From: an uncultured bacterium
GTDB taxonomy: Bacteria; Verrucomicrobiota; Lentisphaeria; Victivallales; UBA1829
Direction of reading: 5' to 3'
DNA length: 61,935 bases
NCBI GenBank assembly: GCA_949290385.1
Contig: CASERY010000145.1
Location: forward strand, 1-61,935
Shown: in pieces, positions 1 to 61,935 of the stretch
How positions within the stretch are numbered: the first letter of the stretch is position 1
Layout: each line of letters opens with the position of its first letter
Translations under genes and position numbers: made by a program
The notes under the pieces: model-generated
Database searches by the model: none
What the model was told of the DNA's origin: nothing
What the model saw: the letters and a program-made list of their open reading frames with translations, nothing else

Positions 1-2
1 CT

Positions 3-458
3 TTTCAAGCACACTCCAGCCAGATTAAAGATTGTTGCTGGACCTGCAGTTACTGGACAAAACCCTGCATTTTCTATTTCGATCAGTGTACCGTGGAAAA
101 TACGGATTCTCCGCTTCTCAGTGTTCCAGTCTATTCTATCCAGAAAATTTTTCTGAATGAGCTCAATGCGGATACGGGAAATTCCCCGCTTATTAAAATT
201 TACGACCTCCGGGAACAGGAGACAGATTCACAGAAAGCTGAAGTGACAGTGGAGAATTCTGATATTAGAAATTTTGCAGGTACCGTTATTGAGACAGGCG
301 ATTTCTCTGAATCCAAAAAAAGTGTTCAGTTTATTGACCGGAATAATGATCTTTCTGAAAATATGATGTTTCTCAAAAATTTTGAGCAATATAAAAATTC
401 CTCTTGGAATTACCACATGGAGAACAATTCTTCTCGGAAACTCAAGATGAAGCTTTAA
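3..458 (+). CDS. 3' end of an unrecognised protein (cut by window edge)
   Basis: The reading frame is open from the left edge of the window to a TAA at 458, so this is the C-terminal part of a longer gene. A GTG at 93 could serve as a start, but the upstream frame (rich in Cys, Trp and Tyr) is also open, so a start outside the window is equally likely. The visible part is acidic and hydrophilic with no membrane segment and no motif I recognise. It converges on the MarC gene on the other strand, 28 bases away. No function is assigned. Confidence 0.45.
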   Translation, partial: FQAHSSQIKDCCWTCSYWTKPCIFYFDQCTVENTDSPLLSVPVYSIQKIFLNELNADTGNSPLIKIYDLREQETDSQKAEVTVENSDIRNFAGTVIETGDFSESKKSVQFIDRNNDLSENMMFLKNFEQYKNSSWNYHMENNSSRKLKMKL

Positions 459-486
459 TTCCAGATTCCATAGATTGAACGTGCAG

Positions 487-1104
487 TCAGATCATCCAGC
501 TGCAGGTAGCAAAAAAGCTCCGGAATCCTTCCAGAATCATTTGAACCGCCATGACCATGATAACCAGTCCGGATAAACGGATAATCGGTCCGCGCAGATG
601 CAGACGCATTAGAAAATGATTGATCCTTGGCTAGAGCATCATCAGAAGAAAGTTAACCGTTAATGAAACAATCAGCCCGATTGCTGTAGAAATAAAGCCA
701 ATCTGGGCAGAAAGTGAAATGGATGCTGCAATCATACCGGGGCCGGCAATCAGCGGCGCCGCCAGCGGAACAAGGGAGACATCCGTAAGACTTTGCCGGA
801 TTTCATCGGCCTGCTGAATGGCAAATTTTCCTTGTTGCACAGCCGTCCAGCCAATCAGAAAGATAACAAGGCCGCCGCCGATTTTTAATGAAAACTCATG
901 AACATGAAAAATTTTACTTATAAGAAAATTTCCAAAGCCGGTTACCAGCAGAAGAATCTACAATGCAGCCGCTGATGATTTCCAGCTTAATTCAATGACC
1001 TGCTTCTGAGTCAATGGAGGGTTGTAAGTAGAAAGAAAAAAGATTTTGCTTACGGGATTCAGCAGAACCAGTAGATAAATGGAATTTTCTATTAAATCAT
1101 TCAT
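487..1104 (-). CDS. MarC family integral membrane protein, two UAG sense codons
   Basis: A 205-residue multi-pass membrane protein of the MarC/UPF0056 family, whose transport role is unsettled. The start at 1104 has a good ribosome site (GGTGAGG, about 8 bases upstream). Family features are the early LLNPVSKIFFLS stretch, the KIGGGLVIFLIGW helix, the LVPLAAPLIAGPGMI motif in the middle and the C-terminal VMAVQMILEGF helix. Codons 49 (958-960) and 158 (631-633) are TAG. The first lies inside a membrane helix between AAL and ILLLV, the second at the end of the fifth helix before PRINHF. Family alignment runs through both without a gap. With the standard code the gene would appear as fragments only. 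It ends on TGA. Confidence 0.85.
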
Positions 1105-1213
1105 GATATTGCCTCACCTTTTTTATTGAATTGCTTGTTTTCAGAAGCTTATGTTGATTCTTTGTGCTGTGTAAACACATCCCCGGGGGGAAAGGAAAGG
1201 GAAGGGGCGTGCT

Positions 1214-1259
1214 CAGCTTTTCAGAAAGCTGTTCTTTTCCTTTTTTAAAAGAAAAGAAC
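1214..1259. repeat. Two adjacent inverted repeats downstream of the symporter gene
   Basis: Positions 1231-1239 (GTTCTTTTC) pair with 1251-1259, and 1214-1220 (CAGCTTT) pair with 1225-1231. They lie just past the end of the symporter gene on the minus strand and could end its transcript, but no clean U-tract follows. Confidence 0.35.
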
Positions 1260-1290
1260 GCAAGACTGCCTGGAAAGAATATTTTTGATT

Positions 1291-2265
1291 TTAATAATGT
1301 CCGTTTCCTCTTGCTTCTGATTCCTTGGGCAAATCATGGAAATGCTTTTTTCTTTCTTCCTTGGCTATTTGACGCTTGTCATGTGCGTACATCTGCCAGG
1401 CATTCCAGGTATTATGCCAAAGGACGTAAAAAATAGGCCCCATTGCAACAAAGGCTCCGGCAAAATGCAATGCCAGATACATGGTAAAAGTTGTATTTTT
1501 CTGTCCCAGAAGCTGACTGCATTCTCTGCGATATTTTTTGGGAGCCAGATATCTTCCGAAGGTAAAATTACAGATGCAAAAGACTGCAGAAATCTAGGCA
1601 ATCAGGAGAATCTGCCAGAGAGATGCTTCAGGATGTTCAATAAAATAGTTGCGTGCAATTGCTGCTAGAACCAGCAATGTAAAGGACCATAAGGAAAACG
1701 TGAAGGTCTTGCAGCGTTTAGGCAGATCCCTCGCACCGGGCCAGATTTTTCGTACAATTAATGCAAGAACAAAAGGTAATGCAATAATTTGGAGAAGCGT
1801 CAGAGCCACATCTCCAAGGAAGCTGATTGTAAAGTTTCCCGTAACCACAGGCAGGAGTCCCAGCAGCGACAGGGAAATAAAGAAATTTGTAATAGTAAAG
1901 CCTGTCAGAGCAAAACCAATCCGTCCGTTCAGAAAGGCTACTACTACAGGGGCGGCAGTGGCTGTGGGAGTAATCCCAATGAAAAACGCCGCTTTTGCCA
2001 AATCAGGATTTCCTGGAAGAAAAATGTGAAAAAGAATGTACGGGATAATCCCCATTAATAAATTGGCCAGTAAAATTCGCCAGTGCTCTTTATGCGGTTT
2101 CAATTCAGAAAAACGAATCTGGAGGCATGACATAAAAACCATGAAGACTAATGCCCACCGGATCAGATTATATGGCGGATTATTCAATACATGAAGCTGA
2201 GGGAAAAAAATACCGATTCCGAATGGAATAAAAATCATAGCCGGCCGAATCAATGTTTTCCACAT
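1291..2265 (-). CDS. Bile acid:sodium symporter (SBF) family transporter, one UAG
   Basis: A 324-residue transporter of the BASS/SBF fold, predicted to carry organic anions with Na+ across the inner membrane. Visible hallmarks are the GITPTATAAPVVVAFLNG motif of the crossing region (around residue 95), the helix-rich hydrophobic profile, and the C-terminal LGQKNTTFTMYLAL motif and HN of the last helix (YVLWHN). Codon 224 (1594-1596) is TAG, inside a membrane helix between QILLIA and ISAVFCICNF. Without reading it, the family's C-terminal signature would be lost. After the last helix a basic tail of about 30 residues follows. The gene ends on TAA. The substrate cannot be told from sequence. 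Confidence 0.85.
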
Positions 2266-2505
2266 AATGCAAGTGTTTCTCCTGTGTTTTCATCTTAATA
2301 AAATACCATGTTTTCCTGCGTTTTCAATGCTGTCTTTTTTTCGACTAGAAGAGCTGATCTGTGGTTACCGCAGTATGCCGTGAAAGATATGCCAGATGTG
2401 GATTATTGAATTACATTTACTGGTAGAAATGCACGGATAGATTGAAACAGCAGAATAATAGTTACCTGTCAAGAATGAGATTAACTCCTTCAGAATGCTT
2501 TCTAC

Positions 2506-2544
2506 AGAAAAAAATACCGGGAATCATTATGAATTCCCGGTATT
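2506..2544 (-). terminator. Rho-independent terminator of ilvB
   Basis: A perfect 12-bp stem (2513-2524 with 2533-2544, AATACCGGGAAT arm) is followed on the minus strand by a run of T. It lies 36 bases past the ilvB stop codon. Confidence 0.85.
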
Positions 2545-2579
2545 GAAAACCAACTGGATCGTAAAAAGTTTCTATCTAT

Positions 2580-4325
2580 TTATTTTTCAATAATATCCTT
2601 GTAAGTCTTCCCAGGAGGAATCATGGGAAGCACATGTTCGTGGTAACCTGTATGGCAGTCGAGAAGGAAGGGACCTGGAGTTTCAAGCATTGTTTTCAAG
2701 GCTTGTTCCACCTCATCTTTGCGGTATACGTCCAGTGCAGGAATACCGTATCCCTTGGCAATGGTTACAAAGTCAGGATAGGGACGTGGGAAATGATCGT
2801 TTTCAAGCACGGTATTTCCACGGCGGCTTCCATAAAAACGGTCTTCCCACTGAGCTACCATACCCAGATACTGATTGTTAAGAATAATCATTTTAACGCC
2901 AATATTGTAGTAGTTCAGTGTACCCAGTTCCTGAATATTCATCTGGAAAGAACCGTCACCGTCAATATTGACAATCATTTTATCGGGACAGGCAAGCTTT
3001 GCTCCCATTGCAGCAGGCAGTCCGAATCCCATTGCACCAAGACCTCCGGAAGTCAGCAGCTGACGCGGGTAGCGATATTGATAGTACTGAGCTGCCCACA
3101 TTTGATGCTGTCCAACGCCAGGAACAATGACTGCATTGCCGGAAGTGAGACGGCTCAGCGTTTCCATGATATATTGCGGCTGCGGAATACTGTCACTGAC
3201 CTCGTAATGACGAGGATGTTCTTTTTTCCACACGGCAATCTGTTGATACCAGTCCTTATACTCTTTGCGGATAGGCGAGGCATTGAGCTTATGGAGAAAA
3301 TCCCGAACATTGGCTACAATACCGATATCTGCGCGGCGGTTCTTGTTGATTTCCGACTGGTCAATATCCACATGCACAATTGTTGCTTTTGCCGCAAAAC
3401 TTTCTGCTGGCCCCGTTACACGATCATCAAATCTAGCACCGAAAGCAAGAAGCAAATCACATTCATTTGCAGCCTAATTTGCATAATAGGTCCCGTGCAT
3501 CCCAAGCCAGTCCAGAGAATGCGCATTATCCTGAGGAAAACCGCCTATGCCCATCAGTGTAGTGGTGACAGGAATGTTGTAGGAGTCTGCAAATTTAACC
3601 AGTTCTTCCGACGCTTCCGATGTAATAATCCCACCGCCCGCATAAATACACGGTCTGTTACAATTTACAATGGCTTTGCGTACGGCTTCCACATCGGAAT
3701 CAAGAATCTCAGTATGATCTGGAATATACCTCTGCTGCATAGGATTACGGACAAACACTGGACGGGTAATAGCCTGCTGGATATTCTTTGGAACGTCCAC
3801 CACCACCGGACCCGGTCTGCCGGTATTTGCAATTCTGAATGCAGCATCCATGACCTGCGGGATTTCATCAACAGAAAGGATTAGGAAACTGTGTTTGACA
3901 ATGGGTCTGGTAATACCGATAATATCAGTTTCCTGAAAGGCATTCCGACCGATCAGAGCAGTGCTGACCTGTCCGGTAATACAAACCATGGGAATGGAAT
4001 CCATATAGGCATCTGCAATCCCGGAAATCAGATTGGTGGCACCAGGACCACTTGTGGCCATGCAGACACCAGTTTTTCCTGTGATTCGGGCATATCCACA
4101 TGCAGCAAAAACTCCACCCTGCTCATGGCGGGGGAGAATTACTTTTAACTTTTTAGATTTGCTCAAGGACTGATGAAGTTCAATGGACTGTCCACCGGGA
4201 TATGCAAAAAGCGTCTCAACTCCGGCAAGTTCCAGACAGCGGATAACAATATCTGCCCCTTTCATGGGTTCTGTCGTTTCTGCTGCTCCCGCGTAAGCCG
4301 GATTTTCAATAGGGTTTGTCATCAT
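2580..4325 (-). CDS. ilvB: Acetolactate synthase large subunit, one UAG
   Basis: This thiamin-diphosphate enzyme condenses two pyruvates to acetolactate (or pyruvate with 2-oxobutyrate), the first shared step of valine, leucine and isoleucine synthesis. The protein is 581 residues, normal for the family. The N-terminal domain has FAYPGG and RHEQGG with the catalytic Glu. The middle domain has the FGARFDDRVTG motif. The C-terminal ThDP-binding motif is GDGSFQMNIQELGTL. Codon 284 (3474-3476) is TAG, in the stretch GMHGTYYAN-X-AANECDLLLAFG, which aligns with the family without a gap. No regulatory subunit (ilvH) is next to it. Control is probably by the attenuator just upstream. It ends on TAA before a strong terminator. 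Confidence 0.95.
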
Positions 4326-4473
4326 GTAATTCCTTCTTTAACTGCTGTAATATCCTTATTTATGCCCGAATTGTTCCATTTTTCCCAGATGTTGCAATAA
4401 GTGTTGGAACAATAAAAGGGCAGATCAAAAAGATGTTTCTTCCTGCGAAAAAAATAGAAACGCTTTTGGAAAG

Positions 4474-4517
4474 AAAAAATTCCCTGAACAGCCTTCTTTT
4501 GAAAAGGTTCTGTTCAG
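4474..4517 (-). terminator. Attenuator terminator in the ilvB leader
   Basis: On the minus strand an 8-bp arm CTGAACAG (4510-4517) pairs with CTGTTCAG (4484-4491), extended inward by CCTT/AAGG, and is followed by GGAATTTTTT. It lies between the leader-peptide stop and ilvB, where an attenuation terminator belongs. A second inverted repeat (ATTGTTCCA with TGGAACAAT, 4370-4412) lies closer to the ilvB start. Confidence 0.7.
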
Positions 4518-4537
4518 AATAACGTTCCGGCAAAGAA

Positions 4538-4642
4538 TCAGGATCCCGGCCGCAGAGCCACCAGCGCGACCGGGCTGATAACATCGACAGCGCGGGGCCT
4601 TAGCAAAATCTTTCTGGAATATTTGACTGGATATAAGCTCAT
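4538..4642 (-). CDS. Branched-chain amino-acid leader peptide (attenuator)
   Basis: A 34-residue ORF on the minus strand, ATG at 4642 to TGA at 4538-4540. It begins MSLYPVKYSRK and ends with ILL, AVDVIS and PVALVALRPGS, a dense run of Ile, Leu and Val codons (five V, five L and two I in total in the last 23 residues). It is followed by GC-rich self-complementary segments (CCCGG/CCGGG) and then a terminator hairpin, all upstream of ilvB. That is the standard architecture of attenuation: ribosomes stalling for lack of charged branched-chain tRNAs would favour an antiterminator. No strong ribosome site precedes it. The role is inferred from layout and codon content. Confidence 0.7.
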   Translation of the reverse strand: MSLYPVKYSRKILLRPRAVDVISPVALVALRPGS

Positions 4643-4794
4643 AAAATATGTAGTGTTCTTGTGTTGTGATTTATTTTTTATTTCTTAATAATATATCATC
4701 TTTTCAACCGCGTGTAAAGAGGCAGCAGGATATTTTTTACTTCTTTTTTGAGAACGTTTCGCAATTTTTAAAATCTATTGTCTCTGGAGAAATA

Positions 4795-4893
4795 ATGAAG
4801 AGAAAAGGACGTGATTTAAAGAATCCGAAACATCCTTTGCATGAATGCAGGCAGATCATTGAAAAAATAAATACAGAAAAGAACAAAAAGTAG
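4795..4893 (+). CDS. Possible small basic protein ending at or running through UAG
   Basis: A short ORF starts at ATG 4795 with a very good ribosome site (CTGGAGA, spacing about 7). It encodes 32 lysine-rich residues beginning MKRKGRDLKNPKHPLHEC before TAG at 4891-4893. If UAG is sense, the frame goes on to TAA at 4939-4941, straight through the terminator hairpin that begins two bases after the TAG. This is the only place in the window where a TAG sits where a stop would be expected, so either the ORF is not a gene or it kept an ancestral stop. I do not recognise the product. Confidence 0.3.
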   Translation: MKRKGRDLKNPKHPLHECRQIIEKINTEKNKK

Positions 4894-4894
4894 A

Positions 4895-4935
4895 ACAACA
4901 GGTTTCTGAAGAATGATAAGTCAGAAACCTGTTGT
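4895..4935. terminator. Long hairpin, probably bidirectional terminator
   Basis: A perfect 15-bp stem (4895-4909, ACAACAGGTTTCTGA arm, with 4921-4935) has an 11-base loop. T-poor flanks make it a modest terminator, but the position between the small ORF and the minus-strand hydrolase suits one. Confidence 0.55.
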
Positions 4936-5104
4936 TTGTAATGAAGAATACCATGAAAACCAATGGAAATGCATTCGCGTGCTTCCAGGAGGACACCGTA
5001 TCTTTTCTATCTGCTTTAACGGAAGATAGATGAAAGTGCAATGCTGCGGCCCAGTTCTGGAAGAGATGTCATTCCTCGAGTTGTTTTTCAGGGCGGAAAC
5101 AGGG

Positions 5105-6763
5105 TCAGTTTTCTATGACAGGGAGAATCAAACAGGATGAGTAGACCGGCGTATGATGAATGGTCTGTTCAGCTTTGTTCATTTCCGTTTCCAGAGCATT
5201 GTCCCGTCCTGTATTGAAATTCCGTTCATAATGCGGGAAATTACTGGAGGATATTTCAATGCGAACTGCATGGCCTTTTTTGAACTGATATGATGTAAAG
5301 TCCACGGGCATATCGATTTCAGCTACTTCTCCCGGATGAAGGAACAATGGCTCTGTAGATCCATTGCGATAACGGACACGCTGAATGCCGTCACAAATGC
5401 TCATGGGACGACCATCAGGGAAAACATCCACAAGTTTTACTGTAAAGTCTGTGTCTGGAGCGGAAGAGGAAACATAAAGCTTCATCCGGATATTGCCTGT
5501 AACGGTTAAATCCTCTGTGAGTCTAGGTGAGGTATATACCAGAACATCTTGACGCTTTTCAATTTCGGACTGGTTTTTCTGTCCGCCGGCTCCAACCATG
5601 CGTCCTCCGCAGGATGGCACCGGATTCGCCGGATCATAGGTGAAATGATCGGCGGGCAGATCGGCCTGAAGCGGTGTGCGTGTAAGAAATCCATTGCCGT
5701 CAGAAGTATTGGCAGAACCGTCACTGCCCAGATAGAAACAGGTATACTTTGTATTTGGAAGCGGCCAGTCGCTGGTGTAATGCCATTTATTTTCACCCAT
5801 GGTAAAGTAACAGATGGGGCCGGGTTCCTTGTCTGTTGCAGGGGTTCCGCCTGTAAGCATAGACTGGAGAAAATCATCTTCGAGATCTGCCGTTACAATG
5901 GAACTGTCGCCGAAAGTATATTCTCCCTCCTTCATATTGACGCCATGTCCCCACGGTCCGATCCGGATAAAGGAATGTTTTTTGAAGGTATCTGAAGTCC
6001 GGGGATCTTTCATCAACCGGGTATAGATGGAAATGCCTTCTCTGCCAAGGAGGTCAAAATAGCTGGTCTGAATGAAGAATGCAGATTGGATCTTATCCGC
6101 GTAATTACGAAGTGCCAGTTTTTGCCAGTAGGGTTTGTCCGGCGTTTTATTGGCAACAATCTCACGCCAAGACGGACAGGGAAGGGAAGCTCTTTCATCC
6201 ACATCAATCAAGGGCATCTGTGAACAGTTTTCAACCCAGTTGACGGGCTTTTTCGGTTCACGGCCACGGGAACACATGCAACCGATATGCCAACCCGGTT
6301 CAAAAGACAGTTCAAGGGCTCCGTTAACATAGTAAACATCATACATGTTTTCGCTGATGGCTGAAGGCGAAATTGCTTTCAATGCCGGATGTCCGGATGC
6401 TGCAGCCGCAAGCTGTGTGATGGCAACATACGAACCGCCTACCATGCCGATATTTCCATTGCACCAGGGCTGCTTTGAGATCCATTCCAGTGTGTCGTAA
6501 CCGTCATTTATTTCATTGACGCTGGGTGTGCATTCTCCCTCGGATTTGAATCGGCCTCTGCAGTCCATGCCAACATAGGCAAAACCGCGGCTTGTCCAGG
6601 AGAGGGCTCCATTATCGCGGTTTGTTGTGGCGTTATAGGGCGATCTGCACAGGATTACGGGGAAGCATCCTTCAGCATTCGGCAGATAGCAATCCGCTAT
6701 AAGATTGATGCCATCGCGCATGGGAACTTTGATATTGATATAATTTACGGCACGGTATTCCAT
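5105..6763 (-). CDS. CocE/NonD-type alpha/beta hydrolase (X-Pro dipeptidyl-peptidase S15 family)
   Basis: A 552-residue serine hydrolase. The N-terminal alpha/beta-hydrolase domain has the nucleophile elbow GMVGGSYVA with the catalytic Ser around residue 120 and a GPWGHG motif carrying the likely catalytic His. The C-terminal third is the jelly-roll domain of this family (LTVTGNIRMKLYVSSSAPDT, then a CDGIQRVRYR segment). Members hydrolyse esters such as cocaine or cephalosporin esters, or peptides. The natural substrate cannot be told. There is no signal peptide, so it is probably cytoplasmic. It has no UAG and ends on TGA. It stands alone between terminators. Confidence 0.85.
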   Translation of the reverse strand: MEYRAVNYINIKVPMRDGINLIADCYLPNAEGCFPVILCRSPYNATTNRDNGALSWTSRGFAYVGMDCRGRFKSEGECTPSVNEINDGYDTLEWISKQPWCNGNIGMVGGSYVAITQLAAAASGHPALKAISPSAISENMYDVYYVNGALELSFEPGWHIGCMCSRGREPKKPVNWVENCSQMPLIDVDERASLPCPSWREIVANKTPDKPYWQKLALRNYADKIQSAFFIQTSYFDLLGREGISIYTRLMKDPRTSDTFKKHSFIRIGPWGHGVNMKEGEYTFGDSSIVTADLEDDFLQSMLTGGTPATDKEPGPICYFTMGENKWHYTSDWPLPNTKYTCFYLGSDGSANTSDGNGFLTRTPLQADLPADHFTYDPANPVPSCGGRMVGAGGQKNQSEIEKRQDVLVYTSPRLTEDLTVTGNIRMKLYVSSSAPDTDFTVKLVDVFPDGRPMSICDGIQRVRYRNGSTEPLFLHPGEVAEIDMPVDFTSYQFKKGHAVRIEISSSNFPHYERNFNTGRDNALETEMNKAEQTIHHTPVYSSCLILPVIEN

Positions 6764-6904
6764 GAAAATGAATTCCTTTTTTTATATTAAGGGTGTTGAA
6801 GGCGTTTTGGGAAGGCGCTGAAAGAAGTACCATTAATTCTTTTCCTTTTGTAAGGAAACATCAGCAATGCCAGATTTTATCTGAAAGAATTTTTTCAATA
6901 GCAA

Positions 6905-6932
6905 AACGACCCGAAAATGAATTCGGGTCGTT
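6905..6932 (-). terminator. Rho-independent terminator after the hibernation factor gene
   Basis: An 11-bp GC-rich stem (6905-6915 with 6922-6932, AACGACCCGAA arm) has a short loop, with T-runs on both outer sides. It follows the hibernation factor stop on the minus strand. Confidence 0.75.
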
Positions 6933-6985
6933 CTTTATTTTATTTTACTTTTTTATGAAAACAACTGCTGTTTATAATTCCGTTG

Positions 6986-7357
6986 TTATTCAGCGGCATT
7001 CTAAGCCTAGGCCTTATCGGCCATCAGGACTTCCTGATCACAAAGAGGAGTCATTTTTTTATGATCCTGCTTTTTATCCAGATACTTACGTGTCTGAATG
7101 GCAGCTTTCTCGATGGCTCCGCCAATGGCTTTGTAAATGTTTTCATTGGATTCGGATACAGCGTTGACCGGATAATTTTTGATGGCTACGGTAATGGTAG
7201 CCTTTGTCTGATTTTTCTGCAGTTCCAGCATCATATTTATACTGCTGATTTTTAACCTGAAATCGCAGAATGCCGCCTGGATTGAATCCATAGCGAAGTT
7301 CTTGATTTCATCATTGTATTCCACATGACGGGCGTTGACTGTGATATCCATATTCAA
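6986..7357 (-). CDS. hpf: Ribosome hibernation-promoting factor, short form, two UAGs in its tail
   Basis: A 123-residue protein of the RaiA/HPF fold (beta-alpha-beta-beta-beta-alpha), which binds the 30S decoding region and silences ribosomes in resting cells. It begins MNMDITVNARHVEYNDEIK after an AAGGAGG ribosome site and a good sigma-70 promoter. A TAG at codon 117 (7007-7009) would end it at MADKA. With UAG as sense it continues A-X-A-X-NAAE to a TAA at 6986, the second UAG being codon 119 (7001-7003). The short acidic/alanine tail after the domain is poorly conserved in the family, so this extension may post-date the recoding. The core domain is complete either way. Confidence 0.85.
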
Positions 7358-7465
7358 CCTCCTTGGTAAATGTTTCAGCTGAGAGAAACAGGCATTCGAA
7401 TATCAGGGAATGTTTCAACATTTCTTCTGATTCCGGATGAGGTCCTGACTCTCATGTCCTGCCTA

Positions 7466-7493
7466 ATTATAGACCCGTGGAAATGAAAATCAA
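7466..7493 (-). promoter_or_regulatory. Sigma-70-type promoter for hpf
   Basis: On the minus strand TTGATT (7488-7493) and TATAAT (7466-7471) are separated by 16 bases. The predicted start leaves a leader of about 100 bases to the hpf ATG. Confidence 0.65.
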
Positions 7494-7687
7494 GCTGTGG
7501 AATGGCAAATCATTCGATGGTTTTGAATTTTTTCCTGTTTTTTCTGTTTTTTTTGCATGAAAAAGAAAAAAAATGAGATTTCTGTGGTAAAGTATGCTTC
7601 ATTCTGCCGTCGTATTTTCTGATTTTGGGATGATTGAATCGCTCATGACAGGCTGCAGGCCGGAATCAAAAAAAAGGATATCTCCTC

Positions 7688-10321
7688 ATGTTGAAGCCCG
7701 TGAATTTGAAAGTCGAATATAAGAAAAATCCGTTGGGGATGGATGAAGTTCAGCCCCGTTTTTTTTACGCACTTGAAGGCAGTGGGAAAAGACAGATTTC
7801 CAGACGCATTCAGGTTTATGCTGCGGACAGTGGCATGCTGATGTGGGATTCCGGAGAAATCTGTGATTCCTCTACGATCCAGATTGTCTATTGTGGAAAA
7901 CATTTCAAGCCCTTCACTCGTTACTGCTGGAAAGTCCTGGTGAAAGATGACTGCGATGAGATGGCTGAATCGACTGAAGAGGCTTTTTTTGAAACTGGAT
8001 TTATGGAGACGGAATGGACGGCCAAATGGATTACATCCACGTGTGGCGGAGATGTATGTATGCGGAAAGTCCAGCAGATCTATAAAGATTTTGAAATCCG
8101 GAATAAGCCGCTTAAAGCCAGACTGTATGCTACAGCGCTTGGACTTTATGAAGCTTATATCAATGGAAAGAAAGTTACAGAAAATTGTTTGACTCCAGGA
8201 TGGACGGATTACTACACCCGTGTGCAGTATCAGGCTTATGATGTAACCGGCCTTCTGTCTGAAGGGGTCAATACATTGTCCTCTATTCTGGGAGAGGGCT
8301 GGTATTGCGGCACAATCGCACGGACATGGGCCGGAGGAAATCCCACTTACGGAAGCTATCCCATGCTGCGAATGGAGCTGCAGCTGGAATATGAAAACGG
8401 AGAAAAGCAGATCATTGCCAGCAATGGAGCATTTTGTTCTCATTCTTTTGCTCCGGCTGTCCGGATGAGCGATATTTATATGGGGGAAACTTACGAAGCC
8501 TTCCGGGATGAGGAAGACTGGAAGAAATCTCAAGTTGTGCGAAACGGCCCGGGGGTTTCTGAAACGGATGCAAATGTGCAGATTGTCTGGCAGTCCGGAC
8601 CGGATATCCGCCGTGTCTGTGAAATTCATCCGCTCTCCATCAATCGGAAGGAGAACGGAACATGGCTGGTGGATTTCGGTCAGAACCTTGCCGGACGAGA
8701 GCGTATTCATCTCAGAAATACTCTTCCGAATACATGTATAACCATTCGTCATGGTGAAATGCTCCGTGACGACGGAACTCTTTATGTGGAGAACCTTCGC
8801 GATGCAGCTGCAGAAACAAAATACATCTGCGGAAAACATGAGGAGACCGTATATGAACCAGTCTTTACCTATTACGGATTCCGCTATCTGGAAATCACGG
8901 GCTGGCCGGGTGATTTAAAACCGGATCAGATTGCGGCAGAGGTGCTCTCATCGGATTTAGAGAGGACGGGAAGTTTTTCCTGTTCAAATCCTTTGCTGAA
9001 TAAACTTTACAGCAATATCATCTGGGGCCAGCGCAGTAATTTTATAGATGTGCCGACAGATTGTCCGCAACGGGATGAGCGCTTCGGCTGGACAGGAGAC
9101 ACCCAGGTTTTTGCCAATGTGGCAACTTATAACTTCAGCAGTCCGGAATTTTATACGAAATGGCTGGTTGACTTGAACCGGCTCCAGTCTGTACGGGGCG
9201 GTTATCCGAATGTCTGTCCGGATCCTTTTGTGAACAGGGACTGGAAGCATGTGGCTGATTTCTGGCAGATGGGGAATACCGGATGGGCGGATGCCGGCAT
9301 TGTATGTCCCTGGATTCTTCTTCTGAAATATGGAGACAGCCGTATCTGTTCCCGTTATTTTGACCAGATGATGCGCTGGATCCATTTCCAGATTAACAAA
9401 GCCCATGGCAGCCTTATTGTGAAAAATGCGGTCTATGGAGATTGGCTGAATGTGAATGCGCCTGTCCCCGAAGAACTTTTGTCGACTGCTTACCTGGCCG
9501 GCATGTGCGGAATCCTTGCAAAAATGGGAGATCTTATCGGTAGGGAAAATGAAAGTGCGTATCTCAGACAGCTTAGAGAGCAGATTGCTGAAGCCTATGC
9601 GGATACGTTCTTTAAAGACTGTCATTTAATTGTCAGAACTCAGACGAGTGCCCTTTTGACCTTGATTTTTGACCTTGCTCCGAACGAGGATGCCCGCAGG
9701 AACACCTGCGAATTTCTAAAGGAAGATATTAAAGAAAACCGCCATCTTCACTTAAGTACAGGTTTTCTTGGAACGCCTCTTCTTCTGAAGACTCTTTCTT
9801 CCATTGGAGAGACCGATCTAGCTTATGCTCTTCTGCAGCAGACAAGTTATCCCGGTTGGCTGTACCCGGTTACACAGGGAGCCACCACCATGTGGGAACG
9901 ATGGAACAGCTGGTCGGAGCAGGAGGGATTCGGAGGTGTGGGAATGAATTCATTTAATCACTATGCGTATGGGGCGGTAGGGGACTGGTTTTATGAAACA
10001 ATCTGCGGGATTCAGCCTCTGAATGAAAAGCCGGAGGATACAGGGTTCCGCCGCTGGAAACTTTCTCCGGATTTTGGACACAGTTTGACTTCGGCCGAAG
10101 CAAGTTATCAAAGTATATGTGGACAAATTACTTCTGCCTGGAAACGTGTTGCTGAAAAGGAAATCCTCTGGACGTTTACAGTTCCAGTCAATACCTCCGC
10201 AAAAATTATTCTCCCCTCCGGGTACCGTATTGTTTCAGCTTCCGGGGCATGTACCTTTGCAGATGAAAGGGAAGGGGTGGCAGAACCGGGAGTCTGCGAA
10301 ATCCACCTGAAGGAGGACTGA
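7688..10321 (+). CDS. Alpha-L-rhamnosidase, GH78 family
   Basis: An 877-residue inverting glycosidase that releases terminal L-rhamnose from plant or microbial polysaccharides and glycosides. The N-terminal beta-sandwich domains (from NLKVEYKKNPLGMDEVQPRF) match the GH78 start. The carbohydrate-binding part has the YTRVQYQAYDVT and GEGWYCG segments. The catalytic (alpha/alpha)6 barrel has DCPQRDERFGWTGD with the conserved acid and base residues, and TTMWERWNSW further on. No signal peptide is seen, so the substrate is probably an imported oligosaccharide. It has no UAG and ends on TGA. A GH27 gene follows 145 bases later on the same strand, suggesting joint use on rhamnogalacturonan-like or flavonoid glycans. 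Confidence 0.95.
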   Translation: MLKPVNLKVEYKKNPLGMDEVQPRFFYALEGSGKRQISRRIQVYAADSGMLMWDSGEICDSSTIQIVYCGKHFKPFTRYCWKVLVKDDCDEMAESTEEAFFETGFMETEWTAKWITSTCGGDVCMRKVQQIYKDFEIRNKPLKARLYATALGLYEAYINGKKVTENCLTPGWTDYYTRVQYQAYDVTGLLSEGVNTLSSILGEGWYCGTIARTWAGGNPTYGSYPMLRMELQLEYENGEKQIIASNGAFCSHSFAPAVRMSDIYMGETYEAFRDEEDWKKSQVVRNGPGVSETDANVQIVWQSGPDIRRVCEIHPLSINRKENGTWLVDFGQNLAGRERIHLRNTLPNTCITIRHGEMLRDDGTLYVENLRDAAAETKYICGKHEETVYEPVFTYYGFRYLEITGWPGDLKPDQIAAEVLSSDLERTGSFSCSNPLLNKLYSNIIWGQRSNFIDVPTDCPQRDERFGWTGDTQVFANVATYNFSSPEFYTKWLVDLNRLQSVRGGYPNVCPDPFVNRDWKHVADFWQMGNTGWADAGIVCPWILLLKYGDSRICSRYFDQMMRWIHFQINKAHGSLIVKNAVYGDWLNVNAPVPEELLSTAYLAGMCGILAKMGDLIGRENESAYLRQLREQIAEAYADTFFKDCHLIVRTQTSALLTLIFDLAPNEDARRNTCEFLKEDIKENRHLHLSTGFLGTPLLLKTLSSIGETDLAYALLQQTSYPGWLYPVTQGATTMWERWNSWSEQEGFGGVGMNSFNHYAYGAVGDWFYETICGIQPLNEKPEDTGFRRWKLSPDFGHSLTSAEASYQSICGQITSAWKRVAEKEILWTFTVPVNTSAKIILPSGYRIVSASGACTFADEREGVAEPGVCEIHLKED

Positions 10322-10465
10322 TTCCGATCCGGGAGTCTTAGAAAAATGATCCGGATGGGGATCCATGAAAGTCGTTTTTCAGAGGATGAAATAGCTTTCT
10401 AAACCATCATTCCAAGTCAAAGACAGCATGAAAAAAATAAACCGTGAAATGGAGAAAAAACAACT

Positions 10466-11785
10466 ATGTTGATAAAAAGCACCCCTGTCCCGCCATGCGG
10501 ATGGAACAGCTATGATTCTTACGGCGTTTATATTAATGAAGAACAAGCCATAGCCAACCTTGAACTGTTTGTTCAGAAACTGGCTCCTTACGGGTATGAA
10601 TACTTCGTCCTGGATGCCTGCTGGTACGCAGACGGTGATTTTATGGATAACTATCGTGCTGAGCAGAACGGGGAGACTCGTTTCATGCATGTGGATGAAT
10701 GGGGGCGGTTCATCGGGTCACCGAAAATGTTTCCCCATGGTCTCCGGGCTTTGTCCGACCGCTGTCATGAACTGGGTGTGAAATTTGGCGTTCACATCAT
10801 GCGGGGGATGCCGACTGTTGCTTATGAACGGAATACTCCCGTCAAAGGGCATCCTACAGCTCATGCGAAAGACATTGTTGATTTGCAGAATCTCTGCGCC
10901 TGGTGCAAATATACCATGGGGATCAATATGGATGCTCCGGGAGCACAGGAATATTATGACAGTGTTGTGGAATATCTTGCCAATGAACTTCAGGTGGATT
11001 TCATCAAGCTGGATGATGTTGTAGATTATCCTCGGGAAATTGAAGCCTTTGCAAAAGCGGTTGAGAAAGTGGAGCGTCCGATTGTTCTGAGTCTTTCTCC
11101 GGGACAGGAGACCTACATCGGCAACTGGGATGTGATTTCCCGTTGGGGTAATATGTGCCGCATTACGGGGGACGTATGGGATCTGGACAGCTATAACAGT
11201 ATGAAATTCGACCGATGGGCTCTGCTGGAAAATGTCGGGGGGCCGGACTGCTGGCTGGATTTGGATATGATTCCGATTGGAGGCATTCAGGTGCATATTC
11301 CGGAAAATACGGATCCAAAGTTTTATCCAGTGCTTGGATGCCGCAGACGTTCCAATATGAGTCTTGAAGGCAAACGGGTGATGATGACGCAGTTTGCTCT
11401 GGCCGCATCCCCGCTCTTTTACGGGGGAGACCTTTCTCTTTCCAATGAAGAAGACTTCAGTTTGGTAACAGATCCTTATATTCTTGCCTGCAACCGCAAT
11501 GGCGTCGTTGGGAAACGCATCTTTCATTGCCGCCATATCGATATCCGCCGCGCTGTGAATAAAGAGGATCCGAAGAAAGGGTGGCTTGGAATTTTCAACC
11601 GTGAAGAGGCCAGCAACGCAGACCGGGTGATTGTGCTGCATCCGGAAGAAATGGGATTCACAGACGGTAAATTCCCGGAAAAGATGTATGACGTCTGGAA
11701 CAGAAAATGGATTCGTCCCGATGAAAAGAATGTCCTGACGATGGCACTCCGGGCTCACGGCGTGATCTTTATTCAATATGAGTAA
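10466..11785 (+). CDS. GH27-type alpha-galactosidase
   Basis: A 439-residue retaining glycosidase of clan GH-D. The start CGWNSYDSYG and the LDACWYADGD segment are typical of GH27. The nucleophile is the Asp in DFIKLDD (around residue 178), and the acid/base is probably the Asp in ITGDVWD. Substrate-recognition features PDCWLDLDMIPIGG and the C-terminal beta-sandwich are present. It has no signal peptide, so it would act in the cytoplasm together with the upstream rhamnosidase. GH27 also contains beta-L-arabinopyranosidases and N-acetylgalactosaminidases, so the exact sugar is not certain. It has no UAG and ends on TAA. Confidence 0.88.
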   Translation: MLIKSTPVPPCGWNSYDSYGVYINEEQAIANLELFVQKLAPYGYEYFVLDACWYADGDFMDNYRAEQNGETRFMHVDEWGRFIGSPKMFPHGLRALSDRCHELGVKFGVHIMRGMPTVAYERNTPVKGHPTAHAKDIVDLQNLCAWCKYTMGINMDAPGAQEYYDSVVEYLANELQVDFIKLDDVVDYPREIEAFAKAVEKVERPIVLSLSPGQETYIGNWDVISRWGNMCRITGDVWDLDSYNSMKFDRWALLENVGGPDCWLDLDMIPIGGIQVHIPENTDPKFYPVLGCRRRSNMSLEGKRVMMTQFALAASPLFYGGDLSLSNEEDFSLVTDPYILACNRNGVVGKRIFHCRHIDIRRAVNKEDPKKGWLGIFNREEASNADRVIVLHPEEMGFTDGKFPEKMYDVWNRKWIRPDEKNVLTMALRAHGVIFIQYE

Positions 11786-11932
11786 TTTAAAAGAATTGAT
11801 CAGTTGATGTATTTGAGCCTTTAAAACTAGAGAGATGGTCCTGAATGAACTGTATTGGAAACATTTGTGCAGATCATAACGAAGCCGAATGAATCGGAAA
11901 AGTATGAGCATAAAACAGGAGATTTTTCAGAA

Positions 11933-12805
11933 ATGAAATCAGTCGCACATCCGGCAGAAGAAGGGGCCGGAAATCATAGAAAAACAGGAACGAATTCGAT
12001 CATTCAAAAAAGTTTTTTTGCATTGATTGATTTTCTGAAGATCAGTCTTCTTGCCTGGCTGATTATTGCTTTTATTATGACAGTGCTGACCCTTCTTCTT
12101 CCATGGGGACTGACTTACAGATTCACTGGACTGATCCTTCTTTTAATTCTTGCTGGATTCTCCGTCTTGGGTATTTTCCGGGCAGTCCGGATCCTGATGC
12201 AACCCATGCCAGAACGAACTTTGAAAGGCGGAGACTGGTTCAAACTGCCCGGATATCTTTTCTGCATCTTCTTCTGTGTGGGAGTGTGTTCCTATGAAAT
12301 CATGTATTTCGTGGAAAATGGTTTTACAGTCCGCCGGACTGCCAGAGGATCCCATGCCTTATGGAAGCCTTATCATATCCTTGACAGAAATCTTGCAGAG
12401 AAGTTGATTCCACAGGAAGCATCGGATATTCAATATGAATATCATCAGGATCCTGAAGGAATTTTCATTCAGTTCAGCTGTTCTGCGGACGAGGGGGCTT
12501 TAAAGGCTTTTGCGGATAGATTTGGATATACTGCATTCAATTTTGAAAAAGATTTTTCAAAGATAAAAAAGATTTATGATGCAAAGATTTCCTTTGACGG
12601 TCAGGAAGAGCCGAAAAAATCTGAATCCGGATTCTTTTACAGCATCTCAATCAACAATTCCGGTTTTTCAGAAGGGAGCAAGGCTCCGTCTGAACGTCTT
12701 GAATATGTCTATGACAGAAAGCAGAAGCGTCTTTACGGCTATCTGGAAGTACGTTTCCCGGAAGAAGAGGATGCCACTTCCGTTCCTTCTGCCTTGGATC
12801 AATAA
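11933..12805 (+). CDS. Unrecognised membrane protein
   Basis: About 290 residues. I chose the ATG at 11933, which has GGAG 12 bases upstream; a TTG at 11855 would add 26 residues. Three hydrophobic helices are visible (ISLLAWLIIAFIMTVLTLLL, then LILLLILAGFSVLG, then YLFCIFFCVGVCSYEI). They are followed by about 180 hydrophilic residues rich in acidic and aromatic side chains that look like an extracytoplasmic domain. I do not recognise a family. It follows the glycosidase pair by 147 bases but need not share its transcript. It ends on TAA and has no UAG. Confidence 0.7.
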   Translation: MKSVAHPAEEGAGNHRKTGTNSIIQKSFFALIDFLKISLLAWLIIAFIMTVLTLLLPWGLTYRFTGLILLLILAGFSVLGIFRAVRILMQPMPERTLKGGDWFKLPGYLFCIFFCVGVCSYEIMYFVENGFTVRRTARGSHALWKPYHILDRNLAEKLIPQEASDIQYEYHQDPEGIFIQFSCSADEGALKAFADRFGYTAFNFEKDFSKIKKIYDAKISFDGQEEPKKSESGFFYSISINNSGFSEGSKAPSERLEYVYDRKQKRLYGYLEVRFPEEEDATSVPSALDQ

Positions 12806-12979
12806 TACAGATGTTAGATTTCGTGAATGATGCAGAGAGAAAAACTCTTCATACTCCAGCACCATAATGAGATTCTCCGGTGGGGGGAGATTCTTCCAGC
12901 AGAAAAAAACAGAAGATCAATCAAGATCTTTGATAAAAAATGGGAGGAGAACAGTCTTTACCCTGGACTCACCCCCTTT

Positions 12980-13945
12980 TTATTTCTCATCTGTCATTTC
13001 ACTTAGGATTTTCTGAAGGTCGTCTGGAATCGGAGCTTCTATTTTCAGCAGTTCTCCCGTTTCAGGCTGCGTAAACTCAAGTTTCCACGCATGAAGCATC
13101 TGGCGTTCAGCGGAAGAGGAACGGCCTTTGCTGTAAAGTTTTTCTCCAATCAGAGGATTGTTGATGTGAGCCATGTGAACACGAATCTGATGAGTCCTGC
13201 CCGTATGCAGTTTTACCTCCAGCACGGCAACCTTTACTCCGTTCCAGTATCCTTTCCGGAGAATCCGGTATGCTGTAATGGCTTCCCTCTATCCATGACG
13301 GTCATCTTTGCAGACAGCCATTTTTTTTCGGTCTGTCGGATGTCTGCCAATATATGTTTTAATGACAGAGGCCTCCGGCAGAGGCCATCCATGGACGATG
13401 GTCAGATAAGTCTTGGAGACTTTCCTGTCTGCAAATGCCTGAGAGAGTTTCCGCAGGGCTCTGGATGTTTTTGCAATCAGCAGGACCCCTGAAGTATCTT
13501 TGTCCAGACGATGGACAATTCCAGGACGGAGCGGATCCATCTGGTCTTCCTCCATAAGCTCAGGTTCTCGATCAAGCAGTGCATTGACAACTGTTCCCGA
13601 CCAGTTCCCGGCTGCAGGGTGAACAACCATTCCTGCTGGTTTGTTGATGACAAGAACGTCGCTGTCTTCATAAAGGACATCCAGCGGAATGTTTTCCGGT
13701 TCAGCTTTCGATACAGTTTCAACAGGCGGCACATCAATATGGATTCGATCCCCGGCCTGAACCGGGGTTTTGCAGATCGTACAGAGTTGATCATTAAGAA
13801 GTGTGCAGCCTTTTTTAATCATATGCTGCGCACGTGTACGGGAAAGATCGTCTATCAGATGGATTAACGCCAGATCCAGACGTTCTCCGATAAGATGATC
13901 GGGGACTGTCAGATCATAAATTTCATTTTTGCGGGATGGAGCCAT
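12980..13945 (-). CDS. rluD: RluD-family 23S rRNA pseudouridine synthase, one UAG
   Basis: A 321-residue enzyme with an N-terminal S4 RNA-binding domain (GERLDLALIHLIDDLSRTRA) and the pseudouridine synthase core. The catalytic Asp is in GIVHRLDKDTSGVLLIAKT, and the C-terminal motif is TGRTHQIRVHMAHI. Codon 219 (13289-13291) is TAG, in the stretch DRHG-X-REAITAYRIL, exactly where the family has its conserved REAxTxYRV segment. Under the standard code the gene would be two fragments. The start overlaps the end of lgt by 23 bases, so the two genes are translationally coupled. It ends on TAA. RluD versus YlyB-type specificity is not resolved. Confidence 0.9.
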
Positions 13946-14756
13946 CTGTCAATCCTTTTCTTTTTGCCATGAAATACCCGCAGAGCCACAAAATCACCCC
14001 CAGGGGAAACATCACAAAAAGTGCGATTGTTTGAGATGGGGTGAATGTAAGAAAGTGGTCCGTGTGATCGCCCCGGAGAAACTCCAGAAGAAAACGGATC
14101 AATGCATAAAGAATAATATAATATCCGGCAATGCATCCAGCCCGTTTCTCCACTTTGAAAAGCAGCAGAAGCACACCGCAGAGAATAAAACCGGAAATGG
14201 ATTCATAAAGCTGTACTGGATAAAGTGCACAGGATCCCTCCAGTGGATTCAGAGACGGGTATCTGTCTGCCGGAAACGTGTGCACAGGATAATGAACGGC
14301 CCCCCAGAATGAGGCAGGTGCCGGTTTCCCGAAACAGCAGCCCTGCATGAAACAGCCGATTCTGCCAAATGCATGGCCAATGGCAATAGCCGGAGCGGTA
14401 ATGTCAAGAATGCTTAAGATGGAAAGCTTTTTATATTTGGCATAAATCATAACAGAAACAATTGCCAGAATGAATCCTCCGTAAAAAACAAGTCCTCCCT
14501 GATCAATTCTAAAGATCCGCCAAAAACTTCTTCCGGCAAAATCCTGTTTCCAGAACTGAAGCACATAAAAAATTCTTCCCCCCAGAATTCCTGTAAAAAG
14601 AGCAATCATGGCACAGTCAAAAATCTGATCACTGGTCATACGGGCGTGTTTTTTCTTATACAGCATAACGCAAGTCGCAGCCAGAAAGCCAACGGCAATA
14701 CAGATTCCATACCAGTGGATTTCTTTTCCAAAAATTTCAAATGCTATGGGATGCAT
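13923..14756 (-). CDS. lgt: Prolipoprotein diacylglyceryl transferase
   Basis: A 277-residue inner-membrane enzyme that moves diacylglycerol from phosphatidylglycerol to the lipobox Cys of prelipoproteins, the first step of lipoprotein maturation. I place the start at 14756 (MHPIAFEIFGKEIHWYG), where the family begins, rather than at a more upstream ATG at 14873. The Lgt signature HAFGRIGCFMQGCCFGKP is present, along with RIFYVLQFW, GGLVFYGGF and seven hydrophobic helices. It overlaps rluD by 23 bases. It has no UAG and ends on TGA. Confidence 0.93.
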   Translation of the reverse strand: MHPIAFEIFGKEIHWYGICIAVGFLAATCVMLYKKKHARMTSDQIFDCAMIALFTGILGGRIFYVLQFWKQDFAGRSFWRIFRIDQGGLVFYGGFILAIVSVMIYAKYKKLSILSILDITAPAIAIGHAFGRIGCFMQGCCFGKPAPASFWGAVHYPVHTFPADRYPSLNPLEGSCALYPVQLYESISGFILCGVLLLLFKVEKRAGCIAGYYIILYALIRFLLEFLRGDHTDHFLTFTPSQTIALFVMFPLGVILWLCGYFMAKRKGLTDGSIPQK

Positions 14757-14856
14757 GATCTCTCCTTCAGTCTTAAGCTCTTGATTTGTGGATGCTGCTG
14801 AGTGCAGAAAAATAAATGAATCTTTTACAGAATCGTTTTTTTCAGAATCAACCTGA

Positions 14857-14884
14857 TTGACAAAATAGCACAAAGCAGTAAATT
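14857..14884 (+). promoter_or_regulatory. Possible sigma-70 promoter for the DedA gene
   Basis: TTGACA (14857-14862) and TAAATT (14879-14884) are 16 bases apart, about 70 bases before the DedA start. The -10 element is a weak match. Confidence 0.4.
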
Positions 14885-14952
14885 ATCAACTGAATTCTGT
14901 TATTATTGTGAAAATATATCATCCTGATTAACTACTTAGAAAGACGTTTGCC

Positions 14953-15675
14953 ATGTCCACAGAAATGATTGCCTCGCATATTCAAATGTTTGCAGATTAT
15001 GTTCAGACACAGCCTCTTCTTATTTTCCTGTTTATCATTTTTTTTATGGCTGTGGAAAGTTCCTTCATTCCATTTCCCAGCGAAGTTGTGATGATCCCGG
15101 CAGGATTCCTTGCCTACCGTTATGAACTGGTTCCCGGATGCGGCCACTGGGGAAGTCTCTTGATTGCCATTCTCTGCGGACTGGTAGGGTCTATGATCGG
15201 AGCTTATGTGAATTACTATCTTTCTGCCTGGCTTGGACGACCATTCCTTCATAAATATGGAAAATATTTTTTCCTGAAGGAAGAAGCTTTGGATCGTGCG
15301 GAAGAAATCTTCCGGAAATATGGAGATGTTGTAACGTTTGTATGCCGTCTGCTTCCTGCAATCCGGCAGCTGATTTCCATTCCTGCCGGTCTCTCAAGGA
15401 TGAACGTTCTGCGTTTCTCCATTTTTACGGCTCTCGGGGCTGGATTCTGGACCGCAATCCTGGCTGGAATCGGTTTTTATTTCGGCAAAATCGCCAGCGG
15501 GATGAGTTATCAGGAAATGGTGGGAAAAGGTGTCAAAATGATCCATGACCATTATCTCTGGATCCTTCTTGGCCTTGTCATTTTTGTAGCGGTCTATTTC
15601 CTGATCCATAAAATGATTATGAATCCTTCGAAGAAGGGAAAAAATCAATCAGTTCCGGAAGGAAAGGCGTCCTGA
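14953..15675 (+). CDS. DedA family (SNARE-associated/VTT domain) membrane protein
   Basis: A 240-residue inner-membrane protein of the DedA superfamily, whose members flip or recycle lipids such as undecaprenyl phosphate or phosphatidylethanolamine. Hallmarks are the re-entrant region ESSFIPFPSEVVMIPAG and the conserved FVCRLLPAIRQLISIPAG motif, followed by two helices. The last 20 residues are basic and cytoplasmic. It is divergent from lgt with a 196-base gap. It has no UAG and ends on TGA, followed by a small GGCGTC/GACGCC hairpin. Confidence 0.9.
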   Translation: MSTEMIASHIQMFADYVQTQPLLIFLFIIFFMAVESSFIPFPSEVVMIPAGFLAYRYELVPGCGHWGSLLIAILCGLVGSMIGAYVNYYLSAWLGRPFLHKYGKYFFLKEEALDRAEEIFRKYGDVVTFVCRLLPAIRQLISIPAGLSRMNVLRFSIFTALGAGFWTAILAGIGFYFGKIASGMSYQEMVGKGVKMIHDHYLWILLGLVIFVAVYFLIHKMIMNPSKKGKNQSVPEGKAS

Positions 15676-15892
15676 CGCCCCTGGATGCTTTAAAGAGGAG
15701 GGAGGGAAGGGAGATGATGATAATATCAATATCCCCCCATTCCCTGTTCCAGGTATATTCCGCCAGCTTTCCTGTCAAGATGACCTTAGATTACAGGAAA
15801 ATATTCCACGGGCGGTATCACTTGAAGAGAGATTCTGAAACGGCACGGAATCAATACTGAATTTCTGTATTTTGCCTTTTCATTGTTCCAGC

Positions 15893-16636
15893 TCATACAA
15901 TTCTGCCTGCAACAAAAATATTTCCCCAGTGCATTTGATTGATAAGTACATTGCCATTGTTTTTCATTTTTACATAGGCTATCGGGACTTCCCATGTTCC
16001 GTTCTGTGGCGTTAGAATGTCTACAGAAAAATATAAGCCTGCGGTATATTCATCATTCGCGTCTTTCCAGACCCGGACATAGATAAAGCCGCTGGCCTGA
16101 ATATTTAAGATCGTTTCTGGAATTTCAATCGGCTTACTGAGTCCTGCATAAACCAGACTCCTGAATTCTCTACCTTCATCAGGATTCCAGCCATAGATTT
16201 TGATGGATGGGCCGTTTTCCCCAGACGGAGAATCAAGAACAACCTGAAATGGAAAAGGTGTTATGGTAGCAGGCCCGTGATCCGTTTCTTGTTCTGCAGA
16301 AGGCAAAACCTCTTGAGAAATGGATTTTTCAAGGGATATCCGGTACCCTGAACCATCCCATTCCACATTGATACCCCGTTCCCCGGTGATGACAGGAGGC
16401 TGATTTAAACGCTGTTCAGCATCAAGAATCCAGCGTTTGACTCCATCGGGAATTTCCTGAGTGTCCGCTTGTATGAGAATGCCTTGTTCTGTTTCAGTAA
16501 TTGAAATGTGATCCCCAGGAATCAGGGTTTTACGGTCATATTTTTCCAGCAGGGTGTCAATGTCTTTCAGAAGAGACATGGATTGCTGCAGCATCTGCTG
16601 ACTGGCCTGAGATAAATCTGTAGTATTATTTCCCAT
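15893..16636 (-). CDS. Unrecognised protein with N-terminal coiled coil, phage-structural-like
   Basis: A 247-residue protein. The first 45 residues (LSQASQQMLQQSMSLLKDIDTLL) look like a short coiled coil. The rest is rich in beta-strand patterns with repeated polar/aromatic alternation (GINVEWDGSGYRISLEKS), resembling tail or fibre proteins of phages or secreted adhesins. I do not recognise a family. It lies 15 bases after the next gene on the minus strand, so the two are surely one transcript. It has no UAG and ends on TGA. A phage-derived origin is inference from its look and neighbours. Confidence 0.65.
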   Translation of the reverse strand: MGNNTTDLSQASQQMLQQSMSLLKDIDTLLEKYDRKTLIPGDHISITETEQGILIQADTQEIPDGVKRWILDAEQRLNQPPVITGERGINVEWDGSGYRISLEKSISQEVLPSAEQETDHGPATITPFPFQVVLDSPSGENGPSIKIYGWNPDEGREFRSLVYAGLSKPIEIPETILNIQASGFIYVRVWKDANDEYTAGLYFSVDILTPQNGTWEVPIAYVKMKNNGNVLINQMHWGNIFVAGRIV

Positions 16637-16651
16637 CTTGTCAGTCTCCTG

Positions 16652-17512
16652 TTACCAGCTCCAATAACCGCCATTTTTCGCTGGATCCCAGAACATGCCG
16701 TCCGGGGCTTCAATCATGGTTCGGACAACGTGGGTATAGGTTTTGCCGGAACTGGAACGGATTTTCCTGACATACTGTCCAGTAGCTTTCCATTTCCCAT
16801 CCGTGCTTCCTCCAGGAGAACAGGCATTCTGAAATGATCCGGAAATACCGGCAAAATGATTGATCTTTCCGGGATCCCGTGTACAGTTGAATGCGCACTG
16901 ATACAGACGGGTTTTCAGCGTTTGCCCAATAAGACTTGCTGAATGTCTGGAACCTTCTGTAAAAGGGGAGTTGCTGTAATCTGGAAAACCTGCATCTGGA
17001 GACTGGACTTTTTCGCCTGTTTCCGGAGAAAAATACAGAGGCTTTGCATTGATATAGATATAATCTCCCGGATTAGCCCATGCCCCGGAACAATTATAGT
17101 ATTTCCGTTCTCCTGGTGTAATTTTCCCACTGCCGATAAATTCGGCACAATCTGCCAGCGAAGCCGTTCGAAGGCCCCACCATTCCGGTTTGCAGTAAAG
17201 ATCAATAACCGAAAAATTTTTTTCGGTGTATTTTGTAAGCCTGGATCCTCCGAATGAAAAAAGAATATCATTTTCATCGGCATTTTCTGCTGTAATGGAG
17301 ACAACCCAGACTCCCTGGGCAAACCAGGTTTTCTGAATTCTCGTGACAATGGCCTGATCGGAAGCCCATAATGCCGAAGAACCGATTTCGGGAAGAAAAC
17401 TGGAAAGCTCATCCTCTTTTACCATGAACTTTGCATGAAATTGAGTCCCGTTTTCGGTCTGGAGACATTCAACGCCTCCAATTAGTGATGATGTTAATGA
17501 ATTGATTTGCAT
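16652..17512 (-). CDS. Unrecognised protein, phage-structural-like
   Basis: A 286-residue protein starting MQINSLTSSLIGG at 17512. It is rich in Gly, Ser, Trp and Tyr and has seven Cys (CLQTENG, DLYCKPEWWG, YYNCSGAW, QCAFNC, NACSPGG). It ends with DGMFWDPAKNGGYWSW. It has no signal peptide and no membrane helix. The style suggests an extracellular or virion-type beta-rich protein, but no family is recognised. It is in tandem with the coiled-coil gene (15 bases) and 126 bases downstream of the zinc-ribbon/HTH gene. It ends on TAA and has no UAG. Confidence 0.65.
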   Translation of the reverse strand: MQINSLTSSLIGGVECLQTENGTQFHAKFMVKEDELSSFLPEIGSSALWASDQAIVTRIQKTWFAQGVWVVSITAENADENDILFSFGGSRLTKYTEKNFSVIDLYCKPEWWGLRTASLADCAEFIGSGKITPGERKYYNCSGAWANPGDYIYINAKPLYFSPETGEKVQSPDAGFPDYSNSPFTEGSRHSASLIGQTLKTRLYQCAFNCTRDPGKINHFAGISGSFQNACSPGGSTDGKWKATGQYVRKIRSSSGKTYTHVVRTMIEAPDGMFWDPAKNGGYWSW

Positions 17513-17638
17513 TTTATCCCTTTCTTGCCTTCAAAATTGATTAGGAGTTGTCATTTCTTCCAAGTATTCCTTCCATCTTTTTCCTTATTCAGGAGATGAG
17601 GAAAAAGACAAAAATTCTGTGCATCATGGCTTTATTCT

Positions 17639-18151
17639 TTATTTTAAACGCATCCGTGCTTTTCCGTAATTTTTCAATGCCTGATTTTTTCCGATAAATC
17701 TTGAATCCACAATCAAGGCAAAAGACAGTTCCGGAAACATCCGTACCGCTTTCTTCAAATGATACTGTACATTCTGCTTTCTACATGAAAAACGTTCAGC
17801 CAGTTCGCTGTAGCTCAAATTCGGTTCCGCAATTTTTGCATCCACAATTTCGAATGTTGCAGGAAATTTTTCCTTCATTTTAACGAGCTGTCTCAAGGAT
17901 TTGCTGAATGCATGGAGGAGATGAATCATGTTTTCCTGGTTTAAGGCGCCGTCTTGAAAGGGATTTTCTTCCTCGGCATCTGAAAGAAGATCGGACGGAT
18001 GCTGAACCTGCTAGCTTGAAAAGGTTGCAGGATCATCTTCATAATAAGAGACTGGCTATGGATCACGAATCGTTCTGCATGTGGCACAAGGAGTTTGTTC
18101 ATAGGGAGTATCTGGATCAATATGATAATTGCATTTATGACAGCCGAACAT
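17639..18151 (-). CDS. Zinc-ribbon plus helix-turn-helix protein, visible only with UAG as sense
   Basis: A 170-residue protein from ATG 18151 to TAA 17639. The N-terminus is a zinc-ribbon: CHKC at residues 4-7, then CATC about 18 residues later. An acidic linker follows (SYYEDDPATFSS, then SDAEEENPFQDG). The C-terminal half is a helical DNA-binding region with LSYSELAERFSCRKQNVQYHLKKAV, a typical helix-turn-helix. Codons 32 (18056-18058) and 47 (18011-18013) are TAG, so the standard code would keep only the C-terminal 96 residues and lose the zinc ribbon. It probably regulates or starts the small minus-strand unit with the two unfamiliar genes that follow. I do not recognise a named family. 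Confidence 0.75.
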
Positions 18152-18270
18152 CGTTTGTTTCCTTTCCAAAAATGAGTGAGTTTTTGTTTAAAACTCAGCG
18201 TCAAAAACTTCCCGCGCAATTTCTGGTGCAATTCAGCATTTTATTAAATATTGACATAAAAATTATTTTA

Positions 18271-18300
18271 TTTACAAACACATTGATATACATTTGTAAA
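18271..18300. repeat. Operator-like inverted repeat upstream of the zinc-ribbon/HTH gene
   Basis: TTTACAAA (18271-18278) and TTTGTAAA (18293-18300) form a perfect 8-bp dyad with a 14-base spacer, about 120 bases before the start codon. It could be an autoregulatory site. Confidence 0.35.
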
Positions 18301-18320
18301 TGCAGTTAATTAATGATGTT

Positions 18321-18354
18321 ATAATATAATTATAATAAAAAATAATTATATTAT
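18321..18354. repeat. AT-only inverted repeat
   Basis: A perfect 13-bp dyad (18321-18333 with 18342-18354, ATAATATAATTAT arm) lies in a strongly AT-rich 500-base gap (18152-18656). Otherwise that gap holds no gene I can support. Confidence 0.4.
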
Positions 18355-18568
18355 GTTATTTGTTGTTTATTATATATGCGAAAAAATATTCGTCAAATAA
18401 AAATAATAAAAATTTAAGATTTTTTGTGAGAGGATCCTGTGTCCAGAAAATACTCCGGTACAGAATTCATGAAGTATAATAGAATATGAGCTGATATTTT
18501 TATGCAGGAAAAAGTTGAATTCATATGAGAACAGGCTATTATACAGTAACAAACAATAAAAAGGACGT

Positions 18569-18597
18569 TTCATGTACTGTTAAAAACAGCTCATGAA
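18569..18597 (+). promoter_or_regulatory. Operator-like dyad before the ThuA gene
   Basis: TTCATG and CATGAA frame CTGTT-AAA-AACAG in a 29-base near-perfect palindrome, 60 bases before the ATG and just upstream of a TATAAT-like hexamer. Its size fits a sugar-responsive repressor of the LacI or GntR type. Confidence 0.4.
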
Positions 18598-18656
18598 TTC
18601 AATATATTATAATCTGCAGCTATGCATTTGTATCAATAAAAGAAGGATGCAAAAAA

Positions 18657-19448
18657 ATGCCTGAAAAAATCAATGTTGTCATTTGGAATGAAAATGTTCA
18701 TGAACGCGAACAGGGTCCTGTCGGAGATTTTATTCGTCAATATTATCCCCATGGAATTCATGAGTATCTGAAATCCGTGCTGGACGCCGAAGATCTCAAC
18801 ATCACTGCGGTATCTCTGGATATGCCGGAGCAGGGGCTTCCAGATGCTCTGCTGAATCAAACGGATGTCCTTCTCTGGTGGGGACATTGTGCCCATGACC
18901 GGGTGGATGATGCCTTAGTTTAGAAAATTCAGGCTCGCGTTCATCGCGGCATGGGGCTGATCTGTCTTCATTCTGCCCATTTTTCCAAGATTTTCAAAAA
19001 AATGATGGGAACTAGCTGTTCACTGCACTGGCGTGAGGTTGGAGAAAAGGAAAGGGTCTGGACGGTAGCACCTTATCACCCCATTGCACAGGGAATCCCT
19101 GAGACTTTTGTGCTTCCGCACTCCGAGATGTATGGAGAATGCTTTGAAGTTCCTGAAGACGGCAGAATTATTTTCATGTCCTGGTATGAAGGCGGAAATG
19201 TCTTCCGCAGTGGAATTACATTCCAGCGGGACAATGGTAAAATTTTCTATTTTTCTCCCGGCCATGAAACCTATCCTATTTACCATGATCTCAATGTCCA
19301 GAAAATCATCAGCAATGCAATTCGCTGGGCGGCTCCCATTGCCATGCAGCCGGAACGTGTCACATGGATGCCTGAAAATCCGGAAAAGATTGTCAGTGAA
19401 AATCCGCTTGCAAAACTCGATACTTCTGCATTGCATGAAAAAGCATGA
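18657..19448 (+). CDS. ThuA-like trehalose-utilisation family protein, one UAG
   Basis: A 263-residue protein of the ThuA family (glutamine-amidotransferase-like fold), linked to 3-keto-sugar and trehalose metabolism; the reaction is not settled. Family motifs are [10 protein letters not shown] at the start, [49 protein letters not shown] and [14 protein letters not shown]. Codon 89 (18921-18923) is TAG, in [17 protein letters not shown], a solvent-facing helix position that in relatives is often Glu or Asp. All conserved parts after it would be lost under the standard code. The ribosome site is AGAAGGA. It ends on TGA and is followed by two hairpins, the second a clear terminator. Confidence 0.92.
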
Positions 19449-19557
19449 TCGTGGAATCGATGCTTTAAATAGTGTGTTGTTATAAAGGCTGTTCCTTTGT
19501 CTGTTATAAATCAGAGAATAGACAAAGCTATTGGTGGCAGATGCAGCGTTTTGATCG

Positions 19558-19600
19558 CCGGCTGAGAAAGACTTCTTTCTGCAGCCGGTTTTTCTTTTTT
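19558..19600 (+). terminator. Strong rho-independent terminator after the ThuA gene
   Basis: CCGGCTGAGAAAG pairs with CTTTCTGCAGCCGG (19558-19588), followed by TTTTTCTTTTTT. A weaker hairpin (19493-19527, CTTTGTCT arm) precedes it. Confidence 0.9.
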
Positions 19601-19779
19601 TTCTGCTTATGATAGATAAAACCATACGAACACATTTTGAAAAGTCTATTCATTTTATTGGGAAATTTTCTCTATGCCCAGGCCTTCAAATGCTTGCAGA
19701 TTTTAGCGCTGTTCGTACTTCAGAACTTTTGTATATCAGACGTTATGTAAAAACTTTGTTTTGTGCTTTTCAGAATGAA

Positions 19780-19808
19780 TTGCAAAATATCCCATGTTAT
19801 GATATAAT
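19780..19808 (+). promoter_or_regulatory. Strong sigma-70-type promoter
   Basis: TTGCAA (19780-19785) and a perfect TATAAT (19803-19808) are 17 bases apart. The predicted start near 19815 is about 230 bases before the DUF805 start codon and directly before the folded segment at 19832-19915. Confidence 0.75.
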
Positions 19809-19824
19809 TTACTAGGATAAACCT

Positions 19825-19925
19825 TTTGATACTGCTGCGGCTTCTTCTGTACGAAAAAATATACGGGAAGAACTGTTATATCGCTGTAGACGTGCCCACA
19901 GCACTTCTGCAGCAGCTCTCTTTTG
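19825..19925 (+). ncRNA. Candidate structured RNA (three-way junction)
   Basis: CTGCTGC (19832-19838) pairs with GCAGCAG (19909-19915) to close a domain. It holds a hairpin with TTCTTC (19842-19847) against GAAGAA (19867-19872) and a second with GCTGT (19883-19887) against ACAGC (19898-19902), which displays the loop AGACGTGCCC. It directly follows a strong promoter and precedes the DUF805 gene by about 120 bases. I do not recognise 6S, SRP, tmRNA or a known riboswitch. It may be a leader element or an independent RNA; no terminator follows it at once. Confidence 0.35.
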
Positions 19926-20047
19926 ATGTTTGCAGTGATGTAAAACAGTTAACAGGAATCGTTGAAGGGTTATAAAAAGGAATGTTGTATCGTATTTTCC
20001 GATCCAGAAAAACGATTCAATATCATTGAAAACGGGGGTAAAAGCTT

Positions 20048-20995
20048 ATGATACAGGAGAAAAAATACAAACCGGAAGAGGAGGTTTCAGACAATATTTT
20101 TCTGACCATTCTGCATAAATATGCGGGTTTTTCCGGAAGAGCAACCTGCTATGAATATTGGCTTTATATTTTGCTCTTTTTAAATGTTGAATTACTTATA
20201 CAGCTTATCGTCAGACCTCTTTGGGAAAATGCTGTTCTTTTTCTGCAAATTTTTCTGGTTATTCCTTTGCTGGCAGTCTCGGTAAGACGACTGCACGACA
20301 TTGGTTACAGCGGCTGGAAAATACTGGTTCTCCTGATTCCGCTTATTGGTACGGTGCTGTATATCAAATATATGGTGACTGCCTCTGAGTTTACATAGAA
20401 CCGATACGGAGAAAGCCCTTCAAAACAGAAACGATATACTGTTCCATCCAAAACAACCATCGTTTACTTTGTATTACTTTCGCTTTCATTCCTGTTGCTA
20501 TGGTCTTTTCAGCAGAGCATTTTACCCAGAGAAGATTTCACACCCTCCAAAATGAATTGCGGGCTTAATTTAATGAGTATTTATGAATCCATGCAGGATT
20601 ATTCCAAAAAACAGGGGAAAAATGAACTGCCGCCCTATACGGATAATTTATTCATGTTTCTTTCAAAAAATGGCACACTGTATGAGAAAATGACATTCCC
20701 ATGTTTATGCATTCAAAAAAGATATATCTACATAGGTGCTGCAGCGTTGACTTCATGGCCGAAGGAAAAACTGCCGATTGTCATGAGTCATCCCGGCGTC
20801 CATGATGGATGTATTCTGATTTTGTTTTCGGATGGAAGTGTTGAAATGTATGATATTCCGGAATCTATGGAAAGCTGTTATGACATTCTGTTGAAGACTT
20901 GTCCAGGAATTGCTGAAAGCAACGATGGTAGTAAAATCTTAAAGGCCGCAGATGCCATTGACAAGGCTTTTGACTTTAAGAGACAAAGTGCCTGA
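20048..20995 (+). CDS. DUF805 membrane protein with extra C-terminal domain, one UAG
   Basis: A 315-residue protein. Residues 1-125 are a DUF805 domain: GFSGRATCYEYWLYILLF, helices through LFLQIFLVIPLLAVSVRRLHD, then IGYSGWKILVLLIPLIG, with the family's NRYG motif at the end. Codon 117 (20396-20398) is TAG, immediately before NRYGESP, a position that varies in relatives. After it comes a further membrane helix (IVYFVLLSLSFLLLWSF) and a soluble domain of about 150 residues that I do not recognise (IVMSHPGVHDGCILILFSDGSVEMYDIP), resembling the pilin-like globular part of Lentisphaerae/Planctomycete H-X9-DG proteins. It ends on TGA. With the standard code it would split exactly between its two domains. 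Confidence 0.8.
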
Positions 20996-21136
20996 AACAT
21001 TTTTTATGAATTGATTCTATATAAAGCAGATCTCCAGAGGATTCTTATTCAGACAAAAGGGAAGGGCGAAAGAGCGAATAATGGCTTTTTTGAAAAATTT
21101 CTATCGAAAGTGGAGATAATTGCAGGATGGAAGACT

Positions 21137-21152
21137 ATGCTTGAAAAAGCAT
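21137..21152. repeat. Small GAAA-loop hairpin between convergent genes
   Basis: ATGCTT-GAAA-AAGCAT is a compact stem-loop in the 260-base gap between the DUF805 and IclR genes. It could help end either transcript but lacks a U-tract. Confidence 0.3.
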
Positions 21153-21253
21153 AATAAAATCTGTAAGAGTGCGCTTTTATAAAAAATGTTGCTGTGTAAA
21201 ACTGGATTAGGATAGACTCTCAGCATCCGTTGAACGTTCTATTTTTTAAGAGG

Positions 21254-22006
21254 TCAAAAATCAGAAATCTTTCCAGCTGCATCCTGCAGAACCTCAAGAA
21301 TTATTTGTTTCTCTTTCTCGTAACCGGGAAGGGGGATCTTGTAAACTCCAAGTGCTCCGATTAATTCTTTCTCTTTGGAAAAAACCGGAACCGCGTATGA
21401 AAAAACGCCATAACGTTCACGCATACAGGTGCAGAATCCTGTTTTGCGAATTTGAATGGAATCATTTTCATAATCGGGCCACAGTTTTTCAGGATGTCCA
21501 TTTTCCCGAATCAGGGCAGAACGCTTGGCAAGAGGCGAGAAACTGTATATCACACGTCCTGTAGCTGTTTCAAAAAGATAGCAGCGCTATACTTCTTCCA
21601 TATCGACTTTGACAATTTTTCCCGTAGGCTCTGCGCGGACAAGAGTATTCCAGACGTTATTTTCAAGAATGACGAACACCATGGATTCATTGAGTTTCAA
21701 GACCGCATCTCTGATAACCGCTGTGATTTTTTCACGAAAATCATCTTCCCGCTGGTAATTGCGGTAAGCTATTCTGCGGCATACTGGACCGTAAGTGTAT
21801 CGTCCAGATCCGTTTTTTTCTGCATATCCACACATTTTCAAGGTTTTCAGCAAATGATGAACACTGTTTGCAGGTAGTTCCAATCGTTCAGCCAGAACTT
21901 TGACTTGGAATCCCTGTCCTTCTGAGTCATCAAACAGGAGGATGTCAAGCAAATCCAAGGCTTTTTTCAGGGATTTTACGGGAACTTTCTAAGGATTTGA
22001 ATTCAT
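21254..22006 (-). CDS. IclR family transcriptional regulator, two UAGs
   Basis: A 250-residue regulator. The N-terminal winged helix has VKSLKKALDLLDILL, the entry typical of IclR proteins, and LAERLELPANSVHHLLKTLKMCGY. The C-terminal ligand domain has LFETATGRVIYSF and VFSYAVPVFSKEKELIGALGVY. The start is ATG 22006 (MNSNP), possible only if codon 6 (21989-21991, TAG) is sense. Codon 140 (21587-21589) is also TAG, in EEV-X-RCYLFETATG. IclR proteins usually sense small organic acids or sugars. It is divergent from the amylase gene, and palindromes lie between them, so it probably controls that gene and itself. It ends on TGA. Confidence 0.9.
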
Positions 22007-22109
22007 TCTGTCATTTATTCCATTCATTCTGCATTTAGATGATTTTTATTTTCCCATATTAGGTAGTCATAAAAAAATAGATTGTTCTTAAAAAAAATCA
22101 ATACTGAAT

Positions 22110-22272
22110 TCCACATTGTGGATTTTTTAGATAAAAGAAAATAGCCGCTTGATCTTTTAATCTGCTCGGAATATTCTTTGCTACTAACAACCTGGTTATT
22201 TAGTCCAGCTTTTACAATACGGAGCCGGTTAAATTCACATTATGGATAAATCTTCCACCATGATTATGGAAG
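22110..22272. promoter_or_regulatory. Cluster of operator-like dyads between the IclR gene and the amylase
   Basis: A perfect palindrome TCCACATTGTGGA (22110-22122), a related TTCACATTATGGAT (22234-22247) and a longer dyad CTTCCA...TGGAAG (22252-22272) lie in the 470-base divergent gap. They share the TTCCA/TGGA half-site, as expected for binding sites of one dimeric regulator. Confidence 0.45.
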
Positions 22273-22479
22273 TTGATGCTGAAGAGCAGGGGAAGTTTCT
22301 TTTATGAAAAGAAGATGTTCCAAAAATCTATTCACTCCGTCAAGAACAGGCGAGGGGGAGTTTTTTTAGTAAAAGATAAAGACGTTTAGTTCAAAATCGG
22401 GAGGATAGATTGAAGAATAGAACAGGACAAATGAAAGATACTTATTTTTAAAATTAAGTTGAATAAAAGGAAAGAAAAA

Positions 22480-23826
22480 ATGACTCTCAACGCAAGAAAA
22501 TCTCCGGATTACCTAAAAAACGCTGTTATATATCAACTTTTCCTTCGTCCATTTACACCGGACGGGACATTGAAGAGTGCTATGAAAATGATACCGCATC
22601 TCGCTGAACTTGGCATTGACATTCTGTATTTATGTCCGATTACGGAAGCTGATGATGATATGCGACAGGAGTTTTGGAGCGACCGTCAGAAAAAGTGCGG
22701 ACTTGGCAATCCGAAAAACCCTTATCGAGTTAAAGATTACTATCGGGTCGATCCTGAATATGGCACTGAAAAAGATTTAAAAGACTTTATCCGCTGTGCC
22801 CATGAATTCGGGATACGCGTGATTCTTGATCTTGTATATTACCATTGCGGACCGAATTTTGTCATGCTTCAGGAACATCCAGATTTTGTCAAACGCAGTT
22901 CTTCCGATGGCAGCGTTTTAAATGGGCTGTGGCGATTTCCTGAATTGAATTTTAATTCATCTGATCTGCGCGAATATCTCTTCAGAAATATGGAGTTTTT
23001 TATTCGCGAATTCGATGCCGATGGATACCGTTGCGATGTTGCAGACATGGTTCCGATTGATTTCTGGGAGGATGGACGCCGTCGCATAGAGGCTATTAAG
23101 CCGGATGTTATCATGTTGTCAGAAGGGACCAGTGCTGACGGTCAGGCCTATGCTTTTGATCTCAATTACAGTTTTGGATGGGAAGCACTCTATAATGTCT
23201 TTGCAGGAAATGCTCCGGCTTCTGAGATGAAAAGAATATGGACGTCATATCGGCAAAAACTCCTTCCTGGAGCCAGGTTCATTCGTGCAACTGAAAATCA
23301 TGATATTGTCAATGACAGAGCCCGTCCTGATGCTGTACTTGGCTGGAAAGCACACAATGCCATGCTTGCTTTCAATTTCGGACTGGATGGAGTTCCGTTC
23401 CTTTATAATGGACAGGAAATAGCTGACTGTACCACCCATTCTATCTGGGGAAACCGTTTTTATGGAAAGAATCTGATGATTGATTGGTCAAATGCTTTAA
23501 CTCCGCAAGGAAAGATGCGATTCAAGTTCCTTCAGACTCTGATTTCTTTCCGCCATACAAAAAATATTTTTTCTGAAGGAAGCGTTAGCTGGCTTGAAAA
23601 CAATAATCCAGATGCGCTGATAACTTTTTCAAGGAATCTACCTGAGAAAAATTTAATTGTCGTTATTAACTGCCGAAATATTTCAGTTCACGCTGAAATT
23701 CAAGTGTCTGGCCACCGTATCTCAAAGCCAGAAATTCTTCTGAACCATGGAACAGACTGTTCTCTTGAAAATAATGTCCTGTAGGCTGATTTACTTCCTT
23801 ATGGTTTCTTTTTCGCCGAATATTGA
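22480..23826 (+). CDS. Alpha-amylase family (GH13) glycosidase, one UAG
   Basis: A 448-residue TIM-barrel enzyme of GH13, acting on alpha-glucans or sucrose-type substrates. Barrel motifs are AVIYQLFLRPFTPDGT, GIDILYLCPITE, VILDLVYYHCGPN (region I), GYRCDVADMVP (region II, nucleophile Asp), IMLSEGTS (region III, acid/base Glu) and ATENHDIVND (region IV). I chose ATG 22480 (MTLNARKSPDYLKN) rather than the ATG at 22459. Codon 435 (23782-23784) is TAG near the C-terminus. Reading on gives ADLLPYGFFFAEY and TGA at 23826, and a final PYG segment is the usual end of these enzymes. No signal peptide. Confidence 0.9.
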
Positions 23827-23885
23827 TAATTACCTTAGATCGGAATTGGAGAACTCAGACAGAAAATAATATTACATATAGATTT

Positions 23886-23929
23886 GGGAATGAAATAAAT
23901 TTTGATTCCTCATATTTTATTTCATTCCC
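23886..23929. repeat. 14-bp perfect inverted repeat downstream of the amylase
   Basis: GGGAATGAAATAAA (23886-23899) pairs with TTTATTTCATTCCC (23916-23929) across a 16-base loop. It has no U-tract, so it is perhaps a transcript-end stabiliser or weak terminator. Confidence 0.45.
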
Positions 23930-24660
23930 GTATTGACGATAATAGGTCTAAGATCTTTATTATCATGATTATCATGTCGCAGTCTTTTTGTGTCTTGTTT
24001 TTTTATTCGATATCAATACAACAATTACTGGAAACGTATCCAATAATATATTTGTTTGTTATATTCATGCTGATTAAAAGATGTAAATACTCACAGACAG
24101 CTTCAGTTATTCAGACATGCACTGCAAACAGAGAAATATGAAATAAGAAAGGGGGAATTTTTAGAATCTATATAACGTCGCATAATATATATTATGTTAA
24201 ATTGATGGTACTCATCAAAGTAGGCTTGAACGGCGATATTCTTTTATATGATTTATATGACAGAGATTTCATATACTTTTTGCAGATTCATAATATCTAG
24301 AATGTTTGACAGCTGCTGAAATCATTTTGATTGTGTCCATTTTTTATGTCGCAGTTTGGTTGTATTCAACAAAGAAACTCTGTTCAGAATCTATGTATTA
24401 CAAAAATCCCTTAATAAGTTGGCTTTGCTTTTATTTTAGAAAAAGCTCCAAGAAAAAAAGAAAACTATTTCCGAAATTTTTAACTCTAGAAACCGTATTT
24501 GGAAATGAAAACCAACTATTTAGAACTATAGTGGCAAGGTTTTGATTCTCAATAAAATGTATATTGTATAATAAGGGACGCTCCAACGTGAGATAAAAAC
24601 GAAGCATAAACAAGGCAGAAAAGAAGGAACTTCCTTCTTCATACTTCACATTAAAAGAAA
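23930..24660. other. AT-rich gap without a supported gene
   Basis: No convincing gene. One weak ORF (TTG 24306 to TGA 24545, about 79 residues, one hydrophobic N-terminal helix then a Lys-rich tail) lacks a ribosome site. Two perfect palindromes stand out: CATAATATATATTATG at 24181-24196 and AAGAAGGAA-C-TTCCTTCTT at 24621-24639. Confidence 0.4.
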
Positions 24661-24727
24661 TAAATGAGTCCAGTCTATCTCTTTTCTGCCTACTTTGCTT
24701 CTTGTCAGAGAACTTGTCAATCGCAAG

Positions 24728-25771
24728 TTACAAAAAAGTATCCTGCAGTTTGCTTCTTGGACGCTTAATTCGGTTATTGTCACTGCTGTAATGGGATCTC
24801 TTCTGGGATGGCTGTACATTCGTGGCATTGTCCTTTCCCGGCAGAATGATTCCACCTAATGGAGGCGGTTTCGGACGGTTGTTGGTATTTCCAGAATCGG
24901 AAGAAGAATCCTGGTTTGGAAAAACAACTGATGGTCTGTCTTGTCCCGGCTTTTGAATCGATGAACCACCCTCTTTATCCGGCCTGTTGATCATACCGCT
25001 GCCAGGTCTTGGTTTATGCGGCCATTGATAATGATGGTCTCCGTCGGGTCTTTGATGGGGAGGAGGTCCATCGGGTCTTGGACGCGGCGGGCGTGAAGGA
25101 GGATAGGTAAATCCATTTTCATCACATCCAATATACAGTCCCCCTCCTCCAATAATGGTATATGGACTGATATAGATAGTCGTATCATCATCCGGATTCT
25201 CCCAAATCCAGGAATGTCTTGGTGCGGATGGGCAGTTATCACGAGAAGGTTTGCTATTTGTATAGACTTCGAATCCACAGTAATGGCATCTGTAAAGACG
25301 ATCTCCTACCCGGCCAAGATTGCACCATTCATGCTTCCCGGCATAAGGGCAGCCCTTTTTATCCGGACGACTTTTCAAGCTTACATAGGTTTTGCAGTAT
25401 TTGCAAAGATACTGATTCTCTCCGAGTTTTCCGAGATCATTCCATGCATGGCTTCCCCCCTGGATACATACCCCTGCTCCAGGCTGGGCTGTTGTCCCGA
25501 CAAGAAGACCGCATTTTGTACACTGATACTGTTTTTCACCATAAATTCCGAGGAGAATCCAGGAATGATTGTATGAAACCTCAGATGTACAGGAGGCATC
25601 TTCTTCTGACGGCATGGACGGAGAATAAAGAGATGAATAGCAATATCTGCATTGATACAGACGATCTGTATAAGTTTGAGCAGAAACTTCAGGGATCTCT
25701 AAAAACAGAAAAGCCAGAACAGCAACTGGAATGGAAAATATCAGATGACAGAAGATTTTTTTGAGACACAT
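24728..25771 (-). CDS. Secreted protein with four CxxC/H-W repeats and a proline-rich tail
   Basis: A 347-residue protein. Residues 1-31 are a signal peptide (hydrophobic core IPVAVLAFLFLEIPEVSA). Four tandem units of about 39 residues follow. Each has Y-x-C-x-x-C, one further Cys after about 14 residues, then a His-x-Trp pair and LG-x-x-G: YQCRYC...HSW, YQCTKC...HAW, YLCKYC...HEW, YRCHYC...HSW. Three Cys and one His per unit suggest four small zinc-binding ribbons. The C-terminal half is low complexity, rich in Pro, Arg, Asp and Gly (PPSRPPRPRPDGPPP). I know no named family. It has no UAG and ends on TAA inside a small AACTTG/CAAGTT hairpin. It may be surface-exposed. Confidence 0.75.
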   Translation of the reverse strand: MCLKKIFCHLIFSIPVAVLAFLFLEIPEVSAQTYTDRLYQCRYCYSSLYSPSMPSEEDASCTSEVSYNHSWILLGIYGEKQYQCTKCGLLVGTTAQPGAGVCIQGGSHAWNDLGKLGENQYLCKYCKTYVSLKSRPDKKGCPYAGKHEWCNLGRVGDRLYRCHYCGFEVYTNSKPSRDNCPSAPRHSWIWENPDDDTTIYISPYTIIGGGGLYIGCDENGFTYPPSRPPRPRPDGPPPHQRPDGDHHYQWPHKPRPGSGMINRPDKEGGSSIQKPGQDRPSVVFPNQDSSSDSGNTNNRPKPPPLGGIILPGKDNATNVQPSQKRSHYSSDNNRIKRPRSKLQDTFL

Positions 25772-25892
25772 AGCTTCAGTCCTTTCCTTTAAAGCAACTG
25801 TTGATGGGAATGAACTTCTTTTATAGAAATAATAGATGGAATTTCCGGAATGTCAACCTTCCTGTTCTAAAAAAATAAGAACGGATTTCATG

Positions 25893-25936
25893 AAAAAAGC
25901 TGTCCCTCCCTGTAAAAATAGCAGGGAAAAACAGCT
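25893..25936 (-). terminator. Rho-independent terminator after nadA
   Basis: Nested stems AGCTGT/ACAGCT (25898-25903 with 25931-25936) and TCCCTG/CAGGGA are followed on the minus strand by TTTTTT. Confidence 0.8.
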
Positions 25937-26104
25937 GAATAAAAATATTATCATCGGAGAAGGACTACTACTGCTTCCAGCGGCTGATTTTACAAATGAA
26001 AATTCGGCAATCTGAAAAATGATTCCGGGTTTATCTCGTAAAATTTATAATAGTCTGACTTGACTTCATCCCGCTTTCAATGGAAACTGTATTCAAAACA
26101 GTTT

Positions 26105-27010
26105 TTACAGCGCCAGCATTCGTTCAATAGGTTCACGAGCCATTGTCATGATTTCAGAAGAAAGTCTGATTTCTTCCCGGTTATAAAGCAAAGCATCTCT
26201 CACATCTTCCAGTGTGATTTTTTTCATATCCTCACAGACAAGCTCCGGATGAAGCGGGTGGAATGTTTTATCCGGATTTTCTTTACGGAGTCGATGAAGG
26301 ATCCCGCATTCAGTGGCAATGACAAATTCCTTGGATTTGGATTCATGGGCATATCGGAGCATTCCTCCTGTGCTGAGAGCAGCATCGCAGAGTTCAACGA
26401 CCTCGGGACGGCACTCAGGGTGTATTAGAATTTCAGCTTCAGGATATTGCTCACGTGCCCTGTGAATCATTTCCGGTGTTACAGCATCATGAATGGGGCA
26501 GCAGCCATTCCAGAGTTTCATGGAGCGTTTAAGTTTACGAGTCATATTTGCGCCCAGATTTTTATCGGGCAGGAACATGATTTCATGATCTTCCGGAATG
26601 GAGTTTATGACCTTTTCAACATTGCCTGAGGTACAGCAGACATCCACATGAGCTTTTGTTGCAGCTGTACTGTTGACATAGGCCACTAGGACGTCTTCAG
26701 GATGTTCCTTCTTATAATTTGAAACCATAGTAGAAGATGCCATTCTGGCCATAGGACAGCTGGCAGAGGAATTTGGAAGCAGAACAACGGAATCTGGAGA
26801 GAGAAGTTTTGCGGTTTCAGCCATGAAACGGACACCACAGAATACGACGACATCCGCATTTAAAGTAGCCGCACGCCTTGATAATTCAAGAGAATCCCCC
26901 AGGAAATCTGCAAGATCCTGAATTTCCGGCTGAACATAATTATGGGCCAGAATAACTGCATTCCGCTGTTTTTTCAACAGTTGAATTTCCTGAATCAGAA
27001 CATCATCCAT
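26105..27010 (-). CDS. nadA: Quinolinate synthase
   Basis: A 301-residue 4Fe-4S enzyme that condenses iminoaspartate with dihydroxyacetone phosphate to quinolinate, in de novo NAD synthesis. I chose ATG 27010 (MDDVLIQEIQLLKKQ), which follows GGGAGA at 8 bases. Family motifs are NAVILAHNYVQPEIQDLADF, GDSLELSR, FCGVRFMAETAKLLSP, VNSTAATKAHVDVCCTSGN and HPECRPEVVELCD. The cluster ligands are probably the Cys in FCGVRFM, the Cys in HPECRP and a C-terminal Cys. The chain ends shortly after KKITLEDVRDALL. It has no UAG and ends on TAA. nadB and nadC are not nearby. Confidence 0.95.
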   Translation of the reverse strand: MDDVLIQEIQLLKKQRNAVILAHNYVQPEIQDLADFLGDSLELSRRAATLNADVVVFCGVRFMAETAKLLSPDSVVLLPNSSASCPMARMASSTMVSNYKKEHPEDVLVAYVNSTAATKAHVDVCCTSGNVEKVINSIPEDHEIMFLPDKNLGANMTRKLKRSMKLWNGCCPIHDAVTPEMIHRAREQYPEAEILIHPECRPEVVELCDAALSTGGMLRYAHESKSKEFVIATECGILHRLRKENPDKTFHPLHPELVCEDMKKITLEDVRDALLYNREEIRLSSEIMTMAREPIERMLAL

Positions 27011-27024
27011 AAAACCGTCTCCCT

Positions 27025-27165
27025 TCATAGCCTTTGGCCTGTCATCTGTGAGATCAGAAAGCATTCGAATAAAAAACTGCCCCGAAAAGACCAGACAGGC
27101 ATTTCTGTGAAACAATCAAAATCCATTGTTATATGATATTCAAGATCTACACTGCCGGGTTCCAT
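27025..27165 (-). CDS. Possible upstream ORF in the nadA leader
   Basis: A 46-residue ORF (ATG 27165, TGA 27025) ends inside the ribosome-site region of nadA, as expected for translational coupling. The frame is also open further upstream. The peptide is Phe- and Cys-rich and resembles nothing known to me. It could be chance. Confidence 0.2.
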   Translation of the reverse strand: MEPGSVDLEYHITMDFDCFTEMPVWSFRGSFLFECFLISQMTGQRL

Positions 27166-27295
27166 GATGAAATATATCCTGCCACTACTGAAATACAAGA
27201 GATTCTGAAGAAAGTCTTGAAGAGAAAATTGTGGAAGCTCGTTTTTTAAAAAAATATTTTGTTCTTTTGAGTGGAAAAAAATATTTTTTGAGATT

Positions 27296-27325
27296 ATCTT
27301 AAGCACAATCGGACACAAAAGTCAA
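27296..27325 (-). promoter_or_regulatory. Possible promoter for nadA
   Basis: On the minus strand TTGACT (27320-27325) and TAAGAT (27296-27301) are 18 bases apart. This implies a leader of about 280 bases before nadA. Confidence 0.4.
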
Positions 27326-27389
27326 TCTTTGTCTTTAAGATTGTTTGAAATCTGTATTTTTTTCGCCTTTTTCCTGGAGGCATGTAAAT

Positions 27390-27596
27390 ATGAGCCAGTT
27401 TTTCCCTTTCGGAATGCCTAAAAATCCTCTTCAGTCCCCTTCCCAATCTTTTCAGAACGAAGAAACGTGTAAAAAATATAGCAAGGACAGGAAAGCCTAC
27501 TCCTCTATTTCCAGACAGGTTTTTTCTGCCAGGGAAAATGCTCGTAACAGAATTGTTTCCAATGCTTCTAAAAAACCGACATCCCGCCGGGGATAA
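27390..27596 (+). CDS. Small basic hypothetical protein
   Basis: A 68-residue ORF starting MSQFFPFGMPKNPLQSPSQS, with a clear GGAGG ribosome site 10 bases upstream and a terminator 85 bases after its TAA. It is Ser-, Lys- and Arg-rich, with no membrane helix and a basic C-terminus (KKPTSRRG). The ribosome site and terminator argue for a real gene; the function is unknown. Confidence 0.45.
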   Translation: MSQFFPFGMPKNPLQSPSQSFQNEETCKKYSKDRKAYSSISRQVFSARENARNRIVSNASKKPTSRRG

Positions 27597-27679
27597 TTGT
27601 CTGGAGATTGAATCGGTGGTCGGCTTGAATGCATTAGGTTAAAAAATTAAAGCAAAGATAATTTGTCTGGAGACAAAAT

Positions 27680-27717
27680 GAAAGGCTGAATGTTTTTCGC
27701 CTTTCTTTTTATTTTTT
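27680..27717 (+). terminator. Rho-independent terminator
   Basis: GAAAGGC (27680-27686) pairs with GCCTTTC (27699-27705), followed by TTTTTATTTTTT. The 300 bases from here to the hrpB stop hold no gene I can support. Confidence 0.7.
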
Positions 27718-28015
27718 ATAATTTATATAATAATGAAGCATGGCAGCACTATTCGAAACAAGCGGACATGCTATGGAGATACATGTTTGATTGGAAAGTA
27801 TAAATCTTCCGGGTAAAATTCCAGTTATCATGAAGTCCTTCACTTTTTAGATTCAGAAACTTTATCCGCAGACTGACGTTTTGTACTCCATTTACCTTCG
27901 GACTTTCCCTAATTAAAAAATCACAGTCAATCCAACTTTATGAAATGTCCGCACAAGTGTTGATCCGGTTCGGCTGCCCCTCCCCAAAAAGCAGAGGTTG
28001 TGAATCATGAAGTTT

Positions 28016-30604
28016 TTATCCTTTTTTCCGGGTCCCTTTATGCGCAATGGCTTCGCGTGGATTTTCCGGCCAGTCGTGTTTGGGATATCTGCCACGCATT
28101 TCTTTTCTCACGAGGAAATACGATTCATCCCAAAAAGATTTTAGATCCTTGGTTTTCTGGACAGTTCTCATGGCTGGGGACAGTATATCCATAAGGATAG
28201 CCACCCTGCCCCCGGCAATTCTGGGGGTTTCCTGAAGGCCGAATAATTCCTGAAGCTTTACGGACAAGGAGACTTGATCCGGATCACTGTAGTCCAGACG
28301 TATTCTGGAACCGCTGGGTACTTCCAATCGCTCCGGAGCAAGTTTATCGAGTCGTCTGAGATCTTCTGGCAGGATCATTCCCTCCCAGACGGAACGGAAT
28401 GGAATATTTTGGATTTGAGAAAGTTTTGTCATTCCAAGTGCAAAAGGCTAAAGCCATTCCTCCAGGGTCTGGAGCAGATGCTCATCGGAAAGGTCCGGAT
28501 AATTTTGTGCATATCCATTGCGCCTGAGGAACTCAATACGCTCTCTGAAGCGCTGAAGTTCCGTTGAAAAATCAAGACAGGACAATCCTCTTTTCCGGAT
28601 ATTTCGAAAAATTAGAGGAAGTGCTTCTTCCTCTGCAAGATCCTCCTGAATTCTCTTCCGGTTCAGGACAAGAGATCCAATGGCTTCTATTTCTTCTTTA
28701 AAAACCGCCTTTTTCTCATCATCCCATACAGCACTTCTTCTTTTTTCAACCAGATCATGCAGGATTCCACCTTCAGAGAACGCTCCAGCTGGAATCCGGG
28801 CAGCAGAATAGATTACATTTTTCTAGGAATTTCCACCTAATTCCGCAACGGCAAGGTATTCTTCATGAATAAAGGGATCATCTTTCGGCAAAGAGGCTTC
28901 AATTCCACAGGAAAGAATATAGTTTCCAGAATGAGGCTCTTTCCATTTTGCAATACGATCCGGATAGGCACAGGCGGTAAAGGTGGAAACGCAATCAGAA
29001 ATAGCAGCTCCCTGTGGCTGATTCTTCGCCTTGGATACGCCTGAGTCATTTGAAACTGAAGATGAATGGCGCAGAAAAGATAAAAATCTATCAGACAGAA
29101 TGCGAATCCGCCGTACAGCAGCCATATTACTTCCGGGTAGAAACTGATTTTTCTCCAGCATGTCAAACCGGATCTTTAAATCTGCTGACCGGAATGGCAG
29201 AAAATTCTTTTCACTTAAGATCTAAGCAAGGAGTGCTGCCTGAGGGCCCCATCCTTTACCGGAACATATCAGTATTGCATGACTCAATCTCGGATGCAAT
29301 GGAAATCCCAGCATTTTTCGTCCACGAGGTGTCAGTCGACCGTCTTGTCCGAGACCGTCCAAACTGCGGAGCACCCGGAAAGCCTGAGAAACTGCCGCTT
29401 CCGGCGGGATATCCATCCACTTCATATTTGGAATGGTCTTTTCTGTTTCCCCCCATGCAGAAAGCTCTAAAACCAGAGATGTCAGGTCTGATTCCAGTAT
29501 TTCCGGTGTTGGATAGTCAGTCAGCATACTCTGCTGCAGTTGACTCCACAAGCGGATGCATACGCCTTCCTCCACACGCCCTGCTCTACCTCTTCGCTGT
29601 TCTGCAGAAGCTTTTGAAACACGGATTGTTTCCAGTCGGTTCATTCCGTTTGAGGGAGAAAAACGAGGCACCCGCATCCAGCCTGAATCAACGACAATGC
29701 GGACGCCTTCCACAGTCACACTGGTTTCTGCCAGACTCGTTGACAGAATAATGCGTCTTGTGTTTTCAGAACGGATCCTTCCTCCTCGAATGGCTTTATC
29801 CTGTTCTCCTGGAGGAAGGGATCCATAAAGAGGAAAAATTTCAGCCTTCCATCCATGATTCTGTGAGGACTTTTTCAACAATGGCTCCAATACAGAAGCT
29901 GTTCTGTGAATCTCCCCTTCTCCCGGCAGGAATACAAGCACGTCCCCAGGAAACGACTGTAGTGCACTGTAAACAGCCAGAGATGTCTGCTCTTCTATAG
30001 ACTGACTGCTTTTCCCGGGGGCATAGAGAACCGATACAGGAAAACAGCGTCCTTCAGAATCAACAGTCTCAGCTCCTGGCAGAAGTTTCAAAAGCCGTTC
30101 TGTATTCAGGGTTGCAGACATCACAGCGATCTTCAATTTCGGACAAAAAACTTCTTTTGCATCCAGAAGCATAGCCAGTCCCAGATCCGCATGAATGCTT
30201 CGTTCATGAAATTCGTCGAAAATGACTATCCCCACATTTTCCATGGCAGGGTCGGACTGAATCATTCGTGTGAGAATGGCTTCTGTTACAATCTCAATTC
30301 TGGTATTCTTCCCGCAAACCGTTTCCAAACCGGTGCGGTATCCGGCGAGCTCTCCGAGCTTGGTCTTTGATATCTCCTACATGCGGACAGCCGCAGCTCG
30401 TGCCGCAATTCTTCTAGGCTCAAGCATCAGGATTTTTTCCCCGTTCGGAAAGCTTTCATCCAGAAGTGCAAGTGGCACCAGAGTACTTTTTCCCGCTCCA
30501 GGCTCAGCACTTATCAGAAGAAAGTCACTTTTTTTCAACTTTTCCCGGATTTCTGGAAGAGCTTTGAGAATCGGCAGATCTGGGAAATTTACCTGGGTCT
30601 GCAT
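28016..30604 (-). CDS. hrpB: HrpB-type DEAH-box ATP-dependent RNA helicase, four UAGs
   Basis: An 862-residue helicase. Motif I is SAEPGAGKSTLVPLAL, Ia LEPRRIAARAAAVRM, II FDEFHERS, III SATLN, then VLVFLPGEGEI, motif V STSLAETSVTVEGV and motif VI QRRGRAGRVEEG. The HrpB C-terminal domain has EDLRRLDKLAPERLEVPSGSR. Codons 76 (30377), 461 (29222), 594 (28823) and 719 (28448) are TAG. They fall in RM-X-EIS after motif Ia, ALLA-X-ILSEK, GNS-X-KNVIY and EEWL-X-PFALG. Three of these are positions usually filled by Ala in relatives. The start lies inside the end of the sirtuin gene (16-base overlap), so the two are coupled. It ends on TAA. The role of HrpB in bacteria is not settled. Confidence 0.93.
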
Positions 30605-31350
30605 AGCTCGACAGCCTTTAAAAGTCCAGGTAAAACACCCACCTAAGTTCCCGGCAGGTAAAGATCTGTAATTCCGCCGGATGTAAATGTGGACGGCACA
30701 GGATTGACTTCAATAACCAATGCTCCATGACGCTTTGCCATCCGTGGAATATCACAGGCAGGCATTACTGTGCCGCTGGTTCCCACGACCAGAACCGTTT
30801 GAACATCCTTAGCAGCAGAAAAAGCACGCATCTGGGCATCTTCGGGAATCATTTCTCCGAAAAAAACAACATCCGGCTTCAGAAGGCCTCCACATACCGG
30901 ACACTAAGGAACCGCTTCTTCCAGAAGGTTCTTCTCTGCCGGACCGCAGAAAGAACATCGCATGCAGCGAAGCCTGCTCAATGTTCCATGAAATTCCACG
31001 ACATCGTCAGATCCGGCTTCCTGATGCAGACAATCAATATTTTGTGTTACAAGCGTATGAACAAAACCTTCTTTCTGCAACTGAGCCAGCGCCCTGTGCC
31101 CTGCATTGGGATGAAAACGGCCCCAGTCTTCATAAAAAATCTCCCGGATCTTTGCCCAGCATTCCCGGGGATCCTCAAGGAAATGGTCGATATCAAAGAA
31201 ATCGGGATTGTATTTTTCCCACAGTCCCCCGGGACCGCGGAAAGTCGGAATTCCACTTTCCACAGAAATACCGGCACCGGTAAAGACTAGAATCGGCCCT
31301 TTCTGAATGATTTGTTCAGCAGCTTTTTGTAAATTTTGAACAGAATCCAT
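30589..31350 (-). CDS. cobB: Sir2-family NAD-dependent protein deacylase, two UAGs
   Basis: A 253-residue sirtuin that removes acetyl or acyl groups from lysines using NAD+. Motifs are VFTGAGISVESGIPTFRG, TQNIDCLHQEAG, the catalytic His in VEFHGTLSRLRC, zinc ligands CMRC and CPVC, GGLLKPDVVFFGE, VVGTSGTVMPA and VIEVNP. The start at 31350 follows GAGG. Codon 149 (30904-30906) is TAG, directly before the second zinc pair (VP-X-CPVCGG). Codon 236 (30643-30645) is TAG, in LPGT-X-VGVLPGLL, where relatives have a small residue. Under the standard code the protein would lose its NAD-binding half. It ends on TAA within the hrpB start. Confidence 0.92.
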
Positions 31351-31617
31351 AAAAAACCTCAAAATTTTCAATCTTTCCTCTAAAAAATACTCTGCCTGAC
31401 TGTATATTTCAAAAGCAAAGCTTAAGATTCCTTTTATTTTAAGGTGGCATAGATCAATTTGACTCGAGATGAATTCTGGATCTTTGTCCAGCTCAGTTGG
31501 GAAAATTTTTCCTCCGACGCCTTGGAGAATCTTAGCTGTATCCCGTAAGGTGAAAGCCTCAGGATTATTTTTTGAATGACATCATAGACAGAATCATAAC
31601 GAATAGAAGGAAAATCT

Positions 31618-33543
31618 ATGAAAAGTGCAGAACTCTCCAGCAGCACGTCAAGCGTTGTTTTTCAAGAAGGAACCGGGAAATATACGCTCAAGGTTAACTC
31701 ATTTGAATTGAAAGATTGCCAGCCGGTGCTGGAACTCGATGGCAAGAACACCTCTTTCGGCAAATGGAAGATTCTGAAACAGACTGCCAGCTCTGTCACA
31801 GCAGAAGCCATCGGCAAGTCTGGTGTATGGACGCTGATTTTTCGGATGAAAAAAAATGGTGCTGTAACGGTTTCCATGAAAGGTAAACTGACAGAACCTC
31901 ATATTTCAATAAAAGCACGTTATTTTTCCGGCCTTTCCCTGAAAGCTGACCATGTGCTGACTCAGAACAACACGATGGGGGGATGTCTGGCGGTTCCTCT
32001 GAAGTCAAAACCGCAGGATTCGGAACTGCATTCTGCCATTCAGCTGATTGTGACCCGGAAAGGTGAACAGTTTATGATGTCTTATCCTCTCGTAACACAG
32101 CATGTTGCTGATTTCACATGCAAAGGGGAAAAAGGTGCCGTAAATGATTTGTCAACTGGAATAGCCATTCGTCATTTTTCCTCGAAAAAAATCGATGTTC
32201 CTCCACTGACTTTCCGGGCCGGAGACGGATTCCAGATGATGTACGAGTATGCGGATGAAAATGTTACAGAAAAGAAGAACTTTGATGACATTGCCGTCCC
32301 TGGCTGGAATTCCTGGGACTATTACAGATGGACTGTCACGGAAAAAGAAGTCCTTGAAAATGCGGAATTTATTGCTGCAGATCCCGTCCTTTCCAAGTAT
32401 GTAAAACGCATTATCATTGACGACGGCTGGCAGTATGCCTATGGTGAATGGGAAGCCAACAGCTATTTCCCTCATGGTATGAAGTGGCTGGCCGGAGAAA
32501 TCAAAAAACTTGGATTCCAACCGGGAATCTGGATTGCACCGACTTTGATAGAACCCCACTCCTGGATCGCTCAAATGGAACCGGACATGCTTGCTAAAGC
32601 GGAAAGCGGTCTGCCGACACTCTGTTTTGAATGTATGAAACGGAATACGTTCATTCTGGATCCAACGGTCGAAAAATCTCAGAAATTTATTACGGATCTC
32701 TTTTCCCGCTATGCGGATTATGGATATGAATATTTCAAACTGGATTTTCTTGGAGCGACCTGCCGCGCCAGACAGTTCACAGATAAAACAATCGGACGCG
32801 GACAGCTGATGGATTATACCATCGGTCTTGCACGCAAAGCTACAGCAGGCCGGGCAAAAATTCTGGGTTGCAACTATATGTATTCCGGTGGAATGCCGTA
32901 TGTGGATGCTGTTCGTGTCGGCGGGGATATCCACGCTCGCTGGGACAGCATTAAAGCTAATACCCCGTCCATTGCCGCACGCTTCTGGGCCAATAAAAAA
33001 CTCTGGGTCAATGATCCGGACTTTGCTCTCTGCAGAGCCTATGACACCTCTGATGATCCCATGCTCAATCAGATGCGCTGCAGCATTGTGTTTATTCCGC
33101 CTGAAAGTACGGATCCCCATCATCCGGGCTGGGAGTTTACACTGGTGGACATGTACAAAAAACAGGCAGAAATTCTTCTGAGTCTTGTAATTTCAGGAGG
33201 AGGAGCCTGCAACCTTTCCGATAAAATGACACGGCTCAATGCCATTGGTCTTGATCTTGCCCGGAGGACCGTTTCCGCTGAATCCGGAGAAGCCGCTGTT
33301 CCCCTGGATCTTTTCAGTACGGAATTGCCTTCCTGCTGGGTTCAGCGAGTCCGGGATTACCACAGAGTCCTGCTGATCAACTGGAACGACAACAAAGCTG
33401 CTGCTGGAATTGATCTGAGAAAATTGGGTATTGACGCTCATAGTGCAGTCAATTTCTGGAACGATGAACCCGTTCAAATTAAAAATGGAAAAATCGAAAC
33501 AGAGCTAGACGGCAGGTCTTGTTTGTTTGCAGTTGTCCGTTGA
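31618..33543 (+). CDS. GH36-type alpha-galactosidase (melibiase)
   Basis: A 641-residue retaining glycosidase of clan GH-D. The N-terminal 220 residues are the beta-supersandwich. The barrel follows with PGWNSWDYYRWTVTE, IIIDDGWQYAYGEWEAN, GFQPGIWIAP, the nucleophile Asp in YEYFKLDFLG (about residue 377) and DAVRVGGDIHARWDS carrying the likely acid/base Asp. A C-terminal beta-domain ends the chain. It has no signal peptide, so it acts on imported raffinose-type or galactomannan oligosaccharides. It has no UAG and ends on TGA. It stands alone, divergent from the sirtuin gene. Confidence 0.88.
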   Translation: MKSAELSSSTSSVVFQEGTGKYTLKVNSFELKDCQPVLELDGKNTSFGKWKILKQTASSVTAEAIGKSGVWTLIFRMKKNGAVTVSMKGKLTEPHISIKARYFSGLSLKADHVLTQNNTMGGCLAVPLKSKPQDSELHSAIQLIVTRKGEQFMMSYPLVTQHVADFTCKGEKGAVNDLSTGIAIRHFSSKKIDVPPLTFRAGDGFQMMYEYADENVTEKKNFDDIAVPGWNSWDYYRWTVTEKEVLENAEFIAADPVLSKYVKRIIIDDGWQYAYGEWEANSYFPHGMKWLAGEIKKLGFQPGIWIAPTLIEPHSWIAQMEPDMLAKAESGLPTLCFECMKRNTFILDPTVEKSQKFITDLFSRYADYGYEYFKLDFLGATCRARQFTDKTIGRGQLMDYTIGLARKATAGRAKILGCNYMYSGGMPYVDAVRVGGDIHARWDSIKANTPSIAARFWANKKLWVNDPDFALCRAYDTSDDPMLNQMRCSIVFIPPESTDPHHPGWEFTLVDMYKKQAEILLSLVISGGGACNLSDKMTRLNAIGLDLARRTVSAESGEAAVPLDLFSTELPSCWVQRVRDYHRVLLINWNDNKAAAGIDLRKLGIDAHSAVNFWNDEPVQIKNGKIETELDGRSCLFAVVR

Positions 33544-33678
33544 TGCATGGCCCCTGTATAAAGCGTACGTCAGGCATGGATCCATAGGAAACAGGTTTTA
33601 CGAAAAAAGATGCCGAATCAATGAGAAACCTGTCTCCAGGATCTGCCTGTTGAAGGAGCAAGAAAGGAGTTTTTTAGA

Positions 33679-34368
33679 ATGAAAATGAAAAAACTGCTGA
33701 TTTTTACCATAATACTGCAGTTCCTGGTTCTGACGGCAACCGCACAAGAGCTGAAAATTGCCGTTGTCAATATGGAAACCCTTTTCCAGAATTATGAAAA
33801 AACCAAGATGGCTGAAATACAGTTCAACCAGCAAGTAGAAATTGTTCAGGAATATTCCAGAAAGTTGTATACGGAAGTTCAGCAGCTCCGCAAAGAGTTT
33901 GAAAGCCTTCGGGATGAATCTCAGAATCTTGCGCTTTCCCCGGCAGAGCGTGAAAACCGTCAGGCTAACGCGCAGGAAAAATACCGTCTGCTAATGGCGA
34001 AAGATCGTGAATTGAGCGAATTCAATACAACACGACAGAAACAGCTTCGTGAAGATTATGAAAAAATCTGCAAGGACCTGATTGAGGAAATTCGCAGAAT
34101 TGTTCAACAGAAAGCTGTCATAGAAGGGTATTCCCTGATCCTGGACCAGTCATCCTTGAACCCTACGGTTCTGTATTTTTCTCCGGCAGTTCCGGATCTG
34201 ACTGAAAGTACATTGGAAGAACTGAATCGTGCATATCGTTCAGATGCTTCTTCAACATCGGAGTCAGACGCATCTCAGGCATCTGAGACGCCCGGCAGAG
34301 AGGATGAATCTAAGCAATCTTCCAATAACACCAAGGTGGAGAATGGTGAAGGAAACAATGCAGAATAA
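33679..34368 (+). CDS. OmpH/Skp-like periplasmic chaperone
   Basis: A 229-residue secreted protein. Residues 1-23 are a signal peptide ending in AQE. The Skp/OmpH core follows (LKIAVVNMETLFQNYEKTK) with a long coiled coil through about residue 140 and the closing strand GYSLILDQSSLNPTVLYFSP. A Ser/Asp/Glu-rich tail of about 50 residues is added (SDASSTSESDASQASE). Skp carries unfolded outer-membrane proteins through the periplasm. The gene is followed by lpxD, as in many Gram-negative genomes, but bamA is not beside it here. Ribosome site AAAGGAG. It has no UAG and ends on TAA. Confidence 0.85.
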   Translation: MKMKKLLIFTIILQFLVLTATAQELKIAVVNMETLFQNYEKTKMAEIQFNQQVEIVQEYSRKLYTEVQQLRKEFESLRDESQNLALSPAERENRQANAQEKYRLLMAKDRELSEFNTTRQKQLREDYEKICKDLIEEIRRIVQQKAVIEGYSLILDQSSLNPTVLYFSPAVPDLTESTLEELNRAYRSDASSTSESDASQASETPGREDESKQSSNNTKVENGEGNNAE

Positions 34369-34488
34369 CTCACGAAACAAGCGGTTGAATCGGAAGACAT
34401 AAATCGGATTCCATCTGCTTTTTTCAAGACGTTCTGAAAAGGAACCAGATCAATCATTACAAAAGAGTTATAGAAAGAGAATTCCACT

Positions 34489-35532
34489 ATGAAAACTTAT
34501 ACCGCAACCCAGCTGGCGGAATTGATTCATGGTACAGTCAAAGGGAATCCGGACAAAACCATTACAGGAATCAATTCTCTGAAACTGGCCACATCTGATG
34601 AAGCCTCCTTTCTGAGCAATCATAAATATCGCAGTCTCATGGAAAGTACAAAAGCCGGGATTGTTCTGGTTCCTTCTGAGTACCAGCATGATCCGCTGGA
34701 TGGCCAGACATTAATTATCTGTGAAAATCCAGACAAGGCCTTTTCCAAACTCTGTCAAGTTTTTGCTCCGGATCCTATTGTTTACGAAAAAACAATTCAT
34801 CCAACGGCATTTGTTCATCCGACAGCGCATATCGGAACAGGTGTTCATGTCGGACCGACTGCTGTTATTGATGAAGGTGCTGTTGTGGAAGATGGAGCAA
34901 CCATCTGCGCAGGAGCCTACGTAGGACAGTTCTGTCATATTGGGGAAAATACATTCCTGTATCCGAATGTAACAATCATGAAACGTTGCCTGATTGGCAA
35001 ACGCTGTATCCTTCATGGCGGCGTTGTCATTGGCGGCGATGGATTCGGCTATAATCCTACCTTCAAAGGTCTGGTAAAAGTTCCTCAGAACGGGATTGTG
35101 CAGATTGATGACGATGTGGAAATTGGAGCCAACTCAACGGTTGATCGTGCACGCTTCGGAAAAACCTGGATTAAAAAAGGCGTCAAGATTGACAATCTCT
35201 GTCATGTCGCGCACAATGTGGTTGTGGGACAATCCTCCGTACTGATTGGACAGAGCGGCATTGCCGGAAGTACAGAAATTGGACGCGGTGTTGTCATTTC
35301 AGCTCAGGCTGGAATCAACGGACATATCACCATTGGTGACGGAGCAAAAGTCTGCGGAGCCTCTGCTGTGCAGAAGAGCGTTGCTCCAGGTGAAACGGTT
35401 CTGGGTGTTCCTGCAGAACCATTGAACGACTTCGTTGACAGACTGACCCTGCCAAGAAAGCTCAAGCGTTTAACTGCTAAAATCGCAGCACTGGAAGCGG
35501 AACTGAAAGAAATCCGGGAAAAACTGAAGTAA
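34489..35532 (+). CDS. lpxD: UDP-3-O-acylglucosamine N-acyltransferase
   Basis: A 347-residue trimeric left-handed beta-helix enzyme that adds the second (N-linked) acyl chain in lipid A synthesis. The N-terminal uridine-binding domain is TATQLAELIHGTVKGNPD to about residue 100. Many hexapeptide repeats follow (IGTGVHVGPTAVIDEGAVVEDG), with the catalytic His in NLCHVAHNVVVG and a C-terminal helix that is charged (KIAALEAELKEIREKLK). Skp lies upstream with 120 bases between. This shows that the organism makes lipopolysaccharide. It has no UAG and ends on TAA. Confidence 0.95.
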   Translation: MKTYTATQLAELIHGTVKGNPDKTITGINSLKLATSDEASFLSNHKYRSLMESTKAGIVLVPSEYQHDPLDGQTLIICENPDKAFSKLCQVFAPDPIVYEKTIHPTAFVHPTAHIGTGVHVGPTAVIDEGAVVEDGATICAGAYVGQFCHIGENTFLYPNVTIMKRCLIGKRCILHGGVVIGGDGFGYNPTFKGLVKVPQNGIVQIDDDVEIGANSTVDRARFGKTWIKKGVKIDNLCHVAHNVVVGQSSVLIGQSGIAGSTEIGRGVVISAQAGINGHITIGDGAKVCGASAVQKSVAPGETVLGVPAEPLNDFVDRLTLPRKLKRLTAKIAALEAELKEIREKLK

Positions 35533-35575
35533 AAGTTGAAACAGCTTCTTTCTATTCCTCTTCGCTTGGAAATAT

Positions 35576-35615
35576 TTCAATGAATCAGAAAATTTTTATT
35601 TTTTGATTCATTGAA
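35576..35615. repeat. 12-bp hairpin after lpxD
   Basis: TTCAATGAATCA (35576-35587) pairs with TGATTCATTGAA (35604-35615) around a T-rich loop. It probably ends the skp-lpxD transcript, though no U-tract follows. The remaining gap to 35898 holds no gene I can support. Confidence 0.5.
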
Positions 35616-35898
35616 GTAATCCTGTTTTAGATTGATTTTCATAGTTATTCTTTGTCTGAATGAGTTTTTTTGAGAGAAATAAGGATCGGAATAAAACGAA
35701 AGACAGCAGAAGACGCAAGTTCAAGCTATGGAAGATTTTAACCGTTTCCAGTCTGGACAATGTTCGGCACGAAAGTGCCTTGAGAAAATTCCATAATTGT
35801 TTTCTTAAAGAAGAAATGTGATTCCTTTTTGCCATCGAACTGCTTATGATTGTTTTCTCTGAAAAAATAAAAAATATATAGAAAAAAGGAAAAATAGT

Positions 35899-36396
35899 AT
35901 GAAAAAAATTCTATTGCTTTCCATTGTATTTTTTACAGGCATCCTGGCTTCATCATGCAGAACGGCTCCTCAACATTATTTTTATACAGAGAAAGACAGC
36001 GGGACCGTCTTAACATGTTCAAAAGGCGATATTATAACAGTCCAGCTGGAATCAAATCCCACTACAGGATATCAATGGGAGCTTACAGCGCCAACGGATT
36101 ATCTGACTATTCTTCCGTCCAAACCTGTATTTGTCTCTTCTTCCGAATCCCATGGCAGTATAACAGGAGCACCTGGGTACTGGATTTGTGAATTCAAGGC
36201 ACTGGATGGCGGAGATGCACCAGTATCGGCTGTTTATCGAAGAAGCTGGGAAAAGGATCAGCCTCCGGCAAAACGTTTTGATCTTCTGATTCGTGTTCAA
36301 GGCGAAAGTCTGAGGGAAAATCCAAGAGAAGATGAGGATCCATTCATCCGTTATATTCAGGATCAGAATAAAACACAGTCTGAAATACCGTTTTAA
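35899..36396 (+). CDS. Chagasin-type (I42) cysteine protease inhibitor, lipoprotein
   Basis: A 165-residue exported protein. The signal peptide ends in a lipobox-like LASSC, so it is probably a lipoprotein. The inhibitor domain has the three signature loops of family I42: NPTTGYQWEL, GAPGYWICEFKAL and RRSWEK. Chagasin-like proteins block papain-type cysteine proteases, from hosts, competitors or the cell itself. About 35 residues of charged tail follow. It stands between lpxD and parE, with gaps of over 200 bases on both sides. It has no UAG and ends on TAA. Confidence 0.82.
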   Translation: MKKILLLSIVFFTGILASSCRTAPQHYFYTEKDSGTVLTCSKGDIITVQLESNPTTGYQWELTAPTDYLTILPSKPVFVSSSESHGSITGAPGYWICEFKALDGGDAPVSAVYRRSWEKDQPPAKRFDLLIRVQGESLRENPREDEDPFIRYIQDQNKTQSEIPF

Positions 36397-36619
36397 AATG
36401 ACGCTTTTTACACTGCAGTTGTCCATGGATTTTCAGCATCTGAAAATTCGCGAAACCCCTCTGAAATTCAAAGGATGAATCAAGTTCTGAAAGTGGTTTT
36501 CAGAATCTCCCGCTCCAGATTTTTCCTGAACAAAAAAAGTTCCATTTCAGGCTTGATACTTCAGGAAAAACGTTTATATTTTCCATAGCTTCCAACTGAA
36601 AAACAGAGTGAAATAATCC

Positions 36620-38467
36620 ATGACAGACGACACAGAGGACGCCGCTCTTGAAATAAGTCCCAAAGCGGTCAAATATGATGAAGACAATATCCAATCCCTG
36701 GATCATTTAACCCATATCCGCCAGCGTCCCGGTATGTATATAGGCCGTATCGGAGATGGATCTCATCCGGATGACGGGGTCTATATTATGTTCAAATAGG
36801 TCGTGGACAATGCGGTCGATGAATATATCATGGGATACGGCCGCAGAATCAATATTTCTATCGCGGAAGACAATACCATAACGGTGCGTGATTTCGGACG
36901 CGGCATTCCTCTGGGAAAACTGGTAGACTGTGTTTCAAAAATCAATACCGGCGGGAAATTCAACAGTGAAGCATTTCAGTTTTCAGTCGGTATGAACGGA
37001 GTGGGAACAAAAGCTGTAAATGCCTTGTCCAGCAGCTTTATTGCGGAATCCTATCGGGATGGTAAATATCGCCGGGCCTGTTTTCATGAAGGAAAACTCT
37101 GTGATGAAGCATCTGGAAGTACCGAAGAACATAATGGTACTAAAATCCAGTTTACTCCGGATCCGGCTCTTTTTCCAAAATGCAAAATAGACATGAGCAA
37201 CATTCAGCGCCGTCTCTGGATGTATGCTTATCTCAACAGCGGGCTTTCCCTGTACTTGAACAATCAACGCTATTATTCAAGACGGGGACTTCTGGATCTG
37301 ATTGAAAACAAAATTGATATGGAGAAGAATCCGAATCTTTATAAGATTGTTCATTACAAGGATTCTACAATTGAATTTGCCTTTACCCATACGGCGACAG
37401 ACGGCGACAAATATTTTTCTTTTGTGAATGGGCAGTACACTTCAGACGGAGGCACCCATTTAAGTGCTTTCAAGGGAGCCGTTACCAGAGCAATCAATGA
37501 ACATTTCAACAAGGAATTTGATGGAAAGGATATTCAACTTGGCATCATCGGAGCCATTTCCATTAAAGTACAGGAGCCGCTCTTTGAGTCCCAGACAAAA
37601 AATAAACTGGGCAATGCCGATGTTAAAGGCTGGATCGAACAAAAAGTAAAAAGCGCAGTCATTGATTTCCTATTGAAAAATACAGAAGCCGCAGATGCCC
37701 TGCTGGAGAAAATCCAGCGCAACGAACAACTGCGCAAGGAAATAGCGAAGGTAAAGACCAAAGGCAAGGAAATGGCAAAGCGTCTGACGGTTCGGAATGA
37801 CAAGCTGTCAGACTGCAAACATCATTTTGGAGACCGTTCAAAATGGGCTGACGAAACCATGATCTTCCTGACAGAGGGCGATTCTGCTGGAGGATCCCTT
37901 GTTCAGAGCCGGGACGTCAATTATCAGGCGGTATTCGCCCTGAAAGGGAAGCCGCTGAATACCTTTGGAAAAAAACTTGAAACAGTTTATACAAATGAAG
38001 AGCTGTATTATATTATGCGCACACTGGGCATTGATGAGGAGAGTGTGGACAATCTGCGTTATGCAAAAATTGTCATAGCCACGGATGCCGATGTGGATGG
38101 ACTGCATATACGGAATCTGCTGATCACCTTTTTCCTGCAGTATTTTGAATCTCTGGTTCTTTCGGAGCATCTGTATATCCTGGAGACACCGCTGTTTCGC
38201 GTACGGAATAAAAAACAGACGTTTTACTGTTACTCTGAAGATGAGCGTGACCGCCAGGCATCTATGCTTGGAAAAGACGCCGAAATTACCCGATTCAAGG
38301 GATTGGGAGAAATTTCTCCCGCAGAATTCAAACAGTTTATCGGAGAGAATATCCGCCTTGAAAAAGTAACAATAGACAACAGCAAAGGCATTTACGAAAT
38401 GCTGAATTTCTATATGGGCGACAATACGCCAGACCGCTGGGAACATATTCAGAATCATTTGGTGTAA
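36620..38467 (+). CDS. parE: DNA topoisomerase IV/gyrase subunit B, UAG at the catalytic Glu position
   Basis: A 615-residue ATPase subunit. The GHKL domain has [27 protein letters not shown] and [14 protein letters not shown]. The QTK loop is ESQTKNKLG, and the Toprim domain has [10 protein letters not shown] and [13 protein letters not shown]. Codon 60 (36797-36799) is TAG, in [15 protein letters not shown]. Relatives read KEVxDN there, and that Glu (E42 of E. coli GyrB) activates the water for ATP hydrolysis. All other active-site residues are intact, so a Glu is expected here if the enzyme turns over ATP. Stop TAA. parC starts 6 bases later. Length and GIYVLLKEVIDN-type similarity point to the Bacteroidetes-like ParE/TopoIV group. 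Confidence 0.92.
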
Positions 38468-38473
38468 TTCAAC

Positions 38474-41101
38474 ATGGCTAGAAAAAAGACAACTCCCCGG
38501 AGTCCGGATAGTTCTCCGAATCATACGAACGAAACAAATGAGAAAGCGGACCTTTCCGCCTCCACAGCCTCCAGTAAGGAAGAGAAGAAGGAGGAACTTG
38601 AACAGGATTCTCAGACTCTTCGTTCATCGGATGACATTCCTGTTGATTCGTCCATGGAATCTGCCGACTATATTGGGGAAGACACCCATTATTCTACGGA
38701 CACTCTCTCCAGCGGGGAAGAGGAAAATGAGGATGCAGTGGATGCAGCAGCTGAAGATTCCGGAGATTTAAATCATGCTTTGAAATCCATGATGAACCAG
38801 AATTTTATCGAGTACGCATCCTATGTTATCAAGGACCGCGCGATTCCTGATGTTGATGATGGATTGAAACCTGTTCAGCGGCGTATTCTCTGGGTCATGC
38901 ATGAAAATGATACGGGCAATTTTGATAAAGTCGCGAATATCATCGGCAATACCATGCATTATCATCCCCATGGAGATGCCTCCATTGGGGATGCCCTGGT
39001 CAACCTTGCAAACAAAGAGTTTTTCATTGAACGGCAGGGAAATTTCGGACATGTCATGACCGGTGCGCCAGCGGCTGCACCACGTTACATTGAAGCTCGT
39101 CTTACTCCGCTTGCCCGTGAAGTGCTGTTCAACCGGGATATTACTCTGATGGTGGACTCTTATGATGGGCGCCATCAGGAGCCAGTCGTTCTTCCGGCAA
39201 AAGTCCCTGCCCTGCTGCTTCAGGGAGCAGACGGAATTGCAGTCGGCACAAACACAAAAATTATGCCGCATAACTTCAATGAGGTCCTTCAGGCACAGAT
39301 CTCATATCTGAAGGGTGAGCCGTTTACTCTGTATCCTGATTTTCTCCAGGGCGGCATTATGGATGTATCCAAATATGAGGATGGCCTTGGGAAACTTACA
39401 GTCCGTGCAAAGCTTGAGATTGAAGGCAGAAACATTAAAATTCGTGAAATACCACCAGCTACCGATACCAGGAAACTGATGGATTCCATTGAAAATGCCA
39501 TCAACAAAAGCAAAATCAAAATTGCCGCATGTCATGACTATACAGCAGCCCAAGTTGAAATCGAGCTGGTTCCCATCCGCGGATATCAGCCGGAAAAGGC
39601 TTTGAATGCACTGTATACATATACGTACTGTCAGATGGGAATTGCCTGCAATCCTATGGTGATTTTGGACAATCGGCCGGTAAGAATGAGCGTTACAGAA
39701 ATTTTAAAACGTAATACAGACCGTTTAGTTCAGTATTTAACCTGGGAACTTCAGCTTTCATCTATTCGTGCACTGGAAAAAATTCTGGTAAGAACACTGG
39801 CTCAGATTTTTATCGAAGAACGCATCTATAAAAGAATCGAGAAGTGCCCGGACAAAGATGCCATGTTCAAGGAGGTTCGTACTGGACTCGAGAAGTTCAA
39901 AAGTGAATGGCAGCCGATTGTGTTTCAACTCCATGAGATGATTGTGAATGGGCCGCATGTCATGCCGCCGCGGAAAGAGGATGTCCTGAGAATGGAACAA
40001 CTTTCCAAAGGGATTATTCCGGATTCGGATATTGACCGACTGGTTGAAATTCCTATCCGTCGGATTGCGGCTTTTGAAATTGACCGCAATCGTCAGGACA
40101 TAGAGTCTCTGCAGAAGGAGCTCGAACAGAACCTGAAAAATCTGAAACGGATTAAAGCCTATACGATTAAGTACATTCAGGGCCTGCTGGATAAATATGG
40201 GGCGCTTTATCCACGCCGGACACAGATCTGTCTGGAGGGTTTTGAAAAAATCGACAAAAGCGCCATAGCCCTCAACAATATCCGAGTCGGCTGGGATAAA
40301 AAGAACTGTTACATTGGAACCAATGTAAAAAGCGAAGATACCGTGCTGTGTAATGAATTTGATCATCTGCTCTGTATCGAACGAACTGGAGATTACAAGG
40401 TTATCAATATTCCGGAGAAAATTTATATCGACCGGTTGTTTGAATTCCGCAAGTATGATAAAAATACAGAATTCGGCATTATTTATTCCGATAGAAAAAC
40501 CGGAAAAGTTTATTATAAACGCAGTGTAATATCCAGTTTCACAACAGACCGCGAGTATCGAATTATTCCAGAAGGTTGCAGACTGGAACTGATTACCCCA
40601 CGTCCCAAAGCCTTATATGACATGAAAGTCGATACCCCGATCAAAGCACGCCAAATCCAAAGAATCAATCTTATGGATGCTCCGTTGCGTTCCCCAAAAG
40701 CCGGCGGGTCTCCTCTTTCTCCACGGAAACTTTTGAAAATCACTTTTGTTCAATATTTAGATGGCACCGAAGAAAATGATGAGAATCCTCAGCTCCTTGA
40801 GCTCCCGGAAACAGATGAAAAATCGTCAGGATCCGCAGATTTTTCCACGGTAAATAATAATCCACCGCAGTCGGGGACATCCGAGACCTTCTCACCTACA
40901 AATACCTCCTCAGATAAGCCATCGGATTCAGCGTTATCTGATAACGCAAAAAAATCTGAGAAATCGCAGGAAAATAAAAGCAAAAAAAGGACTGGTTAGA
41001 AAAATACTCAGGACTCTCCGAACAAAAGCATTAAAGCTTCTGATGTGAATATTGAACGCGAAGAAGATTCATGGGATGTTCAGCCTGAACTTGGATTCTA
41101 A
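38474..41101 (+). CDS. parC: DNA topoisomerase IV/gyrase subunit A with acidic N-terminus, one UAG
   Basis: An 875-residue breakage-reunion subunit. The first 100 residues are a Ser/Glu-rich disordered extension. The core begins ALKSMMNQNFIEYASYVI and has RAIPDVDDGLKPVQRRILW, the YHPHGDASIGDAL helix and the catalytic Tyr205 in APRYIEARLTPLA. A coiled-coil arm precedes the C-terminal beta region. Near the end a low-complexity Ser/Lys stretch leads to TAG at codon 842 (40997-40999). The frame stays open 33 more codons to TAA at 41101 and ends EDSWDVQPELGF, which looks like a real C-terminus. It is 6 bases after parE. Confidence 0.9.
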
Positions 41102-41102
41102 G

Positions 41103-41128
41103 CAAAAAAGCAGACTTTTTTGTTTTTT
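41103..41128 (+). terminator. Rho-independent terminator of parE-parC
   Basis: CAAAAAAG pairs with CTTTTTTG (41103-41122) around a CAGA loop and is followed by TTTTTT. It starts two bases after the parC stop codon. Confidence 0.7.
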
Positions 41129-41238
41129 CCTCGGACACTATGCCATGGAAAACAACCCCTATAAGCAATCTGTCATAATGCTCGAAAAGTGAGAGTTTTA
41201 TTCACTTCTATAACAACTGTTAAAACCTTCGCTCCCGA

Positions 41239-41289
41239 GCAAAGCAAAATTCTTGGAAGGAAATAAGTCTCTTTGCTAGATTTTTTTTC
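41239..41289 (+). terminator. Terminator-like hairpin in the parC-apt gap
   Basis: AGCAAAG (41239-41245) pairs with CTTTGCT (41272-41278) and is followed by AGATTTTTTTT. It could end a short RNA begun upstream or be a second parC terminator. Confidence 0.35.
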
Positions 41290-41727
41290 TTATTTATTTA
41301 TTTATATTAAATAAGATCTGATTTAAATGATACTTATCTTTACATTTGAGTTTCTCCAGATCCAAAAGTAAGTATTCCACATTAAAAAATGAATTCGCAA
41401 AGTGATTAACAATGCATGGAGACTTATTATCATATAACCTCAAGATATTAACAATATCAACTGAGTTATTCACAAAAGTGTTAACAACCTGTCCACATTT
41501 CATCTTACATCATTCAGATACATTCCTGGCTGATCAAACAGGGGGGAAGAATACATCAAGAAGAAATCGGATTCTACGCATATATTTATTATAAAAAATA
41601 GAAGAAATGCCTATTTGTTTTTTCCAGTTGACGGTATATAATAGTGTTTGCAGGAAAAAAGCAAAATAATAGGATGATTTTTTCTTAATTTAATTAAAAT
41701 AAGATATTTGCATAATGGAAACCAACG
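41290..41727. other. AT-rich gap with DnaA-box-like sites
   Basis: No gene. The stretch holds TTATTCACA (41466-41474, a full match to the TTATNCACA DnaA box), CTGTCCACA (41489-41497) and three TTAACAA repeats (41406, 41448, 41481) next to very AT-rich DNA. It could be a replication-origin-like or DnaA-regulated region. No dnaA gene or strand switch supports an origin here. Confidence 0.25.
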
Positions 41728-42258
41728 ATGAGCACCTTGAAAGAAAGAATTGCAGAAAAAATAATCAGTATTCCCGACTATCCAGTTAAAGGCATTGTTT
41801 ACCGCGACATTATGCCAGTTATTTCAGATGGTCCCCTATTTCGGAATATTATCAAGACATTTGCGGATTTTCATCGGACTGAAAATATAGATGCAGTCGT
41901 TGGAATAGAATCTCGAGGCTTTATCTTTGGAGGCGCATTGGCCTGTGAACTCGGCTGCGGTTTTGTTTCCGTGAGAAAACCAGGAAAACTCCCGCGTGAA
42001 ACAATCCAGATTTCCTATGATCTTGAATATGGATCAAATACCATTGAAATTCAGAAAGATGCCTTAACTCCAGGAAGCCGGGTCGTTTTAATGGACGATT
42101 TACTGGCAACCGGCGGGACTATTATGGCTGCGGCCCATTTGGTTCATACGTTTAATGCGGAAATTGTAGCATCTGATTTTATGGTTGAACTTGGGTTCCT
42201 GAATCCGCGCCAAAAAATCAAAGATTGTGGTAAGATCCATTCCTTGCTGATTTATTGA
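41728..42258 (+). CDS. apt: Adenine phosphoribosyltransferase
   Basis: A 176-residue purine-salvage enzyme that joins adenine to PRPP to give AMP. Motifs are IPDYPVKGIVYRDIMPVI at the N-terminus, GIESRGFIFGGALA, the RKPGKLPRE loop and the PRPP-binding VVLMDDLLATGGTI. Length is normal. It stands alone, with the long AT-rich gap upstream and a convergent gene downstream. It has no UAG and ends on TGA. The 286 bases to the next gene (42259-42544) show no clear element. Confidence 0.95.
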   Translation: MSTLKERIAEKIISIPDYPVKGIVYRDIMPVISDGPLFRNIIKTFADFHRTENIDAVVGIESRGFIFGGALACELGCGFVSVRKPGKLPRETIQISYDLEYGSNTIEIQKDALTPGSRVVLMDDLLATGGTIMAAAHLVHTFNAEIVASDFMVELGFLNPRQKIKDCGKIHSLLIY

Positions 42259-42544
42259 TCGAGTAATTCATAAAAAATCAAACTGCAGAAAAACAGGAAA
42301 AGAGGAAGCTGGCTTTATTTTTCTTGTATTTGTCATTTTCTTCCGCTAGAAAGAAGTGCAGAAAATAGGAATAAAAAGACAGCAATGTCAGAGTGATCTA
42401 TTTTATACCCATAATCTGTAGAAATCCAGATTTTCTTCTGCTCGTTGGAAAAATCTAAAAGGATCTATACAGGAAGCAACAAAAGACGATTCAAAAAACT
42501 GTCATTGTTAAAACAAACTTTTATAAGAACCTTTTTCCCCTAAT

Positions 42545-45406
42545 TCATTTCTTATCTTGCTTTGAGATTTTTGAAAAAAAAGCCCAGGGCATCTCAGCTT
42601 TTTCAGGAATAGAAAAATTCATTTGCAGTTGAATCTCACGGAAATTCACCGGGGTTTCGGACTTTTTAAAGGTTTGTTCTTCATCATTGAATTCATAATA
42701 AAGAGGATTTTCCGGTGTTCCACTGAGCAAGAGTCTTAAAATTAGATTCTTTTCCCGGGGATCACTGTCCAGATAAACCTTAACCCAGGAATAAGTAAAA
42801 TTTTTCAGAGCATCTTTTGCCAGTTCTAAATCCAATGCCGCCTCCCCCTTCGAAGCATCTTCCGGATTGCCACCAGCCAGAGTCTGAGAGAGAATCCCTT
42901 TTAGAACGCCTTTTTCCCCTGGTTCGGAATAAAGTACTCCATTCTGAAATAGCACGCGGTTCCCATGCTGATACACTGCAGGAAGAATTCCACTGACTGT
43001 TCCAAAGCCTTCCAAGTGCCCTGCCCCAAGCCTGGTCAGCAATTGAGGAAGCTGAAGATGCTCACAATAAAAAATGGTTTCAATATTCTGCTCTTCAATT
43101 GAGATTCTGACAGGTTCCATTCGGATGGTTCCTCCACACCACTAAAATTTGAGATTTTCCACATACCATATTTCAGGGGACTCCATTCGATATTTTACTT
43201 TTAAATCTTCAACGGAATCTTCCTGAAATACGATTTTTTCCGCTGAAAAATGCTGATTTGCGCGAGTTTCAAGTTGCGGTAGATTCGGCAGTTCCAGATC
43301 AAATTGAATCCCTTCCATGGCGATTTTTTCTTTTTCAGATGCAAAAGCCGCATCAGTCAAATGCAATTCAGCGGATCCTTCCGATTTCAATGGATTGATT
43401 TGATAAAGGAAAGCGCCCTCTATATTTCCAGATGATGTCCAGTCTGTCGCTGCCGGAAAGATCTCAGCAAGAACAGGAATAAATTTGATCTCCTGAGAAG
43501 GTATTTTCCATTCATTTTCAGCAATCATCCCAGCATTATTAAAGAATTCCCATTTTGAACATCCTTCAATCTTCTGATTCAGAAGCGATCCGGTCCATGA
43601 CAATGAAAGAACATTGTTTTCATACCTGATATCAGCAGCAGCCTCTCCTATTCTTTTATCGGAACAAAGAATTTTTCCAAACAGAATCCGACCTTGCGCT
43701 GCAGATTCTGAAGGAGACGGCAGAATCAGGGGGATATCCTAAGATATATCTCTAATTTCCAAAGCCGTAGCGGGCATTACGGCAGAGCCTTCTTCTAAAT
43801 GAAATTTCAGGAGACCTTTTTTCTATATCATATCCCATGATCCCGATGCAGACAGTTCAGGAACAGTACAATAAACACCCTTCTTTTCCATTTTCAGCAG
43901 AACGGCAGAAGACTCTGCAAGAATGGATTTTTTGAGATCCCCCCAGATGTGCAGTGATACTTCATCCGCTTCTACAGATTCTGGAATTGTATCAGAATTT
44001 CCGGAGAATTTCACATTCTTAAATTTAAAATAACCGTTGGAGTTCATTTGATTATCTCGGAAGGACACAATCAGCCGTGTGCTGAAATCTTTCCAGGATA
44101 CAGCCATATTTCCACAAGCCAGGGATTGAATGGTATCGCTGGTATTCTGTTCATTTCCGGTCAAAACAAAGGTCAGGCCTTCTCGGGAGAAGTAGATTTC
44201 ATATTCAGCTGGAAATTGTGCGTTTTCTCCAAGACAGTATAGAATATTTCCTTGAAGCTTCCGATTTTCATATTCATATTTTGCGGTTAGTGTCGGTATA
44301 GAAAAAGGAATACCGTCCAGCGTTCCCGCAAAGCCGGACAAATCCATGCGATATCGTCCATCCGAGGTCTGAACCAGTTTTAATTCCGGTTCACAATGAA
44401 GCTCCAGCTTGTTTCCAATACCGCCGGACAATCTGAAATGACTTATCAGATTCCCCGATAAAATAGTTTTACTTGCCAAGTTAAAAATTCCGTCAAATTC
44501 GATTTCACACTTTGCCTGGATGGAATCAGGAAAGTAGTGTCTCAAGGCAAAGGGGACGGTTTTTGAATCCAGATTCATTTTGCAGTTCGTTTCAAGTTCC
44601 CGTTCCGGATGCCGATAGATGCCTTTTGCATGTATAAGGCCGGATGAATTTGTAAGATTCAAATCGTAATGCAGGCGGTTCCATTCATTTTTTCCGGATT
44701 CAGATTTAGAGGAGGATATATCTTCCGGATAAATTTCCCCATTATAATGGATAAATACGGTATCATTCTGCGTATTCAGTCTTAAATCGCCAGACATAGT
44801 TATCTGATCTGCAGTAAAAGGGGGTTCCTTCTTTTTACCTGCAGCTTCGGATTCCTGTCCGGCAAAGGAATCCAGCAACACATTTACTGCCGGGACATCC
44901 ACAATGCCATCATGGAATCGCACAAGTAATTCAGAATCCTCCAAAGCAATCGATCTGACATGTCTCCGGAGGAAAAATTCAACAGGTTGGTATTTCAGCG
45001 TTACAGAATGAAGGAATGCCGTAATTTCAGAATTTTCCGCATTCTTGCTGTTAAAGTTATAGATTTTACAGGAAAGATCCGTCTGGAACAGTCCGGCTCT
45101 GTATACTGTAACGTGCACCTGCTAATCCTGAACGGTTGTCTGCAGAATAGCGTTGATTTTATTTTCAAGAATTTTTGGCAGCAATAGAAGCTGTCCAATC
45201 ATACCACAGGACAAAATCAGCAGAAACACCAGAATACAGATGAGCCAAGAACGAAAAGAACCCGGCCGATGTTTTCTTCCGGATTCCTCCTCTACTTCCT
45301 ACTTTTCAGATTTGCAAGAAGCTGCAGAGACATTCTATTTCGAATCGCTGATTTCCCCGCATGCAGCGGATTTTGTCTTGTGTTCAGTCAAAGAAGCTTT
45401 TTCCAT
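42545..45406 (-). CDS. AsmA/YdbH-like membrane-anchored giant, six UAGs
   Basis: A 953-residue protein, ATG 45406 (ATG 45415 is also possible) to TGA 42545. A charged cytoplasmic head (SEKXEVEEESGRKHRPG) precedes one membrane helix (FRSWLICILVFLLILS). Very long beta-strand-rich sequence follows, typical of the AsmA/TamB/YdbH group that bridges the periplasm and moves phospholipids to the outer membrane. The C-terminal part, with LKF-X-WCGGTIRMEP and GFGTVSGILPAVYQHG, resembles the dicarboxylate-domain end of YdbH. TAG codons lie at 24, 36, 95, 528, 556 and 755 (45335, 45299, 45122, 43823, 43739, 43142). The standard code would leave three fragments and hide the anchor. The family assignment is moderate; the single continuous frame is certain. 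Confidence 0.8.
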
Positions 45407-45848
45407 ATGATTCATAGTTAATTCAGATAAACGATTGTTTCATCTTTTTTGTTAATATTCACAAATCAATGTTGCTGAACAAAATCCTTTCAGCCACAAT
45501 ACATGTACTTGTTCGCCAACTTTGCAGTTATATATTCAACTCAAAATTCTCACGAAGGGACAAGAAGGTTCAAAAACTCTCCATTCTATCCCCATACCAC
45601 AACAGGACATTGCCGAAATGCGTTGTAACTTTATAGGACGATCCTAAAATTTCAGACTGCTCAGATCCTTCATTCCATTCAATATCGCACAGAATATAAT
45701 AGATGCATGAAAAGCATTTTTTCAAGTCCCAGTTGTGCCTCCTCTGCACCTTTCATTTTTTCGATATATAAAACATTAAGGAGGTGGTGTCAAAATAATA
45801 TGAAAGAACAAGTTTTAGTGTTTTTCCAGACTGCAGAAGAAGAATGAT

Positions 45849-45876
45849 TTGATTTTTCTATTTTTGGATGTATAAA
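45849..45876 (+). promoter_or_regulatory. Sigma-70-type promoter before the lipoprotein gene
   Basis: TTGATT (45849-45854) and TATAAA (45871-45876) are 16 bases apart, about 190 bases before the lipoprotein ATG. It may drive the whole exporter operon. Confidence 0.5.
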
Positions 45877-45902
45877 GAATAAAATATTATTGATGGAATA
45901 GA

Positions 45903-45936
45903 TGAAATACAGTCGGAATGTTCCAGACTTATTTCA
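45903..45936 (+). promoter_or_regulatory. Operator-like dyad just downstream of that promoter
   Basis: TGAAATA-n5-GGAA-TG-TTCC-n5-TATTTCA is a symmetric 34-base dyad placed about 25 bases after the -10 element, a good place for a repressor. The rest of the 45407-46065 gap shows no gene. Confidence 0.4.
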
Positions 45937-46065
45937 TTCAACAGAAGTATGAAATAATTACGATAGCAGAATACGAGTTTCTATCCCATGAAAAATTTTA
46001 TTTGGAAGTTTTCTTCCTTTTTTATGGGCCAATTGCGGATTTTGCTGTGGAGCCAATAGATTTAA

Positions 46066-46752
46066 ATGAAGAAAGATCGTCTTTTTTTGCCAGTCTGTAT
46101 GCTTGCAGGTTTTCTGCTGCTGTTCACGGCTTGTCAGAGCAAAGGTCCTGATCCTGAAAAAAAGCAGGATTTTGCTATGCCGTAGGAAAATCTGCAGCCG
46201 GACGGGAATTCAGTCTCCAGTCAGGAATGGCCAGACAGCACATCTCCTTTCTACTCAGAAGAAGACTGGGACTATGTCATGCAGGAAGAATCCGACCTTT
46301 ATCATCCTGAAACAGTTCCAGATTATAAGCAGAGCAAGCCCATTGAATATCTGATTTTAACTTCAGATCAGCCTTTGCCTTTGCTCCTTGCAGATACAGC
46401 TAGAAAGGAAAAAGACATTCCCTTTCTGGCAATTCCCCGGGATATGGAAATGCTTGAAGAAGAAACGCCGATCCGCTTTGGCGGGAGTGATGAAGAACAG
46501 GATTTTTCAATTCAGGCTCTTTATCTGTCCAAATTCATCGCATATATGCGTCCTTTGAACGTCATCATTTTGGGAGACGAAAAATGCGTACCGGAAGTTT
46601 TCAGGGGTGCAGTGCCGGAGGGAATTCCAGTTGTGGAATTCAAAGACAGGGACTGGAAAATTAATGCAATGAGACTTCAGGATATTCTGTACTGTCCTGA
46701 AATAACCGAAGTCTATGAGACTTACTGGAAAGAAAGAAACAACGAAAAATAA
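46066..46752 (+). CDS. Unrecognised lipoprotein, one UAG
   Basis: A 228-residue protein from ATG 46066. Residues 1-23 are a lipoprotein signal (FLPVCMLAGFLLLFTAC), with lipidation expected at the Cys. Codon 40 (46183-46185) is TAG in the hydrophilic linker (FAMP-X-ENLQPDG). After an acidic linker a domain of about 150 residues has EYLILTSDQPLPLLLADTA and MRPLNVIILGDEKCVPEVF, a Rossmann-like alternation I cannot name. It is 190 bases upstream of the ABC permease on the same strand and may be the exporter's outer component. It ends on TAA. Under the standard code the signal peptide would be severed from the domain. Confidence 0.75.
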
Positions 46753-46942
46753 AAACCGACTATACAGATTGTTATGTGATTGCATGTCCGAAAAAGATAC
46801 CGGACTTCCCCAAACACTTTCTGCGGTCTTGAAAAAACAGACCATTCCATTCAGTAAATTTGGCTGTTACTGCAAGCTGTAGAAATACAAATGAATATAA
46901 TGAAAACAAGAATAATTTGATATCACTTCAGGAGAACAAAAC

Positions 46943-47920
46943 ATGCTGATTATTTTCCAGCTAGCACGAAATACTTTTAAGGAATGCCTTCGCGGACCGG
47001 TTTACTTCCTGATTCTGGCAGCGGCCCTTGTAATGATGGGGCTATTCCCGTCTCTATCTCTCTTCGTTTTTAAAAACGAATTGAAACTTGTTCTGGACAG
47101 CTGTCTGGCCACGACTATGCTTTTCGGACTGTTCACCGCGGTTATCTGTGCCGGGCATACCATAAACCGGGAAATGAAGAATGGAACCGTTCTTCTTTTG
47201 ATGTCCAAACCGGTTACACGTATTGCTTATGTCCTCGCTAAGATCCTGGGAATTACAGCAGCGCTGACCGTATTCGTATTCATCTGCAATGCAGCAACGT
47301 TCCTGTCTGCTTTGATTGCAAAAGATGAATTCCTGCTGGATTATCTGACCATGTCTCTTTTTTACGGGGCATTTCTAGTAGCTGTAATTTTTGGAGCAAT
47401 CCGAAATTTCTTTTCTCAGAAATCCTTTTCCGCAAATTTTATTCTGGCAGCGTAGATCTTGTATCCGGTGCTGGCTGTAGCGATGAATATTGTTCGTCTG
47501 GCATCGATGGACCAGGATGGTCATAGCGTTGGCAATTATGTATCGCCCTATGCACTGCTTATGGTTCTGCTGCTGCTTTTTCCGGCAGTATGGCTTATGG
47601 GGGCAATCAGTGCAGCCTTGGCTGTGCGTATAGACTTCGTAAGTAATTTGATTATCTGCCTTCTCCTTTTTATTTTAGGTTTGGTAGCTCAGTATTTCGT
47701 TACAGTTTATATGGGATCCGGCATTCTGGCATCGTTCCTGAGCGTGATTGTGCCCAACTGGCAATATTTCTGGCTTGCAGATGCGCTGGCGAACGGCGTG
47801 ACTGTCCCTGTGTCTTATGTGATTCTATCCTTGCTGTACAGTCTATTTTACACAGCAATCTGGTTTATCTGGGCGCTGTTCTTCTTCCAGGATGCGGAAC
47901 TTGCCAGAGACAGCCGCTAA
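46943..47920 (+). CDS. ABC-2 type transporter permease, one UAG
   Basis: A 325-residue inner-membrane permease beginning MLIIFQLARNTFKECLRGPVY, the entry usual for NosY/ABC-2 permeases, with REMKNGTVLLLMSKPVTR, a conserved cytoplasmic loop. About six helices are visible. Codon 171 (47453-47455) is TAG, inside a hydrophobic segment between NFILAA and ILYPVLAVAM. Both sides are clearly one protein. The ATPase gene follows after 54 bases and a GldG-type permease after that. It ends on TAA. Confidence 0.87.
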
Positions 47921-47974
47921 GCATGGGATGGAATGGGATAAAAATGGATTCTTCTGTTATGGAGATGCTTTGGT

Positions 47975-48940
47975 ATGATTGAGATAGAAAATTTGTCCAA
48001 AAACTATGGAATTAAAAAAGTGCTGGACAGCCTGACTCTCCATGTCAGGAAAGGCGACGTTCTTGGATTCATCGGCCCCAATGGAGCGGGTAAAACCACC
48101 ACGATGAAAATGATCTGTGGAGTCATGCCTGTCTATTCCGGCAGGATTGTACTGAATGGCTTCGACGTCATGGAAAATCCTATTCAGGCAAAGGAAATAA
48201 CTGGATATCTGCCGGAAAATGCCCCTCTTTATCCGAATATGACTGTAAGAAGTTTTTTGAAATATGCCGGACGCATGCATGGTATATCCGGCAGGGATCT
48301 TCCGAAAAAGCTGGAACTCGCAGTACACCGTTGTGCTCTTACGCAGGTTATGGATGAAGAAATTGATTCTCTTTCCAAAGGGTATAAAAGACGCGTATGC
48401 CTTGCGCAGGCGATTATTCATGAGCCCCAGATTCTGGTCATGGATGAACCTACGGATGGCTTGGATCCCAATCAGAAAAGAGAAATTCGCAATCTAATCA
48501 ATATTCTCAGAAATGATACGGCTATTATCATATCAACCCATATTCTGGAAGAAGTTGAAGCGGTATGCAACCGAGTGGCGTTGCTTTGCCGCGGGAAAAA
48601 AATTTTTGATGGCAGTACGAATGAATTTGAAAAACTATCGGGACAAATCGGTACTGTTTCTGTATCCGTTGCGCCTGAAAGCTGGGAAAAGGCATCCGGC
48701 TGTTTTTCAAAAGATTTCGGCTGGACGTTGAAGATTACCGGTACGGAGTTTCGCTTCTGCTGCAATTTGAATCAAGAGAAAACAGATGAACTTATTGCCC
48801 GTATTCAAACACTTGCTGAAGCAGAAAACATTCATTTCAGCAGACAGCCGCAGACAGTCCCTGCAAAACTGGATGATATTTTTGCAGAACTCACAGGTGC
48901 AGACAATTCTCATGAGGGAAGGACGGAACCCATAAGATGA
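47975..48940 (+). CDS. ABC transporter ATP-binding protein (ABC-2/Gld type)
   Basis: A 321-residue ATPase. Walker A is GPNGAGKTTTMKM, the signature LSKGYKRRVCLAQAI, Walker B LVMDEPTDGLDP, and the H-loop is STHILEEVE. A C-terminal extension of about 110 residues follows, as in GldA/NosF-type exporters. It drives the flanking permeases. Its stop codon overlaps the next start (ATGA at 48937-48940), so it is translationally coupled. It has no UAG and ends on TGA. Confidence 0.95.
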   Translation: MIEIENLSKNYGIKKVLDSLTLHVRKGDVLGFIGPNGAGKTTTMKMICGVMPVYSGRIVLNGFDVMENPIQAKEITGYLPENAPLYPNMTVRSFLKYAGRMHGISGRDLPKKLELAVHRCALTQVMDEEIDSLSKGYKRRVCLAQAIIHEPQILVMDEPTDGLDPNQKREIRNLINILRNDTAIIISTHILEEVEAVCNRVALLCRGKKIFDGSTNEFEKLSGQIGTVSVSVAPESWEKASGCFSKDFGWTLKITGTEFRFCCNLNQEKTDELIARIQTLAEAENIHFSRQPQTVPAKLDDIFAELTGADNSHEGRTEPIR

Positions 48941-51588
48941 AAAAGATTTTATTTATAGCTCAACGGGAATTCCTGTCACTCCTGGCAGCACCAACTGCCT
49001 GGATTTTTTTGATCATCTACCTTGTTCTCTGCGGACTTGTTTCCTTTGTCTTCAGCGATATAATTTCTATGGGCCAGGCGGAACTTTCACCTTTTTTCGG
49101 ATGGATGCCCTGGATCTTCATGGTGGTGATTCCAGCGCTGGGAATGCCTCTCTGGTCGGAAGAACGCAAATCAGGAACTTTTGAACTGGCACTTTCCTAT
49201 CCTGCAAACATTGTACAATTTGTTCTGGGAAAATATCTTGCCGGTCTTGCCGTGCTTTTGATTGCACTGTTTCTTACGGCGGGCATACCTGTCACAATTA
49301 TACTGCTGGGAGAACCAGACATGGGCGCTGTCTTCTGCGGCTATGCCGGGGCCTTTCTTATTGGTGCGGTATTCCTGTCAGTATCGTGTTTTTGTTCGGC
49401 TGTTTCAAAGAGCCAGACAGCAAGCTATCTACTCTCACTCTTTATCTGTGCTGCACTTGTCTTTTCAGGATGGGACCGAGTCAGTGAAATGATGAGTCTT
49501 TATCTGGCCCCGTTTATCTGCCGCCTGCTTTCCTATTGTGCTGTGATTCCGCATTATCAGGCATTCCAGAGGGGAATTCTTGACTCATCAGAAGTTCTTT
49601 ATGCCTTGGCCATGACGGCACTTTTCCTTTTCTGCACCAGGTCCGTTCTGCTTTTTTCAGCATCAGGATCAGGCAGTATTTTCAACCGGGGAACCCTTTC
49701 AGACCGTTACACACTGAAAAAAATCGGAAAGGTCCTTGTTTCAATTCTTCTAGCTATCTACAGCTTTTTCTGTATTACTTATTTTACCGGCACCTTTCAT
49801 TTTATGTTGGACTGCACTGAAGACAAGGCTTATTCTCTTTCTGCTCTGTCCAAAGCAATTGCCGCAGATCTGGAAAAACCTGTTGTTATTCGTTTTTATA
49901 CCAGTCCGGCTGGTGGAAACATGCCCAAAGAATATCAGCTGTATTCATCCCGCATTGAATGGCTTTTAAAGGAATTCGCAGATGCATCCAATGGCAAGCT
50001 CGAATTGCAGATTATTCAGCCTGAAAGTGATTCGCTCGACGAAGAAGCCGCTTTTGCAGAAGGTGTTCGGCAGGTGCAGAATCCCAATGGGGATCGTTTC
50101 TTTCTTGGAATATCCGTATCCTGTTATGCCAAAACTGCAGCGATTCCGTTTCTGTCTCCAAGGCAGGAGAATCTGTTGGAATATGAACTTGTCAGAGCTG
50201 TTTTAAATGCTACTGGTGGAGAAAAAAAGATTGTTGGTGTTCTCAGTGCATTTCCTGTTCTTGGACAAAAAGCAAATCCGACCGAAAACCAGAAAGCTGC
50301 CGCTCGATGGACCTTTCTAGAAGAAGCGTCCAAGGACTATTATTTCCTTGAACTGCCTTTTGATATAGCAGAAATTCCGAGTGAACTTTCTGCACTGCTC
50401 ATCTTCCATCCGGCTGGAATTTCCAGTAAAACCCTTTATGCTGTAGACCAGTATCTTTTGCGGGGCGGGAATATCGGCATTTTCCTGGATCCAGACTCAG
50501 CCTATGCAAGAGCGAATATTGCCAGAGACTATTCCATGCTGAACAAACAGACTTCGGATCTGGGACCTCTTCCCGAGGCCTGGGGCATTCAGTATGATCC
50601 CAATGTACTTGCGGCAGATATGATCTTCAAACTGGACAGAATTGCACGCAATGGAACACGGCAAGTGATTCCTACTGTTCTGAATATCGGGCCTCAGGGA
50701 ATCAACCGGAATCTGCCATTTTTGCAAGCACTCTCTGCAATGCGTATGAATTTCACAGGAGCATTTCCTCTGAAGGAACAGAAGCCTGACCTTGTTTATG
50801 AGCAACTCCTCCATACGACAGAACAAGCTGAACTTGTATCAGTCAACGATATGCCGGAAAAAATTTTTGCAGAATACCAGAGCAAAAAGGCAGGAGATCC
50901 GACGGTAAAAGAATATCCATTAGCCTGGAGAATCTCCGGTCTTTTTCCATCTGCCTATCCTTCAGGATCTCCGGATGCTGCCGGGCATTATACATACCCG
51001 CACCTGGCAAAAGCAGAAAAAAGCGGACAGGTCTTTCTGCTGGGAGATACCGATATGCTCTTTCATGATGCCATTGTCCAGCCTTTTACGGACGAGTTCA
51101 ATCAAGTTGAAGTCATTCGGATCAATGACAACCTGACTTTCTTCCAGAATATCATGGAAGAACTGACTCATTCTCCACAGCTGGCAGTGCTCCGAAGCCG
51201 TATTCCGATGAACCGCCCGTTGACGAAGGTCAATGAAAGTAAGCTGAAGGCTGATTTGAAATATAAAGATCAGATTCTTGCGCTTGGAAGCGATTTCAGC
51301 CGTATGCAGAAACAGGTTGAAATCCTTAATAAATATCTTGTAGCTATGGGCGGAGAATAGAATCTTACTCCAGAACAGCAGAAGATACTCAAGACATTCA
51401 ATAAAAAACGACAGGATTTTATCCGTGCCGGCAAAGAAATCCGCATGCAGTTAAAAACTGAATTGGATTCTTTAAACAACCAGGTCCGGAAAATCAATAT
51501 TGTCTATATTCCTTTGTGCGTTGCCCTGATCGGGATCTTGTGGTCTGTCAGCAGACGCATATCCTGGAAAAGGAGGAAAAACTCATGA
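48937..51588 (+). CDS. ABC permease fused to a GldG-type domain, one UAG
   Basis: An 883-residue protein. The first 250 residues are an ABC-2 permease (AQREFLSLLAAPTAWIFLIIY, then SEERKSGTFELALSYPANIVQ). A further helix leads into a large periplasmic GldG-like domain (KPVVIRFYTSPAGG, then IEWLLKEFADASNGKLELQ, and RGGNIGIFLDPDS). Codon 808 (51358-51360) is TAG near the end (LVAMGGE-X-NLTPEQQKILKTF). The frame then gives a coiled coil and the final membrane helix (INIVYIPLCVALIGILWSV) that this family needs, ending on TGA at 51588. Without UAG as sense the C-terminal anchor is lost. It overlaps both neighbours by 4 bases. Confidence 0.9.
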
Positions 51589-52772
51589 CAAAAACTCCAT
51601 TGAGCACTTTCAACGCAAACCACACTCTTATTAGAAAAACAATCCGCAAATATCAGGCTGTTTTCTGTCTTGCGGTAGTCACATTGCTGGCTCTCATTGC
51701 ATACGGCTATAATCGGCAGCACTCGTCAGAAAAAAATTCATCCAGATCCATTTCAGCCAAAATGCCGGCATTCAGACCCGCAGATGTGAAAAAAATTGTT
51801 GTTGGGACAGAACTGGATCACCAGACCATTACCATTTTCTTTCAAGATGGACTCTGGCGCGTGGCTGAACGCGGCAACGCACAGGCCGACACATCTTTTA
51901 TCGCCAGTTTTCTGGAGGACCTTTCCAACATCAAACCCCTGAAAGAGATTGATTACATTCCGGAAAGCGATACCCTCCAGTCCCTGAATCTTCTTGATAA
52001 ACAGGTTACCAAGGATGGGAAAAATGTCAATATTCCCGGAATCAAACTGACTCTTTATGATGAAAGTAATCAAATTCTTCTAGATATGACACTTGGAATG
52101 GGGCATATCCGTCCCGGATCTGATCCTGTTGAATATTCTCAGATTGATGGTCGTTATGTCCTGGTAAAGAATGCTGAAGGGACAGATCATCCTCCTGTTT
52201 TCCTGATTGGAGATTCTCTCCAGAACTGTATCCCATCTTAGCAGGTCTGGCTGGAAAAATTAAAAATTTATAAGGTGCAGGAACTTCTGCACATGCGCTA
52301 TTTCAAGTTCCATAAAGATCAAGCTCCGGAAATGGTCTGGTGGGTCTGTTCCAATCCGCAGGACGGCAGTTATTATATGATGTATCCTTAGGGGGAAAAG
52401 CTTTCCATGCAGGAACTCTCCCAAAAGATTCAGGTTCTTGGTGCCCCATTCAGTCTTGATATTGAAATGCCGGACCCGAACGGAGAGAAAATGGTGCCGG
52501 CATTCACAGACGGAATTCAGATTGTTTTAAATAATGGAATGGTCTATTCGTTGAAACTGGTTAAACTTGAAAGTGGCAAGATGCTTGCATCCATGGATAT
52601 ACAATTCTTTCCGAAGGCCATGAAACAACTTTATGGGGAAACCGATGAACAGTTTGAAATAAGAAAAAAACAGCAGACTGAACGTTTTGAATTTGAAAAA
52701 CAGGCATTTCAAGATAAAATATTTATTGTACGCAACGATTTGATTGACCTTCTTGGGTCAATTCCAAAATAA
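51585..52772 (+). CDS. DUF4340 protein of the exporter operon, two UAGs
   Basis: A 395-residue membrane-anchored periplasmic protein. It has an N-terminal helix (AVFCLAVVTLLALIAYGY), then a DUF4340 beta-rich domain (VKKIVVGTELDHQTITIFFQDG, then PLKEIDYIPESD). DUF4340 genes regularly follow GldG-type permeases, as here. Codons 219 (52239-52241) and 269 (52389-52391) are TAG, in CIPS-X-QVWLEKLKIY and MMYP-X-GEKLSMQELS. The sequence between and after them is regular coding sequence with no other stop. It starts at an ATGA overlap with the permease and ends on TAA. Function in transport is unknown. Confidence 0.87.
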
Positions 52773-52822
52773 CAAGATAACCCAGAACTTATTTCTCAGT
52801 ATTTTCATTTCAAGGTCCCATT

Positions 52823-53686
52823 ATGATACAGCAATCTTCCTCTAAAAATCACCCGTTCATCCCTGTGGCACTGACGATTGCCGGTAGTGATTCCGGAGGA
52901 GGCGCAGGAATCCAGGCGGATCTTCGGACCTTTTCTGCCTTCGGGGTTTTTGGAACTTCGGCCATTACCGCACTGACATCCCAGAATCCACAAGGTGTCT
53001 ACAGAGTGGATCCATCTTCTCCGGAATGTGTCAAAGCTCAAATCAATGCGGTTTTTGCGGCATTTCCAGCAGCTTAGCTGAAAACCGGAATGCTTTTTTC
53101 CAGTGAAATTATTGAAGCTGTAGCAGCATCCCTTGAGACGGTAAAAATTCCAGTTGTAGTTGATCCAGTCATGGTGGCCACAAGCGGCGCAAAGTTATTG
53201 CGGGATGATGCTTTGGCGCTTCTCCAGCAAAAAATCTTTCCGCTGGCAGATTGGCTTACCCCGAATATCCCGGAAGCTGAATACCTGACCGGATTAAAAA
53301 TTCACGATGAAGATACATGCTGGGCTGCAGTGAAATCCATTTCAGAAAAATGGCATACATCCGTTATACTCAAAGGAGGACATGCGGAAAATCCCCAAAT
53401 GGCCAACGATTATATCCAGACTGTTTCCGGAAAGCGTTTTCTCCTCAGCGCTGAACGCATCCAGATCCAGCCTTATGCTTCTCACGGAACCGGTTGTACC
53501 CTGAGTGCGGCAATGACCGCATTAATCGCCCTGGGGAAGGATGTTCCGGAGATATTAACTGAGGCAAAAACTTTTGTTCTGGAATCGCTGAGGCAGTCCA
53601 GATTCGCCGGAACTGAAGAAAATCAGATCCATGTCATGTTTCCGCCTCAAAAAACGGAATCTCATGTTGAAATTTTTGAACGGTGA
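52823..53686 (+). CDS. thiD: Hydroxymethylpyrimidine (phosphate) kinase, one UAG
   Basis: A 287-residue ribokinase-fold enzyme that phosphorylates hydroxymethylpyrimidine twice in thiamin synthesis. Motifs are [73 protein letters not shown] and the anion-hole/catalytic [12 protein letters not shown]. Codon 85 (53075-53077) is TAG, in [13 protein letters not shown]. The family consensus has a small residue, mostly Ala, just before [VIL]KTGML, so this is one of the better sites for naming the residue. It ends on TGA, overlapping the amidase GTG start by 4 bases. Confidence 0.93.
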
Positions 53687-54750
53687 AAAACGTGATCCCT
53701 TCTATTTATTCTTTAAAATACGGAATGCTTGCAGCGGTTCTGTGTTGTCTGTTTTTCATCGGACTACTGTATCCTGCGTCAGGATACGCAGCAAGAAAGC
53801 AGACAAAGAGTACCCAAAACACCTCCGCACAAAAAAAGACTGCCAGTCCTCGTCCCATTCGCTATGTGACCATGAATGGCCGAAAATATGTCAACATGCG
53901 CGATGTGGCGGCATACTACAAACTGACATTTGCCTTCAATAAAAAAGGGGCTGTCTTTTATGGAAACAATACTCGGGTAGAGTTCGTATATAATAAACGC
54001 GCTGGAGTCATCAACAAGGTAAATGTTACCTACCTTTTTCCCATGATTGTTAAAAATGGGACTGGATATCTCTCCGAAATTGATTTTCAGACAGTACTGC
54101 AGCCCGTACTTCAGAAAAAACTTCAAAAAAGACATCCTCTCAAAACTATTATGATTGATCCAGGACATGGCGGAAGCGACCCTGGAGCCAAAGGACCTGT
54201 GAAATCTGAGAAGCAGGTCAACCTTGAAATTTCAAAAAAACTGCAGAAGGCATTGGAGGCACTTGGGTTCGAAGTTATCATGACACGAACAGGAGATACA
54301 TTCCCTTCTCTGCAGGATAGATCTAAACTTTGTCAAAAAATCAAGCCGGATCTTTATATCTCCATACATTGCAATTCTTCTGAAAACAAAACGGTGAAAG
54401 GCATTGAGACCTTTTTAATGACTCCCTGCGGCGCCCCCTCTTCCTCTGACTCAAAACCCCAGTTGATAAAGACCGAAGTTAATGAATTCGACCAGAATAG
54501 CTACCGTTTGGCATATGAAGTGCAGAAGGCTCTTATTAAAAATTTCCCAGGCACCTCAGACAGAGGTGTTAAACATGCCCGTTTCTACGTTCTGAAAAAT
54601 GCCACCTGCCCTGCAATCCTTATAGAGACAGGCTTTATATCCAATCCTCAGGAAGGCAAAGAAATGGCGTCTGACCTCTATCAGGTAAAAGTTATGGATG
54701 CCATTTTAAATGGCATGGCGGAATATCTTTCAACAATCAAACGGGATTAA
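53683..54750 (+). CDS. N-acetylmuramoyl-L-alanine amidase (Amidase_3), exported
   Basis: A 355-residue zinc amidase that cuts the peptide from the glycan in peptidoglycan. It starts at GTG 53683, overlapping thiD. Residues 1-35 are a signal/anchor (LAAVLCCLFFIGLLYPASGYA). A basic Thr/Ser/Lys linker and a copper-amine-oxidase-like N-domain (VTMNGRKYVNMRDVAAYYKL) come before the catalytic domain: MIDPGHGGSDPGAKGP, VIMTRTGD, SIHCNSSENKTVKGIETF and the catalytic Glu in ILIETGFISN. It has no UAG and ends on TAA before a strong terminator that closes the operon. Confidence 0.93.
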   Translation: MKNVIPSIYSLKYGMLAAVLCCLFFIGLLYPASGYAARKQTKSTQNTSAQKKTASPRPIRYVTMNGRKYVNMRDVAAYYKLTFAFNKKGAVFYGNNTRVEFVYNKRAGVINKVNVTYLFPMIVKNGTGYLSEIDFQTVLQPVLQKKLQKRHPLKTIMIDPGHGGSDPGAKGPVKSEKQVNLEISKKLQKALEALGFEVIMTRTGDTFPSLQDRSKLCQKIKPDLYISIHCNSSENKTVKGIETFLMTPCGAPSSSDSKPQLIKTEVNEFDQNSYRLAYEVQKALIKNFPGTSDRGVKHARFYVLKNATCPAILIETGFISNPQEGKEMASDLYQVKVMDAILNGMAEYLSTIKRD

Positions 54751-54801
54751 AGGTATTTTATTCTGCGGTATTTTTTTCATTCAGTCATGCAGAATAAATT
54801 C

Positions 54802-54862
54802 AAGAAGCGCCAGAAAAAAATCTGCATTTTGCATTTTTTCTAATTTTTGGGCTTCTTTTTTT
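54802..54862 (+). terminator. Rho-independent terminator of the exporter-thiD-amidase operon
   Basis: Outer arms AAGAAGC/GCTTCTT (54802-54808 with 54851-54857) and inner arms AGAAAAAA/TTTTTTCT are followed by a T-run. A further 10-bp dyad (54757-54766 with 54789-54798, TTTATTCTGC arm) precedes it. The gap from 54863 to 55195 shows nothing I can support. Confidence 0.75.
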
Positions 54863-55195
54863 ATATCTCGGCTGTACCATGCAAAGAAACACTTCAAATT
54901 TTGGAACAGATTAAATTACAGGCTAAGGATGTTTTTTTCTGTCCTTTTGATTTTTCAAAGAATCCGTTATATTATTGTATATCAAAATATGGAAAAATAT
55001 AGATAGTTCCCTCCAATATTAATACTCTTTTATTCAATATATGATCTTTAAGAACCGCTTTATTCAGCGAAGATAGAAAATACCTGGTAGAGCCTTTGTT
55101 TCACTGCTGGTTTGTTTTCAGGCAAAATCTTCATTCAAACATCTTTTCTTTATTTGAGAGAATATTTTCCAAAAGTTTTTCCCTAAAAATTTCTG

Positions 55196-55912
55196 TTAAA
55201 CATGAAAATTCTTGAATACAGCTTCCGCTTCCATAATTTCATCCCGTGCAGGAAGAGGAGTATCTTTCAACTCAAAAGGTATGTTCAGTTTTTCCCATTT
55301 TGAAGCCCCCATTTTATGAAAAGGAAGCAGCTCCACTCTTTCCACACACCGATAAGGCTCAAGGAAGTGGCGGAGATCCTGAAGAAGATTCATTTTTAAA
55401 GTGATTCCAGGAACAAGCACATGGCGGATCCACACACGTTTTGATTTTTTTTCACAATAATCCAAAACTGCCAATTCATGACTGTTCCCCTGCCCTGTAA
55501 GGCTTTTACAAAGATCCGAATCCAACGCTTTAATATCCAGCAAAAGCATATCAGCCGCATCAATGACCGGAGCAGAAACATCCAACGGCAGACTTCCTGC
55601 CGTATCTAATGCTGTATGGAATCCGGCATTCCGGCAGGCATTCAGCAAAGCCAAAGCGAACTCACCCTGAGCTAAAGGCTCTCCGCCGGAAAGAGTCACT
55701 CCTCCAGAAAGGAAATTTCTGCAGGAATTAATTTTCTGCAGAATTTCTTCCACCGTATACTCATTTCCAGCAGAAAATGTCCAGGTATCCGGATTGTGGC
55801 AATAACGACAGCGCAGAGGACAGCCTTGAAAAAAAACAATATATCGGACACCGGGACCATCCACCGTTCCAAAACTCTCAAAAGAATGGATCCGTCCTCT
55901 GCACTGTATCAT
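55196..55912 (-). CDS. pflA: Pyruvate formate-lyase activating enzyme
   Basis: A 238-residue radical-SAM enzyme that installs the glycyl radical on PFL. It begins GRIHSFESFGTVDGPGVRYIVF and has the cluster motif CPLRCRYCHNPDTW (CxxxCxxC), then SGGVTLSGGEPLAQ and LLDIKALD. The C-terminal VELLPFHKMGASKWEKL is also typical. It lies 23 bases after pflB on the minus strand, in the same transcript, under the riboswitch. It has no UAG and ends on TAA. Confidence 0.95.
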   Translation of the reverse strand: MIQCRGRIHSFESFGTVDGPGVRYIVFFQGCPLRCRYCHNPDTWTFSAGNEYTVEEILQKINSCRNFLSGGVTLSGGEPLAQGEFALALLNACRNAGFHTALDTAGSLPLDVSAPVIDAADMLLLDIKALDSDLCKSLTGQGNSHELAVLDYCEKKSKRVWIRHVLVPGITLKMNLLQDLRHFLEPYRCVERVELLPFHKMGASKWEKLNIPFELKDTPLPARDEIMEAEAVFKNFHV

Positions 55913-55935
55913 CTCTTATTCAATCCTTCCCTGCA

Positions 55936-58152
55936 TCAGAATTTTGAATGAAACGTTCTGGTTACTACATCCATTTGCTGTTCACGAGTCAGTTTGATGA
56001 AGTTGACGGCATAGCCGGAAACACGAACCGTCAGCTGTGGATATTTTTCAGGATGATCCATGGCATCCAGCAATGTCTCGCGGTTCAGGACATTTACATT
56101 TAAATGATGTCCGTTTTCTTTAAAATATCCGTCAAGAAGCGTAATTAAATTTGCCTGCTGATCCGCCATGTTCTTACCCAGGGCATCTGGCACAATGGAG
56201 AATGTGTAGCTGATGCCGTCCTCAGAATAGTCATATGGCAGCTTCGCTACGGACTTCAAAGAGGCTACTGCTCCATTGGTATCACGACCATGCATAGGAT
56301 TCGCTCCGGGGGCAAAAGGCTGACCAGCTTTGCGTCCATCGGGCGTGGAAGCGGTTTTTTTGCCATACATGACGTTTGAAGTGATCGTAAGAATAGACAT
56401 GGTGGGTTTTGCTCCGCGGTATGTAATATGCTTTTTAAGCTTATTCATGAAGTCTTCCACAATTTTGACAGCAATCTGGTCAACGCGGTCATCGTTGTTT
56501 CCGTATTTTGGGAAATCGCCTTCCACCTCAAAATCGTATGCCAGTCCCTGCTCATTGCGAAGCGGTTTGACTTTTGCATAGCGAATAGCAGAAAAACTGT
56601 CCGCAAGGACCGAAAGCCCCGCAATACCACCTGCCATCGTCCGCAGGATTTTTTCATCATGGAGAGCCATTTCAATGCGTTCATAGCAATATTTGTCATG
56701 CATATAATGGATGACATTCAAGGTATCCATGTACAGCTTCGCAAGCCATTCGGTTGCCTGGTCATATGCAGCCATGACCTTGTCATAATCCAGAATTTCA
56801 TCGGTAAGGACAGGCATTACCGGTCCCGTCTGTTTGCCTTCATGCATGACATCACGTCCGCCGTTAATTGCAAACATCAATGCTTTTACCAGATTGCATC
56901 TCGCACCAAAGAACTGCATCTGTTTGCCAATGCGCATAGCGGAGACGCAGCAGGCGATTCCGTAGTCATCTCCAAATTTCAAACGCATCAGATCATCATT
57001 TTCATACTGGATTGCAGATGTTTTGATGGAAATTTCAGAACAGAAATGTTTGAAATTTTCGGGGAGTTTTTCACTCCAAAGAACCGTAAGATTGGGTTCC
57101 GGCGCAGGACCAAGATTAATCAAAGTATGGAGAAAACGATAGGCCATCTTGGTAACCATATGCCGTCCATCCTGAGACATGCCGCCAATGGAGGCCGTCA
57201 CCCAGGTTGGATCTCCCGAAAAGATTTCATCATAGGCGGGAACACGCAGGAAACGGACAATACGCAGTTTCATGATGAAATGATCCACCATTTCCTGAAT
57301 TTCAGTTTCCGTATATTTCCCGGACTTCAGATCCCGCTCCTAATAACAGTCCAGAAATGCCGTAATGCGGCCAATGGACATGGCTGCACCATTCTGTTCC
57401 TTAACCGCTGCCAAATATCCGAAATACAGCCATTGAATTGCTTCCTTAACATCCGTTGCGGGTTTGGATATATCAAATCCATACTTGGCAGCCATTTCTT
57501 TCAGTTCGCCAAGCGCCCGGATCTGTTCTGAAAGTTCTTCACGCTCACGGATGATTTCTTCACTCATGTAATCGCTGACACAGTTGGTTTTTGCGATTTT
57601 CTTCTGTTCAATCAGGAAATCGACTCCGTAAAGAGCAACCCGACGGTAGTCGCCAATAATGCGTCCACGGCCGTAAGCATCCGGGAGTCCGGTAATAATA
57701 CCCGCATGACGTGCCAGTTTCATTTCATCGGTATATGCATCAAAAACTCCGTCATTATGAGTCTTGCGGTACTTGAATACATTGGCTACCTGAGGATCCA
57801 TATCACGTCCGTAGACTTCCAGCTGTTTCTGAACCATGCGGAAGCCGCCAAAGGGCATAATGGCGCGTTTAAGAGGCGCGTCTGTCTGCAAACCTACAAT
57901 TTTTTCGAGATCACGGTTGATGTATCCCGCATTATGCGATGTAATGGTAGAAATGGTATGTTCATCAATATCATATACATTTCTACGTTCACGCTCCACC
58001 TTCATCATATCCTGGAGCTGTTTCCAGAGCCTGACGGTAGCTTCCGTGGGGCCCTGCAGAAAAGATTTATCTCCATCATACGGCGTATAATTCCTCTGAA
58101 TGAAATCCCGTACGTTGATTTCCTTCGACCAGTCGCCAGAAATAAAATTCAT
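55936..58152 (-). CDS. pflB: Formate C-acetyltransferase (pyruvate formate-lyase), one UAG
   Basis: A 738-residue glycyl-radical enzyme that splits pyruvate and CoA into acetyl-CoA and formate, central to anaerobic sugar fermentation. The adjacent active-site cysteines are in [11 protein letters not shown], the radical Gly in [10 protein letters not shown] near the C-terminus, and other motifs are [14 protein letters not shown] and [15 protein letters not shown]. Codon 271 (57340-57342) is TAG, in [15 protein letters not shown]. coli has Ile at this place and other PFLs have Ala or Phe, so a charged residue is unlikely. The standard code would cut the enzyme in two. pflA follows. It ends on TGA. 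Confidence 0.96.
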
Positions 58153-58250
58153 TTTGCAAAACCTTTTTTTAAAATGTTTTGTTGATTTATATTACAGCAT
58201 AAATCTTTCTTGTTTCACCGATCAGGCATATTATTCATTCCATTCGGAAA

Positions 58251-58291
58251 AACAAAAAAGCAGTCATATCCTGCGTAAAGGATACAACTGC
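58251..58291 (-). terminator. Riboswitch expression platform: intrinsic terminator before pflB
   Basis: GCAGT-TG-TATCCT pairs with AGGATA-TG-ACTGC (58260-58291), followed on the minus strand by TTTTTTG. Its 5' arm overlaps the CTGGGCAGT end of the aptamer, so aptamer and terminator compete. Confidence 0.85.
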
Positions 58292-58360
58292 CCAGACGGT
58301 CGACATATATGCCAATCTTTTTGCTCCCCTGTGGTAACTCACATAATCCGTCAGTCGCAA
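58286..58360 (-). promoter_or_regulatory. ZTP (pfl-motif) riboswitch controlling pflB-pflA
   Basis: Read on the minus strand, the leader has GACTGACGGA, a TGTG/CACA stem-loop, the conserved GGGGAGC, a spacer and CCGTCTGGGCAGT. These elements in this order are the pfl/ZTP motif, which senses the purine intermediates ZMP/ZTP, a sign of low 10-formyl-tetrahydrofolate. Ligand binding should hold the CTGGGCAGT strand in the aptamer and prevent the overlapping terminator, turning pfl on. The formate made by PFL feeds formyl-folate, which explains the link. Confidence 0.85.
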
Positions 58361-58378
58361 AAAGAAGTATTTCCTTCT

Positions 58379-58409
58379 ATTACATTACAACCGGACGTCA
58401 AAATGTCAA
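58379..58409 (-). promoter_or_regulatory. Possible promoter of the riboswitch-pflBA transcript
   Basis: On the minus strand TTGACA (58404-58409) precedes TGTAAT (58379-58384) at a rather long 19-base spacing. The predicted start lies just before the aptamer, which supports it. Confidence 0.45.
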
Positions 58410-58701
58410 CATAAAAGCTGGAAAATTTTTATAATTTCTTAAAAAGAATCTATTTATTTTTAATTAATTATATGATTTTAAAGAACATTTCTCAAAAAAT
58501 CAATCAATCTGTATCTCTAAATAAAATGCTTTCTTACTTCCGTTGTTTCAAGCATCAACATTCTGCAGCCTAAAACGGATCTCATACTTTACATGAATTG
58601 AATAAATCTTTCTCCATAAGGAAGAGAATCAGATAAAAAACAAAACGCCTTTAATTCTGGAAAACAATCCAGCTGTTTTCAGGGCGATTCCCAAGCAAAA
58701 T

Positions 58702-58739
58702 AAAAAAAAGGACAGTCCAAGTTCTCACCAGGACTGTCC
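58702..58739 (-). terminator. Rho-independent terminator of the YibE/F gene
   Basis: GGACAGTCC (58710-58718) pairs with GGACTGTCC (58731-58739), followed on the minus strand by TTTTTTTT. A second hairpin with a T-run (about 58640-58688, CGCC/GGCG arms) follows in tandem. Confidence 0.85.
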
Positions 58740-58778
58740 AGAAGGGGAAAAAACAGATATGGCTTTTAGAAAACCTTT

Positions 58779-60086
58779 TTATTTTTCTCCAGATTTCCCT
58801 GTCTTTCCGGAATACTTCATCAGCCAGCATCCGACCAAGGCCGTAAGCGGAGCCACCAGGACCAATCCGATACTTCCCACAAGAGTCTTGACAATCTCAG
58901 GAACCATATAAGGATAATTCAGAATGTCAGTCATCAGAACTCCTTCCGCCTGAAAAGACATCATCAGGGTCAGGTATCCACCACAATAGGCAAGGAGCAA
59001 AGTCGTCGACATGGTGCCAACTACACTTTTGCCGATTCGCAATCCGGAAGCAAGAAGCTCCCTTCTTGAAATATCAGGCTTGTGGTAAACAAGTTCTCTC
59101 ATGCCTGCTGAAACATCCATTCCCAGATCCATCACCGCTCCTGATGATGCCAGAAACAGCTAACCGATAAAAAGATCTGTCATATTCAGATATTCATATC
59201 CTGCAAAATACAGTGCCTGCGAGCGCGTCATTACCGCTCCATTGACATTCAACAGAACCGTAAAGACCTTGGCCATGGCACAGCTGCACAGCACGCCTAA
59301 AAACGCACCCAGAAATGCAGTCCATCCTTTCACGCCGAATCCGGCGACTGCAAAGATAATAATAGCACAAAGGAGGCAGACCGCAATCAGAGAAATCCAA
59401 ATAGGACTGTAGCCTTTCAGGCATAATGGAACCAGAAGCTGCCAGATAACCACACAGGAAAAAATAAAAGTCAGCAACGCCTTGAGTCCGGTGAATCCGC
59501 CAAAAACAAGAAGCAGCTATGCAAAAAGGAGGAAAAGAACAACCTCGTAATGAATCCTGTAATAATCCTGAGCAATGACGTATAACTGAGGTGAGCCATC
59601 CGGATTAATTCCGTCCGTGGTCACAGCGATCTGGATTTCATCCCCGGCTTTGAAAATCGTATCCAGTTCAATCTGCGACCGGAGCATATTCATGGCAAGG
59701 ACTTCCATTCCAGCATACGGTCCAGTTTTAATCCGCACTGTGCAGCGCTGTTCTCCCATCTAAAGGGGACCGTTCTGAATCACAAAGGAATTATCTACGG
59801 AAAGGACTTCTGCCCGTTCCCGGACTCCTGCGATTTTATTGTGAGGAATACTCAGAGAGTAATGTTCATTCACAATATCCACTGCAAAAATTGCAAGAAT
59901 AACCATTGCAGAGGACAACAAATGACTCCGGTTCTGAGAAAAGAAATTCAGAAATCCATGAATCCATCTGTTTTTTACAGTTCCTTCGTCTGCTGCAAAT
60001 TCCCCGAAGAACTTTCCATACAGAAGTACTGCATAAACCAGGAAAAACAGCATAAAGAAACAGGGAATGATCCATCTGGATGGCAT
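58779..60086 (-). CDS. YibE/YibF family membrane protein (both halves in one chain), three UAGs
   Basis: A 435-residue protein. One N-terminal helix and a soluble domain (VRIKTGPYAGMEVLAMNM) correspond to YibE. Seven or so helices with ASSGAVMDLGMDVSAGM and GTMSTTLLLAYCGGYLTLMM correspond to YibF. Firmicutes often encode these as one or two genes; the activity is unknown. Codons 109 (59760), 190 (59517) and 309 (59160) are TAG. The last two are in or at membrane helices (FLLFA-X-LLVFGG and DLFIG-X-LFLASSGAVMD), where relatives have hydrophobic or small residues. The standard code would give four fragments. It lies 135 bases after the phosphatase gene with a terminator between. It ends on TAA. 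Confidence 0.88.
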
Positions 60087-60136
60087 AAAAGTTATAGCAT
60101 TGTCCAGTTCGGAAAGTCCGGCCTATGTACAGAAGA

Positions 60137-60171
60137 AAACAAAAGCGACCGTCTACAGATCGCTTTTGTTT
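60137..60171. terminator. Rho-independent terminator after the alkaline phosphatase gene
   Basis: A perfect 12-bp stem (60137-60148 with 60160-60171, AAACAAAAGCGA arm) is followed on the minus strand by TTTTC. Confidence 0.8.
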
Positions 60172-60221
60172 AATTTCAGAAAAGCGGTTAATTTTTTCAT
60201 TGCTTTTCTCAAATATTTCAA

Positions 60222-61739
60222 TTATTTGGCTTCAAAAATCTTGCGCAGGTTTTTCGCAATATCGGTATTGTCAGAGATATTGCCGAAAAGCATGGAATTG
60301 ACTCCATAGGCAGAGGTTGCCACCGGCATTGCAGAATGGTGGAAAGAGGCCCATGCAAGACCGGACTTATTGGAAACCAAGTGGGTCGCTGTAATCATCA
60401 GAGGATCATATCCACCATACATGACTCCCTTGCTTTCTGTGGGAGCATATTCCTTGTTATAGCCCATGGAACGATCAAAGGCGGCCTGAAGCTTGGATAC
60501 TTCATAATCAGAAAGCACCATGTTTCCATTTTCCGGCTTGACTCCATTTTCCGGATCCGGGAAGATCAGACCAAATGTATCCGTGATATAGGGTTTCATG
60601 TCGTCAAAAGTCAGCACGATGCCGTCTTTTTTCGCTTCATCTTTGATTTCCTTGAACTCATTGCTTGCGCGCCAGAGAGTCTTCTTCTGCCCCTCAATAT
60701 TTTTCAGATAAAGAGCATAACCTGTTCCGGAAAAGCCCAGCGTCAATGCACCAGTTTCATGGTCCCCTGTAACTACGATCAATGTTTCATCCGGATGTTT
60801 CAGGGCAAAATTGTAAGCTACCTGAACAGCTTCATCCAAGGCTGTCAGTTCCGCAATGGTTCCTGCGGCATCATTGGCATGCGCAGTCCAGTCAATCTTG
60901 CCGCCTTCTGTCATAATGAAAAATCCATTGGGATTGTCCAGAACTTCAATAGCTTTCGCTACATTCATGGCAAGTGTAATATCATCGGGCTCTTCGTCCA
61001 TAGCATAGAAACAGGTGTCTTCTTCTGCAAGATGCGGATTCTTTACATAAATCGGAGTAGCAGAACCAGCTCCAATTTCCGCAAATTTTTCCGGAGAATC
61101 GACAATGGTAAAGCCGTTTTCTTTCAGAAGATCATACATATCTTTCTGATCTTCCTTTCCATAAATCCACCAGCCCTTCTCGTTGACAGTGATACGGCCC
61201 TTATTGTCGTAGATTCCGCCGCCGGCAAAGAATTCAAATCCGGAATTGATCATGTCACCGGCAATTTTGTAGTATTCTCCGCGGTTTTTCTGATGCGAAT
61301 AGAAACCTCCAGGTGTGGCATGATTCATGGATGTTGTTGTAACAATTCCAATTTTTTTACCGCTTTTATGGGCCACTTCAGAAACCGATTCAACGGGCTC
61401 TTTATTAATGTCCATGCCAATAGCTCCGCTGTAAGTTTTTACACCGGTAGCCATGGCTGTGGCTGAAGCTGCAGAATCGGTGATCAGGGAATCAGCAGAA
61501 TAGGTTGTAGCATATCCCTGAACGGGGAAAGAATTCATGCACAATCCTTCGCCTGTCATTTCCTTTAGGTAGAAATCTGTGACCATTCTTTGAGGAGTGG
61601 CCATACCGTCTCCAATAAAGAGGAAAACATATTTTACGGGTTTTACTTCCGGTTCTTCCGCCTGCGCCTGACCGCAGAAGGAAAAAACCGCAGCAGCAGA
61701 TGCCACAGCTGCCAACAGGAATTTTTTGAATTTCAACAT
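60222..61739 (-). CDS. Secreted alkaline phosphatase
   Basis: A 505-residue zinc/magnesium phosphomonoesterase exported to the periplasm to free phosphate. Residues 1-27 are a signal peptide ending QAQA. The metal site FIGDGMA, the Ser nucleophile in ITDSAASATAMATGVKT, EGGKIDWTAHAND, VVTGDHETG and a late His in TATHLV are all present. It has a phoA-type fold but is longer than E. coli PhoA. It has no UAG and ends on TAA. It may answer phosphate starvation, but I see no clear Pho box in the 200 bases upstream. Confidence 0.93.
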   Translation of the reverse strand: MLKFKKFLLAAVASAAAVFSFCGQAQAEEPEVKPVKYVFLFIGDGMATPQRMVTDFYLKEMTGEGLCMNSFPVQGYATTYSADSLITDSAASATAMATGVKTYSGAIGMDINKEPVESVSEVAHKSGKKIGIVTTTSMNHATPGGFYSHQKNRGEYYKIAGDMINSGFEFFAGGGIYDNKGRITVNEKGWWIYGKEDQKDMYDLLKENGFTIVDSPEKFAEIGAGSATPIYVKNPHLAEEDTCFYAMDEEPDDITLAMNVAKAIEVLDNPNGFFIMTEGGKIDWTAHANDAAGTIAELTALDEAVQVAYNFALKHPDETLIVVTGDHETGALTLGFSGTGYALYLKNIEGQKKTLWRASNEFKEIKDEAKKDGIVLTFDDMKPYITDTFGLIFPDPENGVKPENGNMVLSDYEVSKLQAAFDRSMGYNKEYAPTESKGVMYGGYDPLMITATHLVSNKSGLAWASFHHSAMPVATSAYGVNSMLFGNISDNTDIAKNLRKIFEAK

Positions 61740-61935
61740 AACATTAATCCTTTTCTTTGTTGTTGTGTTGCTTGGTTTTATCTTTAATCCTATGATTTAT
61801 AACGCATATTCCCGGTAGACAAGGCCGCTTTTTATTTCCATAAAAAGATAAAGAAGCAGCCAGAAATATTCGTCTATTGTTGAATATAGTGAAACGCAAA
61901 TGAAAAACAATCGTTTTTTTCGAGAACTAAGCTTC

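Follow-up and report, generated by a model that had tools for sequence, protein, structure and literature searches.

Almost every organism uses TAG as a stop signal. The nearest described exceptions are the crAss-like phages of genetic code 15, in which UAG means glutamine, many genes carry in-frame TAGs, and genes end on TAA and TGA, as they do in the 61,935-nucleotide stretch of DNA analyzed here (the window). However, the MAG that contains the window is a cellular genome with rpoC, pheT, and prfB in which RF1 was not found, its UAG residue is not clearly Gln, and no suppressor tRNA was found in it. A stop codon also became a sense codon across the bacterial genomes of Mycoplasma-type organisms and of Absconditabacteria/Gracilibacteria (codes 4 and 25), where the matching release factor was lost; the change concerns UGA and RF2 there and UAG and RF1 here. 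Methanogens and some bacteria read UAG as an amino acid, pyrrolysine, in their cells, but here PylS was not found in the assembly and TAGs occur in core genes generally. In ciliates and green-algal mitochondria, UAG is read as a standard amino acid, but these systems are eukaryotic or organellar. Recoded Escherichia coli also lacks RF1 and stops on UAA and UGA, but it is engineered; in the RF1-less strains listed, all 321 UAG codons were changed to UAA. The literature searched listed no cellular bacterium in which UAG had been reassigned genome-wide. A 2021 screen of >250,000 genomes (PMC8629427) states that every bacterial change known by then concerns UGA, and the five new codes that it reports all affect Arg codons.

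The preliminary description of the window counted 38 in-frame TAGs in 22 of 43 genes, and our counts fall on either side. When nonoverlapping open reading frames (ORFs) were re-called with TAG open, 20 of 39 ORFs of 150 or more amino acids contained 36 in-frame TAGs (ends, 22 TAA and 17 TGA), and the 46 ORFs of 100 or more amino acids contained 41 (26 TAA and 20 TGA). Raw ORF coverage alone does not single out TAG: opening TAA or TGA raises it more (0.822 and 0.840 versus 0.807 for TAG), and the median ORF is shorter with TAA or TGA open (242 and 255.5 versus 287.5 amino acids).

The further observation that protein families continue through the TAGs was confirmed by Pfam and NCBIfam matches spanning them. 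Seven window proteins were tested against NCBIfam with TAG translated as Gln, and six exceeded the curated cut-off. The acetolactate synthase large subunit (ilvB; 2580 to 4325, minus strand; TAG at codon 284, position 3476) scores 700.4 bits with TIGR00118 (cut-off, 538.35), and four of five relatives' sequences have Tyr at the TAG. An RluA-family pseudouridine synthase (12980 to 13945, minus strand; codon 219, position 13291) reaches 277 bits with TIGR00005 (cut-off, 192.7), with Gly at the site in both of two relatives. The HrpB helicase (28016 to 30604, minus strand) carries TAGs at codons 76, 461, 594, and 719 (positions 30379, 29224, 28825, and 28450), all four of which are covered by a TIGR01970 match of 822.7 bits over residues 10 to 861 (cut-off, 546.15), and has at least 120 homologues. 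A Sir2-type deacylase (30589 to 31371, minus strand; codons 156 and 243, positions 30906 and 30645) scores 252.4 bits with NF001753 (cut-off, 243); its relatives have S/S/T and A/A/A at the two sites, one of which lies within the Pfam SIR2 match (160.2 bits). For the HMP/HMP-P kinase (thiD; 52823 to 53686, plus strand; codon 85, position 53075), the TIGR00097 score is 278.6 bits (cut-off, 204.95), and the site is Ala in four PDB chains among the matches listed and A/F/Y/A/A in relatives. Pyruvate formate-lyase (pflB; 55936 to 58152, minus strand; codon 271, position 57342) scores 1202.8 bits with TIGR01255 (cut-off, 994.2); the site is Ile in two PDB chains among the matches listed and Ala in relative G009. 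The seventh protein, a topoisomerase IV/gyrase B-type subunit (ParE-like; 36620 to 38467, plus strand; codon 60, position 36797), has four Pfam domains but is below the cut-off of both the gyrB and the parE model. Its TAG falls on a catalytic position that holds Glu in all 68 homologous loci from relatives, with two loci coming from some genomes. Pfam matches also run across the TAGs of ilvB, the RluA-type synthase, PFL, ThiD, and the ParE-like protein.

Among the other genes, the MarC family protein (487 to 1104, minus strand) has both TAGs, at codons 49 (960) and 158 (633), within Pfam MarC (93.3 bits), whereas the TAG of the SBF-like transporter (1291 to 2265, minus strand; codon 224, 1596) lies just outside the Pfam SBF match (25.3 bits, residues 38 to 209). 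The single TAGs of a ThuA-domain protein (18657 to 19448, plus strand; codon 89, 18921) and a DUF805 protein (20048 to 20995, plus strand; codon 117, 20396) fall within ThuA (115.5 bits) and DUF805 (residues 25 to 122). In the IclR-type regulator (21254 to 22027, minus strand), Pfam IclR_C covers codon 147 (21589), which is Glu in both of two relatives at 74 to 76% identity, and at codon 13 (21991) the single aligned relative has a gap. Of the six TAGs in a YdbH-like protein (42545 to 45415, minus strand; codons 27, 39, 98, 531, 559, and 758), the last is covered by the Pfam YdbH-like match (734 to 885), and of the five in a YibE/F membrane protein with homologues (58779 to 60221, minus strand; codons 23, 33, 154, 235, and 354), the last two are covered by YibE_F (243.6 bits). 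The TAG of an ABC-2 type permease (46943 to 47920, plus strand; codon 171, 47453) is spanned by an ABC2_membrane_2 match below its cut-off, and that of an ABC transporter auxiliary protein (48937 to 51588, plus strand; codon 808, 51358) lies outside ABC_transp_aux (443 to 738). A small protein with a weak HTH match (17639 to 18169, minus strand; codons 38 and 53, 18058 and 18013) has one homologue in relative G008, 53% identical and covering both TAGs. Less secure are the TAGs near termini and those in ORFs with no family match. The former occur in an alpha-amylase family protein (22459 to 23826, plus strand; codon 442 of 455, 23782; Malt_amylase_C over 374 to 451, below its cut-off) and in the variable C-terminal tail of the topoisomerase IV A-type subunit (ParC-like; 38474 to 41101, plus strand; codon 842 of 875, 40997), which has this one TAG against none among the matches listed from 60 relatives. 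A protein with no Pfam match (46066 to 46752, plus strand; codon 40, 46183) is based on its open frame only.

The proposal that UAG is sense throughout the genome was supported by a 1.00-Mb sample of the same MAG (564 ORFs of 200 or more amino acids), which its named relatives place in Lentisphaerota, with G008 treated alike as the control; tblastn matches were sorted by best-frame filtering after antisense shadow ORFs had contaminated unfiltered rounds. The sample contains 390 TAGs per 234,343 codons (242 of 564 ORFs affected), versus 130 per 430,081 codons in G008 (97 of 892 ORFs). Among the 31,007 MAG codons aligned to relatives at 60% or more identity, there were 23 in-frame TAGs spread over 18 alignments, no TAA, and 7 TGAs confined to 2 alignments; the control (41,383 codons) gave 3 TAG, 0 TAA, and 3 TGA. 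TAGs thus lie within conserved genes, with TAA and TGA not in excess, as in a UAG-to-sense change. Of the 61 stretches sampled, 59 contain in-frame TAGs, and those without are a pair of 2.2-kb contigs. The TAGs have a density of 1 to 1.7 per 1,000 codons and are distributed along genes and in conserved genes like the rare codons CAA, AGG, and CTA. Essential genes are affected, as had been claimed: besides hrpB, TAG is present in ilvB, pflB, the RluA-type, ParE-like, and ParC-like genes, rpoC (codon 1005), pheT (three in-frame TAGs), and prfB. Of the G008 codons facing TAG, 20 of 47 are one step from TAG, compared with a background of 11.7%.

Clear gene ends in the MAG comprise 55 TGA, 52 TAA, and 3 TAG (n = 110), and two of the three TAG ends were judged to be shadow ORFs, so that at most 1 of 108 is TAG; the remaining one has a TGA about 2 to 3 codons further on. 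The shortage is significant against the family loci (P = 0.0009) and not against G008 alone (P = 0.12). The many TAG-ended genes that would have spoken against a sense UAG were therefore not seen, and genes largely avoid TAG as an end, as such a change predicts. A profile search of the MAG assembly, about 78.5% complete, found no full prfA (RF1): the best match to the prfA model, 268.7 bits (cut-off, 423.25), is prfB (RF2), which itself scores 524.7 bits as TIGR00020 with its own in-frame TAG read through. A full prfA is present in 57 of 60 relatives (56 above the cut-off and one more at 415.8) and missing in three other incomplete ones. A normal prfA, which would also have spoken against the proposal, was not found in this assembly. 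Because TAGs are in frame, few genes end on TAG, and prfB but not prfA was found, UAG appears to act as a sense codon, and termination in this bacterium probably depends on RF2 alone.

Neither the 46 tRNA matches in the assembly (47 when E values up to 10 are admitted) nor a pattern search yielded a credible CUA-anticodon tRNA, the other component named for checking, and ARAGORN at loosened thresholds gave noise only. This absence proves little because the MAG, at that completeness, also lacks other essential tRNAs. One candidate (C164:65-149) is a 19.4-bit tRNA-Sec match (E = 0.97) in which many pairs are broken and CCA is not encoded; it was treated as chance, the CUA pattern having 4 matches versus 16 for the reversed control.

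The residue most often opposite TAG is Gln (10/62, 16%, the best self-match), whereas every sense codon self-matches at 46% or more (CAA, 47%; all Gln codons, 55%), and TAG does not align with Gln as often as CAG and CAA do. That UAG is plain glutamine, a phage-type code 15 in a cell, is a real possibility, although one we do not favor. CAG is the commonest G008 codon facing TAG (9/47), and at 60% or more identity the runner-up trails Gln by 21 nats; there Gln faces 7 of 23 TAGs versus 64% for Gln codons. When 10 residues were substituted at TAG in an AcrB-type protein, Gln gave the highest Pfam score (Q, 1014.6; N, 1014.2; E, 1012.6; S, 1012.3; K and T, 1011.6; A, 1010.4; G, 1009.7; Y, 1006.8; L, 1002.2), the scores for PheT are nearly flat across residues, and an RF2 record 99% identical to that of the MAG has Gln at the TAG site, which may be CAG or a code 15 translation. 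In the 91% relative (P0315), the predicted RF2 begins only some 30 codons beyond this site. However, conserved Ala/Gly columns occur at TAG sites in HrpB, YibE, Sir2, the RluA-type synthase, and ThiD, and in an enlarged site set, from which seven homologue pairs including three Gln sites were dropped, Ser is first, Ala is second, and Gln is 13.9 nats behind Ser (best in 1,286, 446, and 266 of 2,000 bootstraps for Ser, Ala, and Gln, respectively). Reading as serine or alanine would rest on a tRNA charged by a synthetase that does not recognize the anticodon. One TAG is matched by TCG in a tandem paralogue that is 88% identical, the 12 TAG sites with paralogues face TAG in 4 cases and sense codons in 8 (two each for S and A and one each for T, K, Y, and L), and many conserved columns hold small residues. 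We regard this reading as rather doubtful, since no matching tRNA was found in the assembly, the fit is poorer than that of real Ser or Ala codons, and Ser and Gln exchange rank when the alignment filter is varied. The ranking depends on the site set, with Gln first in earlier sets, Ser and Gln no more than 0.9 nats apart in another, and Ser first in the enlarged one. The seven pairs (five from TAG genes also with TAA or TGA and two judged shadow matches) were likewise dropped from the free-conservation and filter-varying sets. One duplicate paralogue site was dropped from the enlarged and free-conservation sets, and only another site of that gene from the filter-varying set; two paralogue sites (Y and L; ORFs judged antisense) were excluded from residue fits. 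Residues of relatives and paralogues were entered by hand, and flank scores of added sites in the filter-varying set are estimates.

No single standard amino acid stands out above background. In the enlarged set, the best-fitting single residue falls 15 nats short of pure background, whereas real-codon sets of seven amino acids exceed background by 29.6 or more nats in all draws. With conservation left free, Pro, Ala, Thr, and Ser are ahead of background by 4 to 11 nats. Pro is then the nominal best (in 123 of 150 bootstraps, at a conservation of 2%), followed by Ala, Thr, and Ser, and Gln trails it by 16.7 nats. Ser and Gln appear to fit best, with Ala third, and none fits like a normal codon. 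Such a poor fit for every residue points to a recent or still ambiguous reassignment, the best explanation of the amino acid data. UAG might instead lack a dedicated tRNA, with several near-cognate tRNAs reading it once RF1 was gone and a mixed meaning tolerated mainly at lenient positions. The lack of a detected CUA tRNA and of a fitting residue and the many sites one mutation from a relative's codon agree with this, and there is precedent in RF1-less E. coli, where PMC6207430 describes unassigned UAG as resolved by near-cognate suppression, frameshifting, and rescue. We nevertheless consider it unlikely, as the UAG density, in genes that include rpoC, pheT, and prfB, seems excessive for slow reading with rescue, and the missing tRNA is weak testimony in this MAG. 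An extra amino acid would account for the failure of all standard residues but is very improbable; pyrrolysine was rejected on the PylS score, the C-terminal model reaching 20.2 bits at best (cut-off, 178.15) in the incomplete assembly. Pseudogenes, assembly errors, or contamination are similarly improbable: the MAG is a draft in 168 contigs, TAA or TGA likewise occurs in the alignments of 5 of 51 TAG genes, and PMC8629427 reports false stop codon inferences caused by contaminating recoded contigs, but the signal is TAG specific and nearly ubiquitous, its sites are enriched one step from the relatives' codons, and core genes with TAG otherwise stay open.

We consider it quite probable that UAG is a rare sense codon in this bacterium, likely decoded by a tRNA after the loss of RF1, and that release now probably depends on RF2 alone. 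The absence of RF1 from the MAG would reflect its loss from the cell; some tRNA would then have taken over the codon, its CUA anticodon encoded in the unassembled part of the genome; and RF2 would act at UAA and UGA. The reassignment may be young or still ambiguous. The points counted against this account are the undetected CUA tRNA, the completeness of 78.5%, the three other incomplete relatives without a full prfA, the TAA and TGA coverage, the lack of a fitting residue, the Glu in all 68 ParE-like loci, and the nonsignificant shortage of TAG ends against G008 alone. A bolder version, which we hold only tentatively and think unlikely, is that a free bacterial lineage, having lost RF1, uses UAG as a sense codon to which no single standard meaning is fixed and is now partway through codon capture, while its RNA polymerase, phenylalanyl-tRNA synthetase, and RF2 itself depend on the codon.

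A bacterium with UAG as sense would have a genetic code new for bacteria. It would bridge the phages that recode UAG and the bacteria that recode UGA and would be a natural counterpart of RF1-less E. coli. Standard annotation would split its TAG-bearing genes and may underrate the completeness of such genomes. How a stop codon changes its meaning could be tested in a lineage with relatives in which TAG is still used to end genes.

When TAG is read as a sense codon, the window holds 36 in-frame TAGs in 20 of its 39 nonoverlapping open reading frames (ORFs) of 150 or more amino acids, and these 39 ORFs end on either TAA (22) or TGA (17). The preliminary description was right about in-frame TAGs, although its figures (38 TAGs in 22 of 43 genes) differ slightly from the recount. 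Many of these TAGs are spanned by family models, and six of seven window proteins, with TAG read through as Gln, exceeded a curated NCBIfam cutoff. Named relatives of the ParC-like protein, the top-ranked of which has 67% identity, are mostly Lentisphaerota/Victivallales MAGs, several of them from rumen, cecum, or colon samples; no stop was found within the ParC-like matches listed for the 60 relatives.

With TAG opened over 456 kb of a 1.00-Mb genome sample (61 stretches, including the window), ORFs covered 0.807 of the sequence instead of 0.752, and their median length was 287.5 instead of 241 amino acids; in the relatives' loci, coverage changed from 0.896 to 0.898. Coverage by itself is weak evidence for TAG as sense, because opening TAA or TGA instead gives 0.822 and 0.840 in this genome (median lengths, 242 and 255.5). 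Over the full 1.00 Mb, 390 TAGs occur among 234,343 codons and affect 242 of 564 ORFs of at least 200 amino acids, a rarity similar to that of CTA. The genome of a relative, G008, read alike over 1.57 Mb, gave 130 TAGs among 430,081 codons (97 of 892 ORFs), and thus about one-fifth of the 390 are perhaps read-through noise. TAGs are spread along genes much as CTA, AGG, and CAA are, and all four are underused in conserved genes (usage factors of 0.44 for TAG, 0.45 for CAA, 0.49 for AGG, and 0.56 for CTA).

Among 61,550 well-aligned codons, there were 62 TAGs, 9 TAAs, and 31 TGAs; at 60% or higher identity (31,007 codons), the counts were 23, 0, and 7. The 23 TAGs are distributed over 18 alignments and the seven TGAs over only two, both of which we judge to be antisense shadow matches. 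The control, in which this genome's proteins were compared with G008, gave 3 TAGs, all facing short ORFs, 0 TAAs, and 3 TGAs among 41,383 codons. Essential genes were also said to be affected, as is seen in pheT (three in-frame TAGs) and in rpoC, named by PDB matches (TAG at codon 1005). The 51 other genomes with an rpoC match have no TAG inside it, except for a single one in G021 (contig C16:179-4492), a relative whose prfA match is nevertheless over the cutoff.

In 110 alignments that extend to the end of the homologue and have a stop triplet no more than 10 codons on, this triplet is TGA (55), TAA (52), or TAG (3); nine further alignments have a later stop. Two of the three TAG ends are judged to belong to shadow ORFs, in the same two alignments as the seven TGAs. 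The third (L178:16292-16294), in what we take to be an endonuclease IV-like protein, has TAG at the relative's stop position and TGA two codons further on; it is possibly a relic of TAG as a terminator. In relatives, TAG ends 37 of 361 ORFs (29 loci) and, in G008, 52 of 1,225.

A search for prfA and prfB, called for by the preliminary description, found prfB but no full prfA match in the assembly (2.68 Mb in 168 contigs, the window being one, and rated 78.5% complete). The best hit of the prfA model (268.7 bits; cutoff, 423.25) is prfB itself (TIGR00020, 524.7 bits; L213:4413-5510 of contig C8, minus strand), and a second hit, below cutoff, is a short GGQ protein nearest prfH. The prfA cutoff was exceeded in 56 of the 60 relatives and another reached 415.8 bits; those without a full match (G016, G034, and G046) are rated 72, 69, and 78% complete. 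Absence of prfA by itself is no proof of RF1 loss, yet it agrees with the codon data. The 365-residue RF2 ends on TGA and carries TAG at codon 42, with no further stop triplet after the presumed start and no frameshift needed from there, so its synthesis would depend on UAG decoding. This site differs from that of the prfB frameshift motif, for which a survey of 8,164 genomes reports no case with TAG as premature stop (PMC12421855). An RF2 record with 99% identity carries Gln where this gene has TAG, which reflects the likely ancestral codon or a code 15 translation rather than the meaning of UAG. P0315, the RF2 of a relative (91% identical, 7 contigs), has a predicted start about 30 codons beyond the TAG site, as if an in-frame stop lay upstream there too, and may mark a sister lineage sharing the code.

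A tRNA with anticodon CUA, likewise sought, was not found by ARAGORN at the tRNA hit loci or by a whole-assembly pattern in an assembly with 46 tRNA hits (47 at E values up to 10, the last near the tmRNA). Ser GCT, Ser GGA, Ala TGC, and Ile GAT are present in relatives and absent here; the assembly is therefore incomplete for tRNA genes, and the search is no proof of absence. At the end of one contig, a partial tRNA hit that ARAGORN did not call resembles tRNA-Glu by eye. Separately, L051:65-149 (contig C164, minus strand) holds a degenerate tRNA-Sec-like element (19.4 bits) with CUA in a loop and no encoded CCA.

The best homologue's residue opposite TAG (62 sites) was Q (10), S (8), A (8), G (6), K (6), E (4), N (4), L (4), or others less often. 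Every sense codon matched its own residue at 46% or more of sites; the best value for TAG was 16%. Conserved columns disagree between proteins: Tyr in IlvB (4/5), Gly in an RluA-type protein (2/2), Ala (3/3) and Ser/Ser/Thr in Sir2, and Ala or Gly in HrpB. Opposite the ParE-like TAG (window position 36797), all 68 loci from relatives have Glu, presumably the ATPase general base, and a residue other than Glu is hard to reconcile with this. In tandem paralogues with 88% identity (L303:8219, 10348, and 10354, minus strand), one TAG is common to both copies and a second is TCG in the other copy. Single-residue likelihoods rank Ser, Ala, and Gln in that order for an enlarged set (60 sites) and Gln first at high identity; neither Ser nor Gln is a good fit.

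Search listings of open-licence papers showed no cellular bacterium in which UAG is reassigned throughout the genome. PMC8629427 states that, as of 2021, every known code change in bacteria involved UGA; it also refers to inferred amino acids for 290 bacterial stop codons, some of which may be unvalidated UAG candidates. The use of pyrrolysine at UAG that has been described in bacteria is a different system (PMC8318568).

Codon capture is the simplest reading: RF1 would have been lost, RF2 would serve UAA and UGA, and a tRNA would read UAG. TAG is one mutation from the relative's codon at 20 of 47 sites, which, together with the poor fit of any single residue, suggests that the meaning of UAG in this bacterium may be young or still ambiguous.
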